From Actinocorallia herbida (GTDB taxonomy: Bacteria > Actinomycetota > Actinomycetes > Streptosporangiales > Streptosporangiaceae), in contig NZ_RJKE01000001.1 of assembly GCF_003751225.1 (NCBI RefSeq), positions 3,348,001 to 3,412,000 of the forward strand: a stretch of 64,000 nt of DNA. Direction: 5' to 3'. The translations under genes and the position numbers were made by a program. The notes beneath the pieces are model-generated. The model did not search any database and was not told where the DNA came from. It saw only the letters and a program-made list of their open reading frames with translations. Positions 1-64,000 of the stretch are shown here, one piece after another (position 1 is the stretch's first letter; every line of letters starts with the position of its first letter).

Positions 1-296
1 CCGTCGGCGACAGCTGGACGACGGCCCTGGTCGCGGCCGGGCTGCTGGGGGCGGGGACCGGCGTCTTCGTCTCCGTCGACCAGGCGATGGTGACCCGGCT
101 GCTGCCCGCCGGCGCCGATCGCGGCAAGGACCTCGGCGTGATCAGCCTGGCCACCGCCCTCGGCTTCGTGCTCGGCCCGGTCGTGGCCGCGCCGCTGGTC
201 ACCTCGCCCGGCGGCTACCCCCTGATGTTCGGCGTCGCGGCGCTCGCCGCCCTGACCGGAGCCGCGCTGGTCTGGCGGATCCGGGGCGTCCGGTGA
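1..296 (+). CDS. MFS transporter, C-terminal fragment
   Basis: This is the 3' end of a membrane transporter whose start lies left of the window; the frame is open from base 3. The visible 97 residues contain two or three hydrophobic segments and a cytoplasmic loop reading DQAMVTRLLP followed by RGKDLGV, the loop typical of major facilitator proteins related to glycoside or sugar transporters. The stop codon overlaps the GTG start of the GH2 glycosidase downstream (GTGA), so the two are translationally coupled. The pairing suggests that the permease imports a glycoside which the enzyme then cleaves. The substrate cannot be read from the sequence. Confidence 0.75.
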   Translation, partial: VGDSWTTALVAAGLLGAGTGVFVSVDQAMVTRLLPAGADRGKDLGVISLATALGFVLGPVVAAPLVTSPGGYPLMFGVAALAALTGAALVWRIRGVR

Positions 297-2038
297 AGAA
301 CGGAGAACCCGTGCTCGACGAGTACCCGCGGCCGCAGCTGGCCCGCGACGGCCATCTGAACCTGAACGGCAGGTGGGACTACGCGATCACCGCGGCGGAC
401 GCCGCGGAGCCCGTGGAGTACGACGGCGAGATCGTCGTGCCCTACTCGCCGGAGGCCGAACTGTCGGGCGTCGGGCGTACGCTGCTGCCGGACCAGGCGC
501 TCTGGTACCGGCGCACGCTGGAGCCACCCGAGGGCTTCTTGAAGGACCGGGTGCTGCTGCACTTCGGCGCGGTGGACCAGAGCTGCGAGGTACTGCTCAA
601 CGGGGTCGCGGTGGGCGGCCACGTGGGGGGTTACCTGCCGTTCGCGCTGGACGTCACCGAGGCGCTGACGCAGGGGGAGAACACCCTCGTGGTGAAGGTC
701 CGGGACATCTCGGATGCCGCCCATCACTCGCGGGGCAAGCAGCGCGGCAAGCACGGCGGGATCTGGTACACCCCGCAGTCGGGCATCTGGCAGACGGTCT
801 GGGCGGAGTCCGTACCGACGGCACATGTCCGGGATCTGGTGATCGTTCCGCAGCTGGCGGAGGGGTGCGTGGAGATCACCGTGTGCGCGGAGCGGGCCGA
901 AGGGCTTCCCGCCCGCGTGGACGTGCTGCGCGACGGGGTCGTCATCGCCGGTGCGGAGGCCGTGCCCGGGGAGCCGGTGCGGCTGCCCGTCGCGGACGTG
1001 CGGCCGTGGACGCCCGAGGATCCGTTCCTGTACGACCTCGAGGTCCACCTGGGCGACGACCGAGTGCGCTCCTACTTCGGGATGCGGTCGTTCGGGGTCG
1101 GCCCGGACGCTTCCGGGCTGCCCAGGCTGCTGCTCAACGGGCGGCCGTACTTCCACGCCGGGGTGCTCGATCAGGGCTACTGGGAGGGCGGCCTGTACAC
1201 GCCGCCGTCCGACGCGGCGATGGCGCGCGACATCCAGGCCATGAAGGACCTCGGCTTCACCATGCTGCGCAAGCACGCCAAGATCGAGCCGCTGCGCTGG
1301 TACCACCACTGCGACCGGCTCGGCATGCTGGTCTGGCAGGACATGGTCAACGGCGGTGAGGGCTACCGGCCGGCGGTCGTGACGGTCCCGGCCGTCGCCC
1401 CGTTCGTCCGGTTGCGCGACAGCGGGGCCCGTGCGCTCCGCCGTTTCGGCCGTGCCGACGCCGAGGGGCGCGCGGAGTTCGAGCGGGAGCTGCGGGACAC
1501 CGTCGAGCACCTGCGCAACGTGGTCGGCCTCGCCGTCTGGGTGCCGTTCAACGAGGGCTGGGGCCAGTTCGACGCGGCCCGGATCGCCGCCGACCTCGCC
1601 GCGCTCGACCCGACCCGGACCGTCGACCACGCCAGCGGCTGGCACGACCAGGGCGGCGGCGACCTCCACAGCCTGCACGTCTACTTCCGCCGCTTCCGCG
1701 TGCCCGCCCGCCGCGCCCGGCTCCCTCGCCGGGACACCCGGGTGCTCGCCCTGACCGAGTACGGCGGCTACAGCCTGCCCGTCGAAGGGCACCGCAGCAG
1801 CGCCCGTCTCTTCGGCTACCGCCGCTACACCTCCCCCGACGCCCTGACCCGCGCCTTCGTCCGCCTCCACGAACAACAGATCATCCCGGCCATCCCGCAC
1901 GGCCTGAGCGCCACCGTCTACACCCAGCTCAGTGACGTCCAGGACGAGATGAACGGCCTCCTCACCCAGGACCGCGAGGTCACCAAACTCGACGCGGAAG
2001 CCGTCCGCGCCGTCACCTCCCGCCTTCGCTACGAGTGA
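293..2038 (+). CDS. Glycoside hydrolase family 2 (beta-galactosidase/glucuronidase-like)
   Basis: This 581-residue protein has the GH2 order: an N-terminal jelly-roll sugar-binding domain (about 20-180, with GGIWYTPQSGIWQTVW), an immunoglobulin-like domain (about 180-270) and a TIM barrel. The general acid/base is E421 in FNEGWGQF. The probable nucleophile is E489 in LTEYGGY. There is no signal peptide, so it should act in the cytosol on an imported glycoside. It is much shorter than LacZ and lacks the C-terminal domains. The GTG start at 293 overlaps the transporter stop; a second GTG at 311 is possible. The sugar specificity is unknown. Confidence 0.9.
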   Translation: MKNGEPVLDEYPRPQLARDGHLNLNGRWDYAITAADAAEPVEYDGEIVVPYSPEAELSGVGRTLLPDQALWYRRTLEPPEGFLKDRVLLHFGAVDQSCEVLLNGVAVGGHVGGYLPFALDVTEALTQGENTLVVKVRDISDAAHHSRGKQRGKHGGIWYTPQSGIWQTVWAESVPTAHVRDLVIVPQLAEGCVEITVCAERAEGLPARVDVLRDGVVIAGAEAVPGEPVRLPVADVRPWTPEDPFLYDLEVHLGDDRVRSYFGMRSFGVGPDASGLPRLLLNGRPYFHAGVLDQGYWEGGLYTPPSDAAMARDIQAMKDLGFTMLRKHAKIEPLRWYHHCDRLGMLVWQDMVNGGEGYRPAVVTVPAVAPFVRLRDSGARALRRFGRADAEGRAEFERELRDTVEHLRNVVGLAVWVPFNEGWGQFDAARIAADLAALDPTRTVDHASGWHDQGGGDLHSLHVYFRRFRVPARRARLPRRDTRVLALTEYGGYSLPVEGHRSSARLFGYRRYTSPDALTRAFVRLHEQQIIPAIPHGLSATVYTQLSDVQDEMNGLLTQDREVTKLDAEAVRAVTSRLRYE

Positions 2039-2084
2039 CCCGAGGGCCGGGAAGGAAGGGCGGGGGCGTGGTGTTGGGCATGCC

Positions 2085-2468
2085 ATGACGATCGAGGCGT
2101 GCGGGCATGAGGACTGCGGGATCCGGGATGTGCTGGACCGGTTGGGGGATCGGTGGTCGGTACTGGTCATCGTGACGCTGGCGCAGGAGCCGCGGCGCTT
2201 CCGGGAGCTGCAGAGGGCCGTCACGGGGATCTCCACGCGGATGCTGACGGTCACCACCCGCCGCCTCGTCCGCGATGGGCTCGCCACCCGGACCGTCTAC
2301 GCGACGGTGCCGCCGCAGGTCGAGTACCGGCTGACGGACATGGGGCTCAGCCTCGCCGCCGCGATCGCCGCGCTGTCCGACTGGTCCCGCACCCACAAGT
2401 CCGCGATCTCCGACGCCCGCGCGGCCTTCGACGCGGCCGAAGCGCCCCGGCAGGCCCTGGCGCGCTGA
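2085..2468 (+). CDS. HxlR-family transcriptional regulator
   Basis: This 127-residue winged-helix protein has the HxlR signature: an N-terminal cysteine pair (CGHEDCGIRDVL), then LDRLGDRWSVLVI, RFRELQRAV, and a wing ending in YRLTDMG. Such proteins are homodimeric DNA binders, often responding to quinones or electrophiles through the N-terminal cysteine. The neighbour on the opposite strand is an NmrA/quinone-reductase-like gene, a frequent HxlR target, though here the two genes converge rather than diverge. Regulation of that neighbour is inference. Confidence 0.9.
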   Translation: MTIEACGHEDCGIRDVLDRLGDRWSVLVIVTLAQEPRRFRELQRAVTGISTRMLTVTTRRLVRDGLATRTVYATVPPQVEYRLTDMGLSLAAAIAALSDWSRTHKSAISDARAAFDAAEAPRQALAR

Positions 2469-2493
2469 CGCCGGGGCCGCACGGGACGTCGGG

Positions 2494-3363
2494 TCAGCGG
2501 GCCGCCAGGGCGGCGCGGACCAGGGCGTGCGCGGAGACCGGCGCGCGGTCGAGGAGCGCGGCGAGGTCGCCGGGGGCGGTCGACTCCAGGAGGCCGGAGC
2601 GGATGGTGTTGAACATCGAGACCGTGTGGCCCACCTGGTAGGGGAGCAGCGGGGTGGCGGTGAGGAAGGCGCGCAGGTCGGCGGTGCTCAGCGAGCGGTA
2701 GGCGACGGGGCGGGCCACCGACTCGGCGAGGAGTTCGGCGAGGTCGGCGCCCCCGATCGGCGCGGGCCCGTCGAGTTCGTAGGTGCGGCCCGCGTGCCGG
2801 ACCGGGACGCCCGCGTCGAGGTCCTGTGACGCCTCGGCGGCCACCCGGACGGCGACCTCGGCAAGATCCTCGCGGGCAGCGAGGGAGACGCGCCCGGTGC
2901 CGAGCGGGGCGGTGTACTCGCCCGTCGCGGCGGCGGTCTCGGCGGCGGACGTCGCCCAGTCGACGGCGAGTTCCGCGTACAGGCCGTTGCGCAGGACCGT
3001 CGTGGTGAACGGGGCCTCGGCCAGCCTCCGCTCGGTCCAGCGGTGCGGGAGCGCGATGCTCAGGCGGTCGGCCGCGCCGACGAGGCTGGTGTAGACGACG
3101 TGCCGGACCCCGGCCCGCGCGGCCGCGTCGACGAGGGCCCCGTGCCGGTCGAAGACCACGTCGTCCTCGGCGTATCCGGCGGAGACGAACACCAGCACGT
3201 CGACGCCGGAGAGCGCGGCGGGGAGTGTCGCGGGGTCGTCGAAGTCCACTCGCCGGTCGGCGTCCGAGCGGCTTCCCGAGACCGCCGTCACGTCCGCGAG
3301 CCGCGCGAGCCCGCCGTGGACGAGCCCGCCGAGCGCTCCGGAAACACCGGTGACCAAGATCAT
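2494..3363 (-). CDS. NAD(P)-binding NmrA-like / quinone reductase-type protein
   Basis: This 289-residue Rossmann protein begins with the dinucleotide motif TGVSGALGG (about residues 5-13) and has the general architecture of NmrA/QOR2-type atypical short-chain dehydrogenases. It contains VYTSLVGA in place of the usual catalytic Tyr region and a C-terminal substrate-binding half. Members reduce quinones or act as redox-sensing NADPH binders. It converges on the HxlR gene, with 25 bp between the stops. The upstream 255 bp separate it from the divergent RNase gene. Its exact role is not known. Confidence 0.8.
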   Translation of the reverse strand: MILVTGVSGALGGLVHGGLARLADVTAVSGSRSDADRRVDFDDPATLPAALSGVDVLVFVSAGYAEDDVVFDRHGALVDAAARAGVRHVVYTSLVGAADRLSIALPHRWTERRLAEAPFTTTVLRNGLYAELAVDWATSAAETAAATGEYTAPLGTGRVSLAAREDLAEVAVRVAAEASQDLDAGVPVRHAGRTYELDGPAPIGGADLAELLAESVARPVAYRSLSTADLRAFLTATPLLPYQVGHTVSMFNTIRSGLLESTAPGDLAALLDRAPVSAHALVRAALAAR

Positions 3364-3618
3364 GATTTCTCCTCAGGTTCGGCTTCGAGCCTCGCGCGCG
3401 GGCCGTTCGCCCTGGAAGAGGGCACTTCCGCGGCGCCTGGGCACACCGCGGTAACCCCCCAGGTCCACGCCCTGCCCGCCCCCGCGCGCATGACGGCCCT
3501 CACACCGCGTCCGACGGACGTGCGGGAGAGTTCACAGAATCTTGACTCCTCTGACGGTGATGGTTCGGTCATACGTGTGACGATGGCCGGGTTCCGACCC
3601 CCTTCGAAGGAGACCGCG
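3364..3618. other. Intergenic region between divergent NmrA-like and RNase genes
   Basis: These 255 bases hold the divergent promoters. A TTGACT -35-like hexamer is visible near 3542, but no well-spaced -10 follows it (the nearest, CATAC, is about 21 bases away), so no promoter is called. No conserved small gene is seen. Confidence 0.4.
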
Positions 3619-4032
3619 TTGCCCACCCAGCACCGTCCCCGCTCGATCCGGATCACCCTGTCCGCCGCCGTCGTCGCCGGGGCCAGCGCCCTGAGCGGCG
3701 TCGTGGCCGTCACCCCCGCGCACGCGGCGGTGTACAGCACCTGCACCCTGTCCACCTGCGCCGCCGCGCGCACCGCCCGCGCGAACTGGTCCGCCAAGGG
3801 CTTCCCGACCACGGCGGGCTGGTACTCCTGGCCCGACGGCAAGTACAACTACACCGGCGGCCGGCACTACAACCGCGAAGGCCAGCTCCCGACCAACGCG
3901 ACCTACTATGAGTACGACGTGTACAGCCGCGCGCAGGGCGCCGCCCGCGACGCCTACCGCATCGTGGTCAACCGCAGCACCGGCGCCACCTGGTTCACGC
4001 CCAATCACTACACCGACTTCTACAAGCTGTAG
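3619..4032 (+). CDS. Secreted guanyl-specific ribonuclease (RNase Sa/barnase family)
   Basis: The 137-residue precursor starts at a TTG with a GAAGGAG-like ribosome site seven bases upstream; the longer frame upstream lacks one. A signal peptide with Arg-rich start, hydrophobic core and AHA-A cleavage site spans about residues 1-35. The mature part matches the RNase Sa fold: YYEYDV with general base E98, arginines R110 and R114 for phosphate binding, and general acid H130 in NHYTDF. Two N-terminal cysteines may form a disulfide. It should cleave RNA 3' of guanosine outside the cell. The barstar-type inhibitor follows eight bases later, the usual protective pairing. Confidence 0.9.
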   Translation: MPTQHRPRSIRITLSAAVVAGASALSGVVAVTPAHAAVYSTCTLSTCAAARTARANWSAKGFPTTAGWYSWPDGKYNYTGGRHYNREGQLPTNATYYEYDVYSRAQGAARDAYRIVVNRSTGATWFTPNHYTDFYKL

Positions 4033-4039
4033 GCCGCCG

Positions 4040-4396
4040 ATGACGTCCGCCGACCGCCCGCTGCCCGCGTGGCTCACCGTCACCACCGCCGCGCCCGCCG
4101 CGGCCGGGACCCTCGACGGACGCGCCTGCTGTACCCGCGCGGCCTTCTTCACCGAGGCCGCGCGGGCCCTGCCCCTTCCGCCGTACTTCGGCCGCAACTG
4201 GGACGCCCTCTACGACTCCCTCCGCGACCTCACCCCTCGCGCGTTGACCGTCACCGACGCCGAGCACCTGCTCGCCGACGAGCCCCCGGCCCAGTTCGCC
4301 GCGCTTCTCGCCCTCCTCGGCGACGCCCGTTGCACGGTCACCCTCGTCACCCCCGCCCCGGCGGCCCTCGAAACCCGTCTCCTGGCCGCCCTCTGA
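4040..4396 (+). CDS. Barstar-family ribonuclease inhibitor
   Basis: This 118-residue acidic protein has the barstar core YFGRNWDALYDSL. D55 and D59 correspond to the barstar aspartates that block the active site of barnase. It has no signal peptide, so it stays in the cytosol and neutralises RNase that has not been exported. The start ATG lies seven bases after the RNase stop, so both genes should be on one transcript. The gene ends just before a 66-bp tandem repeat. Confidence 0.9.
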   Translation: MTSADRPLPAWLTVTTAAPAAAGTLDGRACCTRAAFFTEAARALPLPPYFGRNWDALYDSLRDLTPRALTVTDAEHLLADEPPAQFAALLALLGDARCTVTLVTPAPAALETRLLAAL

Positions 4397-4413
4397 CCCC
4401 CGAGGCCACCGGT

Positions 4414-4755
4414 CCGGTGCCGGGCTCCCCGGCGAAGCCGGTCCCTCCCAAGAGCCCGTCATCGGTCCCTTGGGCACAGCCCGGTGGCGGGCTCCCGGCG
4501 TGGCCGGGTTCCCGAAGAGTTCGTCCTCGGGTTCATGGGTGCCGCCCGGTGGTGGGCTCTCCGGCATAGCCGGGTTCTCGAGGGGCCGTCATCGGGCCTA
4601 GTGAGCAGGGTCCGGTGGTGGGCTCTCGGGCGTAGCCGGGTCCCTGAAGAGTTCGTCCTCGGGTTCATGGGTGCCGCCCGGTGGTGGGTTTCCCGGCGTA
4701 GCCGGGTTCTTCGACAGGCCGCTACCGGGCCCGTGGGCGCGGTCCGGGTTCGTGA
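4414..4755. repeat. Tandem array of about five 66-bp units
   Basis: Units begin with CCGGTGGYGGG at 4414, 4481, 4546, 4612 and 4678, with a truncated sixth at 4744, giving spacings of 67, 65, 66, 66 and 66 bases. Each carries an inverted repeat around GGCTCCCGGCGTGGCCGGG. Units alternate between two versions: one continues AGAGTTCGTCCTCGGGTTC, the other with a GGCCGTCATCGGGCC-like stretch. The 66-base period preserves reading frame, and the minus-strand alpha-CTD-like gene reads into it. The core resembles the 69-bp repeat at 32174-32323. Confidence 0.85.
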
Positions 4756-4972
4756 GGGGTCCGGAGACCCCATAGGGGAGCAGGGCCGTGCGGATCCCGT
4801 CGAGGTCCTCTTCGCGCAGGCCCAGCGCGCGCAGCGCGGCGGGCTCGCAGGCTGCGAGCTCGCGCGCGGTGTAGAGCCGCGCGCGCCAGATCCTGTTGAA
4901 GACGCGGACCGGGAGGTCGAGGCGTTCGACGTGGGTGTCGCCGAGCGGGTCGAGAGAGTGCTCCGAGACCAT
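4598..4972 (-). CDS. Small RNA polymerase alpha-CTD-like helix-hairpin-helix protein with repeat-encoded tail
   Basis: Residues about 15-65 resemble the RNA polymerase alpha C-terminal domain: LDLPVRVFNRIWRARLYTARELA, then LRALGLREEDLDGI, with the leucine/arginine pattern of the helix-hairpin-helix fold. There are no N-terminal alpha-subunit domains, so this is a free-standing domain of unknown role, possibly a DNA or transcription-factor contact module. The last 40 or so residues (PATP, PPGGTHEPEDELF) are encoded entirely by the 66-bp tandem repeat and are probably disordered. The repeat may have replaced the original stop. Confidence 0.6.
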   Translation of the reverse strand: MVSEHSLDPLGDTHVERLDLPVRVFNRIWRARLYTARELAACEPAALRALGLREEDLDGIRTALLPYGVSGPLTNPDRAHGPGSGLSKNPATPGNPPPGGTHEPEDELFRDPATPESPPPDPAH

Positions 4973-5008
4973 GCGCCGATCCTGCCACGGCGCGCCGCGG
5001 CCGTCCTG

Positions 5009-6514
5009 TCAGTCGTTGGTCGGGAAGGCCAGGGCGAGGCCGGTCGACGGGTTCGTCGCCGGGTCGGGCCAGCGTGAGGTGACGACCTTGGCGCGGGTGA
5101 AGAAGCGGACGCCCTCCATGCCGTGCGCGTGGGTGTCGCCGAAGAGGGAGGACTTCCAGCCGCCGAACGAGTAGTAGGCGGTGGGGACCGGAACCGGCAC
5201 GTTGATGCCGATCATCCCGGCGTGCACCTCGAACTCGAAGCGCCGGGCCGCCCCGCCGTCGCGGGTGAACAGCACCGCGCCGTTGCCGTACTGATTGGCG
5301 TTGACGAGGGAGATGGCCTCCTCGTAGGTGCCGACGCGCAGGACGCCGAGCACCGGGCCGAAGATCTCGTCGGTGTAGACGGTCATGTCCGTGGTGACCT
5401 GGTCGAAGAGGGTCGGGCCGAGCCAGAAGCCGTCGGGCCGGTCGGCGACGCGCAGGTCCCGGCCGTCGATGACCAGCTTCGCCCCGGCCGCCACGCCCGC
5501 GTCGACGTACGCGGAGACCTTGTCGCGGTGCTCGCGGGTGACGAGCGGGCCCATGTCGCAGCCGAGGGTGCCGTCGCCCACCCGCAGGGTGCCGACCCGC
5601 TCGACGATCCCGGCTATGACGTCGTCGGCGATCGGCCCCACCGCGACGAGCACGCTGACCGCCATGCAGCGTTCGCCCGCCGAGCCGAAGGCCGCGTTGA
5701 CGGCGGCGTCGGCGACGAGGCCGAGGTCGGCGTCCGGCAGCACGACCATGTGGTTCTTCGCGCCGCCGAGCGACTGGACGCGCTTCCCGGCGGCCGAAGC
5801 CCGCTCGTTGACGTACCGGGCGATCGGGGTGGAGCCGACGAAGCTCACGGACTGCACGTCGGGCGAGTCGAGCAGCGCGTCGACCGCCTCCTTGTCTCCC
5901 TGGAGCACGTTGAAGACGCCGTCGGGCAGCCCCGCCTCCTGCCACAGCCGGGCGATCCACAGCGACGCGCCGGGATCCTTCTCGCTGGGCTTGAGCACCA
6001 CGGTGTTGCCCGTCGCGATCGCGATCGGGAAGAACCACATCGGCACCATGGCGGGGAAGTTGAAGGGGCTGATGACGGCCACGACGCCGAGCGGCTGCCG
6101 CTTGGAGTGGGTGTCGACGCCCGTCGACACCTGCTCGGAGAACTCGCCCTTGACCAGGTGCGGGATCCCGCACGCGAACTCCACGACCTCGAGCCCGCGG
6201 CTGACCTCGCCGACCGCGTCGTCCAGGACCTTGCCGTGCTCGGCGGTGATGATCGCGGCGAGTTCCTCCTTGCGCTCGTCGAGGAGGTCGCGGAAGCGGA
6301 AGAGCACCTTGGCGCGCTTGGCGAGGGACGTCGAGGCCCAGCCCGGCACCGCGCGCTTCGCCGAGGCGATGACGGCCCGTGCGTCGGCGTCGCTCGCCAG
6401 CCTGACCTTCCCGGAGACGGCGCCGGTGGCGGGGTCGGTGACGTCCGCGGTCCGGGGCGAGCCGCCGGAGAAGGGTGCGTTGTCCAGCCAGTGCTCGGTG
6501 ATGTGCTCGGTCAT
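5009..6514 (-). CDS. mmsA: CoA-acylating methylmalonate-semialdehyde dehydrogenase
   Basis: This 501-residue aldehyde dehydrogenase has family features of MmsA: PFNFPAMVPMWFFPIAIATG, the SFVGSTPIARYV cofactor segment, GAKNHMVVLPDAD in place of the usual ELGGK, and catalytic Cys in GERCMAV. Such enzymes oxidise (methyl)malonate semialdehyde to propionyl- or acetyl-CoA with NAD and CoA, in valine, inositol or beta-alanine breakdown. The ATG at 6514 matches the usual family N terminus (MTEH); in-frame ATGs at 6523 and 6589 are alternatives. A TTGACA hexamer at about 6560-6565 could be a -35 element. The valine-pathway neighbours mmsB or acyl-CoA dehydrogenase are absent. Confidence 0.9.
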   Translation of the reverse strand: MTEHITEHWLDNAPFSGGSPRTADVTDPATGAVSGKVRLASDADARAVIASAKRAVPGWASTSLAKRAKVLFRFRDLLDERKEELAAIITAEHGKVLDDAVGEVSRGLEVVEFACGIPHLVKGEFSEQVSTGVDTHSKRQPLGVVAVISPFNFPAMVPMWFFPIAIATGNTVVLKPSEKDPGASLWIARLWQEAGLPDGVFNVLQGDKEAVDALLDSPDVQSVSFVGSTPIARYVNERASAAGKRVQSLGGAKNHMVVLPDADLGLVADAAVNAAFGSAGERCMAVSVLVAVGPIADDVIAGIVERVGTLRVGDGTLGCDMGPLVTREHRDKVSAYVDAGVAAGAKLVIDGRDLRVADRPDGFWLGPTLFDQVTTDMTVYTDEIFGPVLGVLRVGTYEEAISLVNANQYGNGAVLFTRDGGAARRFEFEVHAGMIGINVPVPVPTAYYSFGGWKSSLFGDTHAHGMEGVRFFTRAKVVTSRWPDPATNPSTGLALAFPTND

Positions 6515-6601
6515 GCGGCTCATGCTGGGGCGATCCGGCACCGCGCACAACCGACACTGTGTCAAGCCGGAGGGACGGCGCTGGAACATGTTGTCAAGCC
6601 G

Positions 6602-7819
6602 TCAGCCGTGGAAGGTGAGGTACAGCAGCACCGTGTTCAGCGCGATCACCAGCGCGGCGACGCAGCTCGCGGCCACCGTCGTGCCCCATTTGTTGACGTG
6701 CTCCCCCATGACGTCCCGCCGGCTGGTGAGCATGACGAGCGGGACGAGCGCGAAGGGGATGCCGAGCGAGAGCACGACCTGGGAGAGCACGAGGGTCGCG
6801 CTCGGCTCGGCGCCCAGCGCCAGCACGACGACCGCGGGCACCACGCTCACGATCCGCCGGGCGAGCAGCGGGACGCGGCGGTGCAGCAGCCCGCGCATCA
6901 CCTCGGCCCCGGCGGCGCTGCCGACGGACGTCGAGGCGAGCCCGGAGCCCAGCAGCGAGACCGCGAACAGCAGCGCGACGCCCGCGCCCAGCTCCGAGGT
7001 GATCACCTCGTGGACGCCCTGCAGCGTGCCCGTGCCCGGCGCACCGTGCAGGTTCGCCGCCGCGACGACGAGCAGTGACAGGTTGAGCACTCCGGCGCCG
7101 AGCAGCGCCGCGACCACGTCGAGCCGCGTCGCCGCGAGGAGGGCCGGGATCGAGAGCCCCGCGCCGCGCCGGTCCAGCCGGGTGACGGTCAGGCTCGAAT
7201 GGAGGTAGATGACGTGCGGCATGACGGTGGCCCCGATGATGCCGGACGCGAGCAGCACGCTCTCGTTCCCGGCGAAGGTCGGGACGAGTCCGCGGGCGAG
7301 CTCTCCGGGATCGGGCGGCCCGACGAACAGCCCCGCGACGAACCCGACCGCGATGAGCGCGAGGAACCCCATGATCACGCGCTCCAGCGCGCTCTGCCCG
7401 CGTTTGTCCCCGACGCGCAGGACGGCGAGGGAGACCACGGCCGTCAGGACCGCGCCGAGCACGAGCGGAAGGTCGAAGAGCAGCCACAGCGCGATGGCGC
7501 CGCCGACGACCTCGGCGAGGTCGGTGGCGATGACGACGGCCTCGGCCTGGAGCCAGTAGAGGATCCTGGCCGGCCGGGGGAGCCGGCGGCCCAGTTCGCC
7601 CGCGAGGGAGTGCCCGGTGACGAGGCCGAGTTTGGCCGAGAGGTACTGGACGAGGACCGCCATCGCGTTCGCGAGCACGACGACCCAGACGAGGGTGTAG
7701 CCGTACTTCGCGCCCGCGGTGACGTTCGTGGCGACGTTCCCGGGGTCCACGTACGCGACCGCGGCGATGAAGGCGGGCCCGAGCAGGATGGCGGGGCGCG
7801 GCCGTGTTCCCATGAGCAT
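6602..7819 (-). CDS. mntH: NRAMP-family Mn(II)/Fe(II) transporter
   Basis: This 405-residue integral membrane protein has about eleven transmembrane helices. It carries the two metal-binding signatures of the NRAMP family: DPGN at residues 25-28 in helix 1 and MPH at residues 200-202 in helix 6. It should import Mn(II) or related divalent ions driven by protons. Helix 1 is preceded by only a short N terminus, as in bacterial MntH. The gene diverges from the 7883 gene across a 63-bp gap that contains one of the 18-bp near-palindromic sites (7837-7854), 18 bp upstream of the start. Confidence 0.93.
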   Translation of the reverse strand: MLMGTRPRPAILLGPAFIAAVAYVDPGNVATNVTAGAKYGYTLVWVVVLANAMAVLVQYLSAKLGLVTGHSLAGELGRRLPRPARILYWLQAEAVVIATDLAEVVGGAIALWLLFDLPLVLGAVLTAVVSLAVLRVGDKRGQSALERVIMGFLALIAVGFVAGLFVGPPDPGELARGLVPTFAGNESVLLASGIIGATVMPHVIYLHSSLTVTRLDRRGAGLSIPALLAATRLDVVAALLGAGVLNLSLLVVAAANLHGAPGTGTLQGVHEVITSELGAGVALLFAVSLLGSGLASTSVGSAAGAEVMRGLLHRRVPLLARRIVSVVPAVVVLALGAEPSATLVLSQVVLSLGIPFALVPLVMLTSRRDVMGEHVNKWGTTVAASCVAALVIALNTVLLYLTFHG

Positions 7820-7836
7820 GGCGACACCCTAGCCCG

Positions 7837-7854
7837 TGACCAACTATTTGCTCC
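7837..7854 (+). promoter_or_regulatory. Operator-like site a (18-bp near-palindrome)
   Basis: The site reads TGACCAACTATTTGCTCC and differs at two fixed positions from the consensus GGANCAANNATTTGGTCC built from five further sites up to 25 kb. It overlaps the -35 hexamer of the gene at 7883 and lies just upstream of mntH. It is the only copy outside the catabolic island and one of the weaker matches. Confidence 0.5.
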
Positions 7855-7876
7855 ATATTCGGGAGTGGGATACGTT
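7848..7876 (+). promoter_or_regulatory. Promoter for the leaderless gene at 7883
   Basis: A TTGCTC -35 at 7848-7853, a 17-base spacer and a TACGTT -10 at 7871-7876 place the transcription start at about 7883, exactly on the GTG start codon. This predicts a leaderless mRNA. The -35 lies inside operator-like site a. Confidence 0.55.
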
Positions 7877-7882
7877 CGTGGA

Positions 7883-8341
7883 GTGCCTACCGCAGTGATC
7901 CGGGTGATCGTCGACGCCGAAGGCGCGCTGACCCGAGCAGAGTACGAAGCGGGAATCGGGCGGCTCGCCGCCCTCGACCTCGAGGTCATCGCCGCCCCCG
8001 GCGCGCGCCTCGCCGACCGCCGCCGCGAGATCGAGTTCATCGCGGAAGACCTCGACCAGGGCCGCTCGGCCCAGGACTACGCGGACCTGTGCGTGTCCGC
8101 CTTCGGCCTCCCCGCCGAACTCGGCGTCACCACGTACATCAGCCGCGGCACCGACGACGACGCCCTCGGCGTGCTGAACCGCTTCGGCGTCGTCGCCGAC
8201 GTCACCCGCAGCTACACCGACGACGACGAGCTGGTGACGGTCACCATCGCCCGCGCCGAAAGCCGCCGGGTCCCCGAAAGCCGCCTCCACACCGCCCTGG
8301 AGGCCGCCCTCAACTGCGAAGTCCGCATCCGCTTCGCCTGA
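7883..8341 (+). CDS. Conserved-looking protein of unknown function, leaderless
   Basis: This 152-residue acidic soluble protein begins at GTG (PTAVIRVIVDAEGAL). The longer frame upstream is antisense to mntH and is ignored. I recognise no domain; the alternating beta/alpha pattern and the repeated acidic DDD stretches (TDDDALG, YTDDDELV) are the only visible features. No ribosome site precedes the GTG, and a promoter positioned to start transcription on the GTG makes leaderless translation likely. It diverges from mntH and shares its control region, including an operator-like site, but no function follows from that. Confidence 0.7.
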   Translation: MPTAVIRVIVDAEGALTRAEYEAGIGRLAALDLEVIAAPGARLADRRREIEFIAEDLDQGRSAQDYADLCVSAFGLPAELGVTTYISRGTDDDALGVLNRFGVVADVTRSYTDDDELVTVTIARAESRRVPESRLHTALEAALNCEVRIRFA

Positions 8342-8465
8342 CCCCGCCCCCGAACCCCCGACCTCGCCGGAACGTTCCGGCTCAAGACGGCCGGATCGGG
8401 ATGGACGCGCTCGGACGCCGTGTCCGCCGCATTCGGCTCCGGGCGGCCTCTTCCGGGCGGCGCTC

Positions 8466-9752
8466 TCAGCGGCGGGGGGTGAGGAAGCCGCGGAGGAGGG
8501 AGCCGCGGAGGAAGGCATGGGTCCGGGGGGCGCTGGTGCGGCCGAAGTCCTGGTAGGGGAGCCAGACGACGGCGCGGACGTGCGGGCCCAGCTGGCCCGG
8601 GTCGCTGATGGGGCGGACCGACCGGTCCGCGATGCCCTGGGTGAGCAGCCGCTCCAGGAGGCGGAAGCGATTCTGGGTCTGCTCGAAGTACTCCTGGAAG
8701 GGGGCGCTGGGGGCGCGGAGGCCGCGGGAGCTGAACTTCACGATGTCCGACTCCTGGCGGAAGCGGCGCTTTCCGTGCACGAAGACCAGCGCGAACGCGT
8801 CGACCGAGGCGGCGACCGAGGTACCGGTCGTCAGGACGCTGCGCAGCGCCAGGTCCATGCTCGAGGTGTAGCCGCCGAGCACCTCCTTGAGGAGCTCCTC
8901 CTTGGAGTCCACCCTGCGGTAGAGCGTGCCCATCCGCACCTCCGCGGCCTCGGCCACGTCGCGGATGGTGGTGGCGCTGTAGCCGCGTCGGGCGAACTCG
9001 GCGCGGGCCGCGGCGATGATGTCCTCCCGGGTGCCCGACCCGGTGGGCTCGTGCAGGGCCGGCCACTCGGCCATCGCCGCGCGGGCCGCATGCATCGCCG
9101 CGGAGTCGTCCAGGGTCCGGTCGTCGGGGCAGTCGGTGACCAGCCCTTCGAGCAGGAGGTCGCAGGTCTGCCGCGCGATGTGCACGGCGTCGGCCTGGGA
9201 CGGCACGTTCAGCGCCGCGTTGAGCGTGAGGTGGTGCAGGGCGAAGCGCAGCAGCCCGAGATCGCGGGCGCGCGCCTCCGACGCGGGGACCAGGCCCTCG
9301 GTGGCCCGCTTCCACACCTTCTCCAGCGCGGGCGCCTGGAGCTTGAGCGCGGTGCGGAAGCGCTCGGTCGCCACGCTCGGCGCCTCGTAGGAGTAGAGGC
9401 GCAGGGCGGCGCGGCTGCGGATGGACAGCTCCGTCACCTCGCGGGCGACGTACCTGAGCCGTTCCTCCGGCCCGCCGTCGATCGAGGTCAGCCGCCGCGA
9501 CGTCTTCGCCGCCAGCGCGCTCAGCTCCTGGTCCAGCTCCGTGAGGATCTCGACCGCGATCTCCTCTTTCGCCGCGAAATGGTGGTAGAGGCTGCCGGGC
9601 AGGATCCCCACCGCGTTGGCGATGTCGGTCATGGTGGTCGCCGAGTACCCGGAGACGGCGAAAAGGCGCGCGGCCACCCTGCGGATCTCGTCGGTCCGCT
9701 GGCGCGAGACCGGGGATGCGGCGGCGTCGACCAAGCGAGACGACGTAGTCAC
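8466..9752 (-). CDS. Regulator with two tandem TetR domains
   Basis: This 428-residue protein contains two complete TetR-type DNA-binding domains: about residues 21-66 (GYSATTMTDIANAVGI, SLYHHFAAKEE) and about 242-288 (GYSATTIRDVAEAAEV, TLYRRVDSKEE). Each is followed by its own helical ligand/dimerisation region. Ordinary TetR repressors are about 200 residues with one such domain. The GTG at 9752 is chosen because a CATACT -10-like box lies seven bases upstream, again suggesting a leaderless start; the longer upstream frame crosses the operator. It diverges from the PucR gene and is the best local candidate to bind the 18-bp sites. Confidence 0.85.
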   Translation of the reverse strand: MTTSSRLVDAAASPVSRQRTDEIRRVAARLFAVSGYSATTMTDIANAVGILPGSLYHHFAAKEEIAVEILTELDQELSALAAKTSRRLTSIDGGPEERLRYVAREVTELSIRSRAALRLYSYEAPSVATERFRTALKLQAPALEKVWKRATEGLVPASEARARDLGLLRFALHHLTLNAALNVPSQADAVHIARQTCDLLLEGLVTDCPDDRTLDDSAAMHAARAAMAEWPALHEPTGSGTREDIIAAARAEFARRGYSATTIRDVAEAAEVRMGTLYRRVDSKEELLKEVLGGYTSSMDLALRSVLTTGTSVAASVDAFALVFVHGKRRFRQESDIVKFSSRGLRAPSAPFQEYFEQTQNRFRLLERLLTQGIADRSVRPISDPGQLGPHVRAVVWLPYQDFGRTSAPRTHAFLRGSLLRGFLTPRR

Positions 9753-9823
9753 GGAACCAAGTATGCCCCCTCGGCGACGCGTGGTGACACCCGATCCGGT
9801 CGGTCGCGACCAAACGTCCGATC

Positions 9824-9841
9824 GGATCAACTATTTGGTCC
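9824..9841 (+). promoter_or_regulatory. Operator-like site b between the TetR and PucR genes
   Basis: GGATCAACTATTTGGTCC, a complete consensus match with inverted halves GGATCAA and TTTGGTCC. It sits in the divergent control region, about 72 bp upstream of the tandem-TetR start and 78 bp upstream of the PucR start, as expected for autoregulation. A half-site-like GACCAAACGTCC lies nearby at about 9809. Confidence 0.7.
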
Positions 9842-9918
9842 GCCCTCTATCGGAGTGCCAGGTCCCGGGGCCATACTCGGAAGATCCGGAGCTCGATGAA
9901 CGTGGAAGGGAGCGCCAA

Positions 9919-11613
9919 GTGCGCGAGGGTGCGGCGGTTCTCGCCGACGTCGGCGGCGGCGGTCCGCGACGGTCGGGGACGGGGACGAGACCGGCAGACG
10001 GCCTCGGATCCCTCACCATCGCCGACTTCCTCGCGCTGCCCCTGACGGGCGAGGGACTGCCCGCGGTCCTCGCGGGCGCCGACGGGCTCGGCCGGAGCAT
10101 CCGGTGGGTGCACGTGCTCGAACTCGCCGACACCGAGGGCCTGCTCCAGGGCGGCGAGCTGATCCTCACCACGGGCATCGCGCTGCCCCAGGAGCGCGCC
10201 GAGATCAGGGCCTACATCGACGGGCTCGTCGCCCAGCGCGTCGCCGGGCTGGTGATCGAGCTGGGCCGCCGCTACGCGGAGGTGCCGCCGGTGATGGTCC
10301 GCGCCTGCGAGCGCAGGGGCCTGCCGCTCGTCGCGCTACGGCGCGAGGTCCCGTTCGTCAGGCTGACCGAGGCGGTCCACTCCGCGCTCATCGACGGCCA
10401 GCGCGAGCTGCTCCAGCGGACCGCCGCCGCGCACGAGCGCTTCACCGCGCTGACCCTCGCCGAGGCCCCCGCCGAGGAGCTGGTGCGCGCGGCGGCGGAG
10501 CTGGCCGGGGGGCAGGTCGTGTTCACCGACCGCCTGCACCGCCTCCTCGCGCTGGACGCCCGCGACGGCTCCGCGGAACTGCTGCTCGGCCGGTGGCGCC
10601 GCCGCACCCGCACCCTCGCGCCCGCCGTGGGCGCGGAGGCGGACGCCGAGAGCTGCTCGGCCACGGCTCCGGTCCAGGCGCGCGGGCGCGGCTGGGGCAG
10701 GCTCACCCTGTTCACCGCGCACCCGCCCGGTCCCGCACAGCTCATGGTCCTGGAGCGCGCCGCCGCCGCCCTGGCGATCCGGCTGCTGATCGAGGGCGAG
10801 GACGAACTCGTCGCCAACGCGCGCCGGTCGGTGCTCGCCGACATCATCGCCGCGCGGCACGGCTCGCCGGAGGCGGTGCACGCCCGCGCCGAGGCGCTCG
10901 GGCACCCCACCCGCGACCGCACCTACCTCCCGCTCGTGGTGCTCGGCGCCGGCGCGGACCTGACCGAGCCGGTGCGCGGCGCGCTGGCCGACACCCGCCT
11001 CCACGCCCTGCACGGCCCGTTCGTCGCGGACCGCTGGGGCGTCCTCCTGCTGCTCCGCGACGATCAGTCCGACGAGCACGTCGACGCGTTCGCGCGCGGC
11101 CTCCACGCGAGGTGCGCCGACCTCGGCCTGCCCCCGGTGACGATCGCGGCAGGGGGCGCGGTGACCGACTTCCCCGGTGTGCGTCCCGCGTTCGGCGAGG
11201 CCGCCGACGTCGTGCTCGCCGCCAGGGCGGGCGGGCCGCACAGCAAGCCGCGTTCCTGCCACCGCATCCAGGACATCCGGCTCCGAGGGCTGCTCTACAC
11301 CCTGCGCGACGACCCGCGGCTCCAGGCGTTCGCCGAACGCACCCTGGGCCCGCTGCTCCTCCGCGACGCCCGGGACGGTGGCGGCCTCGTCCGCACGCTC
11401 GCCGCCTACCTCGGCCTCCGCGGCAACAAGTCCCTCGCGGCCCAGGAACTCGGCATCTCGCGCCCGACGCTGTACGAGCGCCTGGCCCGGATCCAGCGCC
11501 TGCTCCAACTGGACCTCGACGACCCGGAGGCGGCCACCTCGCTCCACGCGGCGATCATGCTGATCGAGACGCGCGCCGCGGGCCCGTCCGAGGATCCGGT
11601 CTTCGCTTCCTGA
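9919..11613 (+). CDS. PucR-family transcriptional regulator
   Basis: This 564-residue protein has the PucR layout. An N-terminal sensor domain (about 30-140) contains DGLGRSIRWVHVLELAD and GGELILTTG. A central GGDEF-like region follows. A C-terminal PucR helix-turn-helix (about 490-550) contains LGLRGNKSLAAQELGISRPTLYERL. These regulators activate purine, amino-acid or aromatic catabolic genes in response to a metabolite. The GTG at 9919 has GGAAGGGAG seven bases upstream. The hydrolase at 11654 follows 40 bp later in the same direction. It diverges from the tandem-TetR gene across operator-like site b. Confidence 0.9.
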   Translation: MREGAAVLADVGGGGPRRSGTGTRPADGLGSLTIADFLALPLTGEGLPAVLAGADGLGRSIRWVHVLELADTEGLLQGGELILTTGIALPQERAEIRAYIDGLVAQRVAGLVIELGRRYAEVPPVMVRACERRGLPLVALRREVPFVRLTEAVHSALIDGQRELLQRTAAAHERFTALTLAEAPAEELVRAAAELAGGQVVFTDRLHRLLALDARDGSAELLLGRWRRRTRTLAPAVGAEADAESCSATAPVQARGRGWGRLTLFTAHPPGPAQLMVLERAAAALAIRLLIEGEDELVANARRSVLADIIAARHGSPEAVHARAEALGHPTRDRTYLPLVVLGAGADLTEPVRGALADTRLHALHGPFVADRWGVLLLLRDDQSDEHVDAFARGLHARCADLGLPPVTIAAGGAVTDFPGVRPAFGEAADVVLAARAGGPHSKPRSCHRIQDIRLRGLLYTLRDDPRLQAFAERTLGPLLLRDARDGGGLVRTLAAYLGLRGNKSLAAQELGISRPTLYERLARIQRLLQLDLDDPEAATSLHAAIMLIETRAAGPSEDPVFAS

Positions 11614-11653
11614 CACCCGACGACTTCCCGGTACCCGACGACAAGGAGAAGGA

Positions 11654-12556
11654 ATGGCAGAGATAGAGGTCAACGGCGGCATCGTCGTCTACGACCTGAT
11701 CGGGCCCGAGGACGGAGAGGTCCTCACCGTCACCCCCGGCGGCAGGTTCAGCAAGGACTACCCCGGGGTGCGCCCGTTCGCCGAGGCGCTGGCCGACCGC
11801 GGCAAACGCGTCCTGATCTGGGACCGGCCGAACACCGGCGCGTCCGACGTCCAGCTGTACGGCAGGTCCGAGTCGCACATGCGGGCCGAGACCCTGGCGG
11901 GCATCGTCACGCGGCTCGGCCTCGGGCCCGTGGTCGTGCTCGGCGGCTCCGGCGGCGCCCGTGACTCGATCGTCTTCGCGATCGAGTACCCGGAGCTGGT
12001 CCGCAAGCTCCTGGTCTGGTCGATCGTGGGCGGCGCGTTCAGCTCGATGAGCCTCGCCAGCGTCTACGTGCTCGACGAGATCAGGACGATCCGGCGCGGC
12101 GGCATCGACGGCATCCTCGCCCTCAAGGGCAAGGCCGGCAGCTGGTCCGACCTCGTGCGGGCCAACCCGCGCAACCTCCAACGCCTGCGGGACCTCGGCG
12201 CGGCGGAGTTCGAGCGGGTCATGTGGCGGTGGTTCGAGGCGTACGTCCCCAAGGCGACCGAGGCGATCCCCGGCGTGGCCGACCACGAGATCCGCGGCAT
12301 CGACGTGCCGACCCTCATCGTGCGCGGCGGCGAGGCCGACATCGACCACCCCAAGCGCACGTCCTTCGAGGTGCACGCGCTGATCCGGGGCTCGCGGCTG
12401 ATCGAGCCGCCGTGGCCGGAGGACGCCTGGGAGCGCGCGCAGGAGGCGCGCGACGCGGGCAAGGGCGGCATCTTCGACCCCTGGTTGAAGGCCGTGCCGA
12501 CCTTCCTGGACTTCATCGACGAGCCCGTGGAGCCCGCCGAGGGGGCCGCGCCGTGA
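11654..12556 (+). CDS. Alpha/beta-hydrolase
   Basis: This 300-residue alpha/beta-hydrolase-fold protein has the nucleophile elbow VVLGGSGGARD with Ser99, a preceding oxyanion-side segment VLIWDRPNTGASD, and a C-terminal acid region PTLIVRGGEADID. I do not see the usual Gly-His motif for the catalytic histidine; the segment reads RLIEPPWPEDAW, so catalysis is uncertain. The ATG has AAGGAGAAGG just upstream. It follows the PucR gene and precedes operator-like site c, so it may be cotranscribed with the regulator. A role as an ester or C-C bond hydrolase in the island is inference. Confidence 0.8.
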   Translation: MAEIEVNGGIVVYDLIGPEDGEVLTVTPGGRFSKDYPGVRPFAEALADRGKRVLIWDRPNTGASDVQLYGRSESHMRAETLAGIVTRLGLGPVVVLGGSGGARDSIVFAIEYPELVRKLLVWSIVGGAFSSMSLASVYVLDEIRTIRRGGIDGILALKGKAGSWSDLVRANPRNLQRLRDLGAAEFERVMWRWFEAYVPKATEAIPGVADHEIRGIDVPTLIVRGGEADIDHPKRTSFEVHALIRGSRLIEPPWPEDAWERAQEARDAGKGGIFDPWLKAVPTFLDFIDEPVEPAEGAAP

Positions 12557-12597
12557 CCGGTGTCGGGCCGTCCGGGGGTCTTCCCGTGGCGACCCGC

Positions 12598-12625
12598 TTG
12601 AGCCATACTGGCGGAGCAATAATTT
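12598..12625 (+). promoter_or_regulatory. Promoter of the amidohydrolase operon
   Basis: A TTGAGC -35 (12598-12603), a 16-base spacer and a TAATTT -10 (12620-12625). The -10 lies inside operator-like site c, so a protein bound there would block RNA polymerase. This geometry argues for repression. Confidence 0.6.
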
Positions 12626-12630
12626 GGTCC
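12613..12630 (+). promoter_or_regulatory. Operator-like site c, upstream of the amidohydrolase operon
   Basis: GGAGCAATAATTTGGTCC, a complete consensus match with halves GGAGCAA and TTTGGTCC. It is 11 bp upstream of the first in-frame ATG of the amidohydrolase gene and overlaps the predicted -10. Confidence 0.7.
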
Positions 12631-12640
12631 ACTGAGGAAG

Positions 12641-13738
12641 ATGACCGAGATGAATGAGGCAGCCATGACCACTGCGGCGGGCCACCCGAAGGTCGACGCC
12701 AGCGTCCACCCGTTCTTCAGATCGGACGCCGACCTCCGCGAGTACCTCGGCGAGCCGTGGGCCAGCCGGGGCTTCCCGACCCCGGACGTCACGTTCACCG
12801 CGCCGCTCGGCAACCGCTACGCGCCCGGCACCAAGCCCGAGGACGGCGCCCACCCCGGCTCCGATCCCGACCAGACCGGGCGGGCCGTCTTCGACGAGCG
12901 CGGCTTCGACTACGCGATCCTGCACCCGATGACGGTCGGCATGCTGCCGGACTGGCACCTGGAGTCGGCGATCCTCGAGGCCGCGAATCGGATGCTGGTC
13001 GAGCGCTGGCTGGACTCCGACACCTATGGCGGCCGGTACTTCGGGACGATCCGCGTCAACCCGAACGACCTGGACTCCGCGGTCAAGGAGATCCAGCGCT
13101 GGAAGGAGCACCCCCGGGTCGTCCAGATCGGCCTGCCGATGCAGACGCAGGCCCCGTACGGCCGCCCGCACTACAAGCCGCTGTGGCGCGCCGCGTGCGA
13201 CGCGGGCCTGCCGGTCGCGATCCACTGGGAGATGGGCCAGGGCATCACCCACCCGCCGACGCCCTCGGGACCGGCCCGCACGTACCAGCAGCTCGTCGGA
13301 TTCCAGCCGCTGACGTTCGTCTACCACCTGATGAACATGATCGCCGAGGGCGTGTTCGAGGAGTTCCCCGACCTCAAGGTCGTCTTCGCCGACGGTTCGG
13401 CCGACATGCTCACGCCGATGATCTGGCGGATGGACACCTTCGGCCGGCCGCACCTGGAGCAGACGCCCTGGGCGCCCAAGATGCCCAGCGACTACCTGCC
13501 GGGGCGCGTCCACTTCGTCAACGGGCTGCTCGACACCCCCGGCGACGTCCCCTTCGCCGCGGAGTGGCTCCGCATGACCGGCAAGGAGGACATGCTCATG
13601 TTCGGCTCCAGCTATCCGGACTGGCAGCTCGCGACGGTCGAGTCCCTGCCGTCCGGCTGGACCGCCGAGCAGCGCGAGAAGGTCCTGTGGCGCAACGCCG
13701 CCGACCTCTACCGGCTCCCCGTTCCCGCGACCGCCTGA
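12641..13738 (+). CDS. Amidohydrolase-2 family protein, catalytic motifs degenerate
   Basis: This 365-residue TIM-barrel protein is clearly related to the next gene but has lost key metal-site residues. The N-terminal motif is DASVH (D19-H23) where the neighbour has DCDVH. The segment VFADGSADML replaces VFIEHAFSWI. The C-terminal motif is SSYPDW where the neighbour has SDYPHW. The barrel His in VAIHWEMG remains. It is therefore likely inactive or altered, and may be a structural partner of the intact paralogue. The start could be 12641, 12653 or 12665; the last has GAGG at good spacing. Operator-like site c and a -10 overlap just upstream. Confidence 0.85.
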   Translation: MTEMNEAAMTTAAGHPKVDASVHPFFRSDADLREYLGEPWASRGFPTPDVTFTAPLGNRYAPGTKPEDGAHPGSDPDQTGRAVFDERGFDYAILHPMTVGMLPDWHLESAILEAANRMLVERWLDSDTYGGRYFGTIRVNPNDLDSAVKEIQRWKEHPRVVQIGLPMQTQAPYGRPHYKPLWRAACDAGLPVAIHWEMGQGITHPPTPSGPARTYQQLVGFQPLTFVYHLMNMIAEGVFEEFPDLKVVFADGSADMLTPMIWRMDTFGRPHLEQTPWAPKMPSDYLPGRVHFVNGLLDTPGDVPFAAEWLRMTGKEDMLMFGSSYPDWQLATVESLPSGWTAEQREKVLWRNAADLYRLPVPATA

Positions 13739-13778
13739 CCGCGTTCCCCCACGAGAACACAACAAGAGAGGGCAGACC

Positions 13779-14927
13779 ATGACGCAGATGGACATCCGCC
13801 AACTGAGCAGCAGTGAGATGTCGCCCGTGCGGGTCGTCGACTGCGACGTCCACCCGTACCCGCGCCGCGGCGTGATGCACCAGTTCCTCGACCCCAAGTT
13901 CGTCAAGGAGCAGCGGCTCCGGGCCGAGGGCGCCAACAACGGCATCTTCTACGACGCCCCCGACTTCAACTTCGCCAAGGCGATGCGCGTCGACTCCTTC
14001 CCCAGCGACGGCGAGTTCGCCTGCACCGACCCGCACATGGCGTTCCGCCAGCTCGTGCTGGACTCCGGCTCCGACGTCGTCATGCTGGGCCCGACCTCGG
14101 GCGGCATCGGCGACACCGACGAGGAGGTCTCCGCGATGGCCGCGGCGACCAACCTGTGGCAGGAGGCGTGCTGGCTCGACCCCGAGAACAACTGGCACGG
14201 CCGCTACTTCGGCTCGATCTGCGCCAACATCTCCGAGCCCGACGTCGCCGCCCGCGAGATCGAGAAGTGGGCCGGGCACGAGAAGTACAAGCAGGTCCTG
14301 ATCCACGCCGAGCCGCGCCCGGCCTGGGGTCACCCGAAGTACGACCCGGTGTGGGCCGCCGCGGTCAAGCACGGCATCCCCGTCGCCTGCCACCTCGGCC
14401 GCGGCAAGCACAACCTGCTGCCGATGAGCCCGGTCGGCTTCATGTCCTACAACCACGACTTCATGGTCACGTACTCGATGCTCGCCGCGAACCAGATCAT
14501 GAGCCTGGTCTTCGACGGCGTCTTCGAGCGGTTCCCGACCCTCCAGATCGTCTTCATCGAGCACGCCTTCTCCTGGATCCTGCCGCTGATGTGGCGGATG
14601 GACGCGATCCACGCGGCCCGCGGCAACGAGCTCGGCCTGTCCAAGAAGCCGTCGCAGTACGTCAAGGACAACATCTGGTTCACCACCCAGCCCCTCGACT
14701 ACCCCGAGGACAAACTGGAGCTCACCAACGCGCTGGAGTGGATGGAGGCGGACAAGATCATGCTGTTCTCGTCCGACTACCCGCACTGGACGTTCGACGA
14801 GCCGCGCTGGCTGGCCAAGCACCTGCCCGAGCCGATGCGCGACGCGGTGATGTACCAGAACGCCGTCGACCTGTTCAGGCTGCCGAGCCGTCTCCCCGCG
14901 CTCGCCGGGCAGGTCAGGGCGTACTGA
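13779..14927 (+). CDS. Amidohydrolase-2 family metal-dependent hydrolase/decarboxylase
   Basis: This 382-residue protein is the intact member of the pair: DCDVH (D21-H25), VACHLGRGKH, FIEHAFSWILP and SDYPHWTFD are all present. The family includes ACMSD, 5-carboxyvanillate decarboxylase and other enzymes that hydrolyse or decarboxylate ring or ring-cleavage acids through a zinc or manganese centre. It follows its paralogue by 40 bp with its own AGAGAGG ribosome site. Its stop overlaps the ATG of the Rieske ferredoxin by one base, so these genes form one operon. The substrate is unknown. Confidence 0.88.
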   Translation: MTQMDIRQLSSSEMSPVRVVDCDVHPYPRRGVMHQFLDPKFVKEQRLRAEGANNGIFYDAPDFNFAKAMRVDSFPSDGEFACTDPHMAFRQLVLDSGSDVVMLGPTSGGIGDTDEEVSAMAAATNLWQEACWLDPENNWHGRYFGSICANISEPDVAAREIEKWAGHEKYKQVLIHAEPRPAWGHPKYDPVWAAAVKHGIPVACHLGRGKHNLLPMSPVGFMSYNHDFMVTYSMLAANQIMSLVFDGVFERFPTLQIVFIEHAFSWILPLMWRMDAIHAARGNELGLSKKPSQYVKDNIWFTTQPLDYPEDKLELTNALEWMEADKIMLFSSDYPHWTFDEPRWLAKHLPEPMRDAVMYQNAVDLFRLPSRLPALAGQVRAY

Positions 14928-15316
14928 TGACCGACGGAACACGGCCCCGGCTGGCCCGGGGCCGGGAGCACATCGTCGCCACCGTCGACGAGATCGAGCC
15001 GGGGGACCACAGGGTCTTCCCGATCGGCAGGTACGGCGTGGGCGTCTACAACGTCAACGGCAGGTTCTACGCGATCGCGAACTACTGCCCGCACGAGGGC
15101 GGCCCGCTGTGCGTCGGCCGGACCAAGGGCCAGACCGTCGCGGACCCCGACCGTCCGGGCGGGGCGAAGGAGATCCGCGAGGGCGAGTTCATCTACTGCC
15201 CCTGGCACCAGTGGGGTTTCGAGCTCGCGACCGGGACGACCGCGGTCAAACCGGAATGGAGCATCCGCACCTACCCCGTGCGGGTGGAAGACGACAAGGT
15301 CATCGTGACGGCATGA
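14927..15316 (+). CDS. Rieske [2Fe-2S] ferredoxin-like protein
   Basis: This 129-residue cytosolic protein has one Rieske centre: C54-P-H56 in NYCPHEGG and C91-PW-H94 in YCPWHQWGF, giving Cys-His/Cys-His ligation of a 2Fe-2S cluster. An insertion of about 20 residues (GQTVADPDRPGGA) separates the two loops. Rieske ferredoxins pass electrons to ring-hydroxylating oxygenases. It lies between the amidohydrolases and a NuoF-like flavoprotein with start/stop overlaps on both sides. It probably takes electrons from the flavoprotein, although the oxygenase component is in the next transcription unit. Confidence 0.9.
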   Translation: MTDGTRPRLARGREHIVATVDEIEPGDHRVFPIGRYGVGVYNVNGRFYAIANYCPHEGGPLCVGRTKGQTVADPDRPGGAKEIREGEFIYCPWHQWGFELATGTTAVKPEWSIRTYPVRVEDDKVIVTA

Positions 15317-16617
15317 CGACGACAGCTGACATGACTCTCGGCATCGCGACGGCGGTCTACCCGGGAGCCGAACCCCGGCTGCTCGGGACCGCCGGGCGCG
15401 AGGACGTCCAGGCGTATCTCGCGCGCGGCGGCTACGCGCCGCTGCGCGACCCCGAGGCGCTGCTCGGGGCGGTCGAACGGGCGGGGCTGCGCGGCCGCGG
15501 CGGCGCGGCCTTCCCGTTCGCCAGGAAGGTCCGCGCCGTGCGCGCGGGCGTCGCGGCCCCCGTGCTGGTCGCCAACGGGGAGGAGGGCGAACCCGCCTCC
15601 GTCAAGGACCGCTGGCTGATGCGGCACCGCCCCCACCTCGTCCTCGACGGGGTCCGCCTCGCGGCCGCGCTCGTCGGGGCTCAGGACGTCTACCTCTACG
15701 TCTCCGACGCGGCGAGCGCGGAGAGCCTGGCCGAGGCCCTCGCCGCCTTCCCCGCCGAGGGGTGGAACGAGATCGCGATCCGGATCCACCGCGTCGAGCC
15801 CGCCTACGTCGCGGGGGAGGAGACGGCCGCGGTCCGGTCCATCGAGGGCGGCCCCGCGCTGCCGCAGGACAAGCCCCCGCGCCCGTTCGAGTCCGGTGTC
15901 GGCGGCCGGCCGACCCTGGTGAGCAATGTCGAGACCCTGGCGAACCTCCCGGCCGTCCAGCGGCTCGGCGCGGACGCCTACCGGGCGCTCGGGACCGACG
16001 ATTCCCCCGGAACGTTCCTGATGACCCTGTCGGGAACGTCGCGCGACGGACTCTACGAGATCCCCTTCGGCACCGGGCTCCGCGACGTGCTCGGCTGGCT
16101 GGGGGAGGACCCGGGAGGGGTCCGGGGAGCGCTGGTCGGCGGCTACTTCGCCGGCGTCATGAACGAGCGCGTCCTCGACCTGCCGCTCGCCTACGGCGCG
16201 TTCGCCGAGGCGGGCAGCGGCCTGGGCTGCGGCGGCATCGCGGTCATCGGCGACCGGGGCTGCCCGGTGGCCGTCGCGGCGGCCGTCATGGACTACTTCG
16301 CGCGGGAGAACGCGGGCCAGTGCGGCTCGTGCTTCAACGGCACCTCGGCGATGGCCGCCGTGCTCGACGCGCTGCGGGACCACCGGGCCGTGGCGGCCGA
16401 CCTCGAGCGGCTGCGCCACTGGGCGACCGACCTGCGCGGCCGGGGCGCCTGCGGCACCCTCGACGGCGCCACCAACGTCGCCGCGTCCCTGCTCAGGGAG
16501 TTCCCGAAGCAGGTCGACGGCCATCTCGACGGAGCATGCGGCACCTGCCCGGAGGCCGCCGCCGCGCTCGGCGACGCCCCCTACGCGGTGGTCGCGCACA
16601 AGGAGGGGGAGACATGA
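15313..16617 (+). CDS. NuoF-like NADH-binding flavo-iron-sulfur protein
   Basis: This 434-residue protein resembles the 51-kDa NADH-binding subunit of complex I and of formate/hydrogen dehydrogenase diaphorases. It has GLRGRGGAAFPFARK for NADH/FMN, NGEEGEPASVKDR, VSNVETLANLP, and a C-terminal CGSC cluster segment (GQCGSCFNG and GACGTLDGA) for one 4Fe-4S centre. No NuoE or NuoG partner is present, so it likely works as a stand-alone NADH:ferredoxin reductase. Its ATG overlaps the Rieske ferredoxin stop (ATGA), and its own stop overlaps the next ferredoxin. Confidence 0.88.
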   Translation: MTTTADMTLGIATAVYPGAEPRLLGTAGREDVQAYLARGGYAPLRDPEALLGAVERAGLRGRGGAAFPFARKVRAVRAGVAAPVLVANGEEGEPASVKDRWLMRHRPHLVLDGVRLAAALVGAQDVYLYVSDAASAESLAEALAAFPAEGWNEIAIRIHRVEPAYVAGEETAAVRSIEGGPALPQDKPPRPFESGVGGRPTLVSNVETLANLPAVQRLGADAYRALGTDDSPGTFLMTLSGTSRDGLYEIPFGTGLRDVLGWLGEDPGGVRGALVGGYFAGVMNERVLDLPLAYGAFAEAGSGLGCGGIAVIGDRGCPVAVAAAVMDYFARENAGQCGSCFNGTSAMAAVLDALRDHRAVAADLERLRHWATDLRGRGACGTLDGATNVAASLLREFPKQVDGHLDGACGTCPEAAAALGDAPYAVVAHKEGET

Positions 16618-16880
16618 GGATCAAGCTGGACAGGACGGTCTGCGACGGGTTCGGCGCCTGCGCCGTGCACGCCCCCGACCTCTTCGACATGGACGACTGG
16701 GGCTACCCGACGCTCAGGGGCGGCAACGACATCGCCCCCGAGGACGAGGCGGCCGCCCGGCGGGCGCTCCTCGACTGCCCCGCCCACGCGATCATCGACC
16801 TGGACGACCGCGTCCCGCTGCTCGCGGGCGGGGAGGCGGCGGTCGCGCGCACCTCCCGGCCGGGATCTTCCGCCGAATAA
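16614..16880 (+). CDS. 3Fe-4S type ferredoxin
   Basis: This 88-residue ferredoxin has C10-DGFGA-C16 and C55-P, the three-cysteine pattern of single 3Fe-4S ferredoxins that typically serve cytochromes P450 or oxygenases in actinobacteria. The middle cysteine of a 4Fe-4S motif is replaced (VCDGFGAC). It overlaps the NuoF-like stop by four bases and ends the operon that began at the amidohydrolases. It probably accepts electrons from the NuoF-like protein. Residues 70-88 are a non-conserved tail. Confidence 0.88.
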   Translation: MRIKLDRTVCDGFGACAVHAPDLFDMDDWGYPTLRGGNDIAPEDEAAARRALLDCPAHAIIDLDDRVPLLAGGEAAVARTSRPGSSAE

Positions 16881-16928
16881 CGGTCGCGCCATAAGCACCC
16901 TTGTCCCCAGGTGTGATCTGGGTCTACG

Positions 16929-16957
16929 TTGAGATCACCCGAATGAGAGCAAATATT
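16929..16957 (+). promoter_or_regulatory. Promoter of the Rieske oxygenase operon
   Basis: A TTGAGA -35 (16929-16934), a 17-base spacer and an AATATT -10 (16952-16957) that lies inside operator-like site d. The arrangement repeats that of the amidohydrolase promoter (TTGAGC with the operator over the -10). Confidence 0.5.
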
Positions 16958-16963
16958 TGGTCT
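16946..16963 (+). promoter_or_regulatory. Operator-like site d, upstream of the Rieske oxygenase
   Basis: AGAGCAAATATTTGGTCT, flanked so that TGAGA at 16944 pairs with TCTCA ending at 16965. This gives a 22-bp near-perfect palindrome centred on AAATATTT and is the most symmetrical of the six sites. It lies about 58 bp upstream of the oxygenase ATG, over the predicted -10. Confidence 0.7.
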
Positions 16964-17020
16964 CATCGGGATAGACCCCCTCACCTGGTCATCCACCCCG
17001 AACGAGAGGAGTGCCGGCAC

Positions 17021-18412
17021 ATGACGGTGACCGATCCGCGGCACGCGCGGGACATCGAGTCGGCTCTGGCACCGGGTCCGAACGGCCCCGAAGTCAACGC
17101 GAAGATCCCCTTCCCCATGAACGGCTGGCTGCGGGTCCCCGCCGACCGCTACCACTCGCGTGAGTTCTTCGAGCTGGAGAAGGAGAAGCTCTGGCCTCAC
17201 GTCTGGCAGATGGCCGCCCGCGAGGAGGAGATCCCGCACCCCGGCGACTTCGTCGAGTACGAGATCGTCGGCCAGTCGCTGCTGATCGTCCGCCAGCAGG
17301 ACGGCTCGGTGAAGGCGCTGCACAACGCCTGCCGGCACCGGGCGACCGAGCTGGGCAGCGGCTGCGGCCGCTTCCCCGGCGGCCAGATCGTGTGCCCGTT
17401 CCACGGCTGGCGCTGGAAGATCGACGGCTCGATCTCCCACGTGTTCGGCCGGGAGGGCTTCGACGCGGAGACCGTCCGCCCGGAGGACATCGCGCTGCGT
17501 GAGGCCCGGTGCGACACCTGGGGCGGCCACGTCTGGGTCAACCTCGACCTCGACGCCCCGCCGCTGCTCGAAGCGCTCTTCCCCGCCGCGAACATCCTGC
17601 AGCGCAACGGCGTCCAGCGGATGCGCGCCAAGTGGTGGAAGGAGACCATCCTCAACTGCAACTGGAAGCTCGCTCAGGAGGCGTTCTTCGAGGGCTGGCA
17701 CGTCAAGCAGACGCACCCGCAGCTCTACACCTACAAGGACGGCGCCGACAGCGAGACCAACCTGCAGAACACGGTCTACACGCCGTTCGTCAACGGCCAC
17801 GGCAGGTTCCAGAGCGGCGACGCCAAGGAGGGCTACGGCGGCAAGCCGGACTTCCTCCAGGCGGCCAGGCTCAACTGGTCCGGCCAGGACGCGATGACGC
17901 TGGAACGCGACATCACGGTCTTCGAGAGCGTCGCGGGCGGCATGGACACCAGCGACCCGGCGTACATCGCCAAGGCCTTCGACGCGCTGTACGACTTCTG
18001 GGAAGGGGCCGGGATCCCGGCGCCCGACCGCACGCCCGAGGTGCTCAAGATGTGGGGTGGGGACATCCACCTGTTCCCCAACTACCTGATGCTGCCGATG
18101 TACGCCAACAGCCTCGCCTACCGGGTCCGTCCGTACAACGACGACCCCGACTGGTGCAGGTTCGAGGTGTGGTCGCTGACCACCTACCCCGAGGGCGAGG
18201 ACCGCGGCCGGCTCGAGCTGTCGGGCCGCTTCGACAAGGACGACACCGACAACTGGGGCCTGATCCCGCGCCAGGACTTCGCCAACCTCGAGCGGATGCA
18301 GCGCGGCATCAAGAACCGGTCGCTGAAGGAGATCCGGCTGTCGGAGAAATGGGAGGCCACCATCGCCAACATGCACCAGGAACTCGACCGCAGGCTCGCG
18401 GCCGGCTCCTGA
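17021..18412 (+). CDS. Rieske non-heme iron oxygenase, large (alpha) subunit
   Basis: This 463-residue oxygenase has the Rieske domain C104-R-H106 and C125-PF-H128, then the mononuclear iron region NWKLAQEAFFEGWHVKQTH with ligands H227 and H232. The aspartate that usually links the two centres is E224 here. Enzymes of this class hydroxylate or demethylate aromatic or alicyclic substrates with O2 and electrons from a ferredoxin. The ATG at 17021 has AGAGGAG eight bases upstream; the longer frame crosses the promoter. A small 2Fe-2S ferredoxin follows, and no beta subunit is seen. Confidence 0.92.
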   Translation: MTVTDPRHARDIESALAPGPNGPEVNAKIPFPMNGWLRVPADRYHSREFFELEKEKLWPHVWQMAAREEEIPHPGDFVEYEIVGQSLLIVRQQDGSVKALHNACRHRATELGSGCGRFPGGQIVCPFHGWRWKIDGSISHVFGREGFDAETVRPEDIALREARCDTWGGHVWVNLDLDAPPLLEALFPAANILQRNGVQRMRAKWWKETILNCNWKLAQEAFFEGWHVKQTHPQLYTYKDGADSETNLQNTVYTPFVNGHGRFQSGDAKEGYGGKPDFLQAARLNWSGQDAMTLERDITVFESVAGGMDTSDPAYIAKAFDALYDFWEGAGIPAPDRTPEVLKMWGGDIHLFPNYLMLPMYANSLAYRVRPYNDDPDWCRFEVWSLTTYPEGEDRGRLELSGRFDKDDTDNWGLIPRQDFANLERMQRGIKNRSLKEIRLSEKWEATIANMHQELDRRLAAGS

Positions 18413-18442
18413 GCGGCACCGGACGACGGAAGGAGGCGCGCG

Positions 18443-18844
18443 ATGCCGTGGGTCAGGATCCAGCCCTCGGGCACCGAGTTCGAGGTCTTCGACGGCGAGG
18501 CGGTGGCCGAGGCGGCTTGGCGTCAGGGCCACGGCTGGCCCACCCAGTGCTGGGGGCAGGCCGACTGCATGTCCTGCTTCACCCGGATCCTCGACGGCGA
18601 ACTGTGCGCGCTCCCGGCCGAGCAGGACGAGCTCGACGCCGTCAGCCTGAAGATGAGCCCCCAGCTACGGAGCAATCATTTGATTCGGCTGGGGTGCAGG
18701 CTGCGCTGCGTCGGGGACGGACTCGTCCTGGAGAAGCAGGGATTCCGCCCCGCCGACCGCACCGGCGAAGACACCGCGGACCCCGCCGGACCGCCTCCCC
18801 CCAGCCCGGGCGCCGAAGCCCGGGCCGAACCAGGAAGAACATGA
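18443..18844 (+). CDS. [2Fe-2S] ferredoxin (plant/adrenodoxin-like) with proline-rich tail
   Basis: This 133-residue protein carries C36-x5-C42-x2-C45 and a fourth cysteine at C85 (RLGCRLRC), the spacing of plant-type 2Fe-2S ferredoxins. A 35-residue Pro/Ala/Glu-rich tail follows. GGAAGGAGG precedes the ATG. It lies 30 bp after the oxygenase and is its probable electron donor, the third ferredoxin in the island. Operator-like site e lies inside this reading frame, so it may share its sequence with a promoter for the genes after it. Confidence 0.88.
   Translation: MPWVRIQPSGTEFEVFDGEAVAEAAWRQGHGWPTQCWGQADCMSCFTRILDGELCALPAEQDELDAVSLKMSPQLRSNHLIRLGCRLRCVGDGLVLEKQGFRPADRTGEDTADPAGPPPPSPGAEARAEPGRT
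18669..18686 (+). promoter_or_regulatory. Operator-like site e, inside the ferredoxin gene
   Basis: GGAGCAATCATTTGATTC, two differences from the consensus. It lies about 160 bp upstream of the E1 alpha start, within coding sequence (codons for SNHLI). No convincing -35/-10 pair is visible, so an internal promoter is possible but unproven. It could also reflect chance. Confidence 0.4.
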
Positions 18845-18845
18845 C

Positions 18846-19850
18846 ATGACAGTGACCGATACCGGAGCGGTCGGGCTGGGCAGGGACCAGCTCACGACGC
18901 TCTACGAGACGATGTGCACGGCGGCGGCGCTCGACACGCGGCTGCTCAACGGCATCAAGCGCGGTGAGTTCGCCACCGTGACCTGGCCCTCGCGCGGCCA
19001 GGAGGCGATCCCCGCCGCGCTGGGCCTCGCCCTGCGCCCCGACGACCGCCTCGTCACCACCTACCGCGGCCTGCACGACCACGTCGCCAAGGGCGTGCCG
19101 CTGACCGAGATCATCGGCGAGGTGCTGGGCACGTCCGTCGGCGCCTCCAAGGGCAAGGGCGGCACGATGCACATCTCCGACCCCGCCCACGGCGTCATGA
19201 TGACGACCGGGATCGTCGGCTCCGGCGTGCCGGTGGCCGTCGGGCTGGCGCTCGCCGCGCAGAAGCAGGGCGGCGACCGGGTCACCGTGGTGACCTTCGG
19301 CGACGGCGCCACCAACACCGGATCGTTCCACGAGGGGGTGAACCTCGCCGCCACCTGGAAGCTCCCCGTGGTCTTCCTCTGCCAGAACAACCTCTACGCG
19401 GAGATGACCCCGGTCGAGGAGACGATGGCGATCCAGCACGTCGCCGACCGGGCGATCGGCGTCGGCATGGTCGGCGTGACGGTGGACGGCAACGACCCCG
19501 TGGCGACCTACCGGGTCATCAAGGAGGCGGTCGACCGTGCGCGCGCGGGCGGCGGGCCGACCCTGGTCGAGGCGGTCACCTTCAGGTTCGAGGGCCACTA
19601 CGCGGGCGACTCGGCCAAGTACATCCCGGCCGAGCAGCTGGCGGAGATGCGCGAGTACGACCCGATGGTCACCTTCCCTGTCACGCTGCTCGACTCCGGC
19701 TTCACCCGGGCAGAACTCGACGCGATCAAGGCGGCGGCCGAGCAGGCCGTCGAGGAGGCCGTGCGGACGGTCCTCGCCGCGCCCGCGCCCGACCTCGCCG
19801 AGATCCAGCTCGACGTCTACGCCGACGGATTGGTGGTCACCCATGACTGA
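18846..19850 (+). CDS. 2-oxoacid / acetoin-type dehydrogenase E1, alpha subunit
   Basis: This 334-residue thiamine-diphosphate enzyme subunit has the TPP/Mg motif starting G152-DG (FGDGATNTG) and ending at N181-N182. It also has KGKGGTMHI, which is typical of the heterotetrameric acetoin and pyruvate dehydrogenase E1 alpha family. E1 decarboxylates or cleaves a 2-oxo or 1,2-dicarbonyl compound and transfers the acyl group to lipoate. Its stop overlaps the start of the beta subunit by eight bases. The sequence resembles acetoin dehydrogenase AcoA as much as PDH, so the substrate is open. Confidence 0.9.
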   Translation: MTVTDTGAVGLGRDQLTTLYETMCTAAALDTRLLNGIKRGEFATVTWPSRGQEAIPAALGLALRPDDRLVTTYRGLHDHVAKGVPLTEIIGEVLGTSVGASKGKGGTMHISDPAHGVMMTTGIVGSGVPVAVGLALAAQKQGGDRVTVVTFGDGATNTGSFHEGVNLAATWKLPVVFLCQNNLYAEMTPVEETMAIQHVADRAIGVGMVGVTVDGNDPVATYRVIKEAVDRARAGGGPTLVEAVTFRFEGHYAGDSAKYIPAEQLAEMREYDPMVTFPVTLLDSGFTRAELDAIKAAAEQAVEEAVRTVLAAPAPDLAEIQLDVYADGLVVTHD

Positions 19851-20838
19851 GCAGAAACTGAGCATCCGCGAGGCCATCAACCAGGCTCTCGACGAGGCCC
19901 TGCGCACCGACCCGCGGGTGTTCCTCCTCGGCGAGGACCTCGCCGACCCCGCCGCCGGCGTCAACGCGGTCACCCGCGGCCTCGCCACCGCCTACGGCAC
20001 GGACCGCGTCATGAACACGCCGATCTCCGAGGCCGCGATCCTCGGCGCGGCGGTCGGCGCGAGCATGGAGGGCTACCTCCCGGTCGCCGAGATCATGATC
20101 ATGGACTTCATCGGCATCGCGATGGACCAGATCGTGAACCACGCGGCGAAGCTGCGGTACATGTCCGGCGGCCGGACCACCTGCCCGATCACCGTGCGGA
20201 CCTCGGTCTTCGCCGGGACGGGCTCGGGCGGCACACACTCCCAGTCCCTGGAGGCGTGGTTCATGCACGTGCCGGGGATCAAGGTCGTCTACCCGAGCAC
20301 CCCGGCCGACGCCAAGGGCCTGCTCCTGTCGTCGATCTTCGACCCGGACCCCGTCCTGTTCATGGAGGCCTCGCGCCTGTACGCGCTCAAGGGCCCGGTC
20401 CCGGAGGGCGACGGGATCCGGATCCCGATCGGCAAGGCCGACGTGAAGCGGGCCGGCCGGGACGTCACGATCATCAGCTACGGACTGGCGATGAGCCAGT
20501 CCCTGGAAGCCGCGAAGATCCTCGCCGCGGACGGCATCGAGGCCGAGGTCGTGGACCTCCGGACCCTGCTGCCGCTCGACATGGAGACCGTGCTGGCCTC
20601 CGTCGCGAAGACCCGCCGAGCCGTCGTCGCGCACTCCGCGACCACGGTGGCGGGGCCGGGCGCCGAGGTGGCCGCCCAGATCTCCGCGAAGCTCTTCCAC
20701 GAACTCGCCGAGCCCGTCCAGCGGGTCGGCGCCAAGTTCACCCCCATCCCCTCCCGCGCGTCCGAGGCCGCCGTGACGCTCAGCACCGGGGACATCGTCG
20801 CCGCGGCCCGCAAGACCATGGGAGCGGTACGTGTCTGA
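19843..20838 (+). CDS. 2-oxoacid / acetoin-type dehydrogenase E1, beta subunit
   Basis: This 331-residue transketolase-like subunit pairs with E1 alpha. It has LLGEDLADPAAGVNAV, the invariant NTPISEAAILGAAVGASMEG with the cofactor-activating Glu, GGTHSQSLEAWF, and the C-terminal domain with VVDLRTLLPLDMETV. It overlaps E1 alpha by eight bases and is itself overlapped by eight bases by the lipoyl-domain gene, so the three products should be made in equal amounts. Confidence 0.92.
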   Translation: MTEQKLSIREAINQALDEALRTDPRVFLLGEDLADPAAGVNAVTRGLATAYGTDRVMNTPISEAAILGAAVGASMEGYLPVAEIMIMDFIGIAMDQIVNHAAKLRYMSGGRTTCPITVRTSVFAGTGSGGTHSQSLEAWFMHVPGIKVVYPSTPADAKGLLLSSIFDPDPVLFMEASRLYALKGPVPEGDGIRIPIGKADVKRAGRDVTIISYGLAMSQSLEAAKILAADGIEAEVVDLRTLLPLDMETVLASVAKTRRAVVAHSATTVAGPGAEVAAQISAKLFHELAEPVQRVGAKFTPIPSRASEAAVTLSTGDIVAAARKTMGAVRV

Positions 20839-21073
20839 ACGAGTGTCGGTGGCCATTCCGAAGGTCGCGATGAGCGTCGAGGAAGCCGTGTTCGTCGAGT
20901 GGCTGGTGCCCGACGGAGCGACCGTGCAGGAGGGCGACAACATCTACTCGGTCGCGACGGACAAGACGGACGTCGACGTCGAGGCCGCCGCCTCCGGCGT
21001 GCTCCGGCACGGTACGGCCGAGCCGGAGGAGACCTACCCGGTGGGAACCGAGATCGGCTACATCGAGACATGA
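20831..21073 (+). CDS. Free-standing lipoyl-domain carrier protein
   Basis: This 80-residue protein is a single biotinyl/lipoyl domain: PKVAMSVEEAVFVEWLVPDG at the start and the lipoylation hairpin VATDKTDVDV with K45. There is no linker, no E1/E3-binding domain and no catalytic domain. It would carry the acyl group from E1 to the separate E2 catalytic protein at 22797 on the other strand. The GTG start overlaps the E1 beta stop by eight bases, and its own stop overlaps the next ATG (ATGA). This is a split version of the usual E2 architecture. Confidence 0.9.
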   Translation: MSERVSVAIPKVAMSVEEAVFVEWLVPDGATVQEGDNIYSVATDKTDVDVEAAASGVLRHGTAEPEETYPVGTEIGYIET

Positions 21074-22740
21074 GCACGCACTGGGATCACTCGTACGACG
21101 TCGTCTCCGTCGGCAGCGGCGGCGGCGGCCTGGTGGCGGCGCTCGCCGCGCGCGACGCCGGGGGCACCGCACTCGTCCTGGAGAAACGCGATCTCCTCGG
21201 CGGGTCCACCGCGATGTCCGGCGGTGTCGTCTGGATTCCGAACAACCCCCTCATGCAGGACGAGGGGGTGCCGGACTCCGACGAAGCGGGCATGCAGTAC
21301 TTCGAGGCGACCGTCGGCGACGTCGGCCCCGCCTCGACCGTCGAGCGGCGCAGGGCCTTCATCACCGAGGGCGCGGCCATGACCCGGTTCCTGACGGGGC
21401 TCGGTGTGCGGCTCGTGCGCTGCCCCGGCTACAGCGACTACTACTCCGACCAGCCCGGCGGCAGCGCCGAGGGCCGGTCGATGGAGCCGCCGCCCTATGA
21501 CGGCAAGCAGCTCGGCCCGTGGCTGGCCAAGGTGCAGCCGGGCATGGCCGCCGGGATCGGGCTCGTCGTGAAGACGAACGAGCTGCGCGACGTGCAGTAC
21601 TTCAACCGGTCACTGCGCTCGTTCCTCATCGCGGCGCGGGTGCAGGCCCGCACCACGATCGCGAAGGTCACCGGGCGCAGGCTCCTCACCAACGGCACCG
21701 CCCTGGTCGCCCAGATGGTCAAGGCCGCCGCGGACCGCGACGTCGAGCTGTGGACGGGTGCGGCGTTCACCGAGTTCGTCGTGGAGGACGGCCGGGTCAC
21801 CGGGGTCGAGGTCGTCAAGGACGGCGCGCGGCTGCTGATCGAGGCCCGGCGCGGCGTCGTGGTGGCCGCGGGCGGGTTCGCGCACAACAAGGCGCTGCGC
21901 GAGCGGTACAGCGGCGACCAGAAGGTCACGGGGGAGTGGTCGTTCGCCAACCCGGGCGACACCGGCGACGCCATCGAGGCGGCGCTGAGGCTGGGCGCCG
22001 CGACCGACCTGCTGGACGAGGCCTGGTGGCTGCCCGGACCGTCGCCGCTCCTCGGCGTGAACACGCTGAACGCGGCGCGGAACCGCCCCGGAGCCATCAT
22101 CGTGGACGCGTCGGGGAGCCGGTTCGTCAACGAGAGCAACTCCTACGTCGAGGTCGGCAAGGCGATGTTCGCGCGCGACAAGACCGCGCGGGCGGTCCCG
22201 GCGTGGGTGGTCTTCGACGAGGGCTACCGGAGGCGGTACGCGCACCGGCGCTCCCTGAACGTCGGGAAGATCCCCGCCGAGTGGCTGGCGAAGGGCCTGG
22301 TCAAGAAGGCGGACACGCTGGAGGACCTGGCCGGGATCTGCGGCATCGACGCGGCGGGGCTGACGGCGCAGGTCAAGCGCTGGAACTCCTACGCGGAGAA
22401 GGGCGAGGACCCGGACTACGGGCGGGGCAGGTCGGCCTACAACGACTGCCTCGGCGACCCCGGATACCGGATCAACCCGTCCGTCGGGCCGCTCACCGAG
22501 GGGCCGTACTACGCGTTCGAGCTGTTCCCCGCGGACGTCGGCACCTGCGGCGGCCTGGTCGGCGACGAGCACGGGCGGGTCCTGCGCGAGGACGGCGCGC
22601 CCATCCCGGGCCTGTACGCGACCGGCAACGGCACCGCGACGGTGACCGGGCGGCACTATCTGGGCGCGGGCGCGAGCATCGCGTACTCGATGGTGTACGG
22701 GTACATCTCGGCCCGGCACGCGATGGCCTCGGGCTCCTAG
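21070..22740 (+). CDS. FAD-dependent dehydrogenase (3-ketosteroid delta-1-dehydrogenase / fumarate-reductase flavoprotein type)
   Basis: This 556-residue flavoprotein has the N-terminal FAD motif VVSVGSGGGGLVAALAA with LLGGSTAMSGG, the mid-chain AAGGFAHN and the C-terminal GLYATGNGTATVTGRHYLGAG that completes FAD binding. These are features of the KstD family, which introduces a double bond next to a ketone in cyclic substrates. It is the last gene of the E1 operon, coupled by a 4-bp overlap. The presence of a ring-ketone dehydrogenase beside a Rieske oxygenase suggests an alicyclic or steroid-like substrate; this is inference. Confidence 0.85.
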   Translation: MSTHWDHSYDVVSVGSGGGGLVAALAARDAGGTALVLEKRDLLGGSTAMSGGVVWIPNNPLMQDEGVPDSDEAGMQYFEATVGDVGPASTVERRRAFITEGAAMTRFLTGLGVRLVRCPGYSDYYSDQPGGSAEGRSMEPPPYDGKQLGPWLAKVQPGMAAGIGLVVKTNELRDVQYFNRSLRSFLIAARVQARTTIAKVTGRRLLTNGTALVAQMVKAAADRDVELWTGAAFTEFVVEDGRVTGVEVVKDGARLLIEARRGVVVAAGGFAHNKALRERYSGDQKVTGEWSFANPGDTGDAIEAALRLGAATDLLDEAWWLPGPSPLLGVNTLNAARNRPGAIIVDASGSRFVNESNSYVEVGKAMFARDKTARAVPAWVVFDEGYRRRYAHRRSLNVGKIPAEWLAKGLVKKADTLEDLAGICGIDAAGLTAQVKRWNSYAEKGEDPDYGRGRSAYNDCLGDPGYRINPSVGPLTEGPYYAFELFPADVGTCGGLVGDEHGRVLREDGAPIPGLYATGNGTATVTGRHYLGAGASIAYSMVYGYISARHAMASGS

Positions 22741-22757
22741 CGGAACCGCACGCGCAG

Positions 22758-22785
22758 AGCCGGGGGAGGACTTCCTCCCCCGGCT
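22758..22785. terminator. Bidirectional hairpin terminator between convergent operons
   Basis: AGCCGGGGGAGGA pairs perfectly with TCCTCCCCCGGCT across a tiny loop, 18 bp after the flavoprotein stop and 12 bp before the E2 stop. A short T/C run follows on the plus strand. It can serve both convergent units. Confidence 0.8.
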
Positions 22786-22796
22786 TTCCGCTGTCG

Positions 22797-23552
22797 TCAG
22801 GCCGTGAGGTCGGCGGTGAAGTCGGCCTCTTCGAGGCGTTCCTTGACCCAGGTGAGGAAGCGGGCCGCGTCGGCGCCGTCGATGATCCGGTGGTCGTAGG
22901 TGAGCGCGAGGTAGACCATCGAGCGCAGCGCGATGGACTCGGCGCCGTCGGCGTCCCGGACGCCGGCGGGGCGGCGCACGACCGCGCCGGTGCCGAGGAT
23001 CGCCGACTGCGGCTGGTTGATGATGGGGGTGTCGAACAGGGCGCCCCGGCTGCCGGTGTTGGTGATGGTGAAGGTGCCGCCGGACAGCTCGTCGGCGGAG
23101 ATCGTGCCTGCGCGGGTGCGGGCGGCGACGTCGTCGATGCCGCGGGCCAGTTCCGCGATGGACCGCGCACCCGCGTCCCGGAGGACGGGCACGAAGAGGC
23201 CCTTGTCGGTGTCCACGGCGATGCCCAGGTGCTCCCCGTCGGGGTAGGTCACCTTGCCCGCCTCGATGTCGAGCGCCGCGTTGATCACCGGATGGACGCG
23301 CAGGCCCTCCACGACGGCCTTGGCGAAGAAGGGGAGGAAGGACAGCTTCACGCCCTCCCTGGCGAGGAACGCGTCCTTGTGGGCGGCACGGAGTTCGGCG
23401 ATGCCCGTGACATCGACCTCGACCACGGTGGTGAGCTGGGCCGACGTCTGAAGAGACGCCATCATCCGGGTCGCGATGATCTTGCGCAACCGGGACAGCC
23501 GGGTCGTCGTCCCGCGCAGCGGGGAGGGGGTGAAGGGGGCGGTCGTGGTCAT
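22797..23552 (-). CDS. E2 dihydrolipoyl acyltransferase, catalytic domain only
   Basis: This 251-residue protein consists only of the acyltransferase core of 2-oxoacid dehydrogenase complexes. It has [13 protein letters not shown] at the start, [23 protein letters not shown], and the active-site DHRIIDG near residue 222. The lipoyl domain and peripheral subunit-binding domain that normally precede this core are absent, and the free lipoyl protein at 20831 is the obvious substitute. It follows the E3 gene by 26 bp, with AGGA before the ATG. The acyl group transferred to CoA is unknown. Confidence 0.9.
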
Positions 23553-23578
23553 GGCTTCCTGTCTTTCTCGTCGGGGGG

Positions 23579-24961
23579 TCAGGCGTGGCCGTGCAACGGC
23601 TTGCCCGCGAGGGCGAGCGCCGCCTCGCCGAGCGCCTCGTTCTGGGTGGGATGGGCGTGGAGGAGCCCGCTCAGGTACTCCGGGGTCAGTCCCGCCTTGA
23701 CGATCAGCGCGGCCTCGCCGGACTGCTCGCCGAGCCGGGCGCCGATCATGTGCACGCCGACGATCGCGCCGCCGGGCCGCCGGACGAGCTTCACCATTCC
23801 GGCGGCGCGCAGGATCTGGCTGCGCCCGTTCCCGCCGAGGTCGTACTCGGCGGTCTCCGCCGCGCCGAACTCCTCGACGGCCTGCGGTTCGGTGAGCCCG
23901 ACGCTGACGATCTCGGGATCGCCGTAGGTGACGCGGGGGACGCCCAGGTCGTCGACGGGCTCGGGATCGAGTCCCGCGATCCGCTCGGCCACGAAGATGC
24001 CGTGCGCGAAGCCGCGGTGGGCGAGCTGGGGTCCGCGGACGAGGTCGCCGACCGCGTAGACGCCCGGGACGCCCGTGGCGAGCGACCGGTCGGTCCTCAC
24101 CCAGCCCTGGTCGGTGTCGATTCCCGCTTCCGCGAGCCCGAGTCCGTCGGTGAAGGGGGCGCGTCCGACGGCCACGAGGACGTGGTCGGCCTCCAGCTTC
24201 TCGCCGTTGCCCAGGACCACGGCCGCCCCGTCCTCGCGCTGCTCGACCGCGGTGACCGAGACCCCGGTCCGGACCGCGATCCTGCGCCGCCGGAACGCCC
24301 GGCCGAGCTGCTGCGAGATCGCCGGATCCTCCGCGGGCACCAGCCTCGCGGCCGCCTCGACCACCGTCACCTCGGCCCCGAACGAGCGCCACAGGCTCGC
24401 GAACTCCACCCCGATGACGCTTCCGCCGATGATGACGACGCGGCCGGGCACCTCGTCCAGCTCCAGGGCCTCCGCGCTCGTCAGGACCCGCCCCCCGATC
24501 TCCACCCCGGGCAGGGTCCGCGCGACCGACCCCGTCGCCAGCACGAGGTTCGCCCCCGTGTACCGGACCCCGCCGACCTCGACCGTCCGCCCGTCGACGA
24601 GCCGCCCTTCCCCCGCGACCCGCGTGATCCGCCGGGCGCCCCCGACCAGCCCTTGCAGCCCCTTGTGCAGCCGACCCACGGTCGCCTCTCTGAAACCCCG
24701 CACCGCCGCCATGTCGATCCCGTCGACCGTCCCCCTGACACCGATCGCCGCGCCCTCCCGCGCCTGGTCGGCGACCTCCGCGACGTGCAGCAGCGCCTTG
24801 GTCGGAATGCACCCCTGGTGCAGGCACGTCCCTCCGAGTTCGCCCTTCTCGATGAGCGCGACCTCGAGCCCGAGCTGCGCCGCCCGCAGCGCCGTCGCGT
24901 ACCCCCCGCTCCCGCCCCCGACCACCACGACATCGAACGGATCCGCCGTGAAACTGCCCAT
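23579..24961 (-). CDS. lpdA: Dihydrolipoamide dehydrogenase (E3)
   Basis: This 460-residue flavoprotein disulfide reductase has the FAD motif [13 protein letters not shown], redox-active C46 and C51 in [13 protein letters not shown], the NAD domain motif [13 protein letters not shown], and the C-terminal HAHPTQNE that supplies the His-Glu pair from the partner subunit. It reoxidises the lipoyl carrier with NAD. It is first in a two-gene operon with the catalytic E2, divergent from nothing but preceded by operator-like site f about 47 bp upstream. Confidence 0.93.
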
Positions 24962-25007
24962 GGAAACTCTCCTACCTGACTGGACCGGGGACGGCTCATG
25001 CTCTCAC

Positions 25008-25025
25008 GGAACAAAGATTAGGTCC
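25008..25025 (-). promoter_or_regulatory. Operator-like site f, upstream of the E3-E2 operon
   Basis: Plus-strand sequence GGAACAAAGATTAGGTCC, one difference from the consensus. Read on the minus strand it contains TAATCT, a plausible -10 for the E3 gene, so the site again overlaps the likely -10. No good -35 is visible at the expected distance. Confidence 0.6.
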
Positions 25026-25087
25026 ACCGCGAAGAACGCCGCACGCCAGCCCCCATGCCGGAGCTCAGCTACGTGCCGGAACGCCCT

Positions 25088-28000
25088 TCACCGAGTGCCG
25101 CGCCGGTGCGCGGCGGAACAGGGCGCGCACCGGACGAGCCACGCGCCGCCTTCCCTGAGGAGCTCGCCGGCCTGCGCCGGGACGTCCGCCGAACATCGGG
25201 CGCACGGCCCCCCGAACCTGTTGGCCCGCACTCCCTGCGGGCGCGCAGGGAGTGCGGCGCCGCCGGCGGGCGCGGCGGCCTCCCGCGGTGCGGGGCGCGG
25301 CTGCTCCCGGCGCGTCGGGGAGGCCGCCGGAGCGGCGGTCGCGGATCGCTCCGAGCGGGCGCGGACCATGATCTGCTTGACCCGGGCGCAGGCCGCCCGG
25401 CTGGTGACGCGCATCATCAGGTCGGTCGGACCGCCGTTGGCGAGCAGGTTGAGGGAGCCGTGCCAGAGCACCTCCGCGTCGACGATCATCACCTTCTCGT
25501 GCATGTGGGGCCTGGCGTTCACCTCGCAGCCCGCCTCCCGCAGCCGCACGGAGAGCCTGCCGCCCTTCTCGTTCGGCTTGTGCGCCCTGGTGTGCACGAC
25601 GACGCGGACCCCGGCGGCGATCCGCGGCCGGAGCCGCCCGATCCAGTAGGAGACGGCCTGGTCGTCAAGGAACGGGCAGTAGATGTCGAGGGAGACCGCC
25701 GCGCGCTCGATGTCCCATTCGACCGCTCGCCGCACCTCGTCCTTGGGGAAGAACGCGGGCCGCACGAGTTCGTCCGCGCTGAGGTCCCGCAGGTCCGACG
25801 CCATCCGGACGGGGACGAGGTCGCCGACCGGCAGCCGCTGGGCGTGGTCCAGGAGGTAGTCGAGCATCCGCCGGGTCTCGCTGCCCGGGGGGAGCGTCCG
25901 GCTGAGGAACTCGACGTCGGCGACCACGATGACGTGGTCCTGCGCCCGGCTGAGCGCGACGTTCAGCAGACGGCACGTGTGCGAGGACAGGCCCGACCCT
26001 TCGTAGAAGAACCCGGGCTTGTCCCCGGCCCCCGCCACGGTGTCGATGATGACCACGGGCCGCTGGCTGCCCTGGAACCGGTGGACGGTGTCGACCAGCC
26101 CGTCGAAGGCGGTGCCGAAGCGCTGGGAGATGCTCTTCTGGAGCGCGCCCACCTGGTCGCGGTAGGGCGCGATCACGGCCAGCCGCTCGGTCGGGACGCC
26201 CTCGTCGGCGCTGCGGAAGGCGGGCAGCACGGTGTCGGCCTGGAGCCCGCGGATCAGTTCGTGGATCACCGCCTCGTGCACGGGATTGCTGGTCCGCGAG
26301 CCCCACCGGGGATCGGGCGACAGCGACTCGCGCTGCTCGCTCGTGTCGACCAGGACGAGGGGGCTTTCGATGAGCGGCGACGCGGGGAGCCGGCTGGTGT
26401 CGTCGCGGCCTGTCGTCAGCGGCGCGTCGGGGTAGGCGACGGTGTTGACGAGGGCGCAGATCGCCGGACGCATCCGGTACTGCTCGACCAGGGACACGAG
26501 GCGGGCGTCGCGCCGGACGGTCCCGCCCTCGTCGACCAGCCCCGCCGCGTGGAAGACGTCCCGGTCCATCCACTCGCGCGAGTGGGCCTGCTCCTCGGCG
26601 CTCGCCTGACGGTCGCCGGAGCCCCTGGTGACGGCGGGGAGTTGCCGGAAGTCGCCGGAGACCACGACGCGCTTGCCCGCGAGGCCGGACAGGTACCAGG
26701 CCGAGGGGAGGTCGACCATGCCCGCCTCGTCGATGACGACGACGTCGACGGTGTCGAGGAGCCTGCGTGACTGGACGGCCCTGGCCACCGTCGTCCCCAT
26801 CACCCTGCAGCGGCCGCGCACCACGTCGCCGATCTTGCTCAGCTCGCCGTCTATCCGCTTCTGCTCCTCGCTCAGGCGGGTGACGGCCTCTTCGAGCGCG
26901 GCGAGCGGGGGCTGCCCGGCCACCTGCCCGAGCGCCTCCTGGAGCTGCGGCTCCACGGCCGCGAGTTCCTCCCGTGCCGTCAGACCGGCCCGTCGGTTCC
27001 GCTCGACCCGGTGGGTGAGCTGAGCCTGGGCCGCCTCGCAGGAGGCGATCTCCTGGCGCAGTTCGTCGAGCCGGCGCTGCTTGCGCTGGGCGAAGAGACC
27101 GCCGGGGACCCCGATCTCGGCCGCTTCGGCCCGCGCCCGCCGGGACCGGGCCTGGAACCCGGTGAGGTGCCGCCCGGCCTCGACCTCCTCTTGGGCGAGA
27201 CCGTCGGCGGTGGACCGGAGCCGCTGATAGCGCTCGGAGAGGTGGGCGGCGCGTGTGTGGAGGCCGACCGTGCGCTGCGCGTCGGCGAGCGTCGCGGCGA
27301 CGGCCGACCGCTCCTGGTTCAGCCGCGCGGCGAGGCGCTCGGCTATCCGGTCGGGGATGACGGCGTCGCCGAAGCGGGCCTCCAGGGACGCGACGGCCAC
27401 GGTGCCGGATCGCTGCACCAGGCCGTCACCGAAGCCGTCCTCCCCGGCCAGGCGCTCGCAGACGCGTTCGAGTGCCTGGTCGACCGCGACGTTCGTGGGC
27501 GCGACGAACAGCACCCTGTGCCCCTGCCGGTGGCACCCCTCGACGATGAGGCTGACGACTTCGGTCTTCCCGGTGCCCGGAGGGCCCCACACGAACGTCG
27601 ACTGGCTGCCCAGCGCCTGCTCGATCGCCTGCCGCTGATGGGCGTTCAACCGGAGCCCGCGATAGCCGCGCACTAGGCGCTCGGTGTCGCTCGCCCTCCC
27701 CACCGAGGGATGGCCACGGCCTACCATCCAGCTCGCGGTCGCGACATCGACCACCTTGTCGCCGGCGCCGATCCGCTTGAGCTTCCCCTCCAGAAGGAGG
27801 AGCCCTGACGTCTCGTCCTCTTTGACCCGTACTTCCGCGACCTGCTGCCCGAAGGCCGCCTCGGTCGTCAGCTTGACCTTCCGCCCGGGCGTCCAGACCG
27901 CCTCACCGGCCACCCATTTCTGTGCGCCCGGACCTCTGACCAGCACCTCCGCCCTCGGGAAGGGGCTCCGCTCCATCGTGGTCCCGAACAGGTAGTCGTG

Positions 28001-28141
28001 CTTCGCCCCACCGCCCCCGACCCGCCGCCCTTCGCGCAGGACGACCCCTTCGTTCTTCGCCTCCGCCCGCAGTACCGCCTCGACCTCCGCCCGCACGGCC
28101 CGGGCCAGCTCGCCCACCGGAAACGGACCCCCACCGGCCAT
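25088..28141 (-). CDS. SF1 helicase with PLD nuclease motif and C-terminal zinc finger (Mokosh type II-like)
   Basis: This protein of about 1017 residues has a beta-rich N terminus, then Walker A GPPGTGKT (about 186-193) and a long coiled-coil insertion (about 265-425). Walker B VVVIDEAGMVDL and helicase motifs QYRMRP and NVALSRAQDHVIVVAD follow; this is the UPF1/COG1112 superfamily 1 pattern. A single phospholipase D motif HEKVMIVD with GSLN lies near residue 925, and a CARC...CAPC zinc finger ends the chain. A COG1112 helicase fused to PLD is the published composition of MkoC, the single-gene Mokosh type II anti-phage protein. The ATG at 28141 has AGGGAGG at good spacing; ATG 28162 does not. 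Confidence 0.85.
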   Translation of the reverse strand: MAGGGPFPVGELARAVRAEVEAVLRAEAKNEGVVLREGRRVGGGGAKHDYLFGTTMERSPFPRAEVLVRGPGAQKWVAGEAVWTPGRKVKLTTEAAFGQQVAEVRVKEDETSGLLLLEGKLKRIGAGDKVVDVATASWMVGRGHPSVGRASDTERLVRGYRGLRLNAHQRQAIEQALGSQSTFVWGPPGTGKTEVVSLIVEGCHRQGHRVLFVAPTNVAVDQALERVCERLAGEDGFGDGLVQRSGTVAVASLEARFGDAVIPDRIAERLAARLNQERSAVAATLADAQRTVGLHTRAAHLSERYQRLRSTADGLAQEEVEAGRHLTGFQARSRRARAEAAEIGVPGGLFAQRKQRRLDELRQEIASCEAAQAQLTHRVERNRRAGLTAREELAAVEPQLQEALGQVAGQPPLAALEEAVTRLSEEQKRIDGELSKIGDVVRGRCRVMGTTVARAVQSRRLLDTVDVVVIDEAGMVDLPSAWYLSGLAGKRVVVSGDFRQLPAVTRGSGDRQASAEEQAHSREWMDRDVFHAAGLVDEGGTVRRDARLVSLVEQYRMRPAICALVNTVAYPDAPLTTGRDDTSRLPASPLIESPLVLVDTSEQRESLSPDPRWGSRTSNPVHEAVIHELIRGLQADTVLPAFRSADEGVPTERLAVIAPYRDQVGALQKSISQRFGTAFDGLVDTVHRFQGSQRPVVIIDTVAGAGDKPGFFYEGSGLSSHTCRLLNVALSRAQDHVIVVADVEFLSRTLPPGSETRRMLDYLLDHAQRLPVGDLVPVRMASDLRDLSADELVRPAFFPKDEVRRAVEWDIERAAVSLDIYCPFLDDQAVSYWIGRLRPRIAAGVRVVVHTRAHKPNEKGGRLSVRLREAGCEVNARPHMHEKVMIVDAEVLWHGSLNLLANGGPTDLMMRVTSRAACARVKQIMVRARSERSATAAPAASPTRREQPRPAPREAAAPAGGAALPARPQGVRANRFGGPCARCSADVPAQAGELLREGGAWLVRCAPCSAAHRRGTR

Positions 28142-28322
28142 CAGCCCTCCCTGGCAATCCATCTCCCTCTGAGAATCTACACACCGAATAGGGCGTCGGC
28201 GATCAAGATTTCCCGCCCGGACCCACTACTTCTCGCATGAACCAGGGCAAGGGTCCGCGAGCGGTCTATTCTTCGCAGCGTCGAGAGCTTGATCGCCGGG
28301 AAACTTCCAGAAAGGTGCCTTC
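28142..28322. other. Intergenic region between the helicase and a small secreted protein
   Basis: These 181 bases separate divergent genes. A TCTATTCTT stretch near 28266 is a possible -10 for the plus-strand gene. No open frame with a ribosome site is seen. Confidence 0.35.
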
Positions 28323-28802
28323 GTGCGCAAAACCGTCGCAGTGCTGATCGCGTCCTGTCTCTTCTTCGCCCTGCCCGCGCCGGCCGCCTCCGCCGCCGCC
28401 GCGCCCAAGCTCACCTCGTACGGCTACGGCAAGCTCAAAATCGGTCAGACCAAGGCTAAAGCGCTCAAAACCGGCCTTATCAAGCTGACCGGCAACGCGG
28501 GCTCCGGCTGCACCACGTTCGTCTTCAAGAAGAAGCCGAAGGCCGCCAGCGGTTACCTCTCCAACAAGTACGGCGTCATCGCCATCTTCGCCGCCAAGTC
28601 CATGAAGACCCCCAAGGGCATCGGACTGGGCTCCACCAAGTCCGCCGTCAAGAAGGCCTACCCCAAGCTCACGCAGGGCCCCAACGTCTACTCCGCCCCC
28701 GCCCCCGGCAACAAGACCGCCGAGTACCTCTTCCTCTTCGGCCCCGACAACAAGGTCTACGAGATGGGCCTGGTCCACAAGAAGCAGCACTGCTTCAACT
28801 GA
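28323..28802 (+). CDS. Small secreted basic protein of unknown function
   Basis: This 159-residue protein has a signal peptide (RK start, hydrophobic core, ASA-A cleavage near residue 25). The mature chain is lysine-rich with two related segments, GYGKLKIGQTKAKALKTG and GIGLGSTKSAVKKAYP, each resembling the short Gly-x-Ser/Thr-x2-x-Val/Ala repeats of small secreted proteins. Two cysteines (GSGCTT and KQHCFN) could form a disulfide. The GTG start has AAAGGTG upstream. I do not recognise a characterised family. Two strong hairpins follow the stop. Confidence 0.75.
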   Translation: MRKTVAVLIASCLFFALPAPAASAAAAPKLTSYGYGKLKIGQTKAKALKTGLIKLTGNAGSGCTTFVFKKKPKAASGYLSNKYGVIAIFAAKSMKTPKGIGLGSTKSAVKKAYPKLTQGPNVYSAPAPGNKTAEYLFLFGPDNKVYEMGLVHKKQHCFN

Positions 28803-28817
28803 CCCGGGACGACCGAC

Positions 28818-28854
28818 GCCCCTCCCCGCCGCACGGACGTCGGCGGTGAGGGGC
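28818..28854 (+). terminator. Hairpin after the small secreted protein
   Basis: GCCCCTCCCCGCCG pairs with CGGCGGTGAGGGGC (one wobble) about 15 bases after the stop codon. It lacks a T run but is placed like a rho-independent-type terminator of a high-GC genome. Confidence 0.6.
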
Positions 28855-28900
28855 GCCGCGGACACGGTGCCGTGATCCGCGTGGGCGATCGCGCCGTGTG

Positions 28901-28938
28901 CCGTCGTCCCCGCCGGTGCACGCCGGCGGGGACGACGG
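28901..28938. terminator. Perfect 16-bp hairpin between convergent genes
   Basis: CCGTCGTCCCCGCCGG and CCGGCGGGGACGACGG form a perfect stem with a six-base loop. It lies five bases before the stop of the aldolase gene on the minus strand, so it most likely ends the P450 operon. Confidence 0.7.
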
Positions 28939-28943
28939 CGCGG

Positions 28944-29720
28944 TCAGCGGGGGAGGGGCGCTTCGGCGTCGCGGAAGGCGGCGAGGGAGCGGGCGGTGGC
29001 GGTGCGGAGGCTGCTGAGGTCGGCGTCGAGGGTGCCGAAGTCGGCTTCGGGGTCGAAGCCGTAGCCGAGGGGGGCGCCGATGCGGACGCCCGCGGCATGG
29101 GCGACCGAGGCGACGTGGCGCCAGATCTCGATGAGCCGGTCGGCGTCGGCGAGCATGTCGATGCCGAGGTCCTGCGAGAGGTCGGCGAGGCCGAAGAAGA
29201 TGTGGTCGACGCCTTCGACGGCGGCGATCTCGGCGATGTTCTCGACGCCCTGCCAGGTCTCGATGAGCGGCATCAGGATGACGTTGTCGTTCGTCTCCTT
29301 GCTGAAGGTCGCCCAGTCCTCGCCGCTGAAGCCGGTGCCCGCGACGACGGGGCACATGCCGCGGCCGCCCGCCTGGTAGCGGCTCGCGGCGACGGCGCGC
29401 CGGGCCTGGTCGGCGGTGCCGACCTTCGGGACCAGGACGCCCTGGGCGCCCGAGTCGAGCGCCTGCTGGATGAGCGCCGGGTTGTTCTCCAGGACCCGGA
29501 CGATCGGCACGATCCCCCCGGCTTCGGCGGACCGCAGGTGCCCGATGAGGGACGCGAGGTCGATGATGCCGTGTTCGCGGTCGATCACGACGAAGTCGCA
29601 GCCCGCCGCGCCGTAGATCAGCGTGGTGTTCGGGTCGCTCGACATGACGAACCCGCCCACGGGCCGACGGCCTTCGGCGGTGACGGCGTCGAAGGTCGAG
29701 CGCGCGCGGTTCTTGGACAT
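28944..29720 (-). CDS. HpcH/HpaI-family class II aldolase
   Basis: This 258-residue protein has the metal-dependent pyruvate aldolase signature: DREHGIID, RVLENNPALIQQALDSGAQG, KVGTADQARR, the metal ligands in ETWQGVENI and GLADLSQDLG. Family members cleave 4-hydroxy-2-oxo acids to pyruvate and an aldehyde, or 2-keto-3-deoxy sugar acids. It is the last gene of the six-gene P450 operon, 30 bp after the alcohol dehydrogenase, and may perform the final carbon-carbon cleavage. The alternative of citrate lyase-like activity is less likely because of the HpaI-type motifs. Confidence 0.88.
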   Translation of the reverse strand: MSKNRARSTFDAVTAEGRRPVGGFVMSSDPNTTLIYGAAGCDFVVIDREHGIIDLASLIGHLRSAEAGGIVPIVRVLENNPALIQQALDSGAQGVLVPKVGTADQARRAVAASRYQAGGRGMCPVVAGTGFSGEDWATFSKETNDNVILMPLIETWQGVENIAEIAAVEGVDHIFFGLADLSQDLGIDMLADADRLIEIWRHVASVAHAAGVRIGAPLGYGFDPEADFGTLDADLSSLRTATARSLAAFRDAEAPLPR

Positions 29721-29750
29721 CTCACTTCTGCTTTCTGGAGGGGGGAGCGG

Positions 29751-30863
29751 TCAGGAGGCGGGCTTGAGCGCGACCTTCACGGGGCGTTCGGCCCGCTGGT
29801 AGGAGGCCAAGGCGATCGCCTCGGCGGCCTCTTCGAGGGGGAAGGTGTGCGTGATCCAGGAGCCGATGTCGGTCCCGTCCGCCAGCAGCCCGGCCGCGAC
29901 GGTGAACGCCCGCTCGACCGTGTGCGGGTGCGACAGCGGGTTGACGATCGTGATCTCCTTCTGCATCAGGGCCATCCAGTCGACCGGCTGCGCGGCGGGC
30001 GACGGCACCGAGACGTTGACCATGACGCCGAGCGGCCGCAGCAGCCGCACCGCGAGCTCCTTCGCCGAGCCCGCGCCCGCGGTCTCGATGACCCCGTCGA
30101 CGGGTCCGGAGGAGGCGGCCACCCGTGCGACGGTCGTCGCGAGGTCCTCGCCCGGCTCGATCGCGAGCGTCGCGTCGGCGCCGAAGGAGGCCGCCATCTC
30201 CAGCCGCTCGGCGTCGGAGGCCAGCCCGATGACGGTGACCTTCGCGCCGAGGCACCGCGCGGCCAGCGCGCAGGCCAGGCCCTGGGTGCCGGGGCCGATC
30301 ACCGCGACGTGCGCGCCCGGCGCGGCCCCGGCCAGGCCGGCCCAGCGCAGCCCGTTGGCCAGCGGCGAGCAGGCGATGAGCGCGGTGGTGTCCGGCAGCG
30401 CGTCCGGGACCTTGTAGACCAGGGCGGACTCGGGCACGAAGGTGTGGGTGGCGTACCCGCCCCACAGGTGCGGCGGCTCTCCGCTCGGCATGGTGCCGTA
30501 ACCGAGGAAGACGTTGCCGCGGGTCTCGCACAGGTAGTACTGCCCGGCGGCGCAGGTCCGGCAGCCGTCGCACGGCCAGCGGGACTCCACGACGACCCGG
30601 TCGCCGACCTTGAGGCCGCGCTTCTCACTCGCCGCGTCGCCGATCGCCGAGACCCGGCCGAGGATCTCGTCGCCGAAGATGACGGGCGCGACCTCGTTCA
30701 GCCAGGGGAACTCGCCTCGGTACATGTGCAGTTCCGAGCCGTCGACGCCGCACAGGAGGACCTCGATGAGCAGGTCTCCGGATCCGAGGGCGGGCAGCGG
30801 CAGGGTCTCCAGGGAGAAGGTCTCCGGGCCCTTGTAGACGACGGCGTGTGCTGTTGCGGACAT
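29751..30863 (-). CDS. Zinc-dependent alcohol dehydrogenase (MDR family)
   Basis: This 370-residue medium-chain dehydrogenase has catalytic-zinc residues in LCGVDGSELH and GDEILG. The structural zinc loop is CDGCRTCAAGQYYLC. The nucleotide fold includes VAVIGPGTQGLACAL. It should oxidise an alcohol with NAD(P). The ATG at 30863 has AAAGGA five bases upstream. It sits in the P450 operon between the HtaA-domain gene and the aldolase, suggesting oxidation of a hydroxylated intermediate. Confidence 0.9.
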   Translation of the reverse strand: MSATAHAVVYKGPETFSLETLPLPALGSGDLLIEVLLCGVDGSELHMYRGEFPWLNEVAPVIFGDEILGRVSAIGDAASEKRGLKVGDRVVVESRWPCDGCRTCAAGQYYLCETRGNVFLGYGTMPSGEPPHLWGGYATHTFVPESALVYKVPDALPDTTALIACSPLANGLRWAGLAGAAPGAHVAVIGPGTQGLACALAARCLGAKVTVIGLASDAERLEMAASFGADATLAIEPGEDLATTVARVAASSGPVDGVIETAGAGSAKELAVRLLRPLGVMVNVSVPSPAAQPVDWMALMQKEITIVNPLSHPHTVERAFTVAAGLLADGTDIGSWITHTFPLEEAAEAIALASYQRAERPVKVALKPAS

Positions 30864-30891
30864 GGCTGTCCTTTCGTTCGGGGTGGTGGGG

Positions 30892-31380
30892 TCAGACGGG
30901 GGCGACGGCGAACACGCCGGTGAGGAGCGCCGGGTCGAGGGGAGCCCCGACGCCGTAGACGTCGCCGAAGGCGCGGACCCCGTCATAGGTCAGCGTCGGC
31001 GCCAGCCGGCGGCCGCCCGCGGCGCGCACGGGCGGGTCGAAGACGGCGATCTCGGCGCGCACGCCGGTGGCCTCTCGATAGGCCGGATGCATGATCGTCA
31101 GGCAGCCGCCGGTCTCGCCGAGGACGACCCAGGGATCGCGGACGCGGACCAGGAGGACGCCGGAGTAGGCGCGGAACACGACGCTCCCCGCGAAGCGGAG
31201 GGTGCCGAGACCCGTCGCCGGATCGAAGTCCGCGGCGTCGGCGAGGGGGAAGGCGAACTCGCCCGACGCGGTGCGCCGCGCCCCGTTGCCGAAGGTCTCC
31301 GAGCCGTCGTCGACCTCGGCGACGTACTCCCGGAAGCTCCGCTTGACACCCCAGGTCAGGGTGTATCCGTCAGTGCTCAT
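30892..31380 (-). CDS. Cytosolic HtaA-domain protein
   Basis: This 162-residue protein matches the HtaA domain best known from actinobacterial haem-uptake proteins: LTWGVKRSFREYV at the start, then FAGSVVFRAYSGVLLVRVRDPWVVL. Known HtaA domains bind haem through a conserved Tyr and a nearby His. The Tyr of FREYV is present, but the usual histidine region is RAYSG. It lacks a signal peptide or membrane anchor, unlike uptake proteins, and overlaps the ferredoxin reductase by 11 bases. In a P450 operon it may handle haem or a hydrophobic substrate; this is speculative. Confidence 0.75.
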   Translation of the reverse strand: MSTDGYTLTWGVKRSFREYVAEVDDGSETFGNGARRTASGEFAFPLADAADFDPATGLGTLRFAGSVVFRAYSGVLLVRVRDPWVVLGETGGCLTIMHPAYREATGVRAEIAVFDPPVRAAGGRRLAPTLTYDGVRAFGDVYGVGAPLDPALLTGVFAVAPV

Positions 31381-32764
31381 GGACGGTCTCCCGGCGGGCG
31401 AGCTCCTTGAGCGGGACGGAAGGGTCGGCGAGGTCCGCCGCGTCGGCCCGGACGCCGATGAGGGCCTTGGCCTGGGCGTAGTCGCGGACGTTGTCGATCG
31501 TGTCGACCGCCGCCACCTCCCCGTCGCGCAGGTAGACCACGCTGAACCGGCCGGACGCGGGCTCGCCCCGGACGACCGCGGTGTCATAGGCCACGGGCAC
31601 GCCCATGGTCTTGAACCTGACGTCGTACTGGTTCGACCAGAACCACGGCACGGGCGGCGTCGGTGGCTGCGGGACGCCGAGGATCGCCCGGGCGACGGCC
31701 CGGCCCTGCTCGACGGCGTTCTGCACCGATTCCAGGCGCATCCGGCGGCCGCCCGTGTAGGCGTTGGACGTCGCGGCGCAGTCGCCCGCCGCGTATACGC
31801 CGGGCAGGCTCGTACGGCCCTCCCCGTCCACGTCCACACCGTCGGCTCCGGCGGCTCCCGCCGCGCGCAGCGGACCCACGGCGGGCACCAGGCCGATCCC
31901 GACGACCACGAGATCGGCGGGCAGCACCCGGCCGTCGCCGAGCACGACCCCGGAGACGCGCCCGCCGGCTCCCGCGATCTCGCGCACCCCGGTCCCGGTG
32001 AGCACGGTGACCCCGTGCGCGCGGTGCACCGCCGTGCAGTGCGCCGACACCGGGCCGCACGTGACCCGGCCGAGCACCCGGTCGGCCGCCTCGACGACGG
32101 TCACGGTGAGGCCCGCCTTGACGAACGCCGCCGCGGCCTCGAGCCCGACGAACCCACCGCCGATGACGACCGCGTTCCGGGCTGTGTTCGCTGGGTCCGG
32201 AACGTGGGCGCTTTGGGAGCCCGGCTTCGCCGGGGCGCCCACGTTCCGGGTCGTGTTCGCTGGGCCCGGAATGCGGGCGCTTTGGGAGCCCGGCTTCGCC
32301 GGGGCGCCCGCGTTCCGGGTCGTGGGCAGCGCGGCCTTGAGCGCCTCGGCGTCGCGCAGCGTCCGCACGAAGTGGACGCCCGGCAGGTCCGCGCCCGGCA
32401 CCGGGAGCGCCCGCGGGGAGCCGCCCGCCGCCCACACCAGGGCGCCGTAGCCGATCAGCTCGCCGTCGGCGGTGGTCACGGTCCGGGCCGCGGCGTCGAC
32501 GCCGACGACCTCGCAGCCGAGCCGCAGGTCGAGGCCCCGCGCGTCCCAGAAGTCCGCGGGCCGCAGGAGAAGGTCGGCGAACTCCTCGGTTCCGGCGAGG
32601 AAGCCCTTGGACAGCGGCGGCCGCTGATAGGGCGGCACGTCCTCGGCGCCGAGCAGTCCGATGGGCCCGGGATGCCCCGCCGTGACGAGTTCGGCGGCGA
32701 CCTGGGCCCCGGCCTGCCCCGCGCCGACGATGAGCACCTCGTAGTACCGGGGTGTTCCGGTCAT
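31370..32764 (-). CDS. FAD-dependent ferredoxin reductase with in-frame repeat insertion
   Basis: This 464-residue putidaredoxin-reductase-like enzyme has the FAD motif VLIVGAGQAGAQVAAEL, PYQRPPLSKGFL, the NAD motif VVIGGGFVGLEAAAAF and AGDCAA. Its C terminus includes WFWSNQYDVRFKTMG. It passes NADH electrons to the adjacent 2Fe-2S ferredoxin for the P450. Two 23-residue repeats (TTRN.GAPAKPGSQSA.) occupy about residues 148-197, between the FAD and NAD domains, encoded by the 69-bp DNA repeat. Family members normally have a short linker there. Frame is maintained and all motifs are intact, so it may still function. Confidence 0.9.
   Translation of the reverse strand: MTGTPRYYEVLIVGAGQAGAQVAAELVTAGHPGPIGLLGAEDVPPYQRPPLSKGFLAGTEEFADLLLRPADFWDARGLDLRLGCEVVGVDAAARTVTTADGELIGYGALVWAAGGSPRALPVPGADLPGVHFVRTLRDAEALKAALPTTRNAGAPAKPGSQSARIPGPANTTRNVGAPAKPGSQSAHVPDPANTARNAVVIGGGFVGLEAAAAFVKAGLTVTVVEAADRVLGRVTCGPVSAHCTAVHRAHGVTVLTGTGVREIAGAGGRVSGVVLGDGRVLPADLVVVGIGLVPAVGPLRAAGAAGADGVDVDGEGRTSLPGVYAAGDCAATSNAYTGGRRMRLESVQNAVEQGRAVARAILGVPQPPTPPVPWFWSNQYDVRFKTMGVPVAYDTAVVRGEPASGRFSVVYLRDGEVAAVDTIDNVRDYAQAKALIGVRADAADLADPSVPLKELARRETVHEH
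32174..32323. repeat. In-frame 69-bp tandem repeat inside the ferredoxin reductase gene
   Basis: Two full units (32174-32242 and 32243-32311) start GTTCCGGG and contain CTTTGGGAGCCCGGCTTCGC; a third partial unit GTTCCGGGTCGT ends at 32323. Each unit has an inverted repeat around GCCCGGCTTCGCCGGGGCGC. The period is a multiple of three, adding 46 residues plus a partial copy to the protein without a stop. The core CCCCGGCGAAGCCGG also occurs in the first unit of the array at 4414-4755. Confidence 0.9.
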
Positions 32765-33072
32765 TCGGGAACGACCTCGGCTTCGAGTCCGTCGAGTGCG
32801 GCGCTCATCCTGATCTGGCAGCCGAGGCGGCTCTCCGGCCGGACGCCGTCGACGGCGTCGAGCAGGTCCCGCTCGTCGGCGGACGGCTCGGGGCACTTCG
32901 CGGCCCAGCCGTCGGCGAGGGCGACATGGCAGGTCGCGCAGGACAGTTCGCCGCCGCACTCGCCGATGATCCCGGGGACACCGGTGCGGACCGCCGCCTG
33001 CATGAGCGACTCGCCCTCGCGGGCGTCGACCTCGTGGACGCGGTCTTCGGACGTGAAACGGATGATGGGCAT
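32761..33072 (-). CDS. [2Fe-2S] ferredoxin (putidaredoxin/adrenodoxin type)
   Basis: This 103-residue ferredoxin has the C-x5-C-x2-C motif in GECGGELSCATCH and a fourth cysteine in LGCQI, the pattern of vertebrate/putidaredoxin-type electron carriers. It transfers electrons from the FAD reductase to the cytochrome P450. Its stop overlaps the reductase start (ATGA), and it begins 13 bp after the P450 stop. Together the three genes form a complete class I P450 system. Confidence 0.92.
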   Translation of the reverse strand: MPIIRFTSEDRVHEVDAREGESLMQAAVRTGVPGIIGECGGELSCATCHVALADGWAAKCPEPSADERDLLDAVDGVRPESRLGCQIRMSAALDGLEAEVVPE

Positions 33073-33085
33073 GCTGCTGCTCCGG

Positions 33086-34366
33086 TCAGGCGCGCCCGAG
33101 AAGGCGGGCGGGGTCGTCGGTGGGGGTGAAGGCCACGGGCATCCGGGTGAAGCCGGTGACGCTGGTGTCGGCGATCCAGTCGGGCTCGCCGGCTTCGGTC
33201 CGGTGCAGGTCGGGGAAGGCCTTCAGCACCCGCGGGATCAGGGTGGCCAGCTCCAGCCGGGCGAGGCCGCGGCCCAGGCACAGGTGGATGCCGGTGCCGA
33301 GCGCCAGGTGGTCGTTGGGGGTGCGGGTGATGTCGAACCGGTGCGGGTCGGGAAAGACCGTCTCGTCCTTGTTGGCCGAGGCGAGCAGCCCGATCACCCA
33401 GTCGCCCGCGCGGATCCGCCGGCCGTGCAGGTCGAGGTCCTCGTTCGCGATGCGCAGCCGGTTCTTGGCCGGGGTCGTCCAGCGCAGCGCCTCCTCGATC
33501 ATGGGGTTCACCAGATCGGGGTCGTTCATCAGCAGCTCGCGCTGGTCGGGGTTCGCCATGAACAGCCACAGGGCGACCGCCGCGGCGTTGCGGGTGGTCT
33601 CCAGGCCGCCGCCGATGAGGGTCACGAACCAGACGCGCATCTCATGGATGCTGAGCGGGTCGCCGTCCATCTCGAGGTTGCCGACGATCGTGGCGAAGTC
33701 GTCCTTGGGGTTCTTCCGCCGGTCCAGAGCCAGGTCGGTGCAGTAGTCGATGAGGCGCTTCTGGCCGTGCAGCGAGGTCTTGACCGGGTCGCCGTCGATC
33801 GTCCAGCGCGGGTCGGCGGCGGCCAGCCACTGCCAGGAAGCCTCGCGCAGCATCGGCCAGTCCTCCTTGGGGACGCCGAGCATCCTCAGGATGACGCGCA
33901 CGGGCAGTTCGGCGCAGAGGTCCTCCACGAGGTCGACCTGGCCGCGCGGCGCGGCGTCGGCGATGATCTCGTCGACGATCGCGGTGACGTCGTGGCCCAG
34001 CTTCTTGATCGCGGGCACGCTGAAGTGCTTGTTGATCGGCCTGCGGTAGGCGGTGTGCAGCGGCGGGTCGATCGTGGCGACATTGATGTCCCAGCCCTGG
34101 GCGTGCTGCTCCTCCGGGGTGCGGCGCTTCGGGCTGCGCGGCACCCGGGTGTCCCAGCGGGAGCTGAACCTCCCGTGGTCCAGCAGGTAGTTCTTGACGT
34201 CCTCGTGCCTGCTCAGCACCCAGTAGTTCCGGCCGAAGCTCTCGTCCTCGGCCCAGTGCACCGGGTCCTCGTCGCGCAGCGCTTTGAACGCGTCGTGATA
34301 GGCGGGGGTGGTGTACCAGGCGGCGTTGAGGATGTTGTTGTCGAGAGCCTTCCAATCCCTGCTCAC
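33086..34366 (-). CDS. Cytochrome P450
   Basis: This 426-residue P450 has the I-helix oxygen-activation motif GGGLETT, the K-helix ExxR (EEALRW) and the haem loop LGTGIHLCLGRGLARLE with the thiolate cysteine; the usual first Phe is Leu. GTG at 34366 is chosen because AAGGAG lies six bases before it; upstream ATGs at 34381 and 34474 lack a ribosome site. It resembles bacterial P450s of terpene or small-lipid hydroxylation (CYP1xx). It leads a six-gene operon with ferredoxin, reductase, HtaA-domain protein, alcohol dehydrogenase and aldolase. Confidence 0.92.
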   Translation of the reverse strand: MSRDWKALDNNILNAAWYTTPAYHDAFKALRDEDPVHWAEDESFGRNYWVLSRHEDVKNYLLDHGRFSSRWDTRVPRSPKRRTPEEQHAQGWDINVATIDPPLHTAYRRPINKHFSVPAIKKLGHDVTAIVDEIIADAAPRGQVDLVEDLCAELPVRVILRMLGVPKEDWPMLREASWQWLAAADPRWTIDGDPVKTSLHGQKRLIDYCTDLALDRRKNPKDDFATIVGNLEMDGDPLSIHEMRVWFVTLIGGGLETTRNAAAVALWLFMANPDQRELLMNDPDLVNPMIEEALRWTTPAKNRLRIANEDLDLHGRRIRAGDWVIGLLASANKDETVFPDPHRFDITRTPNDHLALGTGIHLCLGRGLARLELATLIPRVLKAFPDLHRTEAGEPDWIADTSVTGFTRMPVAFTPTDDPARLLGRA

Positions 34367-34676
34367 GGCGGGCTCCTTCATGACGTGCGGGGTGGTGCCG
34401 CGGGTCCCGATCCGGGCCGCGGCCATGACGTGGGCCACAGTCTGGACAGGCATCACCCAATACGTCCAATACATCTGTTAAGAGTTACTTATGTATCAAA
34501 CTCATTAGATGGCCGAATGATCGCCAGGCTACTTGGGAAGACCCGTTAAATATGCATTACGCTCATGTTTCAAGTGTCAAATATCTATTGGACGCACTGT
34601 GACGCGCGCCTCTTGACTGAGGTCGCCGGACGGCACCCCGACCGCCGGCGAGACACGACGACGAGGAGAACTGATC
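34367..34676. promoter_or_regulatory. Divergent control region between P450 and SDR operons
   Basis: These 310 bases are more AT-rich than their surroundings. CGTCCAATA at 34463-34471 is exactly repeated in inverted orientation as TATTGGACG at 34586-34594, 97 bp upstream of the P450 start and 83 bp upstream of the SDR start. The pair looks like one operator half per divergent promoter. No regulator gene is adjacent. Confidence 0.55.
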
Positions 34677-35507
34677 ATGGCCGGACGCATGGAGGGCAAG
34701 GTCGCTTTCATCACCGGGGCGGCCCGCGGGCAGGGCCGCAGCCACGCGGTGCGGTTCGCCGAGGAGGGCGCCGACATCATCGCGGTCGACCTCTGTGAGG
34801 ACATCGCGTCGGTGCCGTACCCGCTGGCGACCGAGGAGGACCTGAAGGAGACCGTCCGCCTCGTCGAGGCCACGGGCCGCCGGATCCACGCGGTGAAGGC
34901 GGACGTCCGTGACATCGACGGCCTCAGGAAGGCCCTCGACGAGGGCGTCGCGGCCCTCGGCAGGCTCGACTTCGTCAGCGCCAACGCGGGCATCGTCAGC
35001 GGCTTCGTGAAGGCCGACGTGCTGGAGCAGCAGACCTGGCTCGACATGATCGACGTCAACCTGACCGGCGTCTGGAACACCTGCAAGATCGCCATCCCGC
35101 ACCTCAAGGCCGCGGGCGCGGGCTCGATGGTGCTCACCAGCTCGGTGATGGGCCTGTCGGTCGCGGAGAACACCGTGCACTACGCGACGGCCAAGCACGG
35201 CGTCGTCGGCCTCATGAAGGCGCTCGCGCTGGAGCTCGCGCCGCATCGGATCCGGGTCAACAGCGTCCACCCGACGACGCTGGCCAGCGACATGACCTTC
35301 AACCAGCCGACCTACGACATCTTCCGCCCCGACCTGGAGCAGCCCACCAAGGAGGACTTCCTGGTCGCCGCCGCCACGCTCAACCCGATGCCCGGCGACC
35401 TCATCGAGGACATCGACATCACCAACGCGCTGCTGTTCCTGGCCTCCGACGAGGCCCGCTACATCACCGGCGTGGCCCTGCCCGTCGACGCCGGCAACCT
35501 GCTCTAA
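34677..35507 (+). CDS. Short-chain dehydrogenase, mycofactocin-coupled type
   Basis: This 276-residue SDR opens with VAFITGAARGQGRSHAVRFAEEGADIIAVDLC, broken here as TGAARGQGRSHAVR plus AEEGADIIAVD, the signature of mycofactocin-associated carveol-type dehydrogenases. It has SANAG, catalytic Ser in LTSSVMG and Y-x3-K in HYATAKHG. These enzymes hold NAD tightly and pass hydride to mycofactocin instead of exchanging the cofactor. ACGAGGAGAA precedes the ATG. The mycofactocin biosynthesis genes are not in the window. It likely oxidises the alcohol made by the divergent P450. Confidence 0.9.
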   Translation: MAGRMEGKVAFITGAARGQGRSHAVRFAEEGADIIAVDLCEDIASVPYPLATEEDLKETVRLVEATGRRIHAVKADVRDIDGLRKALDEGVAALGRLDFVSANAGIVSGFVKADVLEQQTWLDMIDVNLTGVWNTCKIAIPHLKAAGAGSMVLTSSVMGLSVAENTVHYATAKHGVVGLMKALALELAPHRIRVNSVHPTTLASDMTFNQPTYDIFRPDLEQPTKEDFLVAAATLNPMPGDLIEDIDITNALLFLASDEARYITGVALPVDAGNLL

Positions 35508-35519
35508 GGATCAAGAAGC

Positions 35520-36950
35520 ATGACCCACCCCTACCGTTTCACCATCGGCGGCGCACAGGTCTCCGGTGAGCAGACCTTCGACGTCGTCAACCCGAGCACC
35601 GGCGAGGTGTTCGCCCAGGCGCCCGCCGCCACCGCGGCGCACGTGGACGCGGCCTTCGACGCCGCGCAGCGGGCGTTCCCCGCCTGGGCCGCCGACGCCG
35701 CGGCCCGCCGCAAGGCGCTGCACGCCGTCGCCGACGCGACCGAGGCCGCCGTCGACGAGGTCGCGCACGTCCTCTCGCTGGAGAACGGCAAGCCGTTCAC
35801 CGACTCCCAGTGGGAGATCAAGGCGGCCGCCGCGTGGTTCCGCTACTACGCGGACTTCGAGCTGGCGCCCGAGGAGATCGTCCAGGACGGCTACCGCGCG
35901 ACGGTCTTCCGGCGGCCCCTCGGCGTCGTCGCGGCGATCAAGCCGTGGAACACGCCGCTCATCCAGTTCGCCTGGCCGGTGGCGCCGGCGCTGCGCGCGG
36001 GCAACACCATCGTGCTCAAGCCGTCGCCGTTCACCCCGCTGTCGACGCTGCTGCTCGCCGAGCGCGTCGCCGGCGCGGCCCCGGCCGGGGTGATCAACGT
36101 CGTCGCCGGGCCCGACCCGCTGGGCGCCGCGCTCACCGGGCACCCGGTGCCGCGCAAGGTCAGCTTCACCGGCTCCACGGCGACCGGCCGGAAGGTGGCC
36201 CAGGCCGCCGCGGCCGACCTGAAGAGGTTCACCCTCGAGCTCGGCGGCAACGACGCGGCCCTGGTGCTGCCCGACGCGGACATCGCGACGGTCGCGCCCG
36301 GGGTCTTCTGGGCGGCGTTCATGAACAACGGCCAGATCTGCGGTGCCGTCAAGCGCGTGTACGTGCACGAGAGCAGGCAGGCCGAACTCGTCGAAGCCCT
36401 CGCGGACATTGCACGGTCCGTGAAGATCGGCGAGCCGTGGGACGAGGGCGTCCAGCTCGGCCCGGTCTCCACCCGGCCGCAGTTCGAGCGGGTCACCTCC
36501 CTGCTGTCCGACGCCCTGGCGAACGGCGCCCGCGCGGCCTCCGGCGGGGCGCCCCTGGACCGGCCCGGCTTCTTCCTCCCTCCGACGATCCTCGACCACG
36601 TCGACGACGGCCTGGCCATCGTCGACGAGGAGCAGTTCGGCCCGGTGCTCCCCGTCGTCTCCTACCAGACCGTGGACGACGCGGTGGCCCGCGCCAACAA
36701 CTCCCCGTACGGCCTGGACGCCTCGGTCTGGGGCGCCGACACCGAACTGGCGACCCGCGTCGCGACCCGGCTGGAGGCCGGCGTCGTCACGGTGAACCAG
36801 CACTCGTTCGGCGCCCGCCCCGACCTGCCCTACGGCGGCCACAAGGCCAGTGGCTTCGGCGTCGAGAACGGGCACTGGGGCATCGAGGAGTACACCCAGA
36901 TCCAGGCCATCGGCAACCCCGAGGCCGCCCCCCGCCCGTCCTCCGACTGA
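35520..36950 (+). CDS. Aldehyde dehydrogenase (NAD-dependent)
   Basis: This 476-residue aldehyde dehydrogenase has IKPWNTPL, the cofactor motif SFTGSTATGRKV, general base Glu in LELGGND and catalytic Cys in NNGQICGAVKRVYV. It is 12 bp after the SDR gene and almost certainly cotranscribed. The pair would convert an alcohol via its aldehyde to the acid, following P450 hydroxylation. A hairpin lies 48 bp after the stop. Confidence 0.92.
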   Translation: MTHPYRFTIGGAQVSGEQTFDVVNPSTGEVFAQAPAATAAHVDAAFDAAQRAFPAWAADAAARRKALHAVADATEAAVDEVAHVLSLENGKPFTDSQWEIKAAAAWFRYYADFELAPEEIVQDGYRATVFRRPLGVVAAIKPWNTPLIQFAWPVAPALRAGNTIVLKPSPFTPLSTLLLAERVAGAAPAGVINVVAGPDPLGAALTGHPVPRKVSFTGSTATGRKVAQAAAADLKRFTLELGGNDAALVLPDADIATVAPGVFWAAFMNNGQICGAVKRVYVHESRQAELVEALADIARSVKIGEPWDEGVQLGPVSTRPQFERVTSLLSDALANGARAASGGAPLDRPGFFLPPTILDHVDDGLAIVDEEQFGPVLPVVSYQTVDDAVARANNSPYGLDASVWGADTELATRVATRLEAGVVTVNQHSFGARPDLPYGGHKASGFGVENGHWGIEEYTQIQAIGNPEAAPRPSSD

Positions 36951-36998
36951 CGGGTCCGCTCCACCTGCGAAGGACGACGCGCAGGGACCGTTCCTGAG

Positions 36999-37030
36999 CA
37001 CTGTCCCGGGGTGTCCCCCCGGGGTCAGTG
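36999..37030 (+). terminator. Hairpin after the aldehyde dehydrogenase
   Basis: CACTG...CAGTG forms the outer stem and CCCGGGG...CCCCGGGG the inner stem, with one mismatch and a bulge. It is followed by TGTCTGTCC rather than a T run. Position at the end of the SDR-ALDH operon supports a terminator. Confidence 0.55.
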
Positions 37031-37072
37031 TGTCTGTCCCGAACGGTGCTGGACAGACTTGCCCCCCTGCTT

Positions 37073-37808
37073 TCACACACCCGGTGGAGCAGCGGACCGT
37101 GTCCGCCCTCCGATCCGGGCCGGGCGGGGTTCCTCACACCCGGGGTCGTGGTGTCGGGCCTGGGCGGTCCGATGCCCCGCATCATCACTCCGGTGGTGCG
37201 GGGGCGGTGCCGTCCGTCGCCGGGCCCCATGGCCTTGGGCGCGCCGTCCGATCACGAGGCTCGCTGCCTCATGTCGGCTGGTCTTGATCTTGCGCGTGCT
37301 GGTGGCCTGCTGCCAATACCGCGCTCCCCACCGGCTGGTGTAGGCCGCGTCGACCGCCACCAACGCGATCGCGTGTTCGGCGGCCATCGACACCAGGCGG
37401 GCCTTCAACCGGCCCGTCGGGATCCCGTGAACGACCCGGCGCAGACGCCGTCTGCCGTGCCTCTCGCGGGTTTTGACGTCACCGAAGTCGAGATCCTCGA
37501 TGGCGATTGCCGCGACTTTGAGCACCCGCGCCCAGTGCAGAAGCCGGGTGAGGGCGTGGCGGAGTTGCGCATCACGGTGCGAGGCGCTATCCGATGACGC
37601 TCCGCCCACCGCTGTGCGCTGTGGCCAAGCCCGTCACCGCAGCGGACCTTGAGGTCCCGGGATGCGAGGGATCCCAGATGTGCGCCCGGCGCAGCACCTC
37701 CTCGTCGGCCGCGGTGAGGTCTTTCAGGCGGGTCCGCACCGACACACCACAAGCCTCCGCAACCAGAAACGGCGCGGCCATCGACCGCAGCGGCATCGAC
37801 ACACCCAC
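37073..37808 (-). pseudogene. Degenerate TnpB-like (IS605 OrfB-related) transposase remnant
   Basis: Pieces of an actinobacterial TnpB-related protein appear in three different frames. An N-terminal piece with VRTRLKDLTAADEEVL is at about 37690-37750. A second piece with HLGSLASRDLKVRCGDGLGH and QRWAERH is at about 37610-37680. The C-terminal piece has IEDLDF (RuvC II region), IPTGRLKARLVSMAAEH and AYTSRWGARYW, then ASLVIGRRAQGHGARRR. The large middle section with the first RuvC aspartate is missing, and two frameshifts are needed. There is no zinc finger in the C-terminal piece. It cannot make a working nuclease. Confidence 0.75.
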
Positions 37809-38083
37809 AGCAGACGACCCCCTTCACCTGGCCGAAGTCACCGAACGTGACCGATCGAGAACCTACTCCCAGCGCCGGGGCCATGTCCGGGGAATCGGAC
37901 AACACACAATCCACGCCATGCCGCCGGAACCAGCGGCCACACCCCGACCCGGCGACACGACGACCAGCACCACCGACACCACGCACACGACCTTGTGGAC
38001 GCTTCCGAACACTCCTGAACACTCAACGGGCAACAGTTCAACACCCCTCGCCCGGGGCCCCTGCGCGTCTCGCGTTCCCGGGC
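37809..38083. other. Intergenic region with no recognisable gene
   Basis: These 275 bases upstream of the TnpB-like remnant and downstream of the LysR gene show no coding pattern, strong hairpin or terminal inverted repeat matching the other side of the remnant. Confidence 0.4.
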
Positions 38084-38983
38084 TCAGCCGGTGATGGAGA
38101 CGTAGCTTCGCTTGAGCTCGGTCTTCATCCGGGCGGCGAAGGGGGAGAGGTCGAGGCCCTTCAGGGAGAAGAAGTAGACGGGGGCGGGCTGGGTGGGGAC
38201 GTCCACCGGGAGCTGGACCAGGCGGCCGGTGCGGTCGCCGAAGGTGGAGACCATGAGGGCGTCGGACTCGGAGACGATGTCCACGAGCAGGCCGTAGTTG
38301 TCGATCTGGAGGCGGGCGGTGAGGAGGTCGTACAGGCGCTCGTCGTCGAGGGTCGGCACGATGCTGCGGTTCCACGCCTCGCCGGCCGCGACGAGGTAGC
38401 CCGCGATGTCGTCGAGGTCGACGTGTTCGCGTCCGGCGAGCGGGTGCGCGGGCCTGACCCACAGGCGGGCCGAGGCGGTGCCGAACAGCTCCTGGCGGAC
38501 GCGCGGGGAGACGCCCCCCGCGGGCTCCTGGCCGACATAGAAGTCGAGGTCGCCGTGCAGGAGCAGCCGCGTCATCTCGGCGGGCGACTCGGTGACCACG
38601 CTCACCGCCGACGGCCGTCCGGCGACCGAGATGAGCGAGCCGAGCATCCCCGGCAGCAGCACCGACGCCAGCATCGGCCCCATCCCGACCGCGATCCGCT
38701 CCGCGGCGTCCCGCTCCCCCTGCCCGAGCTCCCGCTCGACCTCCGCGGCCCGCCGCAGCAGCTCCTGCGTCCGCCCCAGGATGCGCTGCCCGGCGTCCGT
38801 GAGCTGAAGCCCCTTCCGCCCGCGCTCCCGCTCGATCAGCGTCACCCCGTACTGCTTCTCCAGCGCCTGGATGTTCCGCGTCAGCGCCGACTGCGACAGA
38901 TGCAGCTCCTCCGCCGCCCGCCCGTAACTCCCCGTGCGCACCAGCACCGCGAACTGATGCAACTTGTGCAGGTCCAACATCAC
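38084..38983 (-). CDS. LysR-family transcriptional regulator
   Basis: This 299-residue protein has the LysR winged helix in residues 1-65 (LHKLHQFAVLVRTGSYGRAAEELHLS as LHQFAVLVRTGSYGRAAEEL, then SQSALTRNIQALEKQYGV) and a C-terminal periplasmic-binding-like effector domain. The next gene upstream on the same strand is a flavin monooxygenase, separated by 78 bp. LysR regulators usually control a divergent neighbour, but no divergent gene is intact here because the TnpB-like remnant lies downstream. Confidence 0.92.
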   Translation of the reverse strand: MMLDLHKLHQFAVLVRTGSYGRAAEELHLSQSALTRNIQALEKQYGVTLIERERGRKGLQLTDAGQRILGRTQELLRRAAEVERELGQGERDAAERIAVGMGPMLASVLLPGMLGSLISVAGRPSAVSVVTESPAEMTRLLLHGDLDFYVGQEPAGGVSPRVRQELFGTASARLWVRPAHPLAGREHVDLDDIAGYLVAAGEAWNRSIVPTLDDERLYDLLTARLQIDNYGLLVDIVSESDALMVSTFGDRTGRLVQLPVDVPTQPAPVYFFSLKGLDLSPFAARMKTELKRSYVSITG

Positions 38984-39061
38984 CGCAGCGTACCGGCCCG
39001 ACCGCCCGGTGCGAGCGCCCCGCCGGCCGGGCGGGATCCCGCAGGGCCTGCGCGGACCCGG

Positions 39062-40327
39062 TCAGCGGTCTGCCGGGTGCTTCGCCGGGGGTCGAGGGCG
39101 GGAAGGGCGGCGGGCCCAGGTGGGGGCGTGTTCGGGGAGGAGACCTACGCCTACGAGGTAGGCGGGGACGACGGAGAGGGCCGGGAAACGGGCCACGACG
39201 GCGAGGAGCCCGGCGGGTGGGGCGGCCGCCTGGCCGGTGAGGATCGGGGTGATGAGGCGGCGGTGGAGGAGGCGCTGGAGCGCCTGGACGGCGATGGTGG
39301 GGGCGAGGCGGCGGCGCTGGACGGAGGCGAGGTCGCGATCGGTGAGCCGGTGCCGGCGGAGGGGGCGGGCGAGACGCGTGGCCGCGGCGACGGCGTCCTG
39401 GACGGCGAGGTTGATGCCGACGCCGCCGACGGGGGACATGGCGTGCGCCGCGTCGCCGATGCACAGGAGGCCGGGGATGTGCCAGCGGTGCAGGCGGTTC
39501 ACCCGGACGTCGAGGTGCTTGACGTCGTCCATGGAGGTGAGCGCGTCGACTTCGGCGCCGGGCAGCAGCGTGGAGATGTCGCGGCGGAAGGCCTCGATGC
39601 CGCGGGTGCGCAGGTCGGCGTCGGTGCCCTTGAGGCCGAGGTAGGCGATCTGGAGGTAGCCCTCGCGGGGGATCGGGATGAGGGTCCGGCCGGGGGCGGT
39701 GCGGGGGGTGAGGGCGGGCAGGGTCTCGCCCGTGGTCGGGATACGGAACCACCAGGCGTCGATGGGGACGGGGTACTCGCGGACGGTGAGGCCCGCCTCC
39801 CGCCGCGCGAGGGACCAGCGGCCGTCGCACGCGACGGTGAGCTCGGCGCGCAGCTCGCCGGGCCCGTCCGGACCCTGGTAGCGGACGCCGGCGACCCGGC
39901 CGTCCTCGTGGACGAGCCCGGTGGCCTCGGTGTTCATGCGCAGCGAGAAGGTGGGCTCCTCCCGGGCGGCGTCGGCGAGCAGATCCAGAAGATCCCATTG
40001 GGGGACCATCGCGATGTACGGGTGGGCCATCCGCAGCTTGCTGAAGTCGGACAGGACGAGCCGCCTGCCGTCGCTCAGCGGGAACGCCGCCTGGCGGACC
40101 TTGCTGTGCGGGAGCGCCGCGAACCGTTCGCCCAGGCCGAGCTCGTCCAGCAGCCGCATGGTGCTGGGGTGGACGGTGTCGCCCCGGAAGTCCCGCAGGA
40201 AGTCCCCGTGCTTCTCCAGCACGGTGACCCGCACGCCCGCCCTGGCCAGCAGCAGCCCGAGCACCATCCCGGCCGGCCCCCCGCCGATGATCGCGCAGCC
40301 CGTCGTGCTCCCCGTGGCCCCGTCCAT
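39062..40327 (-). CDS. FAD-dependent monooxygenase (PHBH/UbiH-like)
   Basis: This 421-residue flavoprotein has CAIIGGGPAGMVLGLLLA (GxGxxG), the internal DG motif ACDGRWSLAR and the second FAD motif CIGDAAHAMSPVGGVGIN. These define class A flavin monooxygenases that hydroxylate aromatic or polyketide rings. ATG at 40327 puts the FAD motif near residue 10; the frame extends to 40390. The C-terminal 60 residues are hydrophobic and proline-rich. It lies between a serine hydrolase and a LysR regulator on the same strand. The substrate is unknown. Confidence 0.88.
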   Translation of the reverse strand: MDGATGSTTGCAIIGGGPAGMVLGLLLARAGVRVTVLEKHGDFLRDFRGDTVHPSTMRLLDELGLGERFAALPHSKVRQAAFPLSDGRRLVLSDFSKLRMAHPYIAMVPQWDLLDLLADAAREEPTFSLRMNTEATGLVHEDGRVAGVRYQGPDGPGELRAELTVACDGRWSLARREAGLTVREYPVPIDAWWFRIPTTGETLPALTPRTAPGRTLIPIPREGYLQIAYLGLKGTDADLRTRGIEAFRRDISTLLPGAEVDALTSMDDVKHLDVRVNRLHRWHIPGLLCIGDAAHAMSPVGGVGINLAVQDAVAAATRLARPLRRHRLTDRDLASVQRRRLAPTIAVQALQRLLHRRLITPILTGQAAAPPAGLLAVVARFPALSVVPAYLVGVGLLPEHAPTWARRPSRPRPPAKHPADR

Positions 40328-40396
40328 TCCCGCCCCCCGGTCGTCGTCGGCTCCCCTGAGGTGGTCGTGCCCCGGATCACCGGGTTTCACCGCATC

Positions 40397-41740
40397 TCAG
40401 CTGGTCGGAGTCGGAGAGGGGGTCGGGGCCAGGGAGAGGCCGGTGTAGATCTCGTCAAGGACGGTGGGGAGCAGGGCGATGGCCGTGGCCTTGCCGTCCA
40501 GGGACACGGTCAGGTTCGTCCAGACGACCAGGGTGACGTCGTTGGCCGTGTCGTGGCCGATGAAGGAGTTGAAGCCCGGGAGCTCACCGCCGTGGTAATG
40601 CATCGCGGCCTGGGGACCGAACCGCTGGTAGGCGATGCCGTAGCCGTATTTCTGCCCGTCGGGGGCGGCGGGGTCCTCCGGGCGGAGGCCGCCGATCCAG
40701 CGGCGCTGGGAGTCGGGATTCAGCACCTTTCCCGTGGTCAGTGCCCGGATCCAGGTGGCGAGGTCGGCGGCCGTGGAGACGGCGCCGCCGGCGGCGGTCG
40801 CGTAGGACGGGTTCTGGTGGGTGTAGTCGGTGGGCTGGAGCGTCCCGGCCTCGGCCGCGGCGCGCAGGGCGGCGGGGTACTGCTGGTCGACCAGGGCATA
40901 GGAGGTGCCGCCGTACATGTAGCCGTGGGAGTAGGGGGCCGGGAGCGAGGTGTCGGTGGGGGCGGGCAGCGACGTGCGCCGGAGGCCGAGCGGGCGGAGC
41001 AGCCGGTCCTCGAACTGCCGGGCCAGGGGGCGTCCCCCGGCCTTCTCGGCGATCAGCCCCAGCAGCACGTAGTTGGTGTTGGAGTAGCCGTAGGACGTGC
41101 CGGGCGGGAACTCCGGCGGGTGCCGGAAAGCGAGGTCCAGCATTTCCTGCGGGGTGCGGGGCCTTTTCGGATGGGCGTCCAGGGACTTCGCCAGCGCGGG
41201 GGCGTCCGTGTAGTTGTAGAGGCCGCTGCGCATGGTGAGCAGCTGCTCGATCGTGATGTTCCGCCCGTTCGGCGTCTCCGGCACCCACGCCGACACCCGG
41301 TCGTCGAGGCGGAGCGCGCCGTCCTGGGCGAGGAGCAGGACCAGCGCCGATGTCAGGGTCTTGGTGTTCGAGGCGATCCGGAACGCGGTGTCCGCCGTCG
41401 GCGGCGTGCTCTTGCCTCGTTCGGTGGTGCCGGTCGCGGCGGTGAAGGCCCCCTGCGGGGTGCGCACCAGGACGACGGCCCCGGGCACGCGGAGCGCCTT
41501 GGCCGCGGTGTCCACGACGGCCTGGAACGCGGCGGGATCAATGGTCTTCAGTGCCGGGGGCCGGGGCGTCGAATTCCCCGGAACCGCCCTGTCCGGGCCG
41601 TTCGGGTGCGGGATCGCGGCAGCCCTGGAATCGACGCAGCCCGCGGTCAGGACGACGGCGCAGAAGGCCGCTCCGGCCCTGCGGCCGGCACGGGAGTTCC
41701 GGCACTTCTCCGCCTGGGAGATCCACATGGTGGGCACCAC
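40397..41740 (-). CDS. Serine beta-lactamase-like / D-Ala-D-Ala carboxypeptidase lipoprotein
   Basis: This protein of 443-447 residues has a lipobox (AVVLTAGC) after a basic N terminus, so it should be a membrane-anchored lipoprotein. The catalytic domain has S-x-x-K in SNTK, Y-x-N in YSN and a final HGG-like motif YHGGELPG, as in class C beta-lactamases and R61-type carboxypeptidases. Proline-rich ends flank the domain. The start may be ATG 41740 or 41728. It is divergent from the LAL regulator across about 200 bp. Confidence 0.9.
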   Translation of the reverse strand: MVPTMWISQAEKCRNSRAGRRAGAAFCAVVLTAGCVDSRAAAIPHPNGPDRAVPGNSTPRPPALKTIDPAAFQAVVDTAAKALRVPGAVVLVRTPQGAFTAATGTTERGKSTPPTADTAFRIASNTKTLTSALVLLLAQDGALRLDDRVSAWVPETPNGRNITIEQLLTMRSGLYNYTDAPALAKSLDAHPKRPRTPQEMLDLAFRHPPEFPPGTSYGYSNTNYVLLGLIAEKAGGRPLARQFEDRLLRPLGLRRTSLPAPTDTSLPAPYSHGYMYGGTSYALVDQQYPAALRAAAEAGTLQPTDYTHQNPSYATAAGGAVSTAADLATWIRALTTGKVLNPDSQRRWIGGLRPEDPAAPDGQKYGYGIAYQRFGPQAAMHYHGGELPGFNSFIGHDTANDVTLVVWTNLTVSLDGKATAIALLPTVLDEIYTGLSLAPTPSPTPTS

Positions 41741-41946
41741 CTGCCTGCCCGGGATCCGAGGCCGCTCTTTCGAGCGATATCAGCCAGACTGCGTGATTCA
41801 TCACTATTTTAGCAACCCGGCCACTGCCGACCCGCAGGGTGGTGCCGGGCCCGGGATGCGCCCGGGGCTGGAGGGTGAGATATTGCATCAGATGAACGTT
41901 CGTCCCGGTGTGACCGGCGTTGCGGTGTGTGGCAGGGGTGTCTGGC

Positions 41947-44688
41947 ATGTCTGATGGGTTCCGCTCGGGCGGGGGGCCGCTCCTGGGCCGGGGCGAGGAG
42001 TGCGCGGCTCTGGAGGACCTGCTGCGGGGGGCTCGCGGCGGAGAGAGCCGGGTCCTCGTTCTGCGCGGTGAGGCGGGCGTCGGCAAGTCGGCGCTGCTGG
42101 AGCACGTGGTCACGACGGCCGCGGAGTTCAGGGTGGTGACCGCCACCGGCGTCCAGGCCGAGATGGAACTGCCCTTCGCGGCCCTCCACCAGCTCTGCAT
42201 GCCGCTGCTGCACCTCCTCGACGCCCTGCCGGAGCCGCAGCACGACGCGCTCGGCACGGCGTTCGGGATGCGTTCCGGCCCGGCCCCCGACCAGTTCCTC
42301 ATCGGCCTCGCCGTGCTCAACCTCCTTGCGCAGGCCGCCGACGAGGGCCCCCTGCTGTGCGTCGTCGACGACGCACAGTGGCTGGACCGCGCCTCCTCGC
42401 ACGTCCTCGCGTTCGTCGCCCGCCGCCTCCTGGCCGAGCGCGTGGTGTGCCTCTTCGCCGTCCGCGACTCCGGGGCGGCCGAGGTCCTGCCGGGCCTGCC
42501 GACGCTGGAGGTGGGCGGCCTGCCCGACGGCGCCGCGCGGATGCTCGTCCGCCGGGTCGTCCCCGGCCCGCTGGACGAGCGGGTGCGCGACCGCATCCTC
42601 TTCGAGGCGCGCGGGAACCCGCTCGCGCTGCTGGAGCTGCCCCGCACCGCCTCGCTCGGCGGATATCCGGCCGCGCCGACCGGGCAGTCGCTGGCGGGCC
42701 GGCTGGAGGACGGCTTCCAGCGCCGGCTGGGCGGCCTCCCGGCCGACGCCAGGACCGTGCTGCTGCTCGCCGCCGCCGAGCCGCTCGGCGACCCGGCCCT
42801 GCTCTGGCGCGCGGCCGCGACGCTCGACGTCGCCGGCACGGTGGTGGACGACGCCGACGAACTCGTCGACTTCGGTGAGCGGGTGCGCTTCCGGCACCCT
42901 CTGGTCCGCTCTGCCGTCTACAGCGGGGCCACCGTGCGCGAGCGCAGGCAGGCCCACCGGGCGCTGGCGGAGGCGACCGACGCCGCCACCGACCCGGACC
43001 GGCGGGCCTGGCACCGCGCCCACGGCGCCACCCGCCCCGACGAGGACATCGCCGCCGAGCTGGAGCGCTCGGCCGAGCGCGCGCTGGCCCGTGGTGGCCT
43101 GGTCGCCGCCGCGGCCTTCCTGGAGCGGGCGGTCGGGCTCACCCCCGACGCCCACCGCCGGGCGGAGCGGGCCTTCGAGGCGGCCCGAGCCAAGTACCTC
43201 TCCGGCGCGCCCGAGGCCGCGCTCTCGCTGGTGGCGACGGCCGAGGCCGGCGCCGTGGACGAGCTGCGCGCCGGCCAGGCCGAGACCCTGCGCATCGAGA
43301 TCGCCATGTCGGCCGGCGAGACCACCGTCGCGCCCGCGCTGCTGCTGGACGCCGCCCGCAGGCTCGCTCCGCTCGACGCCGCGGTGTCCCGTGACATCTA
43401 CCTCCAGGCCGTCGCCACGGCCAACGTCGTCCTGCCGGACTGGGGCGAGATCAGGCGGATCGCCGAGGCCGCCCTGGCGCAGGCGCCGCCCGCGCCCGAC
43501 GACCCCCGCATCACCGACCTCTGCCTCGACGCGTCGGTGTTCTACACGCGGGGCATGGCGGAGGCCGCGCCGCTCTGGCGGCGCGTCATCGCCGCGGGCC
43601 TGGACGAGACCGTCGACCGCGCCGCCCGGCTCAGGTTCCTGTGGGCCGTCAACTTCGCCGCCCTTCTCCTCTGGGACGACGACGCCTGCCACGAGCTGGC
43701 CGAGCTCTGCCTGCGCCTGGTCCGCGCCTCCGGCGCGCACGCCATGCTGCCCGCCGGGCTCACCAACGCGCTGATGCAGGCCCTGTTCGAAGGCGACCTG
43801 GCGGAGGCCGCGGCGCTTGACGAGGAGGCGCGCGCGTACGCGGCGGCCGCCGGGAACCGGACCACCGTCGGGGTCCCGACGCAGCTGCGCGGCGACCTCG
43901 GCCTCGCGGTGTGGCGGGGGGACCGGAACGAGAGCGAGCACCTCGCGGACACGATCGAGAAGGACGCGACGGCCCGCGGCGTGATCCGGACCGTCGAGGT
44001 CTGCAGGTGGGCCAGGTCCGTCCTCTACAACAGCCTCGGCGAGTACGAGAAGGCCCTGGACGCCGTCCCGCGCGGGGCGCTGCCCGACGCGGGGGGCGTC
44101 CCCTGGGCGCCGCTCGAACTGATCGAGGCGGCCGTGCGCACCGGCGACCGGGACCTGGCCGCCGAGTGGCTGGCACGGCTCTCCCGCGCCGCTCAGGCGA
44201 GCGGCGCGGAGTGGGGGCTCGGGCTGGAGTCCCGCTGCCGGGCGCTGCTCTCCGAGGGCGAGGAGGCAGACCGCCTCTACCGGGAGGCGATCGAGCGGCT
44301 CGGCCGGACCCGGATGCGTCCCGACCTCGCCCGCGCCCACCTGCTCTACGGCGAGTGGCTGCGCCGCGAACGCCGCCGCGTCGACGCCCGCGAGCAGCTG
44401 CGGACCGCGTTCGAGATGTTCACCGAGATCGGTATGCGGGCCTTCGCCGACAGGGCCGAGCGCGAACTCCTCGCGACGGGCGAGACCGCGCGAAAGCGTA
44501 CCGTCGAGACCACCGACGAGCTCACCCCGCAGGAGGCGCAGGTCGCCCGGCTCGTCCGGACCGGCCTCACCAACAAGGAGATCGCCGCGCGCCTGTACGT
44601 GAGCCCCCGGACCGTCGAGTACCACCTGCGCAAGGTGTTCACCAAGCTCGGCGTCACCTCCCGGCACCAGCTCGAGGGGCTCGGCTGA
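41947..44688 (+). CDS. Large ATP-binding LuxR-family (LAL) regulator
   Basis: This 913-residue regulator has an N-terminal AAA ATPase domain with Walker A GEAGVGKSALLE (about residues 42-53) and LLCVVDDAQWLD as Walker B. Long TPR-like helical repeats fill the middle, and a LuxR helix-turn-helix lies in the last 65 residues (LTPQEAQVARLVRTGLTNKE, then VSPRTVEYHLRKVFTKLGV). Such proteins are often pathway activators. The ATG at 41947 has a CAGGGGTG upstream. It diverges from the beta-lactamase-like lipoprotein; whether it controls that gene is not known. Confidence 0.93.
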   Translation: MSDGFRSGGGPLLGRGEECAALEDLLRGARGGESRVLVLRGEAGVGKSALLEHVVTTAAEFRVVTATGVQAEMELPFAALHQLCMPLLHLLDALPEPQHDALGTAFGMRSGPAPDQFLIGLAVLNLLAQAADEGPLLCVVDDAQWLDRASSHVLAFVARRLLAERVVCLFAVRDSGAAEVLPGLPTLEVGGLPDGAARMLVRRVVPGPLDERVRDRILFEARGNPLALLELPRTASLGGYPAAPTGQSLAGRLEDGFQRRLGGLPADARTVLLLAAAEPLGDPALLWRAAATLDVAGTVVDDADELVDFGERVRFRHPLVRSAVYSGATVRERRQAHRALAEATDAATDPDRRAWHRAHGATRPDEDIAAELERSAERALARGGLVAAAAFLERAVGLTPDAHRRAERAFEAARAKYLSGAPEAALSLVATAEAGAVDELRAGQAETLRIEIAMSAGETTVAPALLLDAARRLAPLDAAVSRDIYLQAVATANVVLPDWGEIRRIAEAALAQAPPAPDDPRITDLCLDASVFYTRGMAEAAPLWRRVIAAGLDETVDRAARLRFLWAVNFAALLLWDDDACHELAELCLRLVRASGAHAMLPAGLTNALMQALFEGDLAEAAALDEEARAYAAAAGNRTTVGVPTQLRGDLGLAVWRGDRNESEHLADTIEKDATARGVIRTVEVCRWARSVLYNSLGEYEKALDAVPRGALPDAGGVPWAPLELIEAAVRTGDRDLAAEWLARLSRAAQASGAEWGLGLESRCRALLSEGEEADRLYREAIERLGRTRMRPDLARAHLLYGEWLRRERRRVDAREQLRTAFEMFTEIGMRAFADRAERELLATGETARKRTVETTDELTPQEAQVARLVRTGLTNKEIAARLYVSPRTVEYHLRKVFTKLGVTSRHQLEGLG

Positions 44689-44754
44689 CCCCGGTCCGAC
44701 CCGCCGCCCGAGAGGCGTGACGATTCTGTCACCGTCGGTGGCTAGGGTGCGGTC

Positions 44755-45729
44755 ATGGGTTCCGGGGGGAGCGCGGTCGGGTTGGTGCTGCATCCGACGC
44801 GGCAGGTGGGCGGGTCGGTCGAGACCATCATGGCGTTCGCGCGCGCGAACGCGGTGCGGGTGCTGGTGCGGGAGGGCGATCGGGGGCGGGTGCCGGAGGG
44901 GGTCGGGGTCGTCTCGGACGCGGACTTCGTGGCGGGAGTGGACGCCGTCGTCGCGCTGGGCGGAGACGGGACGATGCTCGGCGCGATGCGGCTGCTGATC
45001 GACCGGCCGGTGCCGGTGCTGGGCGTCAACCACGGCGACCTCGGGTTCCTGGTCGAGGTGACCCCGGCCGGGCTGCCCTCGGCGCTGGCGCGGCTCACCG
45101 AGGGCGATTTCACGATCGAGCGGCACGCCTGCCTGGAGGTCGGGCCGGACGACGCGGCGATCTCGACCCGGTTCGGATTCAACGACGTGGTGCTCGGCAG
45201 GCCGGGCCGTGGAGGGGCCGTCTCGCTCGACCTCGCGGTCAACGGCCTCCGGTACGGCTACTACCGGGGCGACGCGGTGGTCGTCTCGACCCCGACCGGC
45301 TCCACCGCCTACAACTACGCGGCGGGCGGCCCGGTCCTCTCGCCCTCGTGCGACGCCGTCGTCATCACCCCGGTCGCGCCCATGTCCGGCATCAGCCGCC
45401 CCGTGGTGCTCGGCGCACAGGACCGGATCCGCTTCACCGTGGCGGCGGACGGCACCCCCGTCGTGGTCGACGTCGACGGCGTCCCCTCCGGCGAACTCGG
45501 CCACGGCGCTCCCCTGACCATCGGGTCCCGCCCGGAGGCCGCCGACGTCGTCCGCCTCTCCACGGCCGAACACGCCGGCCGCAGCAGGATCAAGCTCAGC
45601 CTCCTCGACCTCCCCCTGCGCCCCGACCAGCTCCTCGACCTCATTCCGCCGAGCCTCCGCCGCGACGTCGAGTCCCTCCACACCGAGGAGGCCGATCCGA
45701 CCCCGGACGCCGCCGACCCGCCCACCTGA
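44755..45729 (+). CDS. nadK: NAD kinase
   Basis: This 324-residue protein has the ATP/NAD motif GGDGT at residues 69-73, GVNHGDLGFLVEV, the conserved FNDVVLGRPG and STPTGSTAYNYAAGGP. It phosphorylates NAD to NADP. In most actinobacteria the housekeeping copy sits next to tlyA and recN; those genes are absent here, so this may be a second paralogue. Two elevated features are a short N terminus and an extra 30-residue acidic tail. It is a single-gene unit 66 bp after the LAL gene. Confidence 0.9.
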   Translation: MGSGGSAVGLVLHPTRQVGGSVETIMAFARANAVRVLVREGDRGRVPEGVGVVSDADFVAGVDAVVALGGDGTMLGAMRLLIDRPVPVLGVNHGDLGFLVEVTPAGLPSALARLTEGDFTIERHACLEVGPDDAAISTRFGFNDVVLGRPGRGGAVSLDLAVNGLRYGYYRGDAVVVSTPTGSTAYNYAAGGPVLSPSCDAVVITPVAPMSGISRPVVLGAQDRIRFTVAADGTPVVVDVDGVPSGELGHGAPLTIGSRPEAADVVRLSTAEHAGRSRIKLSLLDLPLRPDQLLDLIPPSLRRDVESLHTEEADPTPDAADPPT

Positions 45730-45828
45730 GGCCCGCCCACGCACCCGGACCGCCCCGGCGAAGACCTGCCTGACCCCGGTGCTCACCGCTGCGGTCTCGG
45801 CCTGGGCCGACCGCCGTGCCACCCTCGT

Positions 45829-46068
45829 TCAGTCGGCCCGGATGGTGATCGCGGTGAGAACGACTCCGAGGATCGAGACGCAGAGCATGGCGCTGTCGTA
45901 CGGCCGGCTCTGCGGTCCGAGAGGCACGGCCGCTTCGGAGCCTCCCGGAGGGGGCATCCGGCGGTGCTTCCTGGCCCCGCCGTGCGCTGCCCGATGGGGC
46001 TGTAGGCGAGGACGATCACCGTGCCCGCCTCGGCTGCTTTGCCCGCGCCGATTCGCCCAGGGGGTCAT
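45829..46068 (-). CDS. Possible small membrane-associated protein
   Basis: This 79-residue frame starts at ATG 46068 with AAAGGA five bases upstream. It ends in a hydrophobic segment, AMLCVSILGVVLTAITI. The N-terminal 55 residues are Arg/Gly/His-rich and look like shifted sequence: another frame over the same bases reads TVIVLAYSPIGQR. It may be a small membrane protein with a frameshift, or spurious. Confidence 0.35.
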   Translation of the reverse strand: MTPWANRRGQSSRGGHGDRPRLQPHRAAHGGARKHRRMPPPGGSEAAVPLGPQSRPYDSAMLCVSILGVVLTAITIRAD

Positions 46069-46135
46069 CGCCGTTCCTTTCTCGATCGAAGGGGACGGGC
46101 GCCCGGGTCGTCGGGCGCCCGGCGGGATCGTCGGG

Positions 46136-46270
46136 TCACGCGCCCTTTGCGGCGAGCGCCAACAGGACGACGAGAAGAATGATCCAGAATGCGGCCGATG
46201 AGGAGGGCCCTCGGCGGTGGTGCGCGCGAACGCGGCGTCCGTTGCGCAGGTGTTCTCGAACGTGGGGCAT
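46136..46270 (-). CDS. Small single-pass membrane protein
   Basis: This 44-residue frame starts at ATG 46270 with AGAGGA upstream. A basic, arginine-rich N terminus (REHLRNGRRVRAHHRR) is followed by one transmembrane segment (AAFWIILLVVLLALAA). This layout suits a small actinobacterial membrane peptide. It precedes the 46068 frame by 67 bp on the same strand. No family is recognised. Confidence 0.45.
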   Translation of the reverse strand: MPHVREHLRNGRRVRAHHRRGPSSSAAFWIILLVVLLALAAKGA

Positions 46271-46821
46271 GGTCCGTCCTCTGCTAGGGGGATGCGATGC
46301 GTCGCCGAAAATGGGCATGCGAAATCGACGGGTATGTGGATGTGCAATTCCTGGAGGCGGTGTGCGTGATGCAGGCGGAGCATGTGCCACTTGACCGCTC
46401 GGCGCCGGCCCTGATGCTTTTCGGGGCTTTGTCGGATATTTCGGAGGAGTCTAGCGGACGCGTGAATGGCCGGATGGGTTTACCTGAATTATCGCTTTTC
46501 TGGGATATTGGTCTATCTGGTTGATGATTTCTTCTTAAGCGGTAGTCCGAATGCGTGTGTCGTGGTGATGTCGTGGAGGCGGTGGCGGGTGCGGCGTGGG
46601 AGAGGGCTGTCGGGGCGGGGTGCGGGGGTGCGGGGACTCCTGGTCGGGGTGGTTGGTTCTGGCCGGGGGCGGGCGATCTGTGGCGTGAACCAAGTTCCGA
46701 GCAAGTAAGTCACAAGTCGCGTATCGGATGCTTTGGGCGTCGGATCGGGGGCGGCGGGCCGCGGAGTGCGGGACCGCGCGTGTGGGTGGCGCCGGAAGGG
46801 CGTCGAAGGAGAAGGGGAGAG
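46271..46821. other. Long intergenic region upstream of the flavin monooxygenase
   Basis: These 551 bases contain no convincing gene. About 46430-46560 is clearly less GC-rich than the rest (GAATTATCGC, GGATATTGGTC, TTTCTTCTTAAGC), as expected for a promoter region. The frame running from 46555 into the monooxygenase has no ribosome site and ends at the true ATG. Confidence 0.45.
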
Positions 46822-48222
46822 ATGGCGGGGAATGTGAGCGGGCGGTGCGGGGAGCACGCGGTCGTGATCGGGGGGAGCATCGCGGGGCTGCTGGCCGCGC
46901 GGGTGCTCAGTGACGGGTTCGCGAAGGTGACGGTGCTGGACCGGGACGGGTTCAGCGGGCGGGACGTGCCCCGTAAGGGGGTGCCGCAGGGGCATCACAC
47001 GCACGGGCTGCTGGCGAAGGGGCGGGAGATCCTCGAGGAGTTCTTCCCCGGGTTCACCGACGGGCTGGTGAAGGACGGGGCGGTGCTGTGCGACGCGCAG
47101 AACGACTGCGTCTGGTACAACGACGGCCTGCGGATGCGGCCGGCGCCGTCGGATCTGCAGGCTCTCGCCGTCGGCAGGCCGATGCTGGAGAACCGGCTGC
47201 GGGTCCGGGTCGCGGCGCTGCCGAACGTGGAGATCCGCGCGCGGCACGAGGTGACCGGGCTGCTGCTCGGGGCCCGCGGGGTCGGCGGGGTCAGGGTCGT
47301 ACCGGTCGGGGGCGGTGCGGAGGCGGAGATCGAGGCCGACCTCGTGGTCAACGCGTCGGGGCGCGGTAACAGGGGAGCGGTCTGGCTGCGGGAGCTCGGG
47401 TACGAGCCGCCCGCCGAGGAACGGGTCGACTCCGGGCTCGTCTACGTGACCCGTGAGTTCCGCGGCCACCCCGGGGACGCCGAGGTGACCGCGATCCTGT
47501 GCGCGCACTCGACGGCCTCGCCGCTCGGCGGGTTCGCGATCCGTGCCGAGGGAGACCGCTGGCTCATCACGGTGCTCGGCATGGGCGCCGACATCCCGTC
47601 GACCGATCCCGCGGAGTTCACCGGGTTCGCCGCGCGGCTGCCCGTGCCCGAGATCCACCGGCTGGCGTCCCGGCTGGAGCCGCTCGGCCCGCCGCGGCTG
47701 ATGCGGATCCCGACGAGCGTCCGCCGCCGGTATGAGCGGATGCGTGCGTTTCCCGATGGCTATGCCGTGATCGGTGACGCGCTGTGCCAGTTCAACCCGT
47801 CCTACGGGCAGGGCATGACGATCGCGGCGTGCGAGGCCGTCGCGCTCCGCGACGCGCTGCGCGGCGGGACGGCCGGGCTCGCCCGCCGGTTCTTCCCCGC
47901 CGCGGCGAAGGTCATCGACGTCCCGTGGGACATGGCGGTCGGCGCCGACCTGCGCTTCCCGCACATCGAGGGCGCCCGCACCCCGAAGGTGAAGCTCCTC
48001 AACGCCTACGTCGCGCGCATCCACGTCGCCGCGCAGGTCGACCCCGTCGTCGGCAACGCCTTCCTCCAGGTCAGCAACCTGGTGAAGCCGCCGCAGAGCC
48101 TGTTCGCCCCGCGCATCCTCGCCCGGGTCCTCCGCCGCCGCCCGGGCCGCACGACCCCGCCGGTCCTCCCGGACGCGGTCCCGGCCGAAGCGCTCCTCGC
48201 CCACACGGCCGAGGCGGGCTGA
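46822..48222 (+). CDS. FAD-dependent oxidoreductase (tryptophan-halogenase/geranylgeranyl-reductase-like)
   Basis: This 466-residue flavoprotein has AVVIGGSIAGLLAARVLSD as the FAD motif, RDVPRKGVPQGHHTHGLLAKG, NASGRGNRG and YAVIGDALCQFNPSYGQGMT as the second FAD motif. The HTHGLL segment is typical of actinobacterial FAD-dependent monooxygenases near tailoring pathways. GAAGGGGAGAG precedes the ATG. It is monocistronic, followed by a repeat with two hairpins. The substrate is not indicated by neighbours. Confidence 0.85.
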   Translation: MAGNVSGRCGEHAVVIGGSIAGLLAARVLSDGFAKVTVLDRDGFSGRDVPRKGVPQGHHTHGLLAKGREILEEFFPGFTDGLVKDGAVLCDAQNDCVWYNDGLRMRPAPSDLQALAVGRPMLENRLRVRVAALPNVEIRARHEVTGLLLGARGVGGVRVVPVGGGAEAEIEADLVVNASGRGNRGAVWLRELGYEPPAEERVDSGLVYVTREFRGHPGDAEVTAILCAHSTASPLGGFAIRAEGDRWLITVLGMGADIPSTDPAEFTGFAARLPVPEIHRLASRLEPLGPPRLMRIPTSVRRRYERMRAFPDGYAVIGDALCQFNPSYGQGMTIAACEAVALRDALRGGTAGLARRFFPAAAKVIDVPWDMAVGADLRFPHIEGARTPKVKLLNAYVARIHVAAQVDPVVGNAFLQVSNLVKPPQSLFAPRILARVLRRRPGRTTPPVLPDAVPAEALLAHTAEAG

Positions 48223-48230
48223 CGAAGACC

Positions 48231-48369
48231 GCGGCGCCCGCCCCTGCAGAGAGGGGTGGGCGCCGCGCCGCGCCGGTCCGCCTGGTCGAGGCGGGTCGAC
48301 GACGATCGTGGCGCCCGCTCCGTTCCGATGGGGCGGGCGCCACGGCCTCGGTCCGCCTGGTCGAGGCGG
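48231..48369. repeat. Duplicated hairpin-plus-linker unit (about 75 bp), likely terminator
   Basis: GCGGCGCCCGCCCCT at 48231 pairs with AGGGGTGGGCGCCGC ending at 48266, and GTGGCGCCCGC at 48308 pairs with GCGGGCGCCAC ending at 48343. Each hairpin is followed by the identical 20-mer GGTCCGCCTGGTCGAGGCGG (48275-48294 and 48350-48369), 75 bp apart. It lies between the convergent monooxygenase and the 48389 gene, so it probably acts as a double terminator. Confidence 0.7.
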
Positions 48370-48388
48370 CCGACGATCATGGTGGCGG

Positions 48389-49336
48389 TCAGCAGGCGGT
48401 GGGGTCGGTGGCGGTGCCTTCGGCGCAGGCCGCGGCGAGCAGGGTCGCGCGGAGGTCGGCGAGGGTGGGCGCGTCGGTCGGCTCGGTGACGGGGGCCGCG
48501 GTGGGGGACGGGGCGGTCGGCTCCTCGTCCTCGGTGAGGGGGACGGAGGTGGCCCAATCGGTGGGCTTGGTCGTCTTGGTGGGGGTGGGGCAGATGCCGT
48601 CGTCGTCGCAGGTGGCCGTGGTCGCGGGCTCGTCGATGACGCCCACCTCGTCCTCGGGGACCGCGGCGTAGCCGAGCAGGTCGCCGGCGCGCGCGGGGTC
48701 CATCAGCGGGGCGATCACCGGGCTGCCCACGGACTCCGCGACGAACAGGCCCTCACCGATCGGCACGTGGACCGTCCCGGCGTAGGCCAGCAGGGTCGGG
48801 TCGGTGATGGGCCGCCCGACGAGCGCCTGTCGTTCGGCGAGGTTGTGCACGTACATGAGCCCGGTGCCCGCGGTGCCGATCGAGTCCTTCAGTTCGGCGA
48901 GCGTCACGGTGGCGGGGTGCTCGATCTGGAGCCGGATCCTGCCGTCGGTGTAGCCCCGGCCGAGTTCACCCGCCAGGACCGCGTCCACCCGGACGACCAG
49001 GGACGCGTACCGCATGGCGGCGTCCTCGCTGTCGTAGGGCACGACGGTGACGGTGCTCTCGGCGTCGTCGGAGGCGAAGGCGATGCCGGGCTCGATGTCC
49101 TCGATCGTGCCCTGGATGAGCGCCTCGGCGGCCTTGAACGCGCCGGAGTCGGCGGCGCCAGGGGTGATGTCGGCGACGGAGTCGAACAGGTAGTCGCCGT
49201 CGTTGACGCCGGCGCCGTAGCGGATCTTCGCCCAGAACGGGCGGTCGGGCGCGCCGGAGGTGAGGGCCTGGCCCGTCAGCGCGCCGACGGTGACCGCGGC
49301 GATCAGGGCGAACGCGAGGAGAAGACGCCTGGTCAT
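48389..49336 (-). CDS. Exported protein of unknown function with Pro/Thr-rich C terminus
   Basis: This 315-residue protein has an N-terminal signal or anchor (RRLLLAFALIAAVTVGALTG). The mature body has repeated acidic segments and a low-complexity tail rich in Thr, Pro and Glu (TPTKTTKPTDW, EEPTAPSPTAAPVTEPTDAP). It ends with two cysteines; two more are in ATCDDDGIC. No catalytic motif is recognised. The ATG lies two bases after the stop of the metalloprotease gene, so both are translated from one message and probably act together outside the cell. Confidence 0.75.
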   Translation of the reverse strand: MTRRLLLAFALIAAVTVGALTGQALTSGAPDRPFWAKIRYGAGVNDGDYLFDSVADITPGAADSGAFKAAEALIQGTIEDIEPGIAFASDDAESTVTVVPYDSEDAAMRYASLVVRVDAVLAGELGRGYTDGRIRLQIEHPATVTLAELKDSIGTAGTGLMYVHNLAERQALVGRPITDPTLLAYAGTVHVPIGEGLFVAESVGSPVIAPLMDPARAGDLLGYAAVPEDEVGVIDEPATTATCDDDGICPTPTKTTKPTDWATSVPLTEDEEPTAPSPTAAPVTEPTDAPTLADLRATLLAAACAEGTATDPTAC

Positions 49337-49338
49337 GG

Positions 49339-49935
49339 TCACCACGCTCCGTTCACGTGGCCGCGGTCGTGGCTGCTGTAGACCTTCGTGCTCGACGCCT
49401 GCTTCATGCAGGAGGTCAGGCCGGTGTGGCCGAGGCCGATGGCGTGCCCGACCTCGTGGCAGGCGGTGTGCTGCCGCTTGGCCACGGTCGTCATGTCGGC
49501 GAGGTCGAAGCGGATCTCCGCCCGGTCGCACAGATATTCGCCGCCCACCTGGGCGAGCACCCGGACGCACTTGGTGGACGCCGTGATGTTGACGCCGGTG
49601 CTGGAGCCGTCCCAGTCCTTGCCCCAGTAGTCGGTGTAGTAGGCGTCGAACATGACGATGTCGGTGTGGGTGCCGGCGGGGCTGTCGTAGCCGCCGATCC
49701 TCAGGTCGGTCTGGTAGTCCAGGTTGGCCATGCCGTAGTCGGCCCCGGTGATCATGGCGCTGGTGAGCGTCGACCCGTTCCAGTAGACGTCGCGGTTGTC
49801 GGTCTTGGGACAGCACCAGGTCGGGTGCCAGGCGTAGAAGCCGAACGTGTTGGCACTGGCGGGCAAGGCCGCCGTCAGCGCCGCCGACACCATCGCCACA
49901 AGGACGAGCAGCACGGCAAGGGGGGAGGTGCGCAT
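49339..49935 (-). CDS. Secreted zinc metalloprotease (snapalysin/matrixin-like)
   Basis: This 198-residue precursor has a signal peptide ending near ASA-N (residue 28) and the metzincin zinc motif HEVGHAIGLGH, in which the three histidines bind zinc and Glu is catalytic. The HExxHxxGxxH arrangement in a short secreted protein resembles snapalysin and other small actinobacterial proteases. Cysteines in WCCPKTD, TKCVRV, YLCDRA, HTACHE and TSCMKQ suggest disulfides. It is immediately upstream of an exported partner of unknown function. Confidence 0.88.
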   Translation of the reverse strand: MRTSPLAVLLVLVAMVSAALTAALPASANTFGFYAWHPTWCCPKTDNRDVYWNGSTLTSAMITGADYGMANLDYQTDLRIGGYDSPAGTHTDIVMFDAYYTDYWGKDWDGSSTGVNITASTKCVRVLAQVGGEYLCDRAEIRFDLADMTTVAKRQHTACHEVGHAIGLGHTGLTSCMKQASSTKVYSSHDRGHVNGAW

Positions 49936-50026
49936 GAACGATCAAGCTAGATCGCCACCGCACCCCCCTCAAGATCACGATCATGAACGCTCGGCGAACC
50001 CCGCATGAACCGGGCACCGCACCCGG

Positions 50027-51475
50027 TCAGTCCGGGAGCCAGTTGCCGTGGAAGCCGGTGGGGACGCGGACGGGGAGGTGGACCGCGGCGACGGTGTCGA
50101 GGGTCTCGGCGTCGAGGACGGCGAGGTCGGTGCTGCCTTCGGCCAGGTGGGAGACGAGGCCCATGAGGTGGCCGTGGCCTTCGGGGGAGTCGGGGGCGGC
50201 GGGCTCGAAGACGAACTCGCCGATGGCGGTGCCGGGGCCGAAGGAGCGGGTCCGGGCGGTGGCCGCGGCGAGGTCGTGCTTGATGAGGGTGTGGCTGACG
50301 GGGGCGGGGCCGGAGGCGATCTGGACGGTGTAGCCGTAGCGGTGGCGGCGGCCGAGGAAGCGTTCGTCGACACGGGGGAAGTCCTGGGAGCGGTCGTCGA
50401 GGAGCGCGCGGGTGAGGCGCCCGGTGCGCAGGTCGGCGGTCCAGCGTTCGAGGGTGGTGGTGACCTCGCCGATCGAGGCGTCGTCGTTGTCGAAGATCTT
50501 CGGCATGCGGGCGACGTCGAGGACGACCGCGTCGCCGTCCTCGTAGGCGTTCAGGGGGTGCATGACGTAGCAGGCGTCGATGTCGAACCAGCGGACGTCG
50601 GCGTTGCCGCCTTCGCGGGGCATGATGCCGACACGGGCCCGGTAGCCGTGTTTCCAGCTGTAGGGCATCGCCGCCGCCTTGGCCGTCTTCGCCGCGGCGG
50701 CGACGGGGTCGGGGACCGTGATCCCGCCGAGCGCCGCGCCCGCGACCAGCCTCGCCTCGTCCGACAGCGGCACCGGCGCCCGGACGCGCTTGGGCGGCAT
50801 GACCCGGTCGAGGTCGAACGTGACGGGCAGATCGTAGATCACGACGAAGTTCTCGGTGAGGGAGAAGTCGTGCATCATCGTGCTGCCGCCGACCTCGATG
50901 TCGACGGTCCGGCGCGCCCGTCCGTCCGTCCCGATCACCGAGTACTGGACCTCGCTGCCGCGCGCGAACGAGTACGACACCGCGTGCAGTTCGCCCGTGG
51001 CCGGATCCCGCTTGGGGTGCGCGGTGTAGCCGCCGGTGATGGTCCCGCCGAAGTCGCAGGCCCCGACGGTGTCGAGCTCGTAGCCGAGTTCCATGTTGGC
51101 GATGCCGCCCTCGGTGAGCGCCAGCGTCCGTCCCGCGTGCGCGAGGACGTTGGTGTTCGGCGCCACCAGGTCCATTCCGGCGGGCCCTGACGAGGGCCGC
51201 GCGCCCTCGCCCAGCTTCCGGGCCGCGGCGGGGCCGCGCACCCACCGGTTGCGGTACCACTCGGCCCGCCCCTCCCGCAGCCTGATCCCGTGCACCATCG
51301 CGTCGCCACCGAACCAGTGGTAGACGTCGGGGTCCACTTCCCCGATCGGGTTCGGCCCGTTGCGCAGGTACCGCCCGTTGAGGCTCTCCGGCAAAACGCC
51401 GGTGACCTTCAGGTCGGTGAGCGTCAGCTCCTCGGATACCGGGGCGTGCGGGCCCTCCAGGTAGGGGTGTGCCAT
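50027..51475 (-). CDS. Carotenoid cleavage oxygenase family protein
   Basis: This 482-residue protein belongs to the RPE65/carotenoid oxygenase family, seven-bladed propellers with an iron held by four histidines. The four conserved positions are visible in GYTAHPKRD, MMHDFSLTE, VMHPLNAYE and GFHGNWL. The start PYLEGPHAPVSEE and LNGRYLRNGPNP are also typical. Related enzymes cleave carotenoids, stilbenes or lignin-type double bonds; this one could act on phenylpropanoids. It is monocistronic, 111 bp before the LVIVD protein. The substrate is unknown. Confidence 0.92.
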   Translation of the reverse strand: MAHPYLEGPHAPVSEELTLTDLKVTGVLPESLNGRYLRNGPNPIGEVDPDVYHWFGGDAMVHGIRLREGRAEWYRNRWVRGPAAARKLGEGARPSSGPAGMDLVAPNTNVLAHAGRTLALTEGGIANMELGYELDTVGACDFGGTITGGYTAHPKRDPATGELHAVSYSFARGSEVQYSVIGTDGRARRTVDIEVGGSTMMHDFSLTENFVVIYDLPVTFDLDRVMPPKRVRAPVPLSDEARLVAGAALGGITVPDPVAAAAKTAKAAAMPYSWKHGYRARVGIMPREGGNADVRWFDIDACYVMHPLNAYEDGDAVVLDVARMPKIFDNDDASIGEVTTTLERWTADLRTGRLTRALLDDRSQDFPRVDERFLGRRHRYGYTVQIASGPAPVSHTLIKHDLAAATARTRSFGPGTAIGEFVFEPAAPDSPEGHGHLMGLVSHLAEGSTDLAVLDAETLDTVAAVHLPVRVPTGFHGNWLPD

Positions 51476-51586
51476 GGATGCCTCTTCTCCTCGACGAACC
51501 AGCCCGACGGTCGCACACGGAGGCCGTCCACGCCAGGGTCGAGGGGGCGGAGCGGCCGGCGGGCCGCTCCGCCCCGGTGCGCCGGG

Positions 51587-53011
51587 CTAGAACAGGTCGT
51601 ACTGGGTCTGCGGGTTCAGCTGCCGGTACTCGTAGCGGTCGGCGTGCTTGGTGAGGGGATCGGTGACGTCCAGGACGTCGAAGCCCTTCTGGATGTCGTT
51701 GGAGAAGATGTGGCCGTTGTAGTAGTAGGCGGACCAGGAGCCGCCGAGGACGAGGGAGGTCGCCGACAGGGGGCCGCGTTCGAAGTAGGCGAGCTCCTTC
51801 GGCTTGCGGGAGTTCGTGAAGTCCCAGACGGAGATGCCGCCCTGGTACCAGGCCTGGACCATGATGTCGCGGCCCTTGACCGGGATCAGGTTGCCGTTGT
51901 GCGCGACGCAGTTCTCGGTGTCGGCGTTGGCGCGCGGGATCTTGAAGTAGCTGCGGAAGACGAGCTTGCGCCTGTCGCCCTTGCCGACGATGTCGTAGAT
52001 GGCGTCGGCGCCCTTGGACGATCCGATCGTCTCGTTGCAGGTGGCCGTGCCGCCGCCGCCCAGTTCGTCGGTGAAGACGACCTTGTCGGCCTTGTTGTTG
52101 AACGTCGCCGAGTGCCAGAACGAGAAGTTCACGTCGTCGCGGACCGCGGTGATGAGCCGCGGATACTCCCGGTCGGAGATGTCGAACAGCGCGCCGTCGC
52201 CCATGCAGGCGCCGGCCATCAGGTCCTTGTCCGGGTAGACGGTCAGGTCGTGGCAGCCGGTGGTCGCGTAGGTGGTCTCGGGGTAGGCGAGGCCGTCGCC
52301 GGGGTTGCCGCCGTCGCTGAACAGGACGGGTTCGGCGACCAGCGCCGCCGCCGTCGGGTCCTTGACCGGCACCTTGATCACGGAGATCTTGTCGTGCGGG
52401 TACGTGCAGTCCGCGCCGACGCTCGCCGCGCTCGTCAGGTAGGACGAGACGTACAGGTAGACGGTCTTCCTGCTCTTGGACGGCACGAGGGTGTGGGTGT
52501 GGGACCCGCACTTGGTCTCGACCGACTTGACGTACCGCGGGTTCGCCGGATCGCTGATGTCGAAGATCTTGATGCCCTCCCAGGCCGTCGGGTCGGTGAC
52601 GGGCTTGGCGACGCTCTGGCACGAGTCGTCGCTGCGGGAGGAGTCGGTCGATAGGAACAGCAGGTTCCCGGTGACGGAGATGTCGTTCTGCGATCCGGGG
52701 CAGAGGACCTGGCTGACGATCGTCGGCGCGGCGGCCTTGTCGATGTCGTACACCGTGAAGCCGTTGTAGTTGCCGGCGAAGGCCAGGTCGCCCTTGAAGG
52801 CGAGGTCGGAGTTGTAGGCGGTGGGCGAGGCGAACGCCCCCTGCTTGGGGAGGTTCGCGAGGTGCTTGAGGTCGGGGCTCGACACGGCCTCGTCGACGCC
52901 CGGGATGACCGGGTCGGCGGACGCGGGGGCGCCGCCGAGGACGAGGGCGAGCGCGGCGAGCAGGGCGGTCACGAGGGAGAAGGTCGGTCTGTGCAGGACT
53001 CTGGAGGCCAT
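51587..53011 (-). CDS. Secreted LVIVD-repeat beta-propeller protein
   Basis: This 474-residue protein has a signal peptide (hydrophobic core ALLAALALVLGGAPASA). The mature chain is made of repeats of the type GFTVYDIDKAAAP, GIKIFDISDPANPRYV, ALFDISDREYPRLI, GISVWDFTNSRKPKEL and GFDVLDVTDPLTK, which are LVIVD repeats of a six- or seven-bladed propeller. It has an HTHT pair and several cysteines. Such proteins are probable extracellular binding platforms with no known catalysis. It lies upstream of the carotenoid oxygenase on the same strand but is separated by 111 bp. Confidence 0.85.
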   Translation of the reverse strand: MASRVLHRPTFSLVTALLAALALVLGGAPASADPVIPGVDEAVSSPDLKHLANLPKQGAFASPTAYNSDLAFKGDLAFAGNYNGFTVYDIDKAAAPTIVSQVLCPGSQNDISVTGNLLFLSTDSSRSDDSCQSVAKPVTDPTAWEGIKIFDISDPANPRYVKSVETKCGSHTHTLVPSKSRKTVYLYVSSYLTSAASVGADCTYPHDKISVIKVPVKDPTAAALVAEPVLFSDGGNPGDGLAYPETTYATTGCHDLTVYPDKDLMAGACMGDGALFDISDREYPRLITAVRDDVNFSFWHSATFNNKADKVVFTDELGGGGTATCNETIGSSKGADAIYDIVGKGDRRKLVFRSYFKIPRANADTENCVAHNGNLIPVKGRDIMVQAWYQGGISVWDFTNSRKPKELAYFERGPLSATSLVLGGSWSAYYYNGHIFSNDIQKGFDVLDVTDPLTKHADRYEYRQLNPQTQYDLF

Positions 53012-53180
53012 ACGGGAGCTCCTTTGCGGACACTGATCGATCGCCGTGAGTATCGCCCGGATTCCGTTATGGAGATAAGTCCGAACACCCTTGTGATGAT
53101 GTTGATATGACCAGATATGTCGTCTTGGCGCCGCAGGTTGTTACCTTCGCGTCTCAGAGGGACGGAAGGGAGTGCGTCGA
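53012..53180. other. Divergent promoter region, LVIVD protein / DUF305 lipoprotein
   Basis: These 169 bases are AT-richer than average (GGAGATAAGTCCG, GATGATGTTGATATG) and hold the two promoters. No clear -35/-10 pairs or inverted repeats could be fixed by eye. Confidence 0.4.
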
Positions 53181-53801
53181 ATGGGTGTGCCGAAACGCGG
53201 TGCCGGTGCCCTTGCCGTCGCGGGCTTGACGGCCGCGCTGCTCACCGGGTGCGGTGGTGGCGAGGACCCGGTCCCGGGTCCCACCGCGACGATGCTGGCC
53301 CCGGGCCGTCCCGGCGAGCCGAACGCGACGGTCACCGCGGGCCCGACCGCCGACCCCGCGCCCGCGGAGGCCGACGTGACCTTCATGCGCATGATGATCG
53401 TCCACCACGGCCAGGCGATCGAGATGTCCGAGCTCGCCCCCGGCCGCGCCGCGGACCCTCGCGTGAAGTCCCTGGCGTCCCGGATCAGCGCCGCCCAGAC
53501 CGGCGAGATCACCCTCATGCGCGACTGGCTCCGCCGCCACAAGAAGCTCCCCGCCACCGACCACGACCACCACGCCATGCCCGGGATGATCACCCCCGGC
53601 GAGCTGGCCGCGCTCAAGGCGGCCCGCGCCACCGAGTTCGACCGCCGCTACCTCACCCTCATGATCAAGCACCACGAGGGCGCCCTCACCATGGCCGACA
53701 CGGTCCTCGCCGGGGGCACCGACACCGTCGCCCTCCAGCTGGCCAAGGACGTCAACACCACCCAGCAGGCCGAGATCAACCGCATGCGCGCCCTGCTCTA
53801 G
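53181..53801 (+). CDS. DUF305 lipoprotein
   Basis: This 206-residue lipoprotein has a signal with lipobox (LTAALLTGCGG). The DUF305 domain consists of two helical halves: FMRMMIVHHGQAIEMSELAP and RYLTLMIKHHEGALTMADTVL, each with the paired histidines and methionines typical of the family, and a linker rich in His (TDHDHHAMPGM). The His/Met pattern suggests metal, possibly copper, binding. ATG 53181 is preferred because GGAAGGG lies 11 bases upstream; GTG 53172 is too close to it. Confidence 0.88.
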   Translation: MGVPKRGAGALAVAGLTAALLTGCGGGEDPVPGPTATMLAPGRPGEPNATVTAGPTADPAPAEADVTFMRMMIVHHGQAIEMSELAPGRAADPRVKSLASRISAAQTGEITLMRDWLRRHKKLPATDHDHHAMPGMITPGELAALKAARATEFDRRYLTLMIKHHEGALTMADTVLAGGTDTVALQLAKDVNTTQQAEINRMRALL

Positions 53802-54739
53802 GCCGCGCCGACGGCCGCGCGGTGCTCGGCCGGGGTCAGCCCGCGGACGCGTTTGAAGGCGGTGCTGAGCGCGAAAGCCGTGCCGTAGCCGACCCGCCGG
53901 GCGATGGCGTCGAGGGTGAGGGACGGGTCGGCGAGGAGGTCGGCGGCCAGGTTCAGGCGGTGCCGGGTCAGATGGGCCATGGGGGACGCGCCCACGAGCG
54001 CGGTGAAGCGGCGGGTCAGCGTGGAGCGGGAGACCGACAGGCCGGCGGCCAGGGCGTCGACCGTCCACGGGTGCGCGGGATTGTGCTCGAGCAGGCGCAG
54101 CGCCCGGCCCACGAGCGGGTCGGACTGCGCGCGGTACCAGCCGGGCGGGTCGCCGTCGGGACGGGTGAGCCAGGCACGCAGCAGGGTGACGGTGAGCAGG
54201 TCGAGGAGGCGGTCCAGGACGGCGGACTGGCCCGGCGCGTCGGTGGTGATCTCCGCGGTGAGCGCGGTGATCAGGGGCTCCCGGGCGGTGTCGGCGGGGA
54301 GCACCAGGAGCGGCGGCAGCGCGTCGAGGAGGTCCCGGGCGGTCTCCGCGGCCGTCTCGTAGGTGCCGGTGAGCATGACCGTCCGGCCGTCGGGGCTGTT
54401 CCCCCAGGTCCGCACGCCCTGGGACATCCGCTCCTCGAGCCGGGTTCCGTCCAGGGAGGCGCAGACCTGTCCGGGGCCGATGGAGATCTGCGCGGGGGTG
54501 CCCGGAGCGTCCGCCACGGTGTACGGGGAGGGGCCCCGGGCCAGCGCGACCGCGCCCGGTGTCAGCTCCACCGGCGCACCGGACGCGGGCGTGAGCCAGG
54601 CGGTGCCGCGGGCGAGGACCACGACGGTCAACGGCGCGCCGTCCTCGATCAGCATCGACCACGGCGGGTCCATGAGCGAGCGCAGCAGGAACGCGCCGCG
54701 GGCGCGCTGGGCGTTCAGCAGGGCGGCGAGAGCGTCCAT
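53798..54739 (-). CDS. AraC-family transcriptional regulator
   Basis: This 313-residue protein has an N-terminal cupin-like sensor (about 1-180, with SMLIEDGAPLTVVVLARG) and a C-terminal double helix-turn-helix: WTVDALAAGLSVSRSTLTRR and IARRVGYGTAFALSTAFKRV. This is the cupin_6/AraC layout often controlling a neighbouring oxidoreductase or efflux gene. The stop overlaps the stop of the DUF305 gene by four bases, so the two converge. It diverges from the DUF1772 gene at 54861, a plausible target. Confidence 0.92.
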   Translation of the reverse strand: MDALAALLNAQRARGAFLLRSLMDPPWSMLIEDGAPLTVVVLARGTAWLTPASGAPVELTPGAVALARGPSPYTVADAPGTPAQISIGPGQVCASLDGTRLEERMSQGVRTWGNSPDGRTVMLTGTYETAAETARDLLDALPPLLVLPADTAREPLITALTAEITTDAPGQSAVLDRLLDLLTVTLLRAWLTRPDGDPPGWYRAQSDPLVGRALRLLEHNPAHPWTVDALAAGLSVSRSTLTRRFTALVGASPMAHLTRHRLNLAADLLADPSLTLDAIARRVGYGTAFALSTAFKRVRGLTPAEHRAAVGAA

Positions 54740-54860
54740 GCCAGGACGGTAGCGCGTGATCCGCACACGTATGCCGCTGCGCCTCCGGACCATGGCGACC
54801 CGGGCGCCCGGCCGGTGGGATGGAGGTACCAGAACGTCGCGCCCCCTCAAGGAGAGTCCC

Positions 54861-55334
54861 ATGATCCGCGCTCTGCTGCTCGTCTCCGCCGTCGGCGCCG
54901 GGGTCGGCGCCGGTGTCTTCTTCGCCTTCTCCACCTTCGTCATGCGCGCGCTAGGCACGCTGCCGACCGTCCAGGGCGTGGCCGCGATGCAGGCGGTCAA
55001 CCGGGCCGCGCCGCACCCGCTGTTCATGCTCGTGCTGTTCGGGACCGCCGCGACGGGCGTCGCCGCCGGGGTCTCCGCGCTGCGCGACCCGTCGGCGCCG
55101 GGGGCCGCGCCGGCGATCGTGGGAGCCGGGCTCGCCCTCGTACCGGTGATCCTCACGATCTGCTACCACGTGCCGTACAACGACCGGCTCGCCGGCCTGG
55201 ACCCCGTCGCCCCCGCCACCGCCGACTACTGGGCCGCCTACCTGTCCCGGTGGACGGCCGCCAACCACGTGCGCTGTCTGACCGGCATCGGGGCGGCGAC
55301 CTCCTTCGCCCTGGCCTACCGCGGGCTGCGGTGA
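54861..55334 (+). CDS. DUF1772 integral membrane protein
   Basis: This 157-residue protein has four predicted transmembrane helices and the DUF1772 features: FFAFSTFVMRALGTLP near the first helix, MQAVNRAAPHPLFM, and HVPYNDRLAGLDP with WTAANHVR before the last helix. Some fungal relatives are anthrone oxygenases, but no activity is known for the bacterial proteins. CAAGGAGAG precedes ATG 54861; the longer frame is discarded. It diverges from the AraC regulator, which may control it. A strong hairpin overlaps its stop. Confidence 0.85.
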   Translation: MIRALLLVSAVGAGVGAGVFFAFSTFVMRALGTLPTVQGVAAMQAVNRAAPHPLFMLVLFGTAATGVAAGVSALRDPSAPGAAPAIVGAGLALVPVILTICYHVPYNDRLAGLDPVAPATADYWAAYLSRWTAANHVRCLTGIGAATSFALAYRGLR

Positions 55335-55357
55335 CGGGCGCGGGCCCGTCACCGCAG
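55326..55357. terminator. Perfect 14-bp hairpin overlapping the DUF1772 stop
   Basis: CTGCGGTGACGGGC pairs with GCCCGTCACCGCAG across a GCGG loop. The stop codon TGA is inside the left arm. It lies between this gene and the convergent MFS gene. Confidence 0.7.
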
Positions 55358-55516
55358 CCGCGCGGAGCGGGTCCCGACGACGGGGCGGGGATCAGTTCCC
55401 CACGCCGAGGCCCGGCATGAAGACCGCGTTCCCCCCGACCGGCGCCCCCGCGCGCTGATCCGCCCGAGGGCGGCCCGTGCCCGGCGCTCCAGGCCGGGCA
55501 CGCGCCGCCCGGCTCG

Positions 55517-56980
55517 TCATGCCGGGGCGTCCGTCGGGACGGCCTCGGGCCGGTCGGCCTGCGGGGTGCCGGGGTGGCGCAGGACGATGAGGGCGACGAG
55601 GACCGCGGCGAGGAGGAGGGCCGCGCCGAGGGTCAGGCCGAGCCCGTAGCCGTCGGCGAGGGTCTCGGGGGTGGCGGCAGGCCCGGTGCGGTCGGCGGCG
55701 GCGGTGCCGAGGGCGGCGAGGCCGAGCGCGGCGCCGAGCTGGCGCGCGCTGTTGAGCAGGGCCGAGGCGGTGCCGCTCTCGTGGGACGCGACGCCCGCGG
55801 TGCCGATGGAGATGAGCGGCCCGAGGCACAGGCCGAAGGCGATGCCGACGGTGATCGACGGCCCCAGGACGTCGGTGGTGAACGCGCCGTCCGGGCTGAG
55901 CAGGCCGAACCAGGCGAGCCCGGCCGCGCTCAGCAGCCCACCGCCGACCAGCAGCGTGCGCGGTGCGACCCGGTAACCGAGTTCGACGGCCAGCACGGAG
56001 CCCGCGACGGTGCTGAGCGCCATCGGCAGGAACTCGACGCCGGTCAGGGCGGGTCCGTGCCCGAGAACCTGTTGCAGGTAGAGGGATGCGAAGTAGAAGG
56101 AAGAGGACATGGTCGAGCCGACCAGCAGGGTGTAGAGACTCGCGCCGAGGACCGAGCGGTGGGCGAACAGGCCGAGCCGGACGAGCGGTTCGCGCCGGGT
56201 GGTCCGCTCGACCAGGACGAAGACGGCGAGCAGCACGACGGCGGCCGCGAGCGTCGTCAGCGTCTCCGGCGACGTCCACGCGTACCGGTCCGTGCGGACG
56301 ATGCCGAACACCAGCAGGGTCATGCCCGCCGTGGCCAGCACCGCGCCGAGGACGTCCGGCCGGCCGCCGCGCGCGCCGGACCGGTCCGCGGCGACGCCCC
56401 GCCAGGCCATGGCGAGAGCGGCGACGGCCATCGGCACGTTCACGAACATCACCCAGCGCCAGCCCGCGTACTCGGTGAGCAGCCCGCCGATCAGGACGCC
56501 GAAGGCGGCCCCCGCGGCGTTCGTCGCGCTCCACACGCCGAAGGCCCGGACCCGTGCCCTGCCCTCGGGGAACGTCGTGGCCAGCAGCGCCAGCGCGGCC
56601 GGGGCCAGCGCCGCGGCCCCGATCCCCTGGACGGCGCGGGCGGCGACGAGGTGGCCGGGCTCCTGGGCGAGCCCGCCGAGCAGCGAGGCGAGCCCGAACA
56701 GGCCGAGCCCGAACACCAGGACCCGCTTACGGCCGTACCGGTCGGCGGCCTTGCCGCCCAGGAGGAGCAGCCCGCCGAAGGTGAGCGCGTAGGCGTGGAT
56801 CACCCAGGTCAGGCCGACGGCGCCGAAACCGAGCCCGGCGGCGATCTCGGGGAGCCCGACGTTCACGACGGACAGGTCGAGGGACACCATGAACTGCACG
56901 ATGGCGACCGCGGCGAGGGTCAGCCCGGGACGGGCGGTCGAGGAGCCGCGGAACCCGTGCTCGTTTTGAGTTCTGTACAT
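55517..56980 (-). CDS. DHA2-type MFS multidrug efflux transporter
   Basis: This 487-residue protein has about fourteen transmembrane segments and DHA2 motifs: LDLSVVNVGLPEIA in helix 1, motif A GKAADRYGRKRVLV, RAVQGIGAAALAPAAL (motif B) and GGLLTEYAGWRWVMFVNVP (motif C). It probably exports drugs or toxic compounds by proton antiport. ATG 56980 or 56989 may be the start. It diverges from a two-component system across 165 bp that hold a perfect 16-bp palindrome, suggesting that the system controls it. Confidence 0.92.
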   Translation of the reverse strand: MYRTQNEHGFRGSSTARPGLTLAAVAIVQFMVSLDLSVVNVGLPEIAAGLGFGAVGLTWVIHAYALTFGGLLLLGGKAADRYGRKRVLVFGLGLFGLASLLGGLAQEPGHLVAARAVQGIGAAALAPAALALLATTFPEGRARVRAFGVWSATNAAGAAFGVLIGGLLTEYAGWRWVMFVNVPMAVAALAMAWRGVAADRSGARGGRPDVLGAVLATAGMTLLVFGIVRTDRYAWTSPETLTTLAAAVVLLAVFVLVERTTRREPLVRLGLFAHRSVLGASLYTLLVGSTMSSSFYFASLYLQQVLGHGPALTGVEFLPMALSTVAGSVLAVELGYRVAPRTLLVGGGLLSAAGLAWFGLLSPDGAFTTDVLGPSITVGIAFGLCLGPLISIGTAGVASHESGTASALLNSARQLGAALGLAALGTAAADRTGPAATPETLADGYGLGLTLGAALLLAAVLVALIVLRHPGTPQADRPEAVPTDAPA

Positions 56981-57070
56981 GCCGGACATCGTGGGTTTCG
57001 GACGGGTGCGCGGTCGTCCTGCACGGGGAGACTCCTCCGTCTGACGCCGGGGAAGCAGAACCGGCCCGTG

Positions 57071-57086
57071 TACTCCCCGGGGAGTA
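57071..57086. promoter_or_regulatory. Perfect 16-bp palindrome in the MFS/kinase control region
   Basis: TACTCCCCGGGGAGTA is exactly self-complementary and lies 91 bp upstream of the MFS start and 60 bp upstream of the kinase start. A second inverted repeat CCTCCG...CGGAGG follows at 57094-57110. These fit an operator for the NarL-type response regulator or another dimeric factor. Confidence 0.55.
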
Positions 57087-57145
57087 GCCGTTTCCTCCGA
57101 CGGCCGGAGGATGATCTCCGGCGAAACGCGTCCTAACCTACGCAC

Positions 57146-58288
57146 ATGGGGTTCATGGACCGGAGGAGACCGCTCGTCCAGGACTGCCTCCTCGCCGTCG
57201 CGATGGCGGTCCTGCTGGCGGTCGTCGTGGCCGTCACGCCGGGCGCGGACGCGCTGGACTGCGCGGCGGCCGTCGTGGGCTCGCTCGCGCTCGTCGTCTG
57301 GCGGCGGGCGCCCCTGGCGGCGCTGCTCGTCGCCACGGCCTGCATGCTCGTGGTCGAGGTGCGGCTTCAGCCCGGCCCGCCCGCGGCGTTCCCGGTGATG
57401 GTCGCGGTGTTCGGCGCGTCCGGCGCGGGCCATCGCCTGGCCGCGGTGTCGGCGAGCGCCGTCTTCCTGAGCGCCGACCTCTCCGTGCAGCTGCCCGACG
57501 CCGACGGCACCTTCCGGAACCTTCCGAGCACCGTCCTGCTGCTCGGCTGGTTCGTCGCGTGCGGCGTGGCGGCGACGGTCGCCCGGCACCGGCAGGCGTA
57601 CCTGGAGGAGGCCGAGCAGCGCGCCGCCGAGGCCGAGCGCACGCGCGAGGAGGCGGCCCTGCGCCGCGCGGGCGAGGAGCGGCTGCGCATCGCCAGGGAA
57701 CTGCACGACTCCCTCACCCACAGCATCTCGGTCATCACGGTCCAGGCGGGAGTGGCGGTGCACCTGGCGCGGCGGCGCGGGGAGGAGGCGCCGCCCGCGC
57801 TGCTGGCCATCCAGGAGGCCGGCGGCGACGCCATGCGCGAACTGCGCGCGACCCTTGAGGTGCTGCGCGCGCCCGGCCACCCCGACGGCGACGGCAGGGC
57901 CAGCGGCCTCGACCGGCTCGACGACCTGGTCGGGCGGGCCCGCTCGGCCGGCCTGCCCGTCACCGTGACGGTCACCGGCACCCGGCGGGAACTCCCCGCC
58001 GAGGTGGACCGGGCCGCCTACCGGATCGTCCAGGAGGCGCTCACCAACATCTCCCGGCACGCCGGGGAGGCGACCGCGGACGTCCGCATCTCCTACGCGG
58101 ACGGGACCCTGGTCGTCCAGATAGACGACGACGGCAAGGCCGACCCGGACGCCCCGCCCGTCCCCGGCACCGGCCTGCTCGGCATGCGCGAGCGCGTCGC
58201 GGCGCTCGGCGGCAGGCTGCGGGCCGAGCCCCGGTCCGAGGGCGGCTTCACCGTCCGCGCCGAGCTGGCCCTGGGCGGGCCCGCGTGA
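57146..58288 (+). CDS. Two-component sensor histidine kinase (DesK/NarX type)
   Basis: This 380-residue kinase has an N-terminal membrane domain of about five hydrophobic segments, a short coiled coil (EEAEQRAAEAERTREEAALR) and a HisKA_3 phosphoacceptor helix with IARELHDSLTHSISVI. An HATPase domain follows with DDDGKADPD and GTGLLGMRERVAALGG. Such kinases phosphorylate NarL-type regulators. A TAACCT box six bases upstream of ATG suggests a leaderless transcript. It is coupled by GTGA to the response-regulator gene, which carries a nonsense codon. Confidence 0.92.
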   Translation: MGFMDRRRPLVQDCLLAVAMAVLLAVVVAVTPGADALDCAAAVVGSLALVVWRRAPLAALLVATACMLVVEVRLQPGPPAAFPVMVAVFGASGAGHRLAAVSASAVFLSADLSVQLPDADGTFRNLPSTVLLLGWFVACGVAATVARHRQAYLEEAEQRAAEAERTREEAALRRAGEERLRIARELHDSLTHSISVITVQAGVAVHLARRRGEEAPPALLAIQEAGGDAMRELRATLEVLRAPGHPDGDGRASGLDRLDDLVGRARSAGLPVTVTVTGTRRELPAEVDRAAYRIVQEALTNISRHAGEATADVRISYADGTLVVQIDDDGKADPDAPPVPGTGLLGMRERVAALGGRLRAEPRSEGGFTVRAELALGGPA

Positions 58289-58944
58289 TCCGGGTGCTCC
58301 TCGTGGACGACCAGGCGCTCATCCGCGGCGGCTTCCGGGCCCTGCTGGAGATCGAGGACGACCTGGAGGTGGTGGCCGAGGCCGCGAACGGTGAGCAGGG
58401 CGTCGCGCTCGCCCGCGCGCACCGGCCCGACGTCGTCCTCCTCGACATCCAGATGCCGGTGATGGACGGCATCGAGGCGACCCGGCTGATCGCCGCCGAC
58501 CCCCTGCTGCGCGGCGTCCACGTCGTGATCCTCACCAACTACGGCCTCGACGAGCACGTCTTCAACGCGCTGCGCGCCGGGGCCTGCGGCTTCATGGTCA
58601 AGGACACCGAGCCCGCCGATCTGCTCTAGGGCGTCCGGGTCGCGGCCCGCGGCGACGCCCTGCTCTCCCCGGCCATCACCCGCCGCCTCATCGGCGAGTA
58701 CGTGGCCCGCCGCCCCGAGACCGCCCCCGCCGCCCTCGACGTCCTCACCAACCGCGAACGGGAGGTGACCGCCCTGGTGGCCCGCGGCCTGTCCAACGAC
58801 GAGATCGCCGCCCACATGGTCATCAGCCCCGCCACCGCGAAGACCCACGTCAGCCGGGCCATGACCAAACTCCACGCCCGCGACCGCGCCCAGCTCGTCG
58901 TCCTGGCGTACGAATCCGGCCTGGTCACCCCCCGCCATCCCTGA
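58285..58944 (+). pseudogene. NarL/FixJ-type response regulator interrupted by an in-frame TAG
   Basis: The receiver domain is complete: acidic VDDQ, phosphoacceptor D54 in VVLLDIQMPVMDG, the conserved Thr/Lys segments TNYG and VKDTEPADLL. It stops at TAG 58627-58629. The same frame continues without a shift: GVRVAARGDALLSPAITRRL, then a full LuxR helix-turn-helix in NREREVTALVARGLSNDEI and ATAKTHVSRAMTKLHA to a stop at 58944. A single base change (for example CAG to TAG) explains it. Without read-through the product is a receiver with no DNA-binding domain. A sequencing error is also possible. The GTG start overlaps the kinase stop. Confidence 0.88.
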
Positions 58945-59029
58945 CCCCGCGGCGTGGACGCGCTCTCGATGATCTGAGAGACTGATGGTCTCATGATTGA
59001 GTATCGATCTGGTTTATGGAAGGGCGCCG

Positions 59030-59938
59030 GTGCAGCTGGAAAGTCTCGACCTCAACCTGCTGATGGCGCTGCACGCGCTGCTGGAGGAGCGGAACGTCAC
59101 CCGGGCGGGGCGCAGGCTGGGGCTCAGCCAGCCCGCGATGAGCGCGAACCTGGCCAGGCTGCGGCGGCACTTCGGGGACGAGCTCTTGATCCGGGTCGGC
59201 AACGTCTACGAGCTGACGCCGCTGGCCGCCGCCCTCATCGACTCGACGATGCACGCCGTCAACGTGGTCGAGCGGGTGTTCTCGGCGCGCCCCTCGTTCG
59301 ATCCGGCGACCAGCGACCGCGAGTTCACCATCGTCACCTCGGACTACGCCGTCAGCGTGATGGGCGAGGAGCTGATGCGGATCCTCGGAGAGCGGGCCCC
59401 GCACGTCCGGATGCGGTTCCTCCAGATCAACGTCCCGCGCATCGACGACGTCGACACGACGCTCCGCTCGACGGACGGCGTCGTCATGCCGCACGGCTTC
59501 ATCTCCGGCTACCCCTCCGTCGACGTCTACGCCGACCGCTGGGTGGTCCTCGCCGACCCGCACAACCCCGCCCTCGCCGACGGCCTGACCATGGACCACC
59601 TCGGCACCCTCCCGTGGGTCGCGACCTTCCGGGGCCCGACGGCCAGCGCCTCGGCGGCCCGCCAGCTCAACCTCCTCGGCGTGAAACCCCGCGTCGAGAT
59701 GGTCGTGGAGAACTTCCAGTCCCTCCCCTTCCTCGTCGCCGGCACCGGCCGTATCGCCCTCATCCAGGAACGTCTGGCAAGCAAACTCGCCGCGTTCACC
59801 GTCTGCGCCGTCCACCCCTGCCCCTACGAGGCCGTCCCCGTCCTCGAAGCCCTCTGGTTCCACCCCGTCCACCACTCCGACCCCGCCCACCGCTGGCTCC
59901 GCGACACCCTCATCGAGGTGGGTCGGCACATCAACTGA
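59030..59938 (+). CDS. LysR-family regulator (NodD/PcpR-like)
   Basis: This 302-residue regulator begins at GTG 59030, five bases after GGAAGGG, with LESLDLNLLMALHALLEERN and the helix-turn-helix RRLGLSQPAMSANLARLRRH; a TTG at 58997 is less likely. The C-terminal effector domain has the features of the NodD-like subgroup that responds to aromatic or phenolic ligands (TIVTSDYAVSVMGEELM). It converges on the meta-cleavage-type cluster at 60005, with two hairpins between, and is the likely pathway regulator. Confidence 0.9.
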   Translation: MQLESLDLNLLMALHALLEERNVTRAGRRLGLSQPAMSANLARLRRHFGDELLIRVGNVYELTPLAAALIDSTMHAVNVVERVFSARPSFDPATSDREFTIVTSDYAVSVMGEELMRILGERAPHVRMRFLQINVPRIDDVDTTLRSTDGVVMPHGFISGYPSVDVYADRWVVLADPHNPALADGLTMDHLGTLPWVATFRGPTASASAARQLNLLGVKPRVEMVVENFQSLPFLVAGTGRIALIQERLASKLAAFTVCAVHPCPYEAVPVLEALWFHPVHHSDPAHRWLRDTLIEVGRHIN

Positions 59939-59944
59939 CCCCCC

Positions 59945-60000
59945 TTTCCCGCCCTGCAGGGCGGAAAGGAGTGACCGCCGCCGGGGGCGGCGGCGGTCAC
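59945..60000. terminator. Pair of hairpins between LysR and the meta-cleavage cluster
   Basis: CCGCCC...GGGCGG at 59945-59967 with flanking TTT and AAA, and a perfect stem GTGACCGCCGCC / GGCGGCGGTCAC at 59971-60000. Both lie between convergent stops and can end transcription in either direction. Confidence 0.75.
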
Positions 60001-60004
60001 TCGG

Positions 60005-60961
60005 TCAGGGGCGGGTTCGGGTTCGGGGGCGGGCTCGGGGAATCGGGACGGGCTCTGCTCCTGGGACGATGTGGTTGGTGAGGGTGCCGAGGGCCTCGGC
60101 GGTGAGGGTGATCCTGTCGCCTGGGGTCAGGGGCGGGGGGTCGGGGGTGCCGGTGCGGCCCCAGAGTTCGGCGAGGCAGCCGCCGTTGCCGCAGGTGCCG
60201 GAGGCGAGGACGTCGCCGGGGCGGAGTTCGGCGCCTCGGGAGGCGTAGGCGATGAGGTCTTCGAAGGGCCAGGCCATGTTGGACAGGAGGTCACGGCCGA
60301 TGACCTTGCCGTTGACCTCCGCGGTGAGGGCGAGGCCGAGGAAGCCGTCGGAGTCCCGGTAGGGGTCCAGGTCGGCTGCGGGGACGATCCAGGGGCCGAG
60401 CGTGGAAGCGAAGTCCTTGCCCTTGCAGGGGCCGAGGCCGACCTTCATCTCCAGCGACTGGAGGTCGCGGGCGGACCAGTCGTTGAAGAGGGTGTAGCCG
60501 AAGATGTGGTCGTGGGCCTGCTCGGGGGTCAGGTCGCGGCCCGCCTTGCCGATGACGACCGCGACCTCGAGTTCGAAGTCGAGGACCGCGCTGCCGGGGG
60601 CCATCGGGACGTCGTCGCCGGTCGCGACCAGCGAGTGCGGGTTCGTGAAGTAGAACGTGGGGGCCTCGTACCAGCGGTCCGGCACTCCCGAGACGCCGTC
60701 GACGCTCTTGCGCACCCCCTCGACGTGCTCCTCGAAGGCCACGAAGTCCCGGATCGTCGGCGGCTCCAAGGGTGGGAGGAGCCGGACCTCCGGAAGGGGG
60801 ACGCCGGGCCCGCGCAGCGCGCGGGAGACCGCTGCGTCCCGCTCGGAAGGAGCCCAGCCGAGGAAGTCCCGCAAGGCGGGGGCATCGAGCGCGTACACCG
60901 TCTCGTCCACCGCGACACCGCACCGGGTACCGCCATCGTGGACATACGTGAGGTACCGCAT
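60005..60961 (-). CDS. Fumarylacetoacetate hydrolase-family protein
   Basis: This 318-residue protein has the FAH catalytic domain: YFTNPHSLVATGDDV, the metal ligands in DFELEVAVVIGKAG, GYTLFNDWSARDLQ, KGKDFASTLGPWIV and DVLASGTCGNGGC. Such enzymes hydrolyse or decarboxylate ring-cleavage products (fumarylpyruvate hydrolase, 2-hydroxypenta-2,4-dienoate hydratase relatives). The ATG shares one base with the stop of the dioxygenase (TGATG), so it is translationally coupled. It is the last gene of the cluster; the arginine/proline-rich tail of about 12 residues is unusual. Confidence 0.9.
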   Translation of the reverse strand: MRYLTYVHDGGTRCGVAVDETVYALDAPALRDFLGWAPSERDAAVSRALRGPGVPLPEVRLLPPLEPPTIRDFVAFEEHVEGVRKSVDGVSGVPDRWYEAPTFYFTNPHSLVATGDDVPMAPGSAVLDFELEVAVVIGKAGRDLTPEQAHDHIFGYTLFNDWSARDLQSLEMKVGLGPCKGKDFASTLGPWIVPAADLDPYRDSDGFLGLALTAEVNGKVIGRDLLSNMAWPFEDLIAYASRGAELRPGDVLASGTCGNGGCLAELWGRTGTPDPPPLTPGDRITLTAEALGTLTNHIVPGAEPVPIPRARPRTRTRP

Positions 60962-61896
60962 CAGACGGGGGGAGCGACGAACACGCCGCGGTCGACGTCG
61001 TTGAACGATTCCTTGGCGACGAGCTCGTTCATCGGGTTCGCCGTCCCCCACTGGTCGGTGACCTCCGGCTGGGAGAAGTCGTAGACCGACGGGTGCCAGG
61101 TGTCCTCGTCCAGCCGCTCCAGCTCCGTCGTGTACTCGACGGTGTTGCCGTGCGGGTCCAGGAAGTAGGTGAAGGTGTTGTCTCCCGCGAGGTGGCGGCC
61201 CGGCCCCCATACCTTCTTCGCGCCCGACCGGATGATCCGGCCGCTGCCGCGCATGTACTCGTCGACCCCGCGCAGCTCGAACGACAGATGGTGCAGCGAC
61301 GCGTGCGGGCCCTTGGCGATCGCGAGGCTGTGGTGCTGCGGGTTGCAGCGCATGAAGTGCATGACGTCGCCCATGTACGGGCTGGACAGCGTGTCCGACA
61401 GCGCGAAGTCCAGGTGCCGCTCGTACCAGGCGCGGGTCGCGGCGAGGTCGGGGGAGTTGAGGACGACGTGCGAAAGCCGGACCGGCACCGACTCCTTCTC
61501 CTCGAGCTTCCGGTGCGCCCGCACGGCGACGTCGGCGGAGATCTCGATGGTCCGCCCGTCGAGGTCGAAGAAACGGAAGCCGTAGCCGCCGCCGGGCGTG
61601 TCCAGCGTGCCCGGCTCGCGGACGATCCGCACGTCGGCGGCGCGCATCCGCGCGGCGAGCGCGTCCACGTCGGCAGGCGTCTCCGCGCCGAACGCGACGA
61701 GGTCGAGCCTCTTCTCGGCGGCCTCGCGGATCCGCACGACGTACTGCTCGGGCGAGCCGACGGCGGCCAGGAACGACAGGCCGGTGTCCGTCGCGACCTC
61801 TTCGAGGCCCCAGACCCCGGCGTAGAAGTCGCGCTGCTCGGCGAAGTCGGGCACGGCGAGGTCGACGTGCCGCAGATGGGTGATGAGACGGGTCAC
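60961..61896 (-). CDS. Type I extradiol ring-cleavage dioxygenase (VOC fold)
   Basis: This 311-residue protein has two vicinal-oxygen-chelate domains. The C-terminal one holds the iron ligands in LSHVVLNSPD (His), HASLHHLSFEL (His) and GNTVEYTTEL (Glu), as in catechol 2,3-dioxygenase and BphC. It should open a catechol ring next to the diol. GTG at 61896 overlaps the upstream stop by four bases (GTGA). The N-terminal domain lacks these ligands, as usual. It sits between the amidohydrolase and the FAH-family gene. Confidence 0.9.
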   Translation of the reverse strand: MTRLITHLRHVDLAVPDFAEQRDFYAGVWGLEEVATDTGLSFLAAVGSPEQYVVRIREAAEKRLDLVAFGAETPADVDALAARMRAADVRIVREPGTLDTPGGGYGFRFFDLDGRTIEISADVAVRAHRKLEEKESVPVRLSHVVLNSPDLAATRAWYERHLDFALSDTLSSPYMGDVMHFMRCNPQHHSLAIAKGPHASLHHLSFELRGVDEYMRGSGRIIRSGAKKVWGPGRHLAGDNTFTYFLDPHGNTVEYTTELERLDEDTWHPSVYDFSQPEVTDQWGTANPMNELVAKESFNDVDRGVFVAPPV

Positions 61897-62894
61897 AGCG
61901 CCACTTCCTTGATTCCGAAAAGACGGGCCGCGGTGCCTCCCGCGACGGCCGCGCGCTCGGCGGCGGTGAGTCCCGCCGCGTCGAGCCGGTCCAGTGGGTC
62001 TTCGACGCCCATGTCGAAGGGGTAGTCCGAGCCGAGCACGACCCGGTCGGCGCCGACGGCGGCGACGAGGGCGCGCAGCACGCCCGCGTCGTGGACGAGC
62101 GAGTCGCACCAGATCCGGCGCAGGTAGGCGCTCGGCGGCTCGGCGCAGGTCCGCGCCTCGGGCCGCACCCGCCAGCCGTGGTCGGCGCGGCCCAGGTACG
62201 TCGGCAGGTAGCCGCCGCCGTGCGCCGCGACGATCTTCAGCGCGGGATGCCGGTCGAGGACCCCGGCGAAGATCAGATGCGAGAGCGCGACCGCGTTCTC
62301 CACCGGCTGCCCGACGATGTTCGACAGGTAGTACCGGTCGAGCCGCTCGTCCAGGGTGCAGCCGAAGGGGTGCACGAAGACGACGGCCCCGGTCGCGGCG
62401 GCGTGCGCCCAGAAGGGTTCGAGACGCTCGTCGGAGAGCTCGACGCCGGGGGCGTGCGAGGAGATCTCGACGCCCTTCAGCCCGGCGGACAGCGCGTGGT
62501 CCAGCGCCTCGGCCATGAGCGCGGGGTGCTGGAGCGGCACCAGCCCGAGCCCGTACAGGCGGTCGGGTGCCTGCGCGCAGTGCGCGGCGGTCCCCGCGTC
62601 CGCGAGTTCCCAGACGGTCCGGGCCGCCGCCTCGTCCGTCCAGTAGTGGTAGTGCGACGGCGAGGGGCTGACGATCTGGACGTCGACGCCCTGCCCGTCC
62701 ATGTCGGCGAGCCGTACCGGCACCTGGGTCAGCTTGGGGATGCGCGAGCCGACCATCGGGCCGGAGACCGCCAAGGACGGGGCCCCGTTACGGCGGGCGT
62801 CGAGCGCGCGGTGCTCGGCAAGGCCGGGCAGGTCCGCGACCGCCGCCTCGATCTCCGGGAGGATGACGTGCGCGTGCACGTCCACGACGGTCAC
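61893..62894 (-). CDS. Amidohydrolase-2 family protein (ACMSD-like decarboxylase)
   Basis: This 333-residue protein has the intact metal motif VDVHAHV at its start, then VHPFGC, AAHGGGYLP and SDYPFDMG, the pattern of ACMSD and related decarboxylases. It would remove CO2 from, or hydrolyse, the ring-cleavage product. GTG 62894 overlaps the monooxygenase stop (GTGA), and its own stop overlaps the dioxygenase start, so the four genes form one tightly coupled operon. It differs from the two amidohydrolases at 12.6-14.9 kb in having the classic DxHxH motif. Confidence 0.9.
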   Translation of the reverse strand: MTVVDVHAHVILPEIEAAVADLPGLAEHRALDARRNGAPSLAVSGPMVGSRIPKLTQVPVRLADMDGQGVDVQIVSPSPSHYHYWTDEAAARTVWELADAGTAAHCAQAPDRLYGLGLVPLQHPALMAEALDHALSAGLKGVEISSHAPGVELSDERLEPFWAHAAATGAVVFVHPFGCTLDERLDRYYLSNIVGQPVENAVALSHLIFAGVLDRHPALKIVAAHGGGYLPTYLGRADHGWRVRPEARTCAEPPSAYLRRIWCDSLVHDAGVLRALVAAVGADRVVLGSDYPFDMGVEDPLDRLDAAGLTAAERAAVAGGTAARLFGIKEVAL

Positions 62895-64000
62895 GGGAGT
62901 TCCGTCAGCAGCGCGGAGGTACGGGCCATGGTGCCGGGCACGTCGCCCTGCTCGCCGGCCAGCTGCCACGCGCAGATCTGCACGGACGCCTCCACGACGG
63001 CCCGCACGCGCGGCAGCCGCCGGTCGGTGTAGCCGTCGAGGGGCTGCCCGGCGAGGATCAGCTCGGCGAGGACCGCCGCGTCCTCCAGGCACATCGCCGC
63101 GCCCTGCGCGATGGTGGGCGGGCAGGCGTGCGCCGCGTCGCCGATGAGCACGACCCGGCCGCGGTGCCACGGCCCGTCGACGAGCAGTGCCTCGAACCAG
63201 GTGTAGTTGACGCGGGCGCCCTCGACGAGCCCCGCGCGGATCTCCGTCCAGGCGCCTCCGTAGCCCTCGGCGAGCCGCCGCATCTCCGCGATCGGGTCGA
63301 GCCCGGCGACCTCGTCCTTCGGACGGGCCTTCTCGACCAGGTAGGCGTACATCTCGGTCGGGCTCGTCGGGCAGTAGCCCGCGATGTAGCAGGGGCCGCC
63401 GTACGCGAGGTCCGTCCGGGTGACGCCCTCAGGCCGCCGCGTGTGCACGCGCCAGATGCCCATCCCGACGGGTTCGGGCCGCGCCTCGACGCCGATGAGG
63501 TCCCGGACGTGGGAGCGGATGCCGTCGGCGCCGGCGACGAGGTCGTAGGAGCCGGTGGAGCCGTCCCGGAAGACGACGTCCACGCCTTCACCGGTGTCGG
63601 TGAGAGCGTCCACGGTGGTGCCGAAGCGGATGTTCACGCCGGCCTCGCGGACCGCCGCATGCAGGATCTCGGCGAGCTCGGGGCGGTTCATCCCGAGGGT
63701 GGCGGGCAGGTCGGGGCCGCCGGTCCTGGCGTCGGGGAACTCGGCGACGATGGTGCCGTCGGGCGCGGCGATGCCCAGGTCGTCGAAGGGGAAGCCCCCG
63801 GCCCGCACCGCGTCCCACACGCCGAGGGCGCGGAGCTGGCGCAGGGCGTTGCCCTGGAGGGTGATGCCGGAGCCGAGCGCGGACACGTCGGCGCTGATCT
63901 CGGCGATCTCGACGGTGACGCCGCCGCGCGCCAGCAGGACGGCGAGGGCCGACCCGGCCACGCCGCCGCCGACGATGAGGACTGTGCTGATGGGGTGGTC
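62891..64000 (-). CDS. FAD-dependent aromatic hydroxylase (PHBH-like), 5' end beyond window
   Basis: About 370 residues of a class A flavin monooxygenase are visible. The GxGxxG motif reads VLIVGGGVAGSALAVLLA at the window edge, the DG motif is VAGADGIRSHVRDL and the second FAD motif is LIGDAAHACPPTIAQGAAM. The frame is open to base 64000, so the true start is a few residues beyond. It should hydroxylate an aromatic acid or amine ahead of ring cleavage. It is the first visible gene of the coupled four-gene cluster. Confidence 0.9.
   Translation of the reverse strand, partial: DHPISTVLIVGGGVAGSALAVLLARGGVTVEIAEISADVSALGSGITLQGNALRQLRALGVWDAVRAGGFPFDDLGIAAPDGTIVAEFPDARTGGPDLPATLGMNRPELAEILHAAVREAGVNIRFGTTVDALTDTGEGVDVVFRDGSTGSYDLVAGADGIRSHVRDLIGVEARPEPVGMGIWRVHTRRPEGVTRTDLAYGGPCYIAGYCPTSPTEMYAYLVEKARPKDEVAGLDPIAEMRRLAEGYGGAWTEIRAGLVEGARVNYTWFEALLVDGPWHRGRVVLIGDAAHACPPTIAQGAAMCLEDAAVLAELILAGQPLDGYTDRRLPRVRAVVEASVQICAWQLAGEQGDVPGTMARTSALLTELP

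Follow-up and report, generated by a model that had tools for sequence, protein, structure and literature searches.

Can a single regulator account for six copies of an 18-bp near-palindrome spread along a catabolic island of Actinocorallia herbida, and which protein would that regulator be? A first-pass annotation located these sites at 7837, 9824, 12613, 16946, 18669 and 25008 of the window (the whole stretch of 64,000 nucleotides that was analysed), and all six are found at these coordinates. They share the general form NGAACARATATTWGGTYN, which in this window is GGANCAANNATTTGGTCC. The best reading is of a catabolic island controlled by a repressor that a pathway compound would release, perhaps coupling a manganese-using oxygenase to manganese uptake; the interpretation originally given to the sites is partly supported. 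The sites and predicted genes are, in order:

5009..6523, minus strand: aldehyde dehydrogenase, MMSDH subfamily
6602..7819, minus strand: MntH, Nramp Mn2+ transporter; the only Nramp over the cut-off in the genome
7837..7854, no strand: predicted operator site 1, between mntH (minus) and the 148-aa gene (plus)
7895..8341, plus strand: 148-aa protein, often kept with the island
8466..9752, minus strand: tandem TetR regulator of 428 aa with two TetR_N domains; proposed site binder
9824..9841, no strand: predicted operator site 2, between the tandem-TetR gene (minus) and pucR (plus)
9919..11613, plus strand: regulator of the PucR family, oriented divergently to the tandem-TetR gene with site 2 between them; homologue in G569
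11654..12556, plus strand: alpha/beta hydrolase
12613..12630, no strand: predicted operator site 3, preceding the gene for oxygenase subunit A
12641..13738, plus strand: amidohydrolase-fold subunit A, in an AibH1-like position; three ligand positions changed
13779..14927, plus strand: AibH2-like subunit B with the amidohydrolase fold; retains all six Mn/Fe ligands
14927..15316, plus strand: small Rieske ferredoxin, with Rieske domain, in an AibG-like position
15331..16617, plus strand: NuoF-like FMN oxidoreductase, proposed reductase
16614..16880, plus strand: 4Fe-4S single-cluster ferredoxin
16946..16963, no strand: predicted operator site 4, preceding the Rieske oxygenase gene and covering a predicted -10
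17021..18412, plus strand: Rieske oxygenase alpha subunit
18443..18844, plus strand: 2Fe-2S ferredoxin
18669..18686, no strand: operator-like site 5, within the 2Fe-2S ferredoxin gene and some 160 bp upstream of the E1-alpha gene
18852..19850, plus strand: E1-alpha of a pyruvate/acetoin dehydrogenase type complex
19843..20838, plus strand: E1-beta
20831..21073, plus strand: free-standing lipoyl domain, 80 aa
21070..22740, plus strand: FAD-dependent dehydrogenase of the 3-ketosteroid delta-1-dehydrogenase kind
22797..23552, minus strand: E2 catalytic domain without a lipoyl domain
23579..24961, minus strand: E3 dihydrolipoyl dehydrogenase
25008..25025, no strand: operator-like site 6, some 46 bp upstream of the E3 gene (minus)

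Occurrence of the motif in the genome

When up to three mismatches are allowed, the window contains 11 matches, which correspond to the six places, five of them read on both strands. The expectation from shuffled sequence is 0.32 matches, and none of 100 shuffles reached 11. In the whole genome (9,800,715 bases), ten places match with two mismatches or fewer; six are the island sites, packed into 17.2 kb, and three of the other four (L202, L204 and L205, the place at 6088068 being left out) fall inside predicted genes. No wider regulon beyond the island is apparent from eight other places with up to three mismatches, all of which have matrix scores below 18. Rather than being equally frequent at random positions, the sites are concentrated in the island and near tandem-TetR genes. 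A search with GGANCAANNNNTTGNTCC, allowing two mismatches, proved too loose, giving 238 forward matches in the genome against 308 for the reversed control.

Five sites are intergenic, as had been described, and that at 18669 lies in the 3' part of its ferredoxin gene (18443-18844), behind the Fer2 domain. Overlap with the promoter is less general than the three -10 elements originally proposed. A consensus scan finds a single -10 inside a site, that of TTGAGA-17-AATATT at 16929-16957, with 0.5 expected by chance, and no convincing -35/-10 pair could be seen by eye inside sites 2 and 3. Repression remains likely from the protein families concerned.

Distribution of the motif in related genomes

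A matrix derived from the six window sites only, with a cut-off score of 18 or more, was applied across the class. Around relatives of the local tandem-TetR gene, 32 stretches yield 62 sites, distributed over 27 of them, although these counts are not independent because many of the stretches belong to one genus (f6/g40). Control stretches of the same genomes (n = 20, 400 kb) contain one site, as do 33 stretches around single-TetR genes (631 kb), and the class count is reached by none of 200 permuted palindromic matrices. With position 4 masked and a score of 16, sites are present in 31 of the 32 stretches, the exception being L142. Of these masked sites, 81 of 83 are intergenic, though the same gene caller marks 81% of the DNA as coding, and 75 of 83 are within 300 bp of a predicted start, such starts being approximate because the caller is a crude, composition-based one.

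Sites 1 to 4 are conserved in islands outside the window. At homologous promoters in G289, G220, G482 and G569, which span three families including that of the window, 13-16 of the 18 site positions are identical, while the 120-bp ungapped flanks match at only 21-39 positions. The position of site 1, before the 148-aa gene, is conserved in all four genomes; that of site 2, beside the tandem-TetR gene, in G289, G482 and G569, with two sites in G081a; that of site 3 in G289, G482 and G569; and that of site 4 in G482. The E1 genes of G482 show no equivalent of site 5, and no conserved counterpart of site 6 was seen in the compared islands. In G689 and G483, which have an oxygenase pair within a few kb of a tandem TetR, no site scoring at least 13 precedes subunit A. 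Among the first set of nine islands, G356 and G033 (a 6.4-kb contig) lack a site, and the G081b island has only weaker variants (scores 13.2 and 8.2). The aldehyde dehydrogenase homologue in G482 has a site of its own.

This distribution bears on the identity of the binder, which had been left open between the tandem TetR and the PucR protein. The motif tracks the tandem TetR, and neither PucR nor the oxygenase genes: a close subunit B is missing from 29 of the 32 class stretches, although that of G569 lies just beyond its stretch. In G243, a distant oxygenase pair is accompanied by a GntR-like regulator, the tandem TetR is absent, and the best motif score is 7.7. Among 341 family genomes, all four with a close subunit-B homologue (at least 58%, own genome counted) are among the seven with a tandem TetR. 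Taken with the near-confinement of the motif to the island, the class-wide matrix scan and the recurrence of sites at homologous promoters support well the earlier proposal that the island forms one circuit.

A tandem TetR protein as the candidate binder

A 454-aa frame contains two TetR_N stretches, and the 428-aa model of the protein holds both domains. Its predicted fold is of high quality (pLDDT 90.7, pTM 0.88), and the best PDB match is Mce3R (9b7y_A), which aligns at full length (426 columns, TM 0.64/0.71, rmsd 7.2); by this match, the predicted model is a pseudo-dimer of two unlike units. The profile match to Mce3R has an E-value of 1.2e-17, with a best stretch covering only positions 12-98. 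By sequence profile, the closest solved relative is KstR2 (E 8e-34), with stretches in both halves. The recognition helix of half 1 is that of KstR2, and its SLYHHF is present in all 37 of 37 aligned proteins; the equivalent in half 2 is varied.

The operator halves tend to differ. Position 4 is unlike between the halves more often than in shuffles (for C, in 45 of 63 distinct sites against 31.4), a difference picked out of ten position/letter tests. It is clear in genus f6/g40 and weak outside it (p = 0.09-0.22 for C and 0.03-0.09 for A, at two thresholds), and site 1 of G289 is symmetric at this position. The AnCAA half-site is probably read by half 1 of the protein and the TTWGGT half-site by half 2.

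The tandem TetR is the likely binder of these sites, since a PucR homologue occurs in just one of the 32 class stretches. We consider it very probable that the six sites are its operators, and that this one chain represses the island promoters until a pathway compound releases it. The two unlike TetR halves of one polypeptide would fold together as a pseudo-dimer on the 18-bp pseudo-palindrome. Bound in this manner, the protein would repress its own divergent promoter as well as those serving mntH and the 148-aa gene, the two oxygenase operons (AibH1H2-like and Rieske) and E3. Release would follow from a pathway compound, probably held between the two halves.

Alternative explanations

That the PucR-family protein (9919-11613) binds the sites, as activator or repressor of the island, is suggested by its gene start adjoining site 2 and by G569, in which a PucR of 52% identity occupies the same place and a site separates it from the tandem TetR. 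This nevertheless seems very unlikely. No PucR homologue is found at E 1e-6 in the stretches of G289, G220, G081a and G081b, nor in the listed part of G482, and at 1e-10 one is present in a single class stretch of 32, while 27 to 31 have sites. PucR is rejected as the main reading because sites occur without it, as in G289, G220, G081a and G482. Alternatively, the binder might be a protein with one TetR unit, for example the KstR2-like regulator encoded in this genome (G000:C1 near 1027.7 kb), with the tandem TetR a bystander or competitor. The first-pass annotation did not recognise the motif, but it has kin: its frame, AnCAA-N4-TTGnT, is that of KstR2, a TetR repressor of cholesterol genes with the operator AnCAAGnnCTTGnT (PMC3068626), and a gene encoding the recognition helix common to half 1 and KstR2 exists elsewhere in the genome. 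Yet the inner G..C of the KstR2 operator is present in none of the six sites, and the single site in the 631 kb around single-TetR relatives contrasts with the clustering beside tandem-TetR genes, such that this explanation is judged very improbable.

A metal-regulator box of MntR or Fur type, tuning the Mn/Fe enzyme and mntH to metal supply, would fit the position of mntH and the probable Mn/Fe oxygenase downstream of sites. It is hard to reconcile with the g40 genomes, in which sites near tandem TetRs are also found amid P450, SDR and other genes (a gene set for which a literature search found no paper), with the result that none of the predicted genes scanned between 5.0 and 25.0 kb encodes a metal regulator, or with the island holding six of the ten closest genomic matches; it is accordingly given little credence. 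Short near-palindromes are common in control DNA, but the likelihood that these repeats arose by chance, or are left over from a mobile or structural repeat, appears negligible, being contradicted by the shuffles, the genome scan, the permuted matrices and the conservation of sites at homologous promoters amid unalike flanks.

A probable oxygenase and its possible link to manganese uptake

The two genes labelled as amidohydrolases are better read, from their sequences, as an AibH1H2-type oxygenase. Alignment of subunit B with 6m1w_B, inspected by eye, indicates that all the AibH2 ligands (D25, H27, H211, E265, D337 and H340) are kept. As in AibH1H2 and SfbO (PMC7782822, PMC10401708, PMC10811679), the paired amidohydrolase-fold subunits stand beside a small Rieske ferredoxin (14927-15316), a feature of AibH2-type oxygenases. 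The island differs from these systems in its NuoF-like reductase and extra 4Fe-4S ferredoxin, and ligands that are retained in AibH1 are changed in its subunit A. The table of the published aib cluster has the LysR-type AibR and no mntH, in contrast to the tandem TetR and mntH found here; no mention of MntH or Nramp was found in PMC10401708, PMC10811679 or PMC12141560. The 148-aa protein has no Pfam or NCBIfam relatives and no PDB relative better than E 0.23; its predicted model is poor (pTM 0.50), and no convincing fold match was found.

Site 1 faces mntH, which may be included in the circuit for manganese supply. An mntH gene is beside three of nine islands with the oxygenase pair, while G081, G482 and G569 have Nramp genes elsewhere in the genome. 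Nramp is absent from the two genomes of the same genus that lack the island; nevertheless, an Nramp gene is a weak mark of the island, because 220 of 341 family genomes have one. The island suggests a catabolic pathway that relies on oxygenases of the little-known AibH1H2 type, and a possible connection, open to testing, of such an enzyme with the import of manganese. If this is true, metal would arrive when the Mn/Fe monooxygenase is made, the same switch turning on both.

Comparison with known systems

A text search with the motif strings found no paper with published copies of the motif; PMC4482099 lists motifs for 30 mycobacterial TetR genes as logos in figures, one of which might resemble it. 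The tandem TetR resembles KstR2 in the SLYHHF of half 1 and in an operator frame that fits five of the six sites. It differs in having two units in 428 aa rather than one of about 200 aa, in its target genes, and in operator halves that tend to differ.

Double-TetR regulators are already known: the Mce3R paper cites a figure of 204 putative members for Actinomycetes, presents Mce3R as the first with a structure and maps an operator without a palindrome (PMC11667970). Like this Mycobacterium tuberculosis repressor (PDB 9b7y), the tandem TetR combines two different TetR units, with unlike HTH units, in one chain; identity between them is about 18% in the 426-column match. The Mce3R operator is 25 bp and non-palindromic, in pairs 53 bp apart (PMC11667970), whereas that of the island is an 18-bp near-palindrome, mostly one per promoter, and because of this difference in form the tandem TetR is not classed as an Mce3R orthologue. 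The targets also differ, being mce3 and lipid genes in the one case and a catabolic oxygenase island in the other. It is a tentative proposal, and one that could well prove wrong, that a widespread tandem KstR2-like subfamily apart from Mce3R reads a two-faced operator, with a half-site for each of its unlike heads, and that here it switches an AibH1H2-type Mn/Fe monooxygenase and the only Nramp together. The comparison suggests a second subfamily with a short, conserved and searchable operator, which lets its targets be found by genome scanning and would offer a system for studying how a two-headed chain reads DNA.

Probable operator sites in the window and the genome

The first-pass annotation had placed six copies of an 18-bp near-palindrome at 7837, 9824, 12613, 16946, 18669 and 25008 (sites 1 to 6), and all six were confirmed at those positions. 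Allowing up to three mismatches, the window holds 11 matches (6 places, five of them matched on both strands) against 0.32 expected, a count reached by none of 100 shuffles. The genome is a single contig of 9,800,715 bases, of which the window occupies 3,348,001-3,412,000. At up to two mismatches, ten places were found genome-wide; six of these are the window sites, and the three examined among the other four all lie within predicted genes.

Genes and sites along the island (window coordinates)
5009-6523, minus strand: aldehyde dehydrogenase
6602-7819, minus strand: MntH; site 1 comes next
7895-8341, plus strand: 148-aa protein, after site 1
8466-9752, minus strand: tandem TetR (428 aa, two TetR halves); site 2 comes next
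9919-11613, plus strand: PucR, after site 2; then an alpha/beta hydrolase and site 3
12641-13738: subunit A, after site 3; then subunit B, both PF04909 'amidohydrolases'
After subunit B: small Rieske ferredoxin, NuoF-like reductase, 4Fe-4S ferredoxin, then site 4
After site 4: Rieske oxygenase, then a 2Fe-2S ferredoxin gene with site 5 inside
After the 2Fe-2S ferredoxin: E1-alpha, E1-beta, free lipoyl domain (80 aa; 20831-21073, plus strand), ketosteroid-dehydrogenase-like flavoprotein
Opposite strand to the E1 genes: E2 (catalytic domain, 251 aa, without lipoyl domain; 22797-23552, minus strand) and E3, then site 6

The proposal that one site falls inside a ferredoxin gene holds for site 5. 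Overlap with the -10 had been claimed at three promoters; a consensus scan finds one within site 4 and within none of the others. In the dehydrogenase complex, E2 seems to be divided into two parts, one on each strand. Just past site 6, a large protein (25088-28117, minus strand) has helicase domains (AAA_11/AAA_12) alongside PLD-like ones and weakly matches defence-type helicases. A second oxidative cluster at 28944-36950 contains a P450 (Pfam) and, judged by sequence starts, ferredoxin, reductase, SDR and aldehyde dehydrogenase genes; no operator site with a score of at least 13 was found there. Related P450 and SDR genes adjoin tandem TetRs in genome G043.

Association of the motif with tandem-TetR genes

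The tandem TetR is rare in its family, being found in 7 of 341 genomes at E <=1e-30, own genome included; by profile (1e-40) it was found in 31 of the 394 class genomes drawn. A matrix built from the window's six sites alone, symmetrised, was applied at a cut-off score of 18 to relatives, as the first-pass annotation had suggested. In the class set of 32 stretches (32 tandem-TetR loci from 29 genomes, about 20 kb fetched around each), 27 were positive, with 62 sites between them, counts that overstate independence because a single genus (f6/g40) dominates the set; in a first set of 15 stretches spanning nine islands, 6 were positive, with 8 sites. At the same score, one site was found in 20 same-genome control stretches from 20 genomes (400 kb), and one in 33 stretches (631 kb) around same-query relatives in named genomes, where the profile search yields single TetR proteins alone, of at most 231 aa. 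When the matrix was permuted 200 times with its palindrome preserved, the class-set count was never reached. A relaxed scan that ignored position 4 and accepted scores from 16 upwards found a site in 31 of 32 class stretches; 81 of the 83 sites are intergenic, although predicted genes take up 81% of the sequence, and 75 have a predicted start within 300 bp.

Within the first set, sites scoring at least 17 occur in six of the nine islands (those of G289, G081a, G220 and G357, and two in G043). The second G081 island (G081b) has weaker variants upstream of its tandem TetR (score 13.2) and subunit-A gene (8.2), and the islands of G356 and G033 (6.4-kb contig) have no site. PucR, whose gene adjoins site 2, was found in the G569 stretch, alone among the 32 of the class set, and in none of the G289, G220, G081 and G482 stretches. 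A close subunit B is present in three class stretches (L159, L160 and L171), and lies just outside the fetched stretch of G569. In L159 and L160 (G689 and G483) no site scoring at least 13 precedes the oxygenase pair; sites do occur elsewhere, near the tandem TetR. The distant oxygenase island of G243 (L212), with a subunit-B homologue of 36% identity and a regulator that is GntR-like by its first residues, has neither tandem TetR nor motif (best score 7.7). From this pattern of presence and absence it follows that the motif tracks the tandem TetR, whether PucR is present or not, and mostly without the oxygenase. G689 and G483 have the oxygenase pair and the 148-aa gene within a few kb of a tandem-TetR island of the P450 type, and sequence starts in the G243 island indicate ABC-transporter genes.

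Conservation at homologous promoters

Islands of the window type occur in G482 and G569, which belong to other families and whose matching genes are 46-83% identical; G289 and G220, from the same family as the window, have parts of such an island. Counterparts of site 1 lie upstream of the 148-aa gene in all four; of site 2, beside the tandem TetR in G289, G482, G569 and G081a (two sites); of site 3, upstream of subunit A in G289, G482 and G569; and of site 4, upstream of the Rieske oxygenase in G482. No counterpart of sites 5 and 6 was found in other islands. Sites in the four genomes share 13-16 of 18 letters with those of the window, while 21-39 of 120 flanking bases are identical in an ungapped comparison; for the variants in G081 the agreement is 9-13 of 18. 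Additional G482 sites (L171:5507 and L193), upstream of a transporter gene and of its aldehyde dehydrogenase gene, hint at a wider regulon there.

The 148-aa protein, whose gene is kept in 7 of the 9 islands having the oxygenase pair, has a nearly invariant RRVPESRLHTALEAALN stretch (five aligned), no Pfam or NCBIfam relatives and a predicted model too poor for its fold to be named. In f6/g40 genomes the same operator lies amid P450, short-chain dehydrogenase, NorQ/VWA-type and nitroreductase genes, and a P450 related to that of the window occurs in 17 of 32 class stretches.

The probable oxygenase and its possible link to manganese import

The best PDB relatives of subunits A and B are AibH1H2 and the SfbO group, amidohydrolase-related oxygenases described in PMC7782822, PMC10401708 and PMC10811679. 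Alignments read by eye indicate that subunit B keeps all six AibH2 Mn/Fe-site ligands, whereas in subunit A the first Asp is replaced by Ser and the last Asp/His pair by Ser and Asp, ligands that AibH1 keeps; on these residues, subunit A may be a purely structural partner. The adjoining Rieske ferredoxin agrees with a published mark of AibH1H2-type oxygenases; the reductase is NuoF-like here, in place of AibF.

Site 1 ends 17 bp upstream of mntH. The product exceeds the MntH subfamily cut-off, and contains DPGN and MPH segments, which we take to be marks of Mn-type Nramp transporters. It is the sole Nramp above cut-off in its genome; G220 likewise has one, within the island, and G289 two, the stronger in the island, while the two congeneric genomes that lack the island have no Nramp. 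As Nramp genes are common in the family (220 of 341 genomes), mntH adjoins only 3 of the 9 islands having the oxygenase pair, and the Nramp genes of G081, G482 and G569 lie outside the island, co-regulation of manganese supply with the oxygenase is attractive but unproved. Term searches of PMC10401708, PMC10811679 and PMC12141560 gave no mention of MntH or Nramp.

Operator asymmetry and comparison with known regulators

By sequence profile the tandem TetR is closest to KstR2, a single TetR (8e-34, with stretches in both halves), and Mce3R, a double-TetR repressor, scores 1.2e-17. The KstR2 operator is AnCAAGnnCTTGnT, according to PMC3068626; AnCAA-N4-TTGnT fits five of the six window sites, the remaining one being off by one letter. 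Against the DNA-binding part of KstR2, 28 of 52 residues are identical in half 1 and 23 of 52 in half 2; between the two halves the figure is 21 of 52. Recognition segments were compared in 37 of 44 tandem proteins, the other seven being omitted because their starts were cropped or the gene caller had missed them: half 1 keeps SLYHHF throughout, as in KstR2, and half 2 varies around YR. From the regulator families, we infer that the protein represses and that a pathway compound releases it.

An asymmetric site is what one would expect a protein with two heads, one of the KstR2 type, to favour. In a set of 63 distinct sites from outside the window, found at threshold 16 by the matrix without position 4, the letter at position 4, picked after ten position/letter tests, differs between halves more often than with shuffled halves, both for C (45 of 63 vs 31.4, p 0.0008) and for A (42 of 63 vs 29.4, p 0.0008), related sites being counted once per distinct sequence and not per event. 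Among the ten tests made before position 4 was picked, A at position 2 also gave p 0.02. At threshold 18 (47 sites) the position-4 values are p 0.009 for C and 0.006 for A. The asymmetry is strong in f6/g40 and weak elsewhere: outside that genus, C gives 17 of 28 vs 12.9 (p 0.09; 0.22 at threshold 18) and A 17 of 28 vs 12.0 (p 0.03; 0.09 at threshold 18). The 31 clearly asymmetric sites among 44 distinct ones yield the oriented consensus NGAACARATATTWGGTYN, in which we infer that head 1 reads the AnCAA half.

Taken singly, double-TetR proteins, KstR2-type operators and AibH1H2-type oxygenases have all been described before. The literature searches, which covered openly licensed papers and, for PMC4482099, its text without the motif logos, turned up no tandem KstR2-like subfamily with a conserved pseudo-palindromic operator of its own. 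The tandem TetR is modelled with confidence (pLDDT 90.7, pTM 0.88), and its top PDB match is Mce3R (426 columns, TM 0.64 and 0.71, rmsd 7.2), followed by single chains of KstR2 and a relative. Mce3R itself is reported in PMC11667970 to bind a 25-bp operator that has no palindrome and comes in pairs, and the subfamily of the window's tandem TetR would therefore read DNA in its own way.
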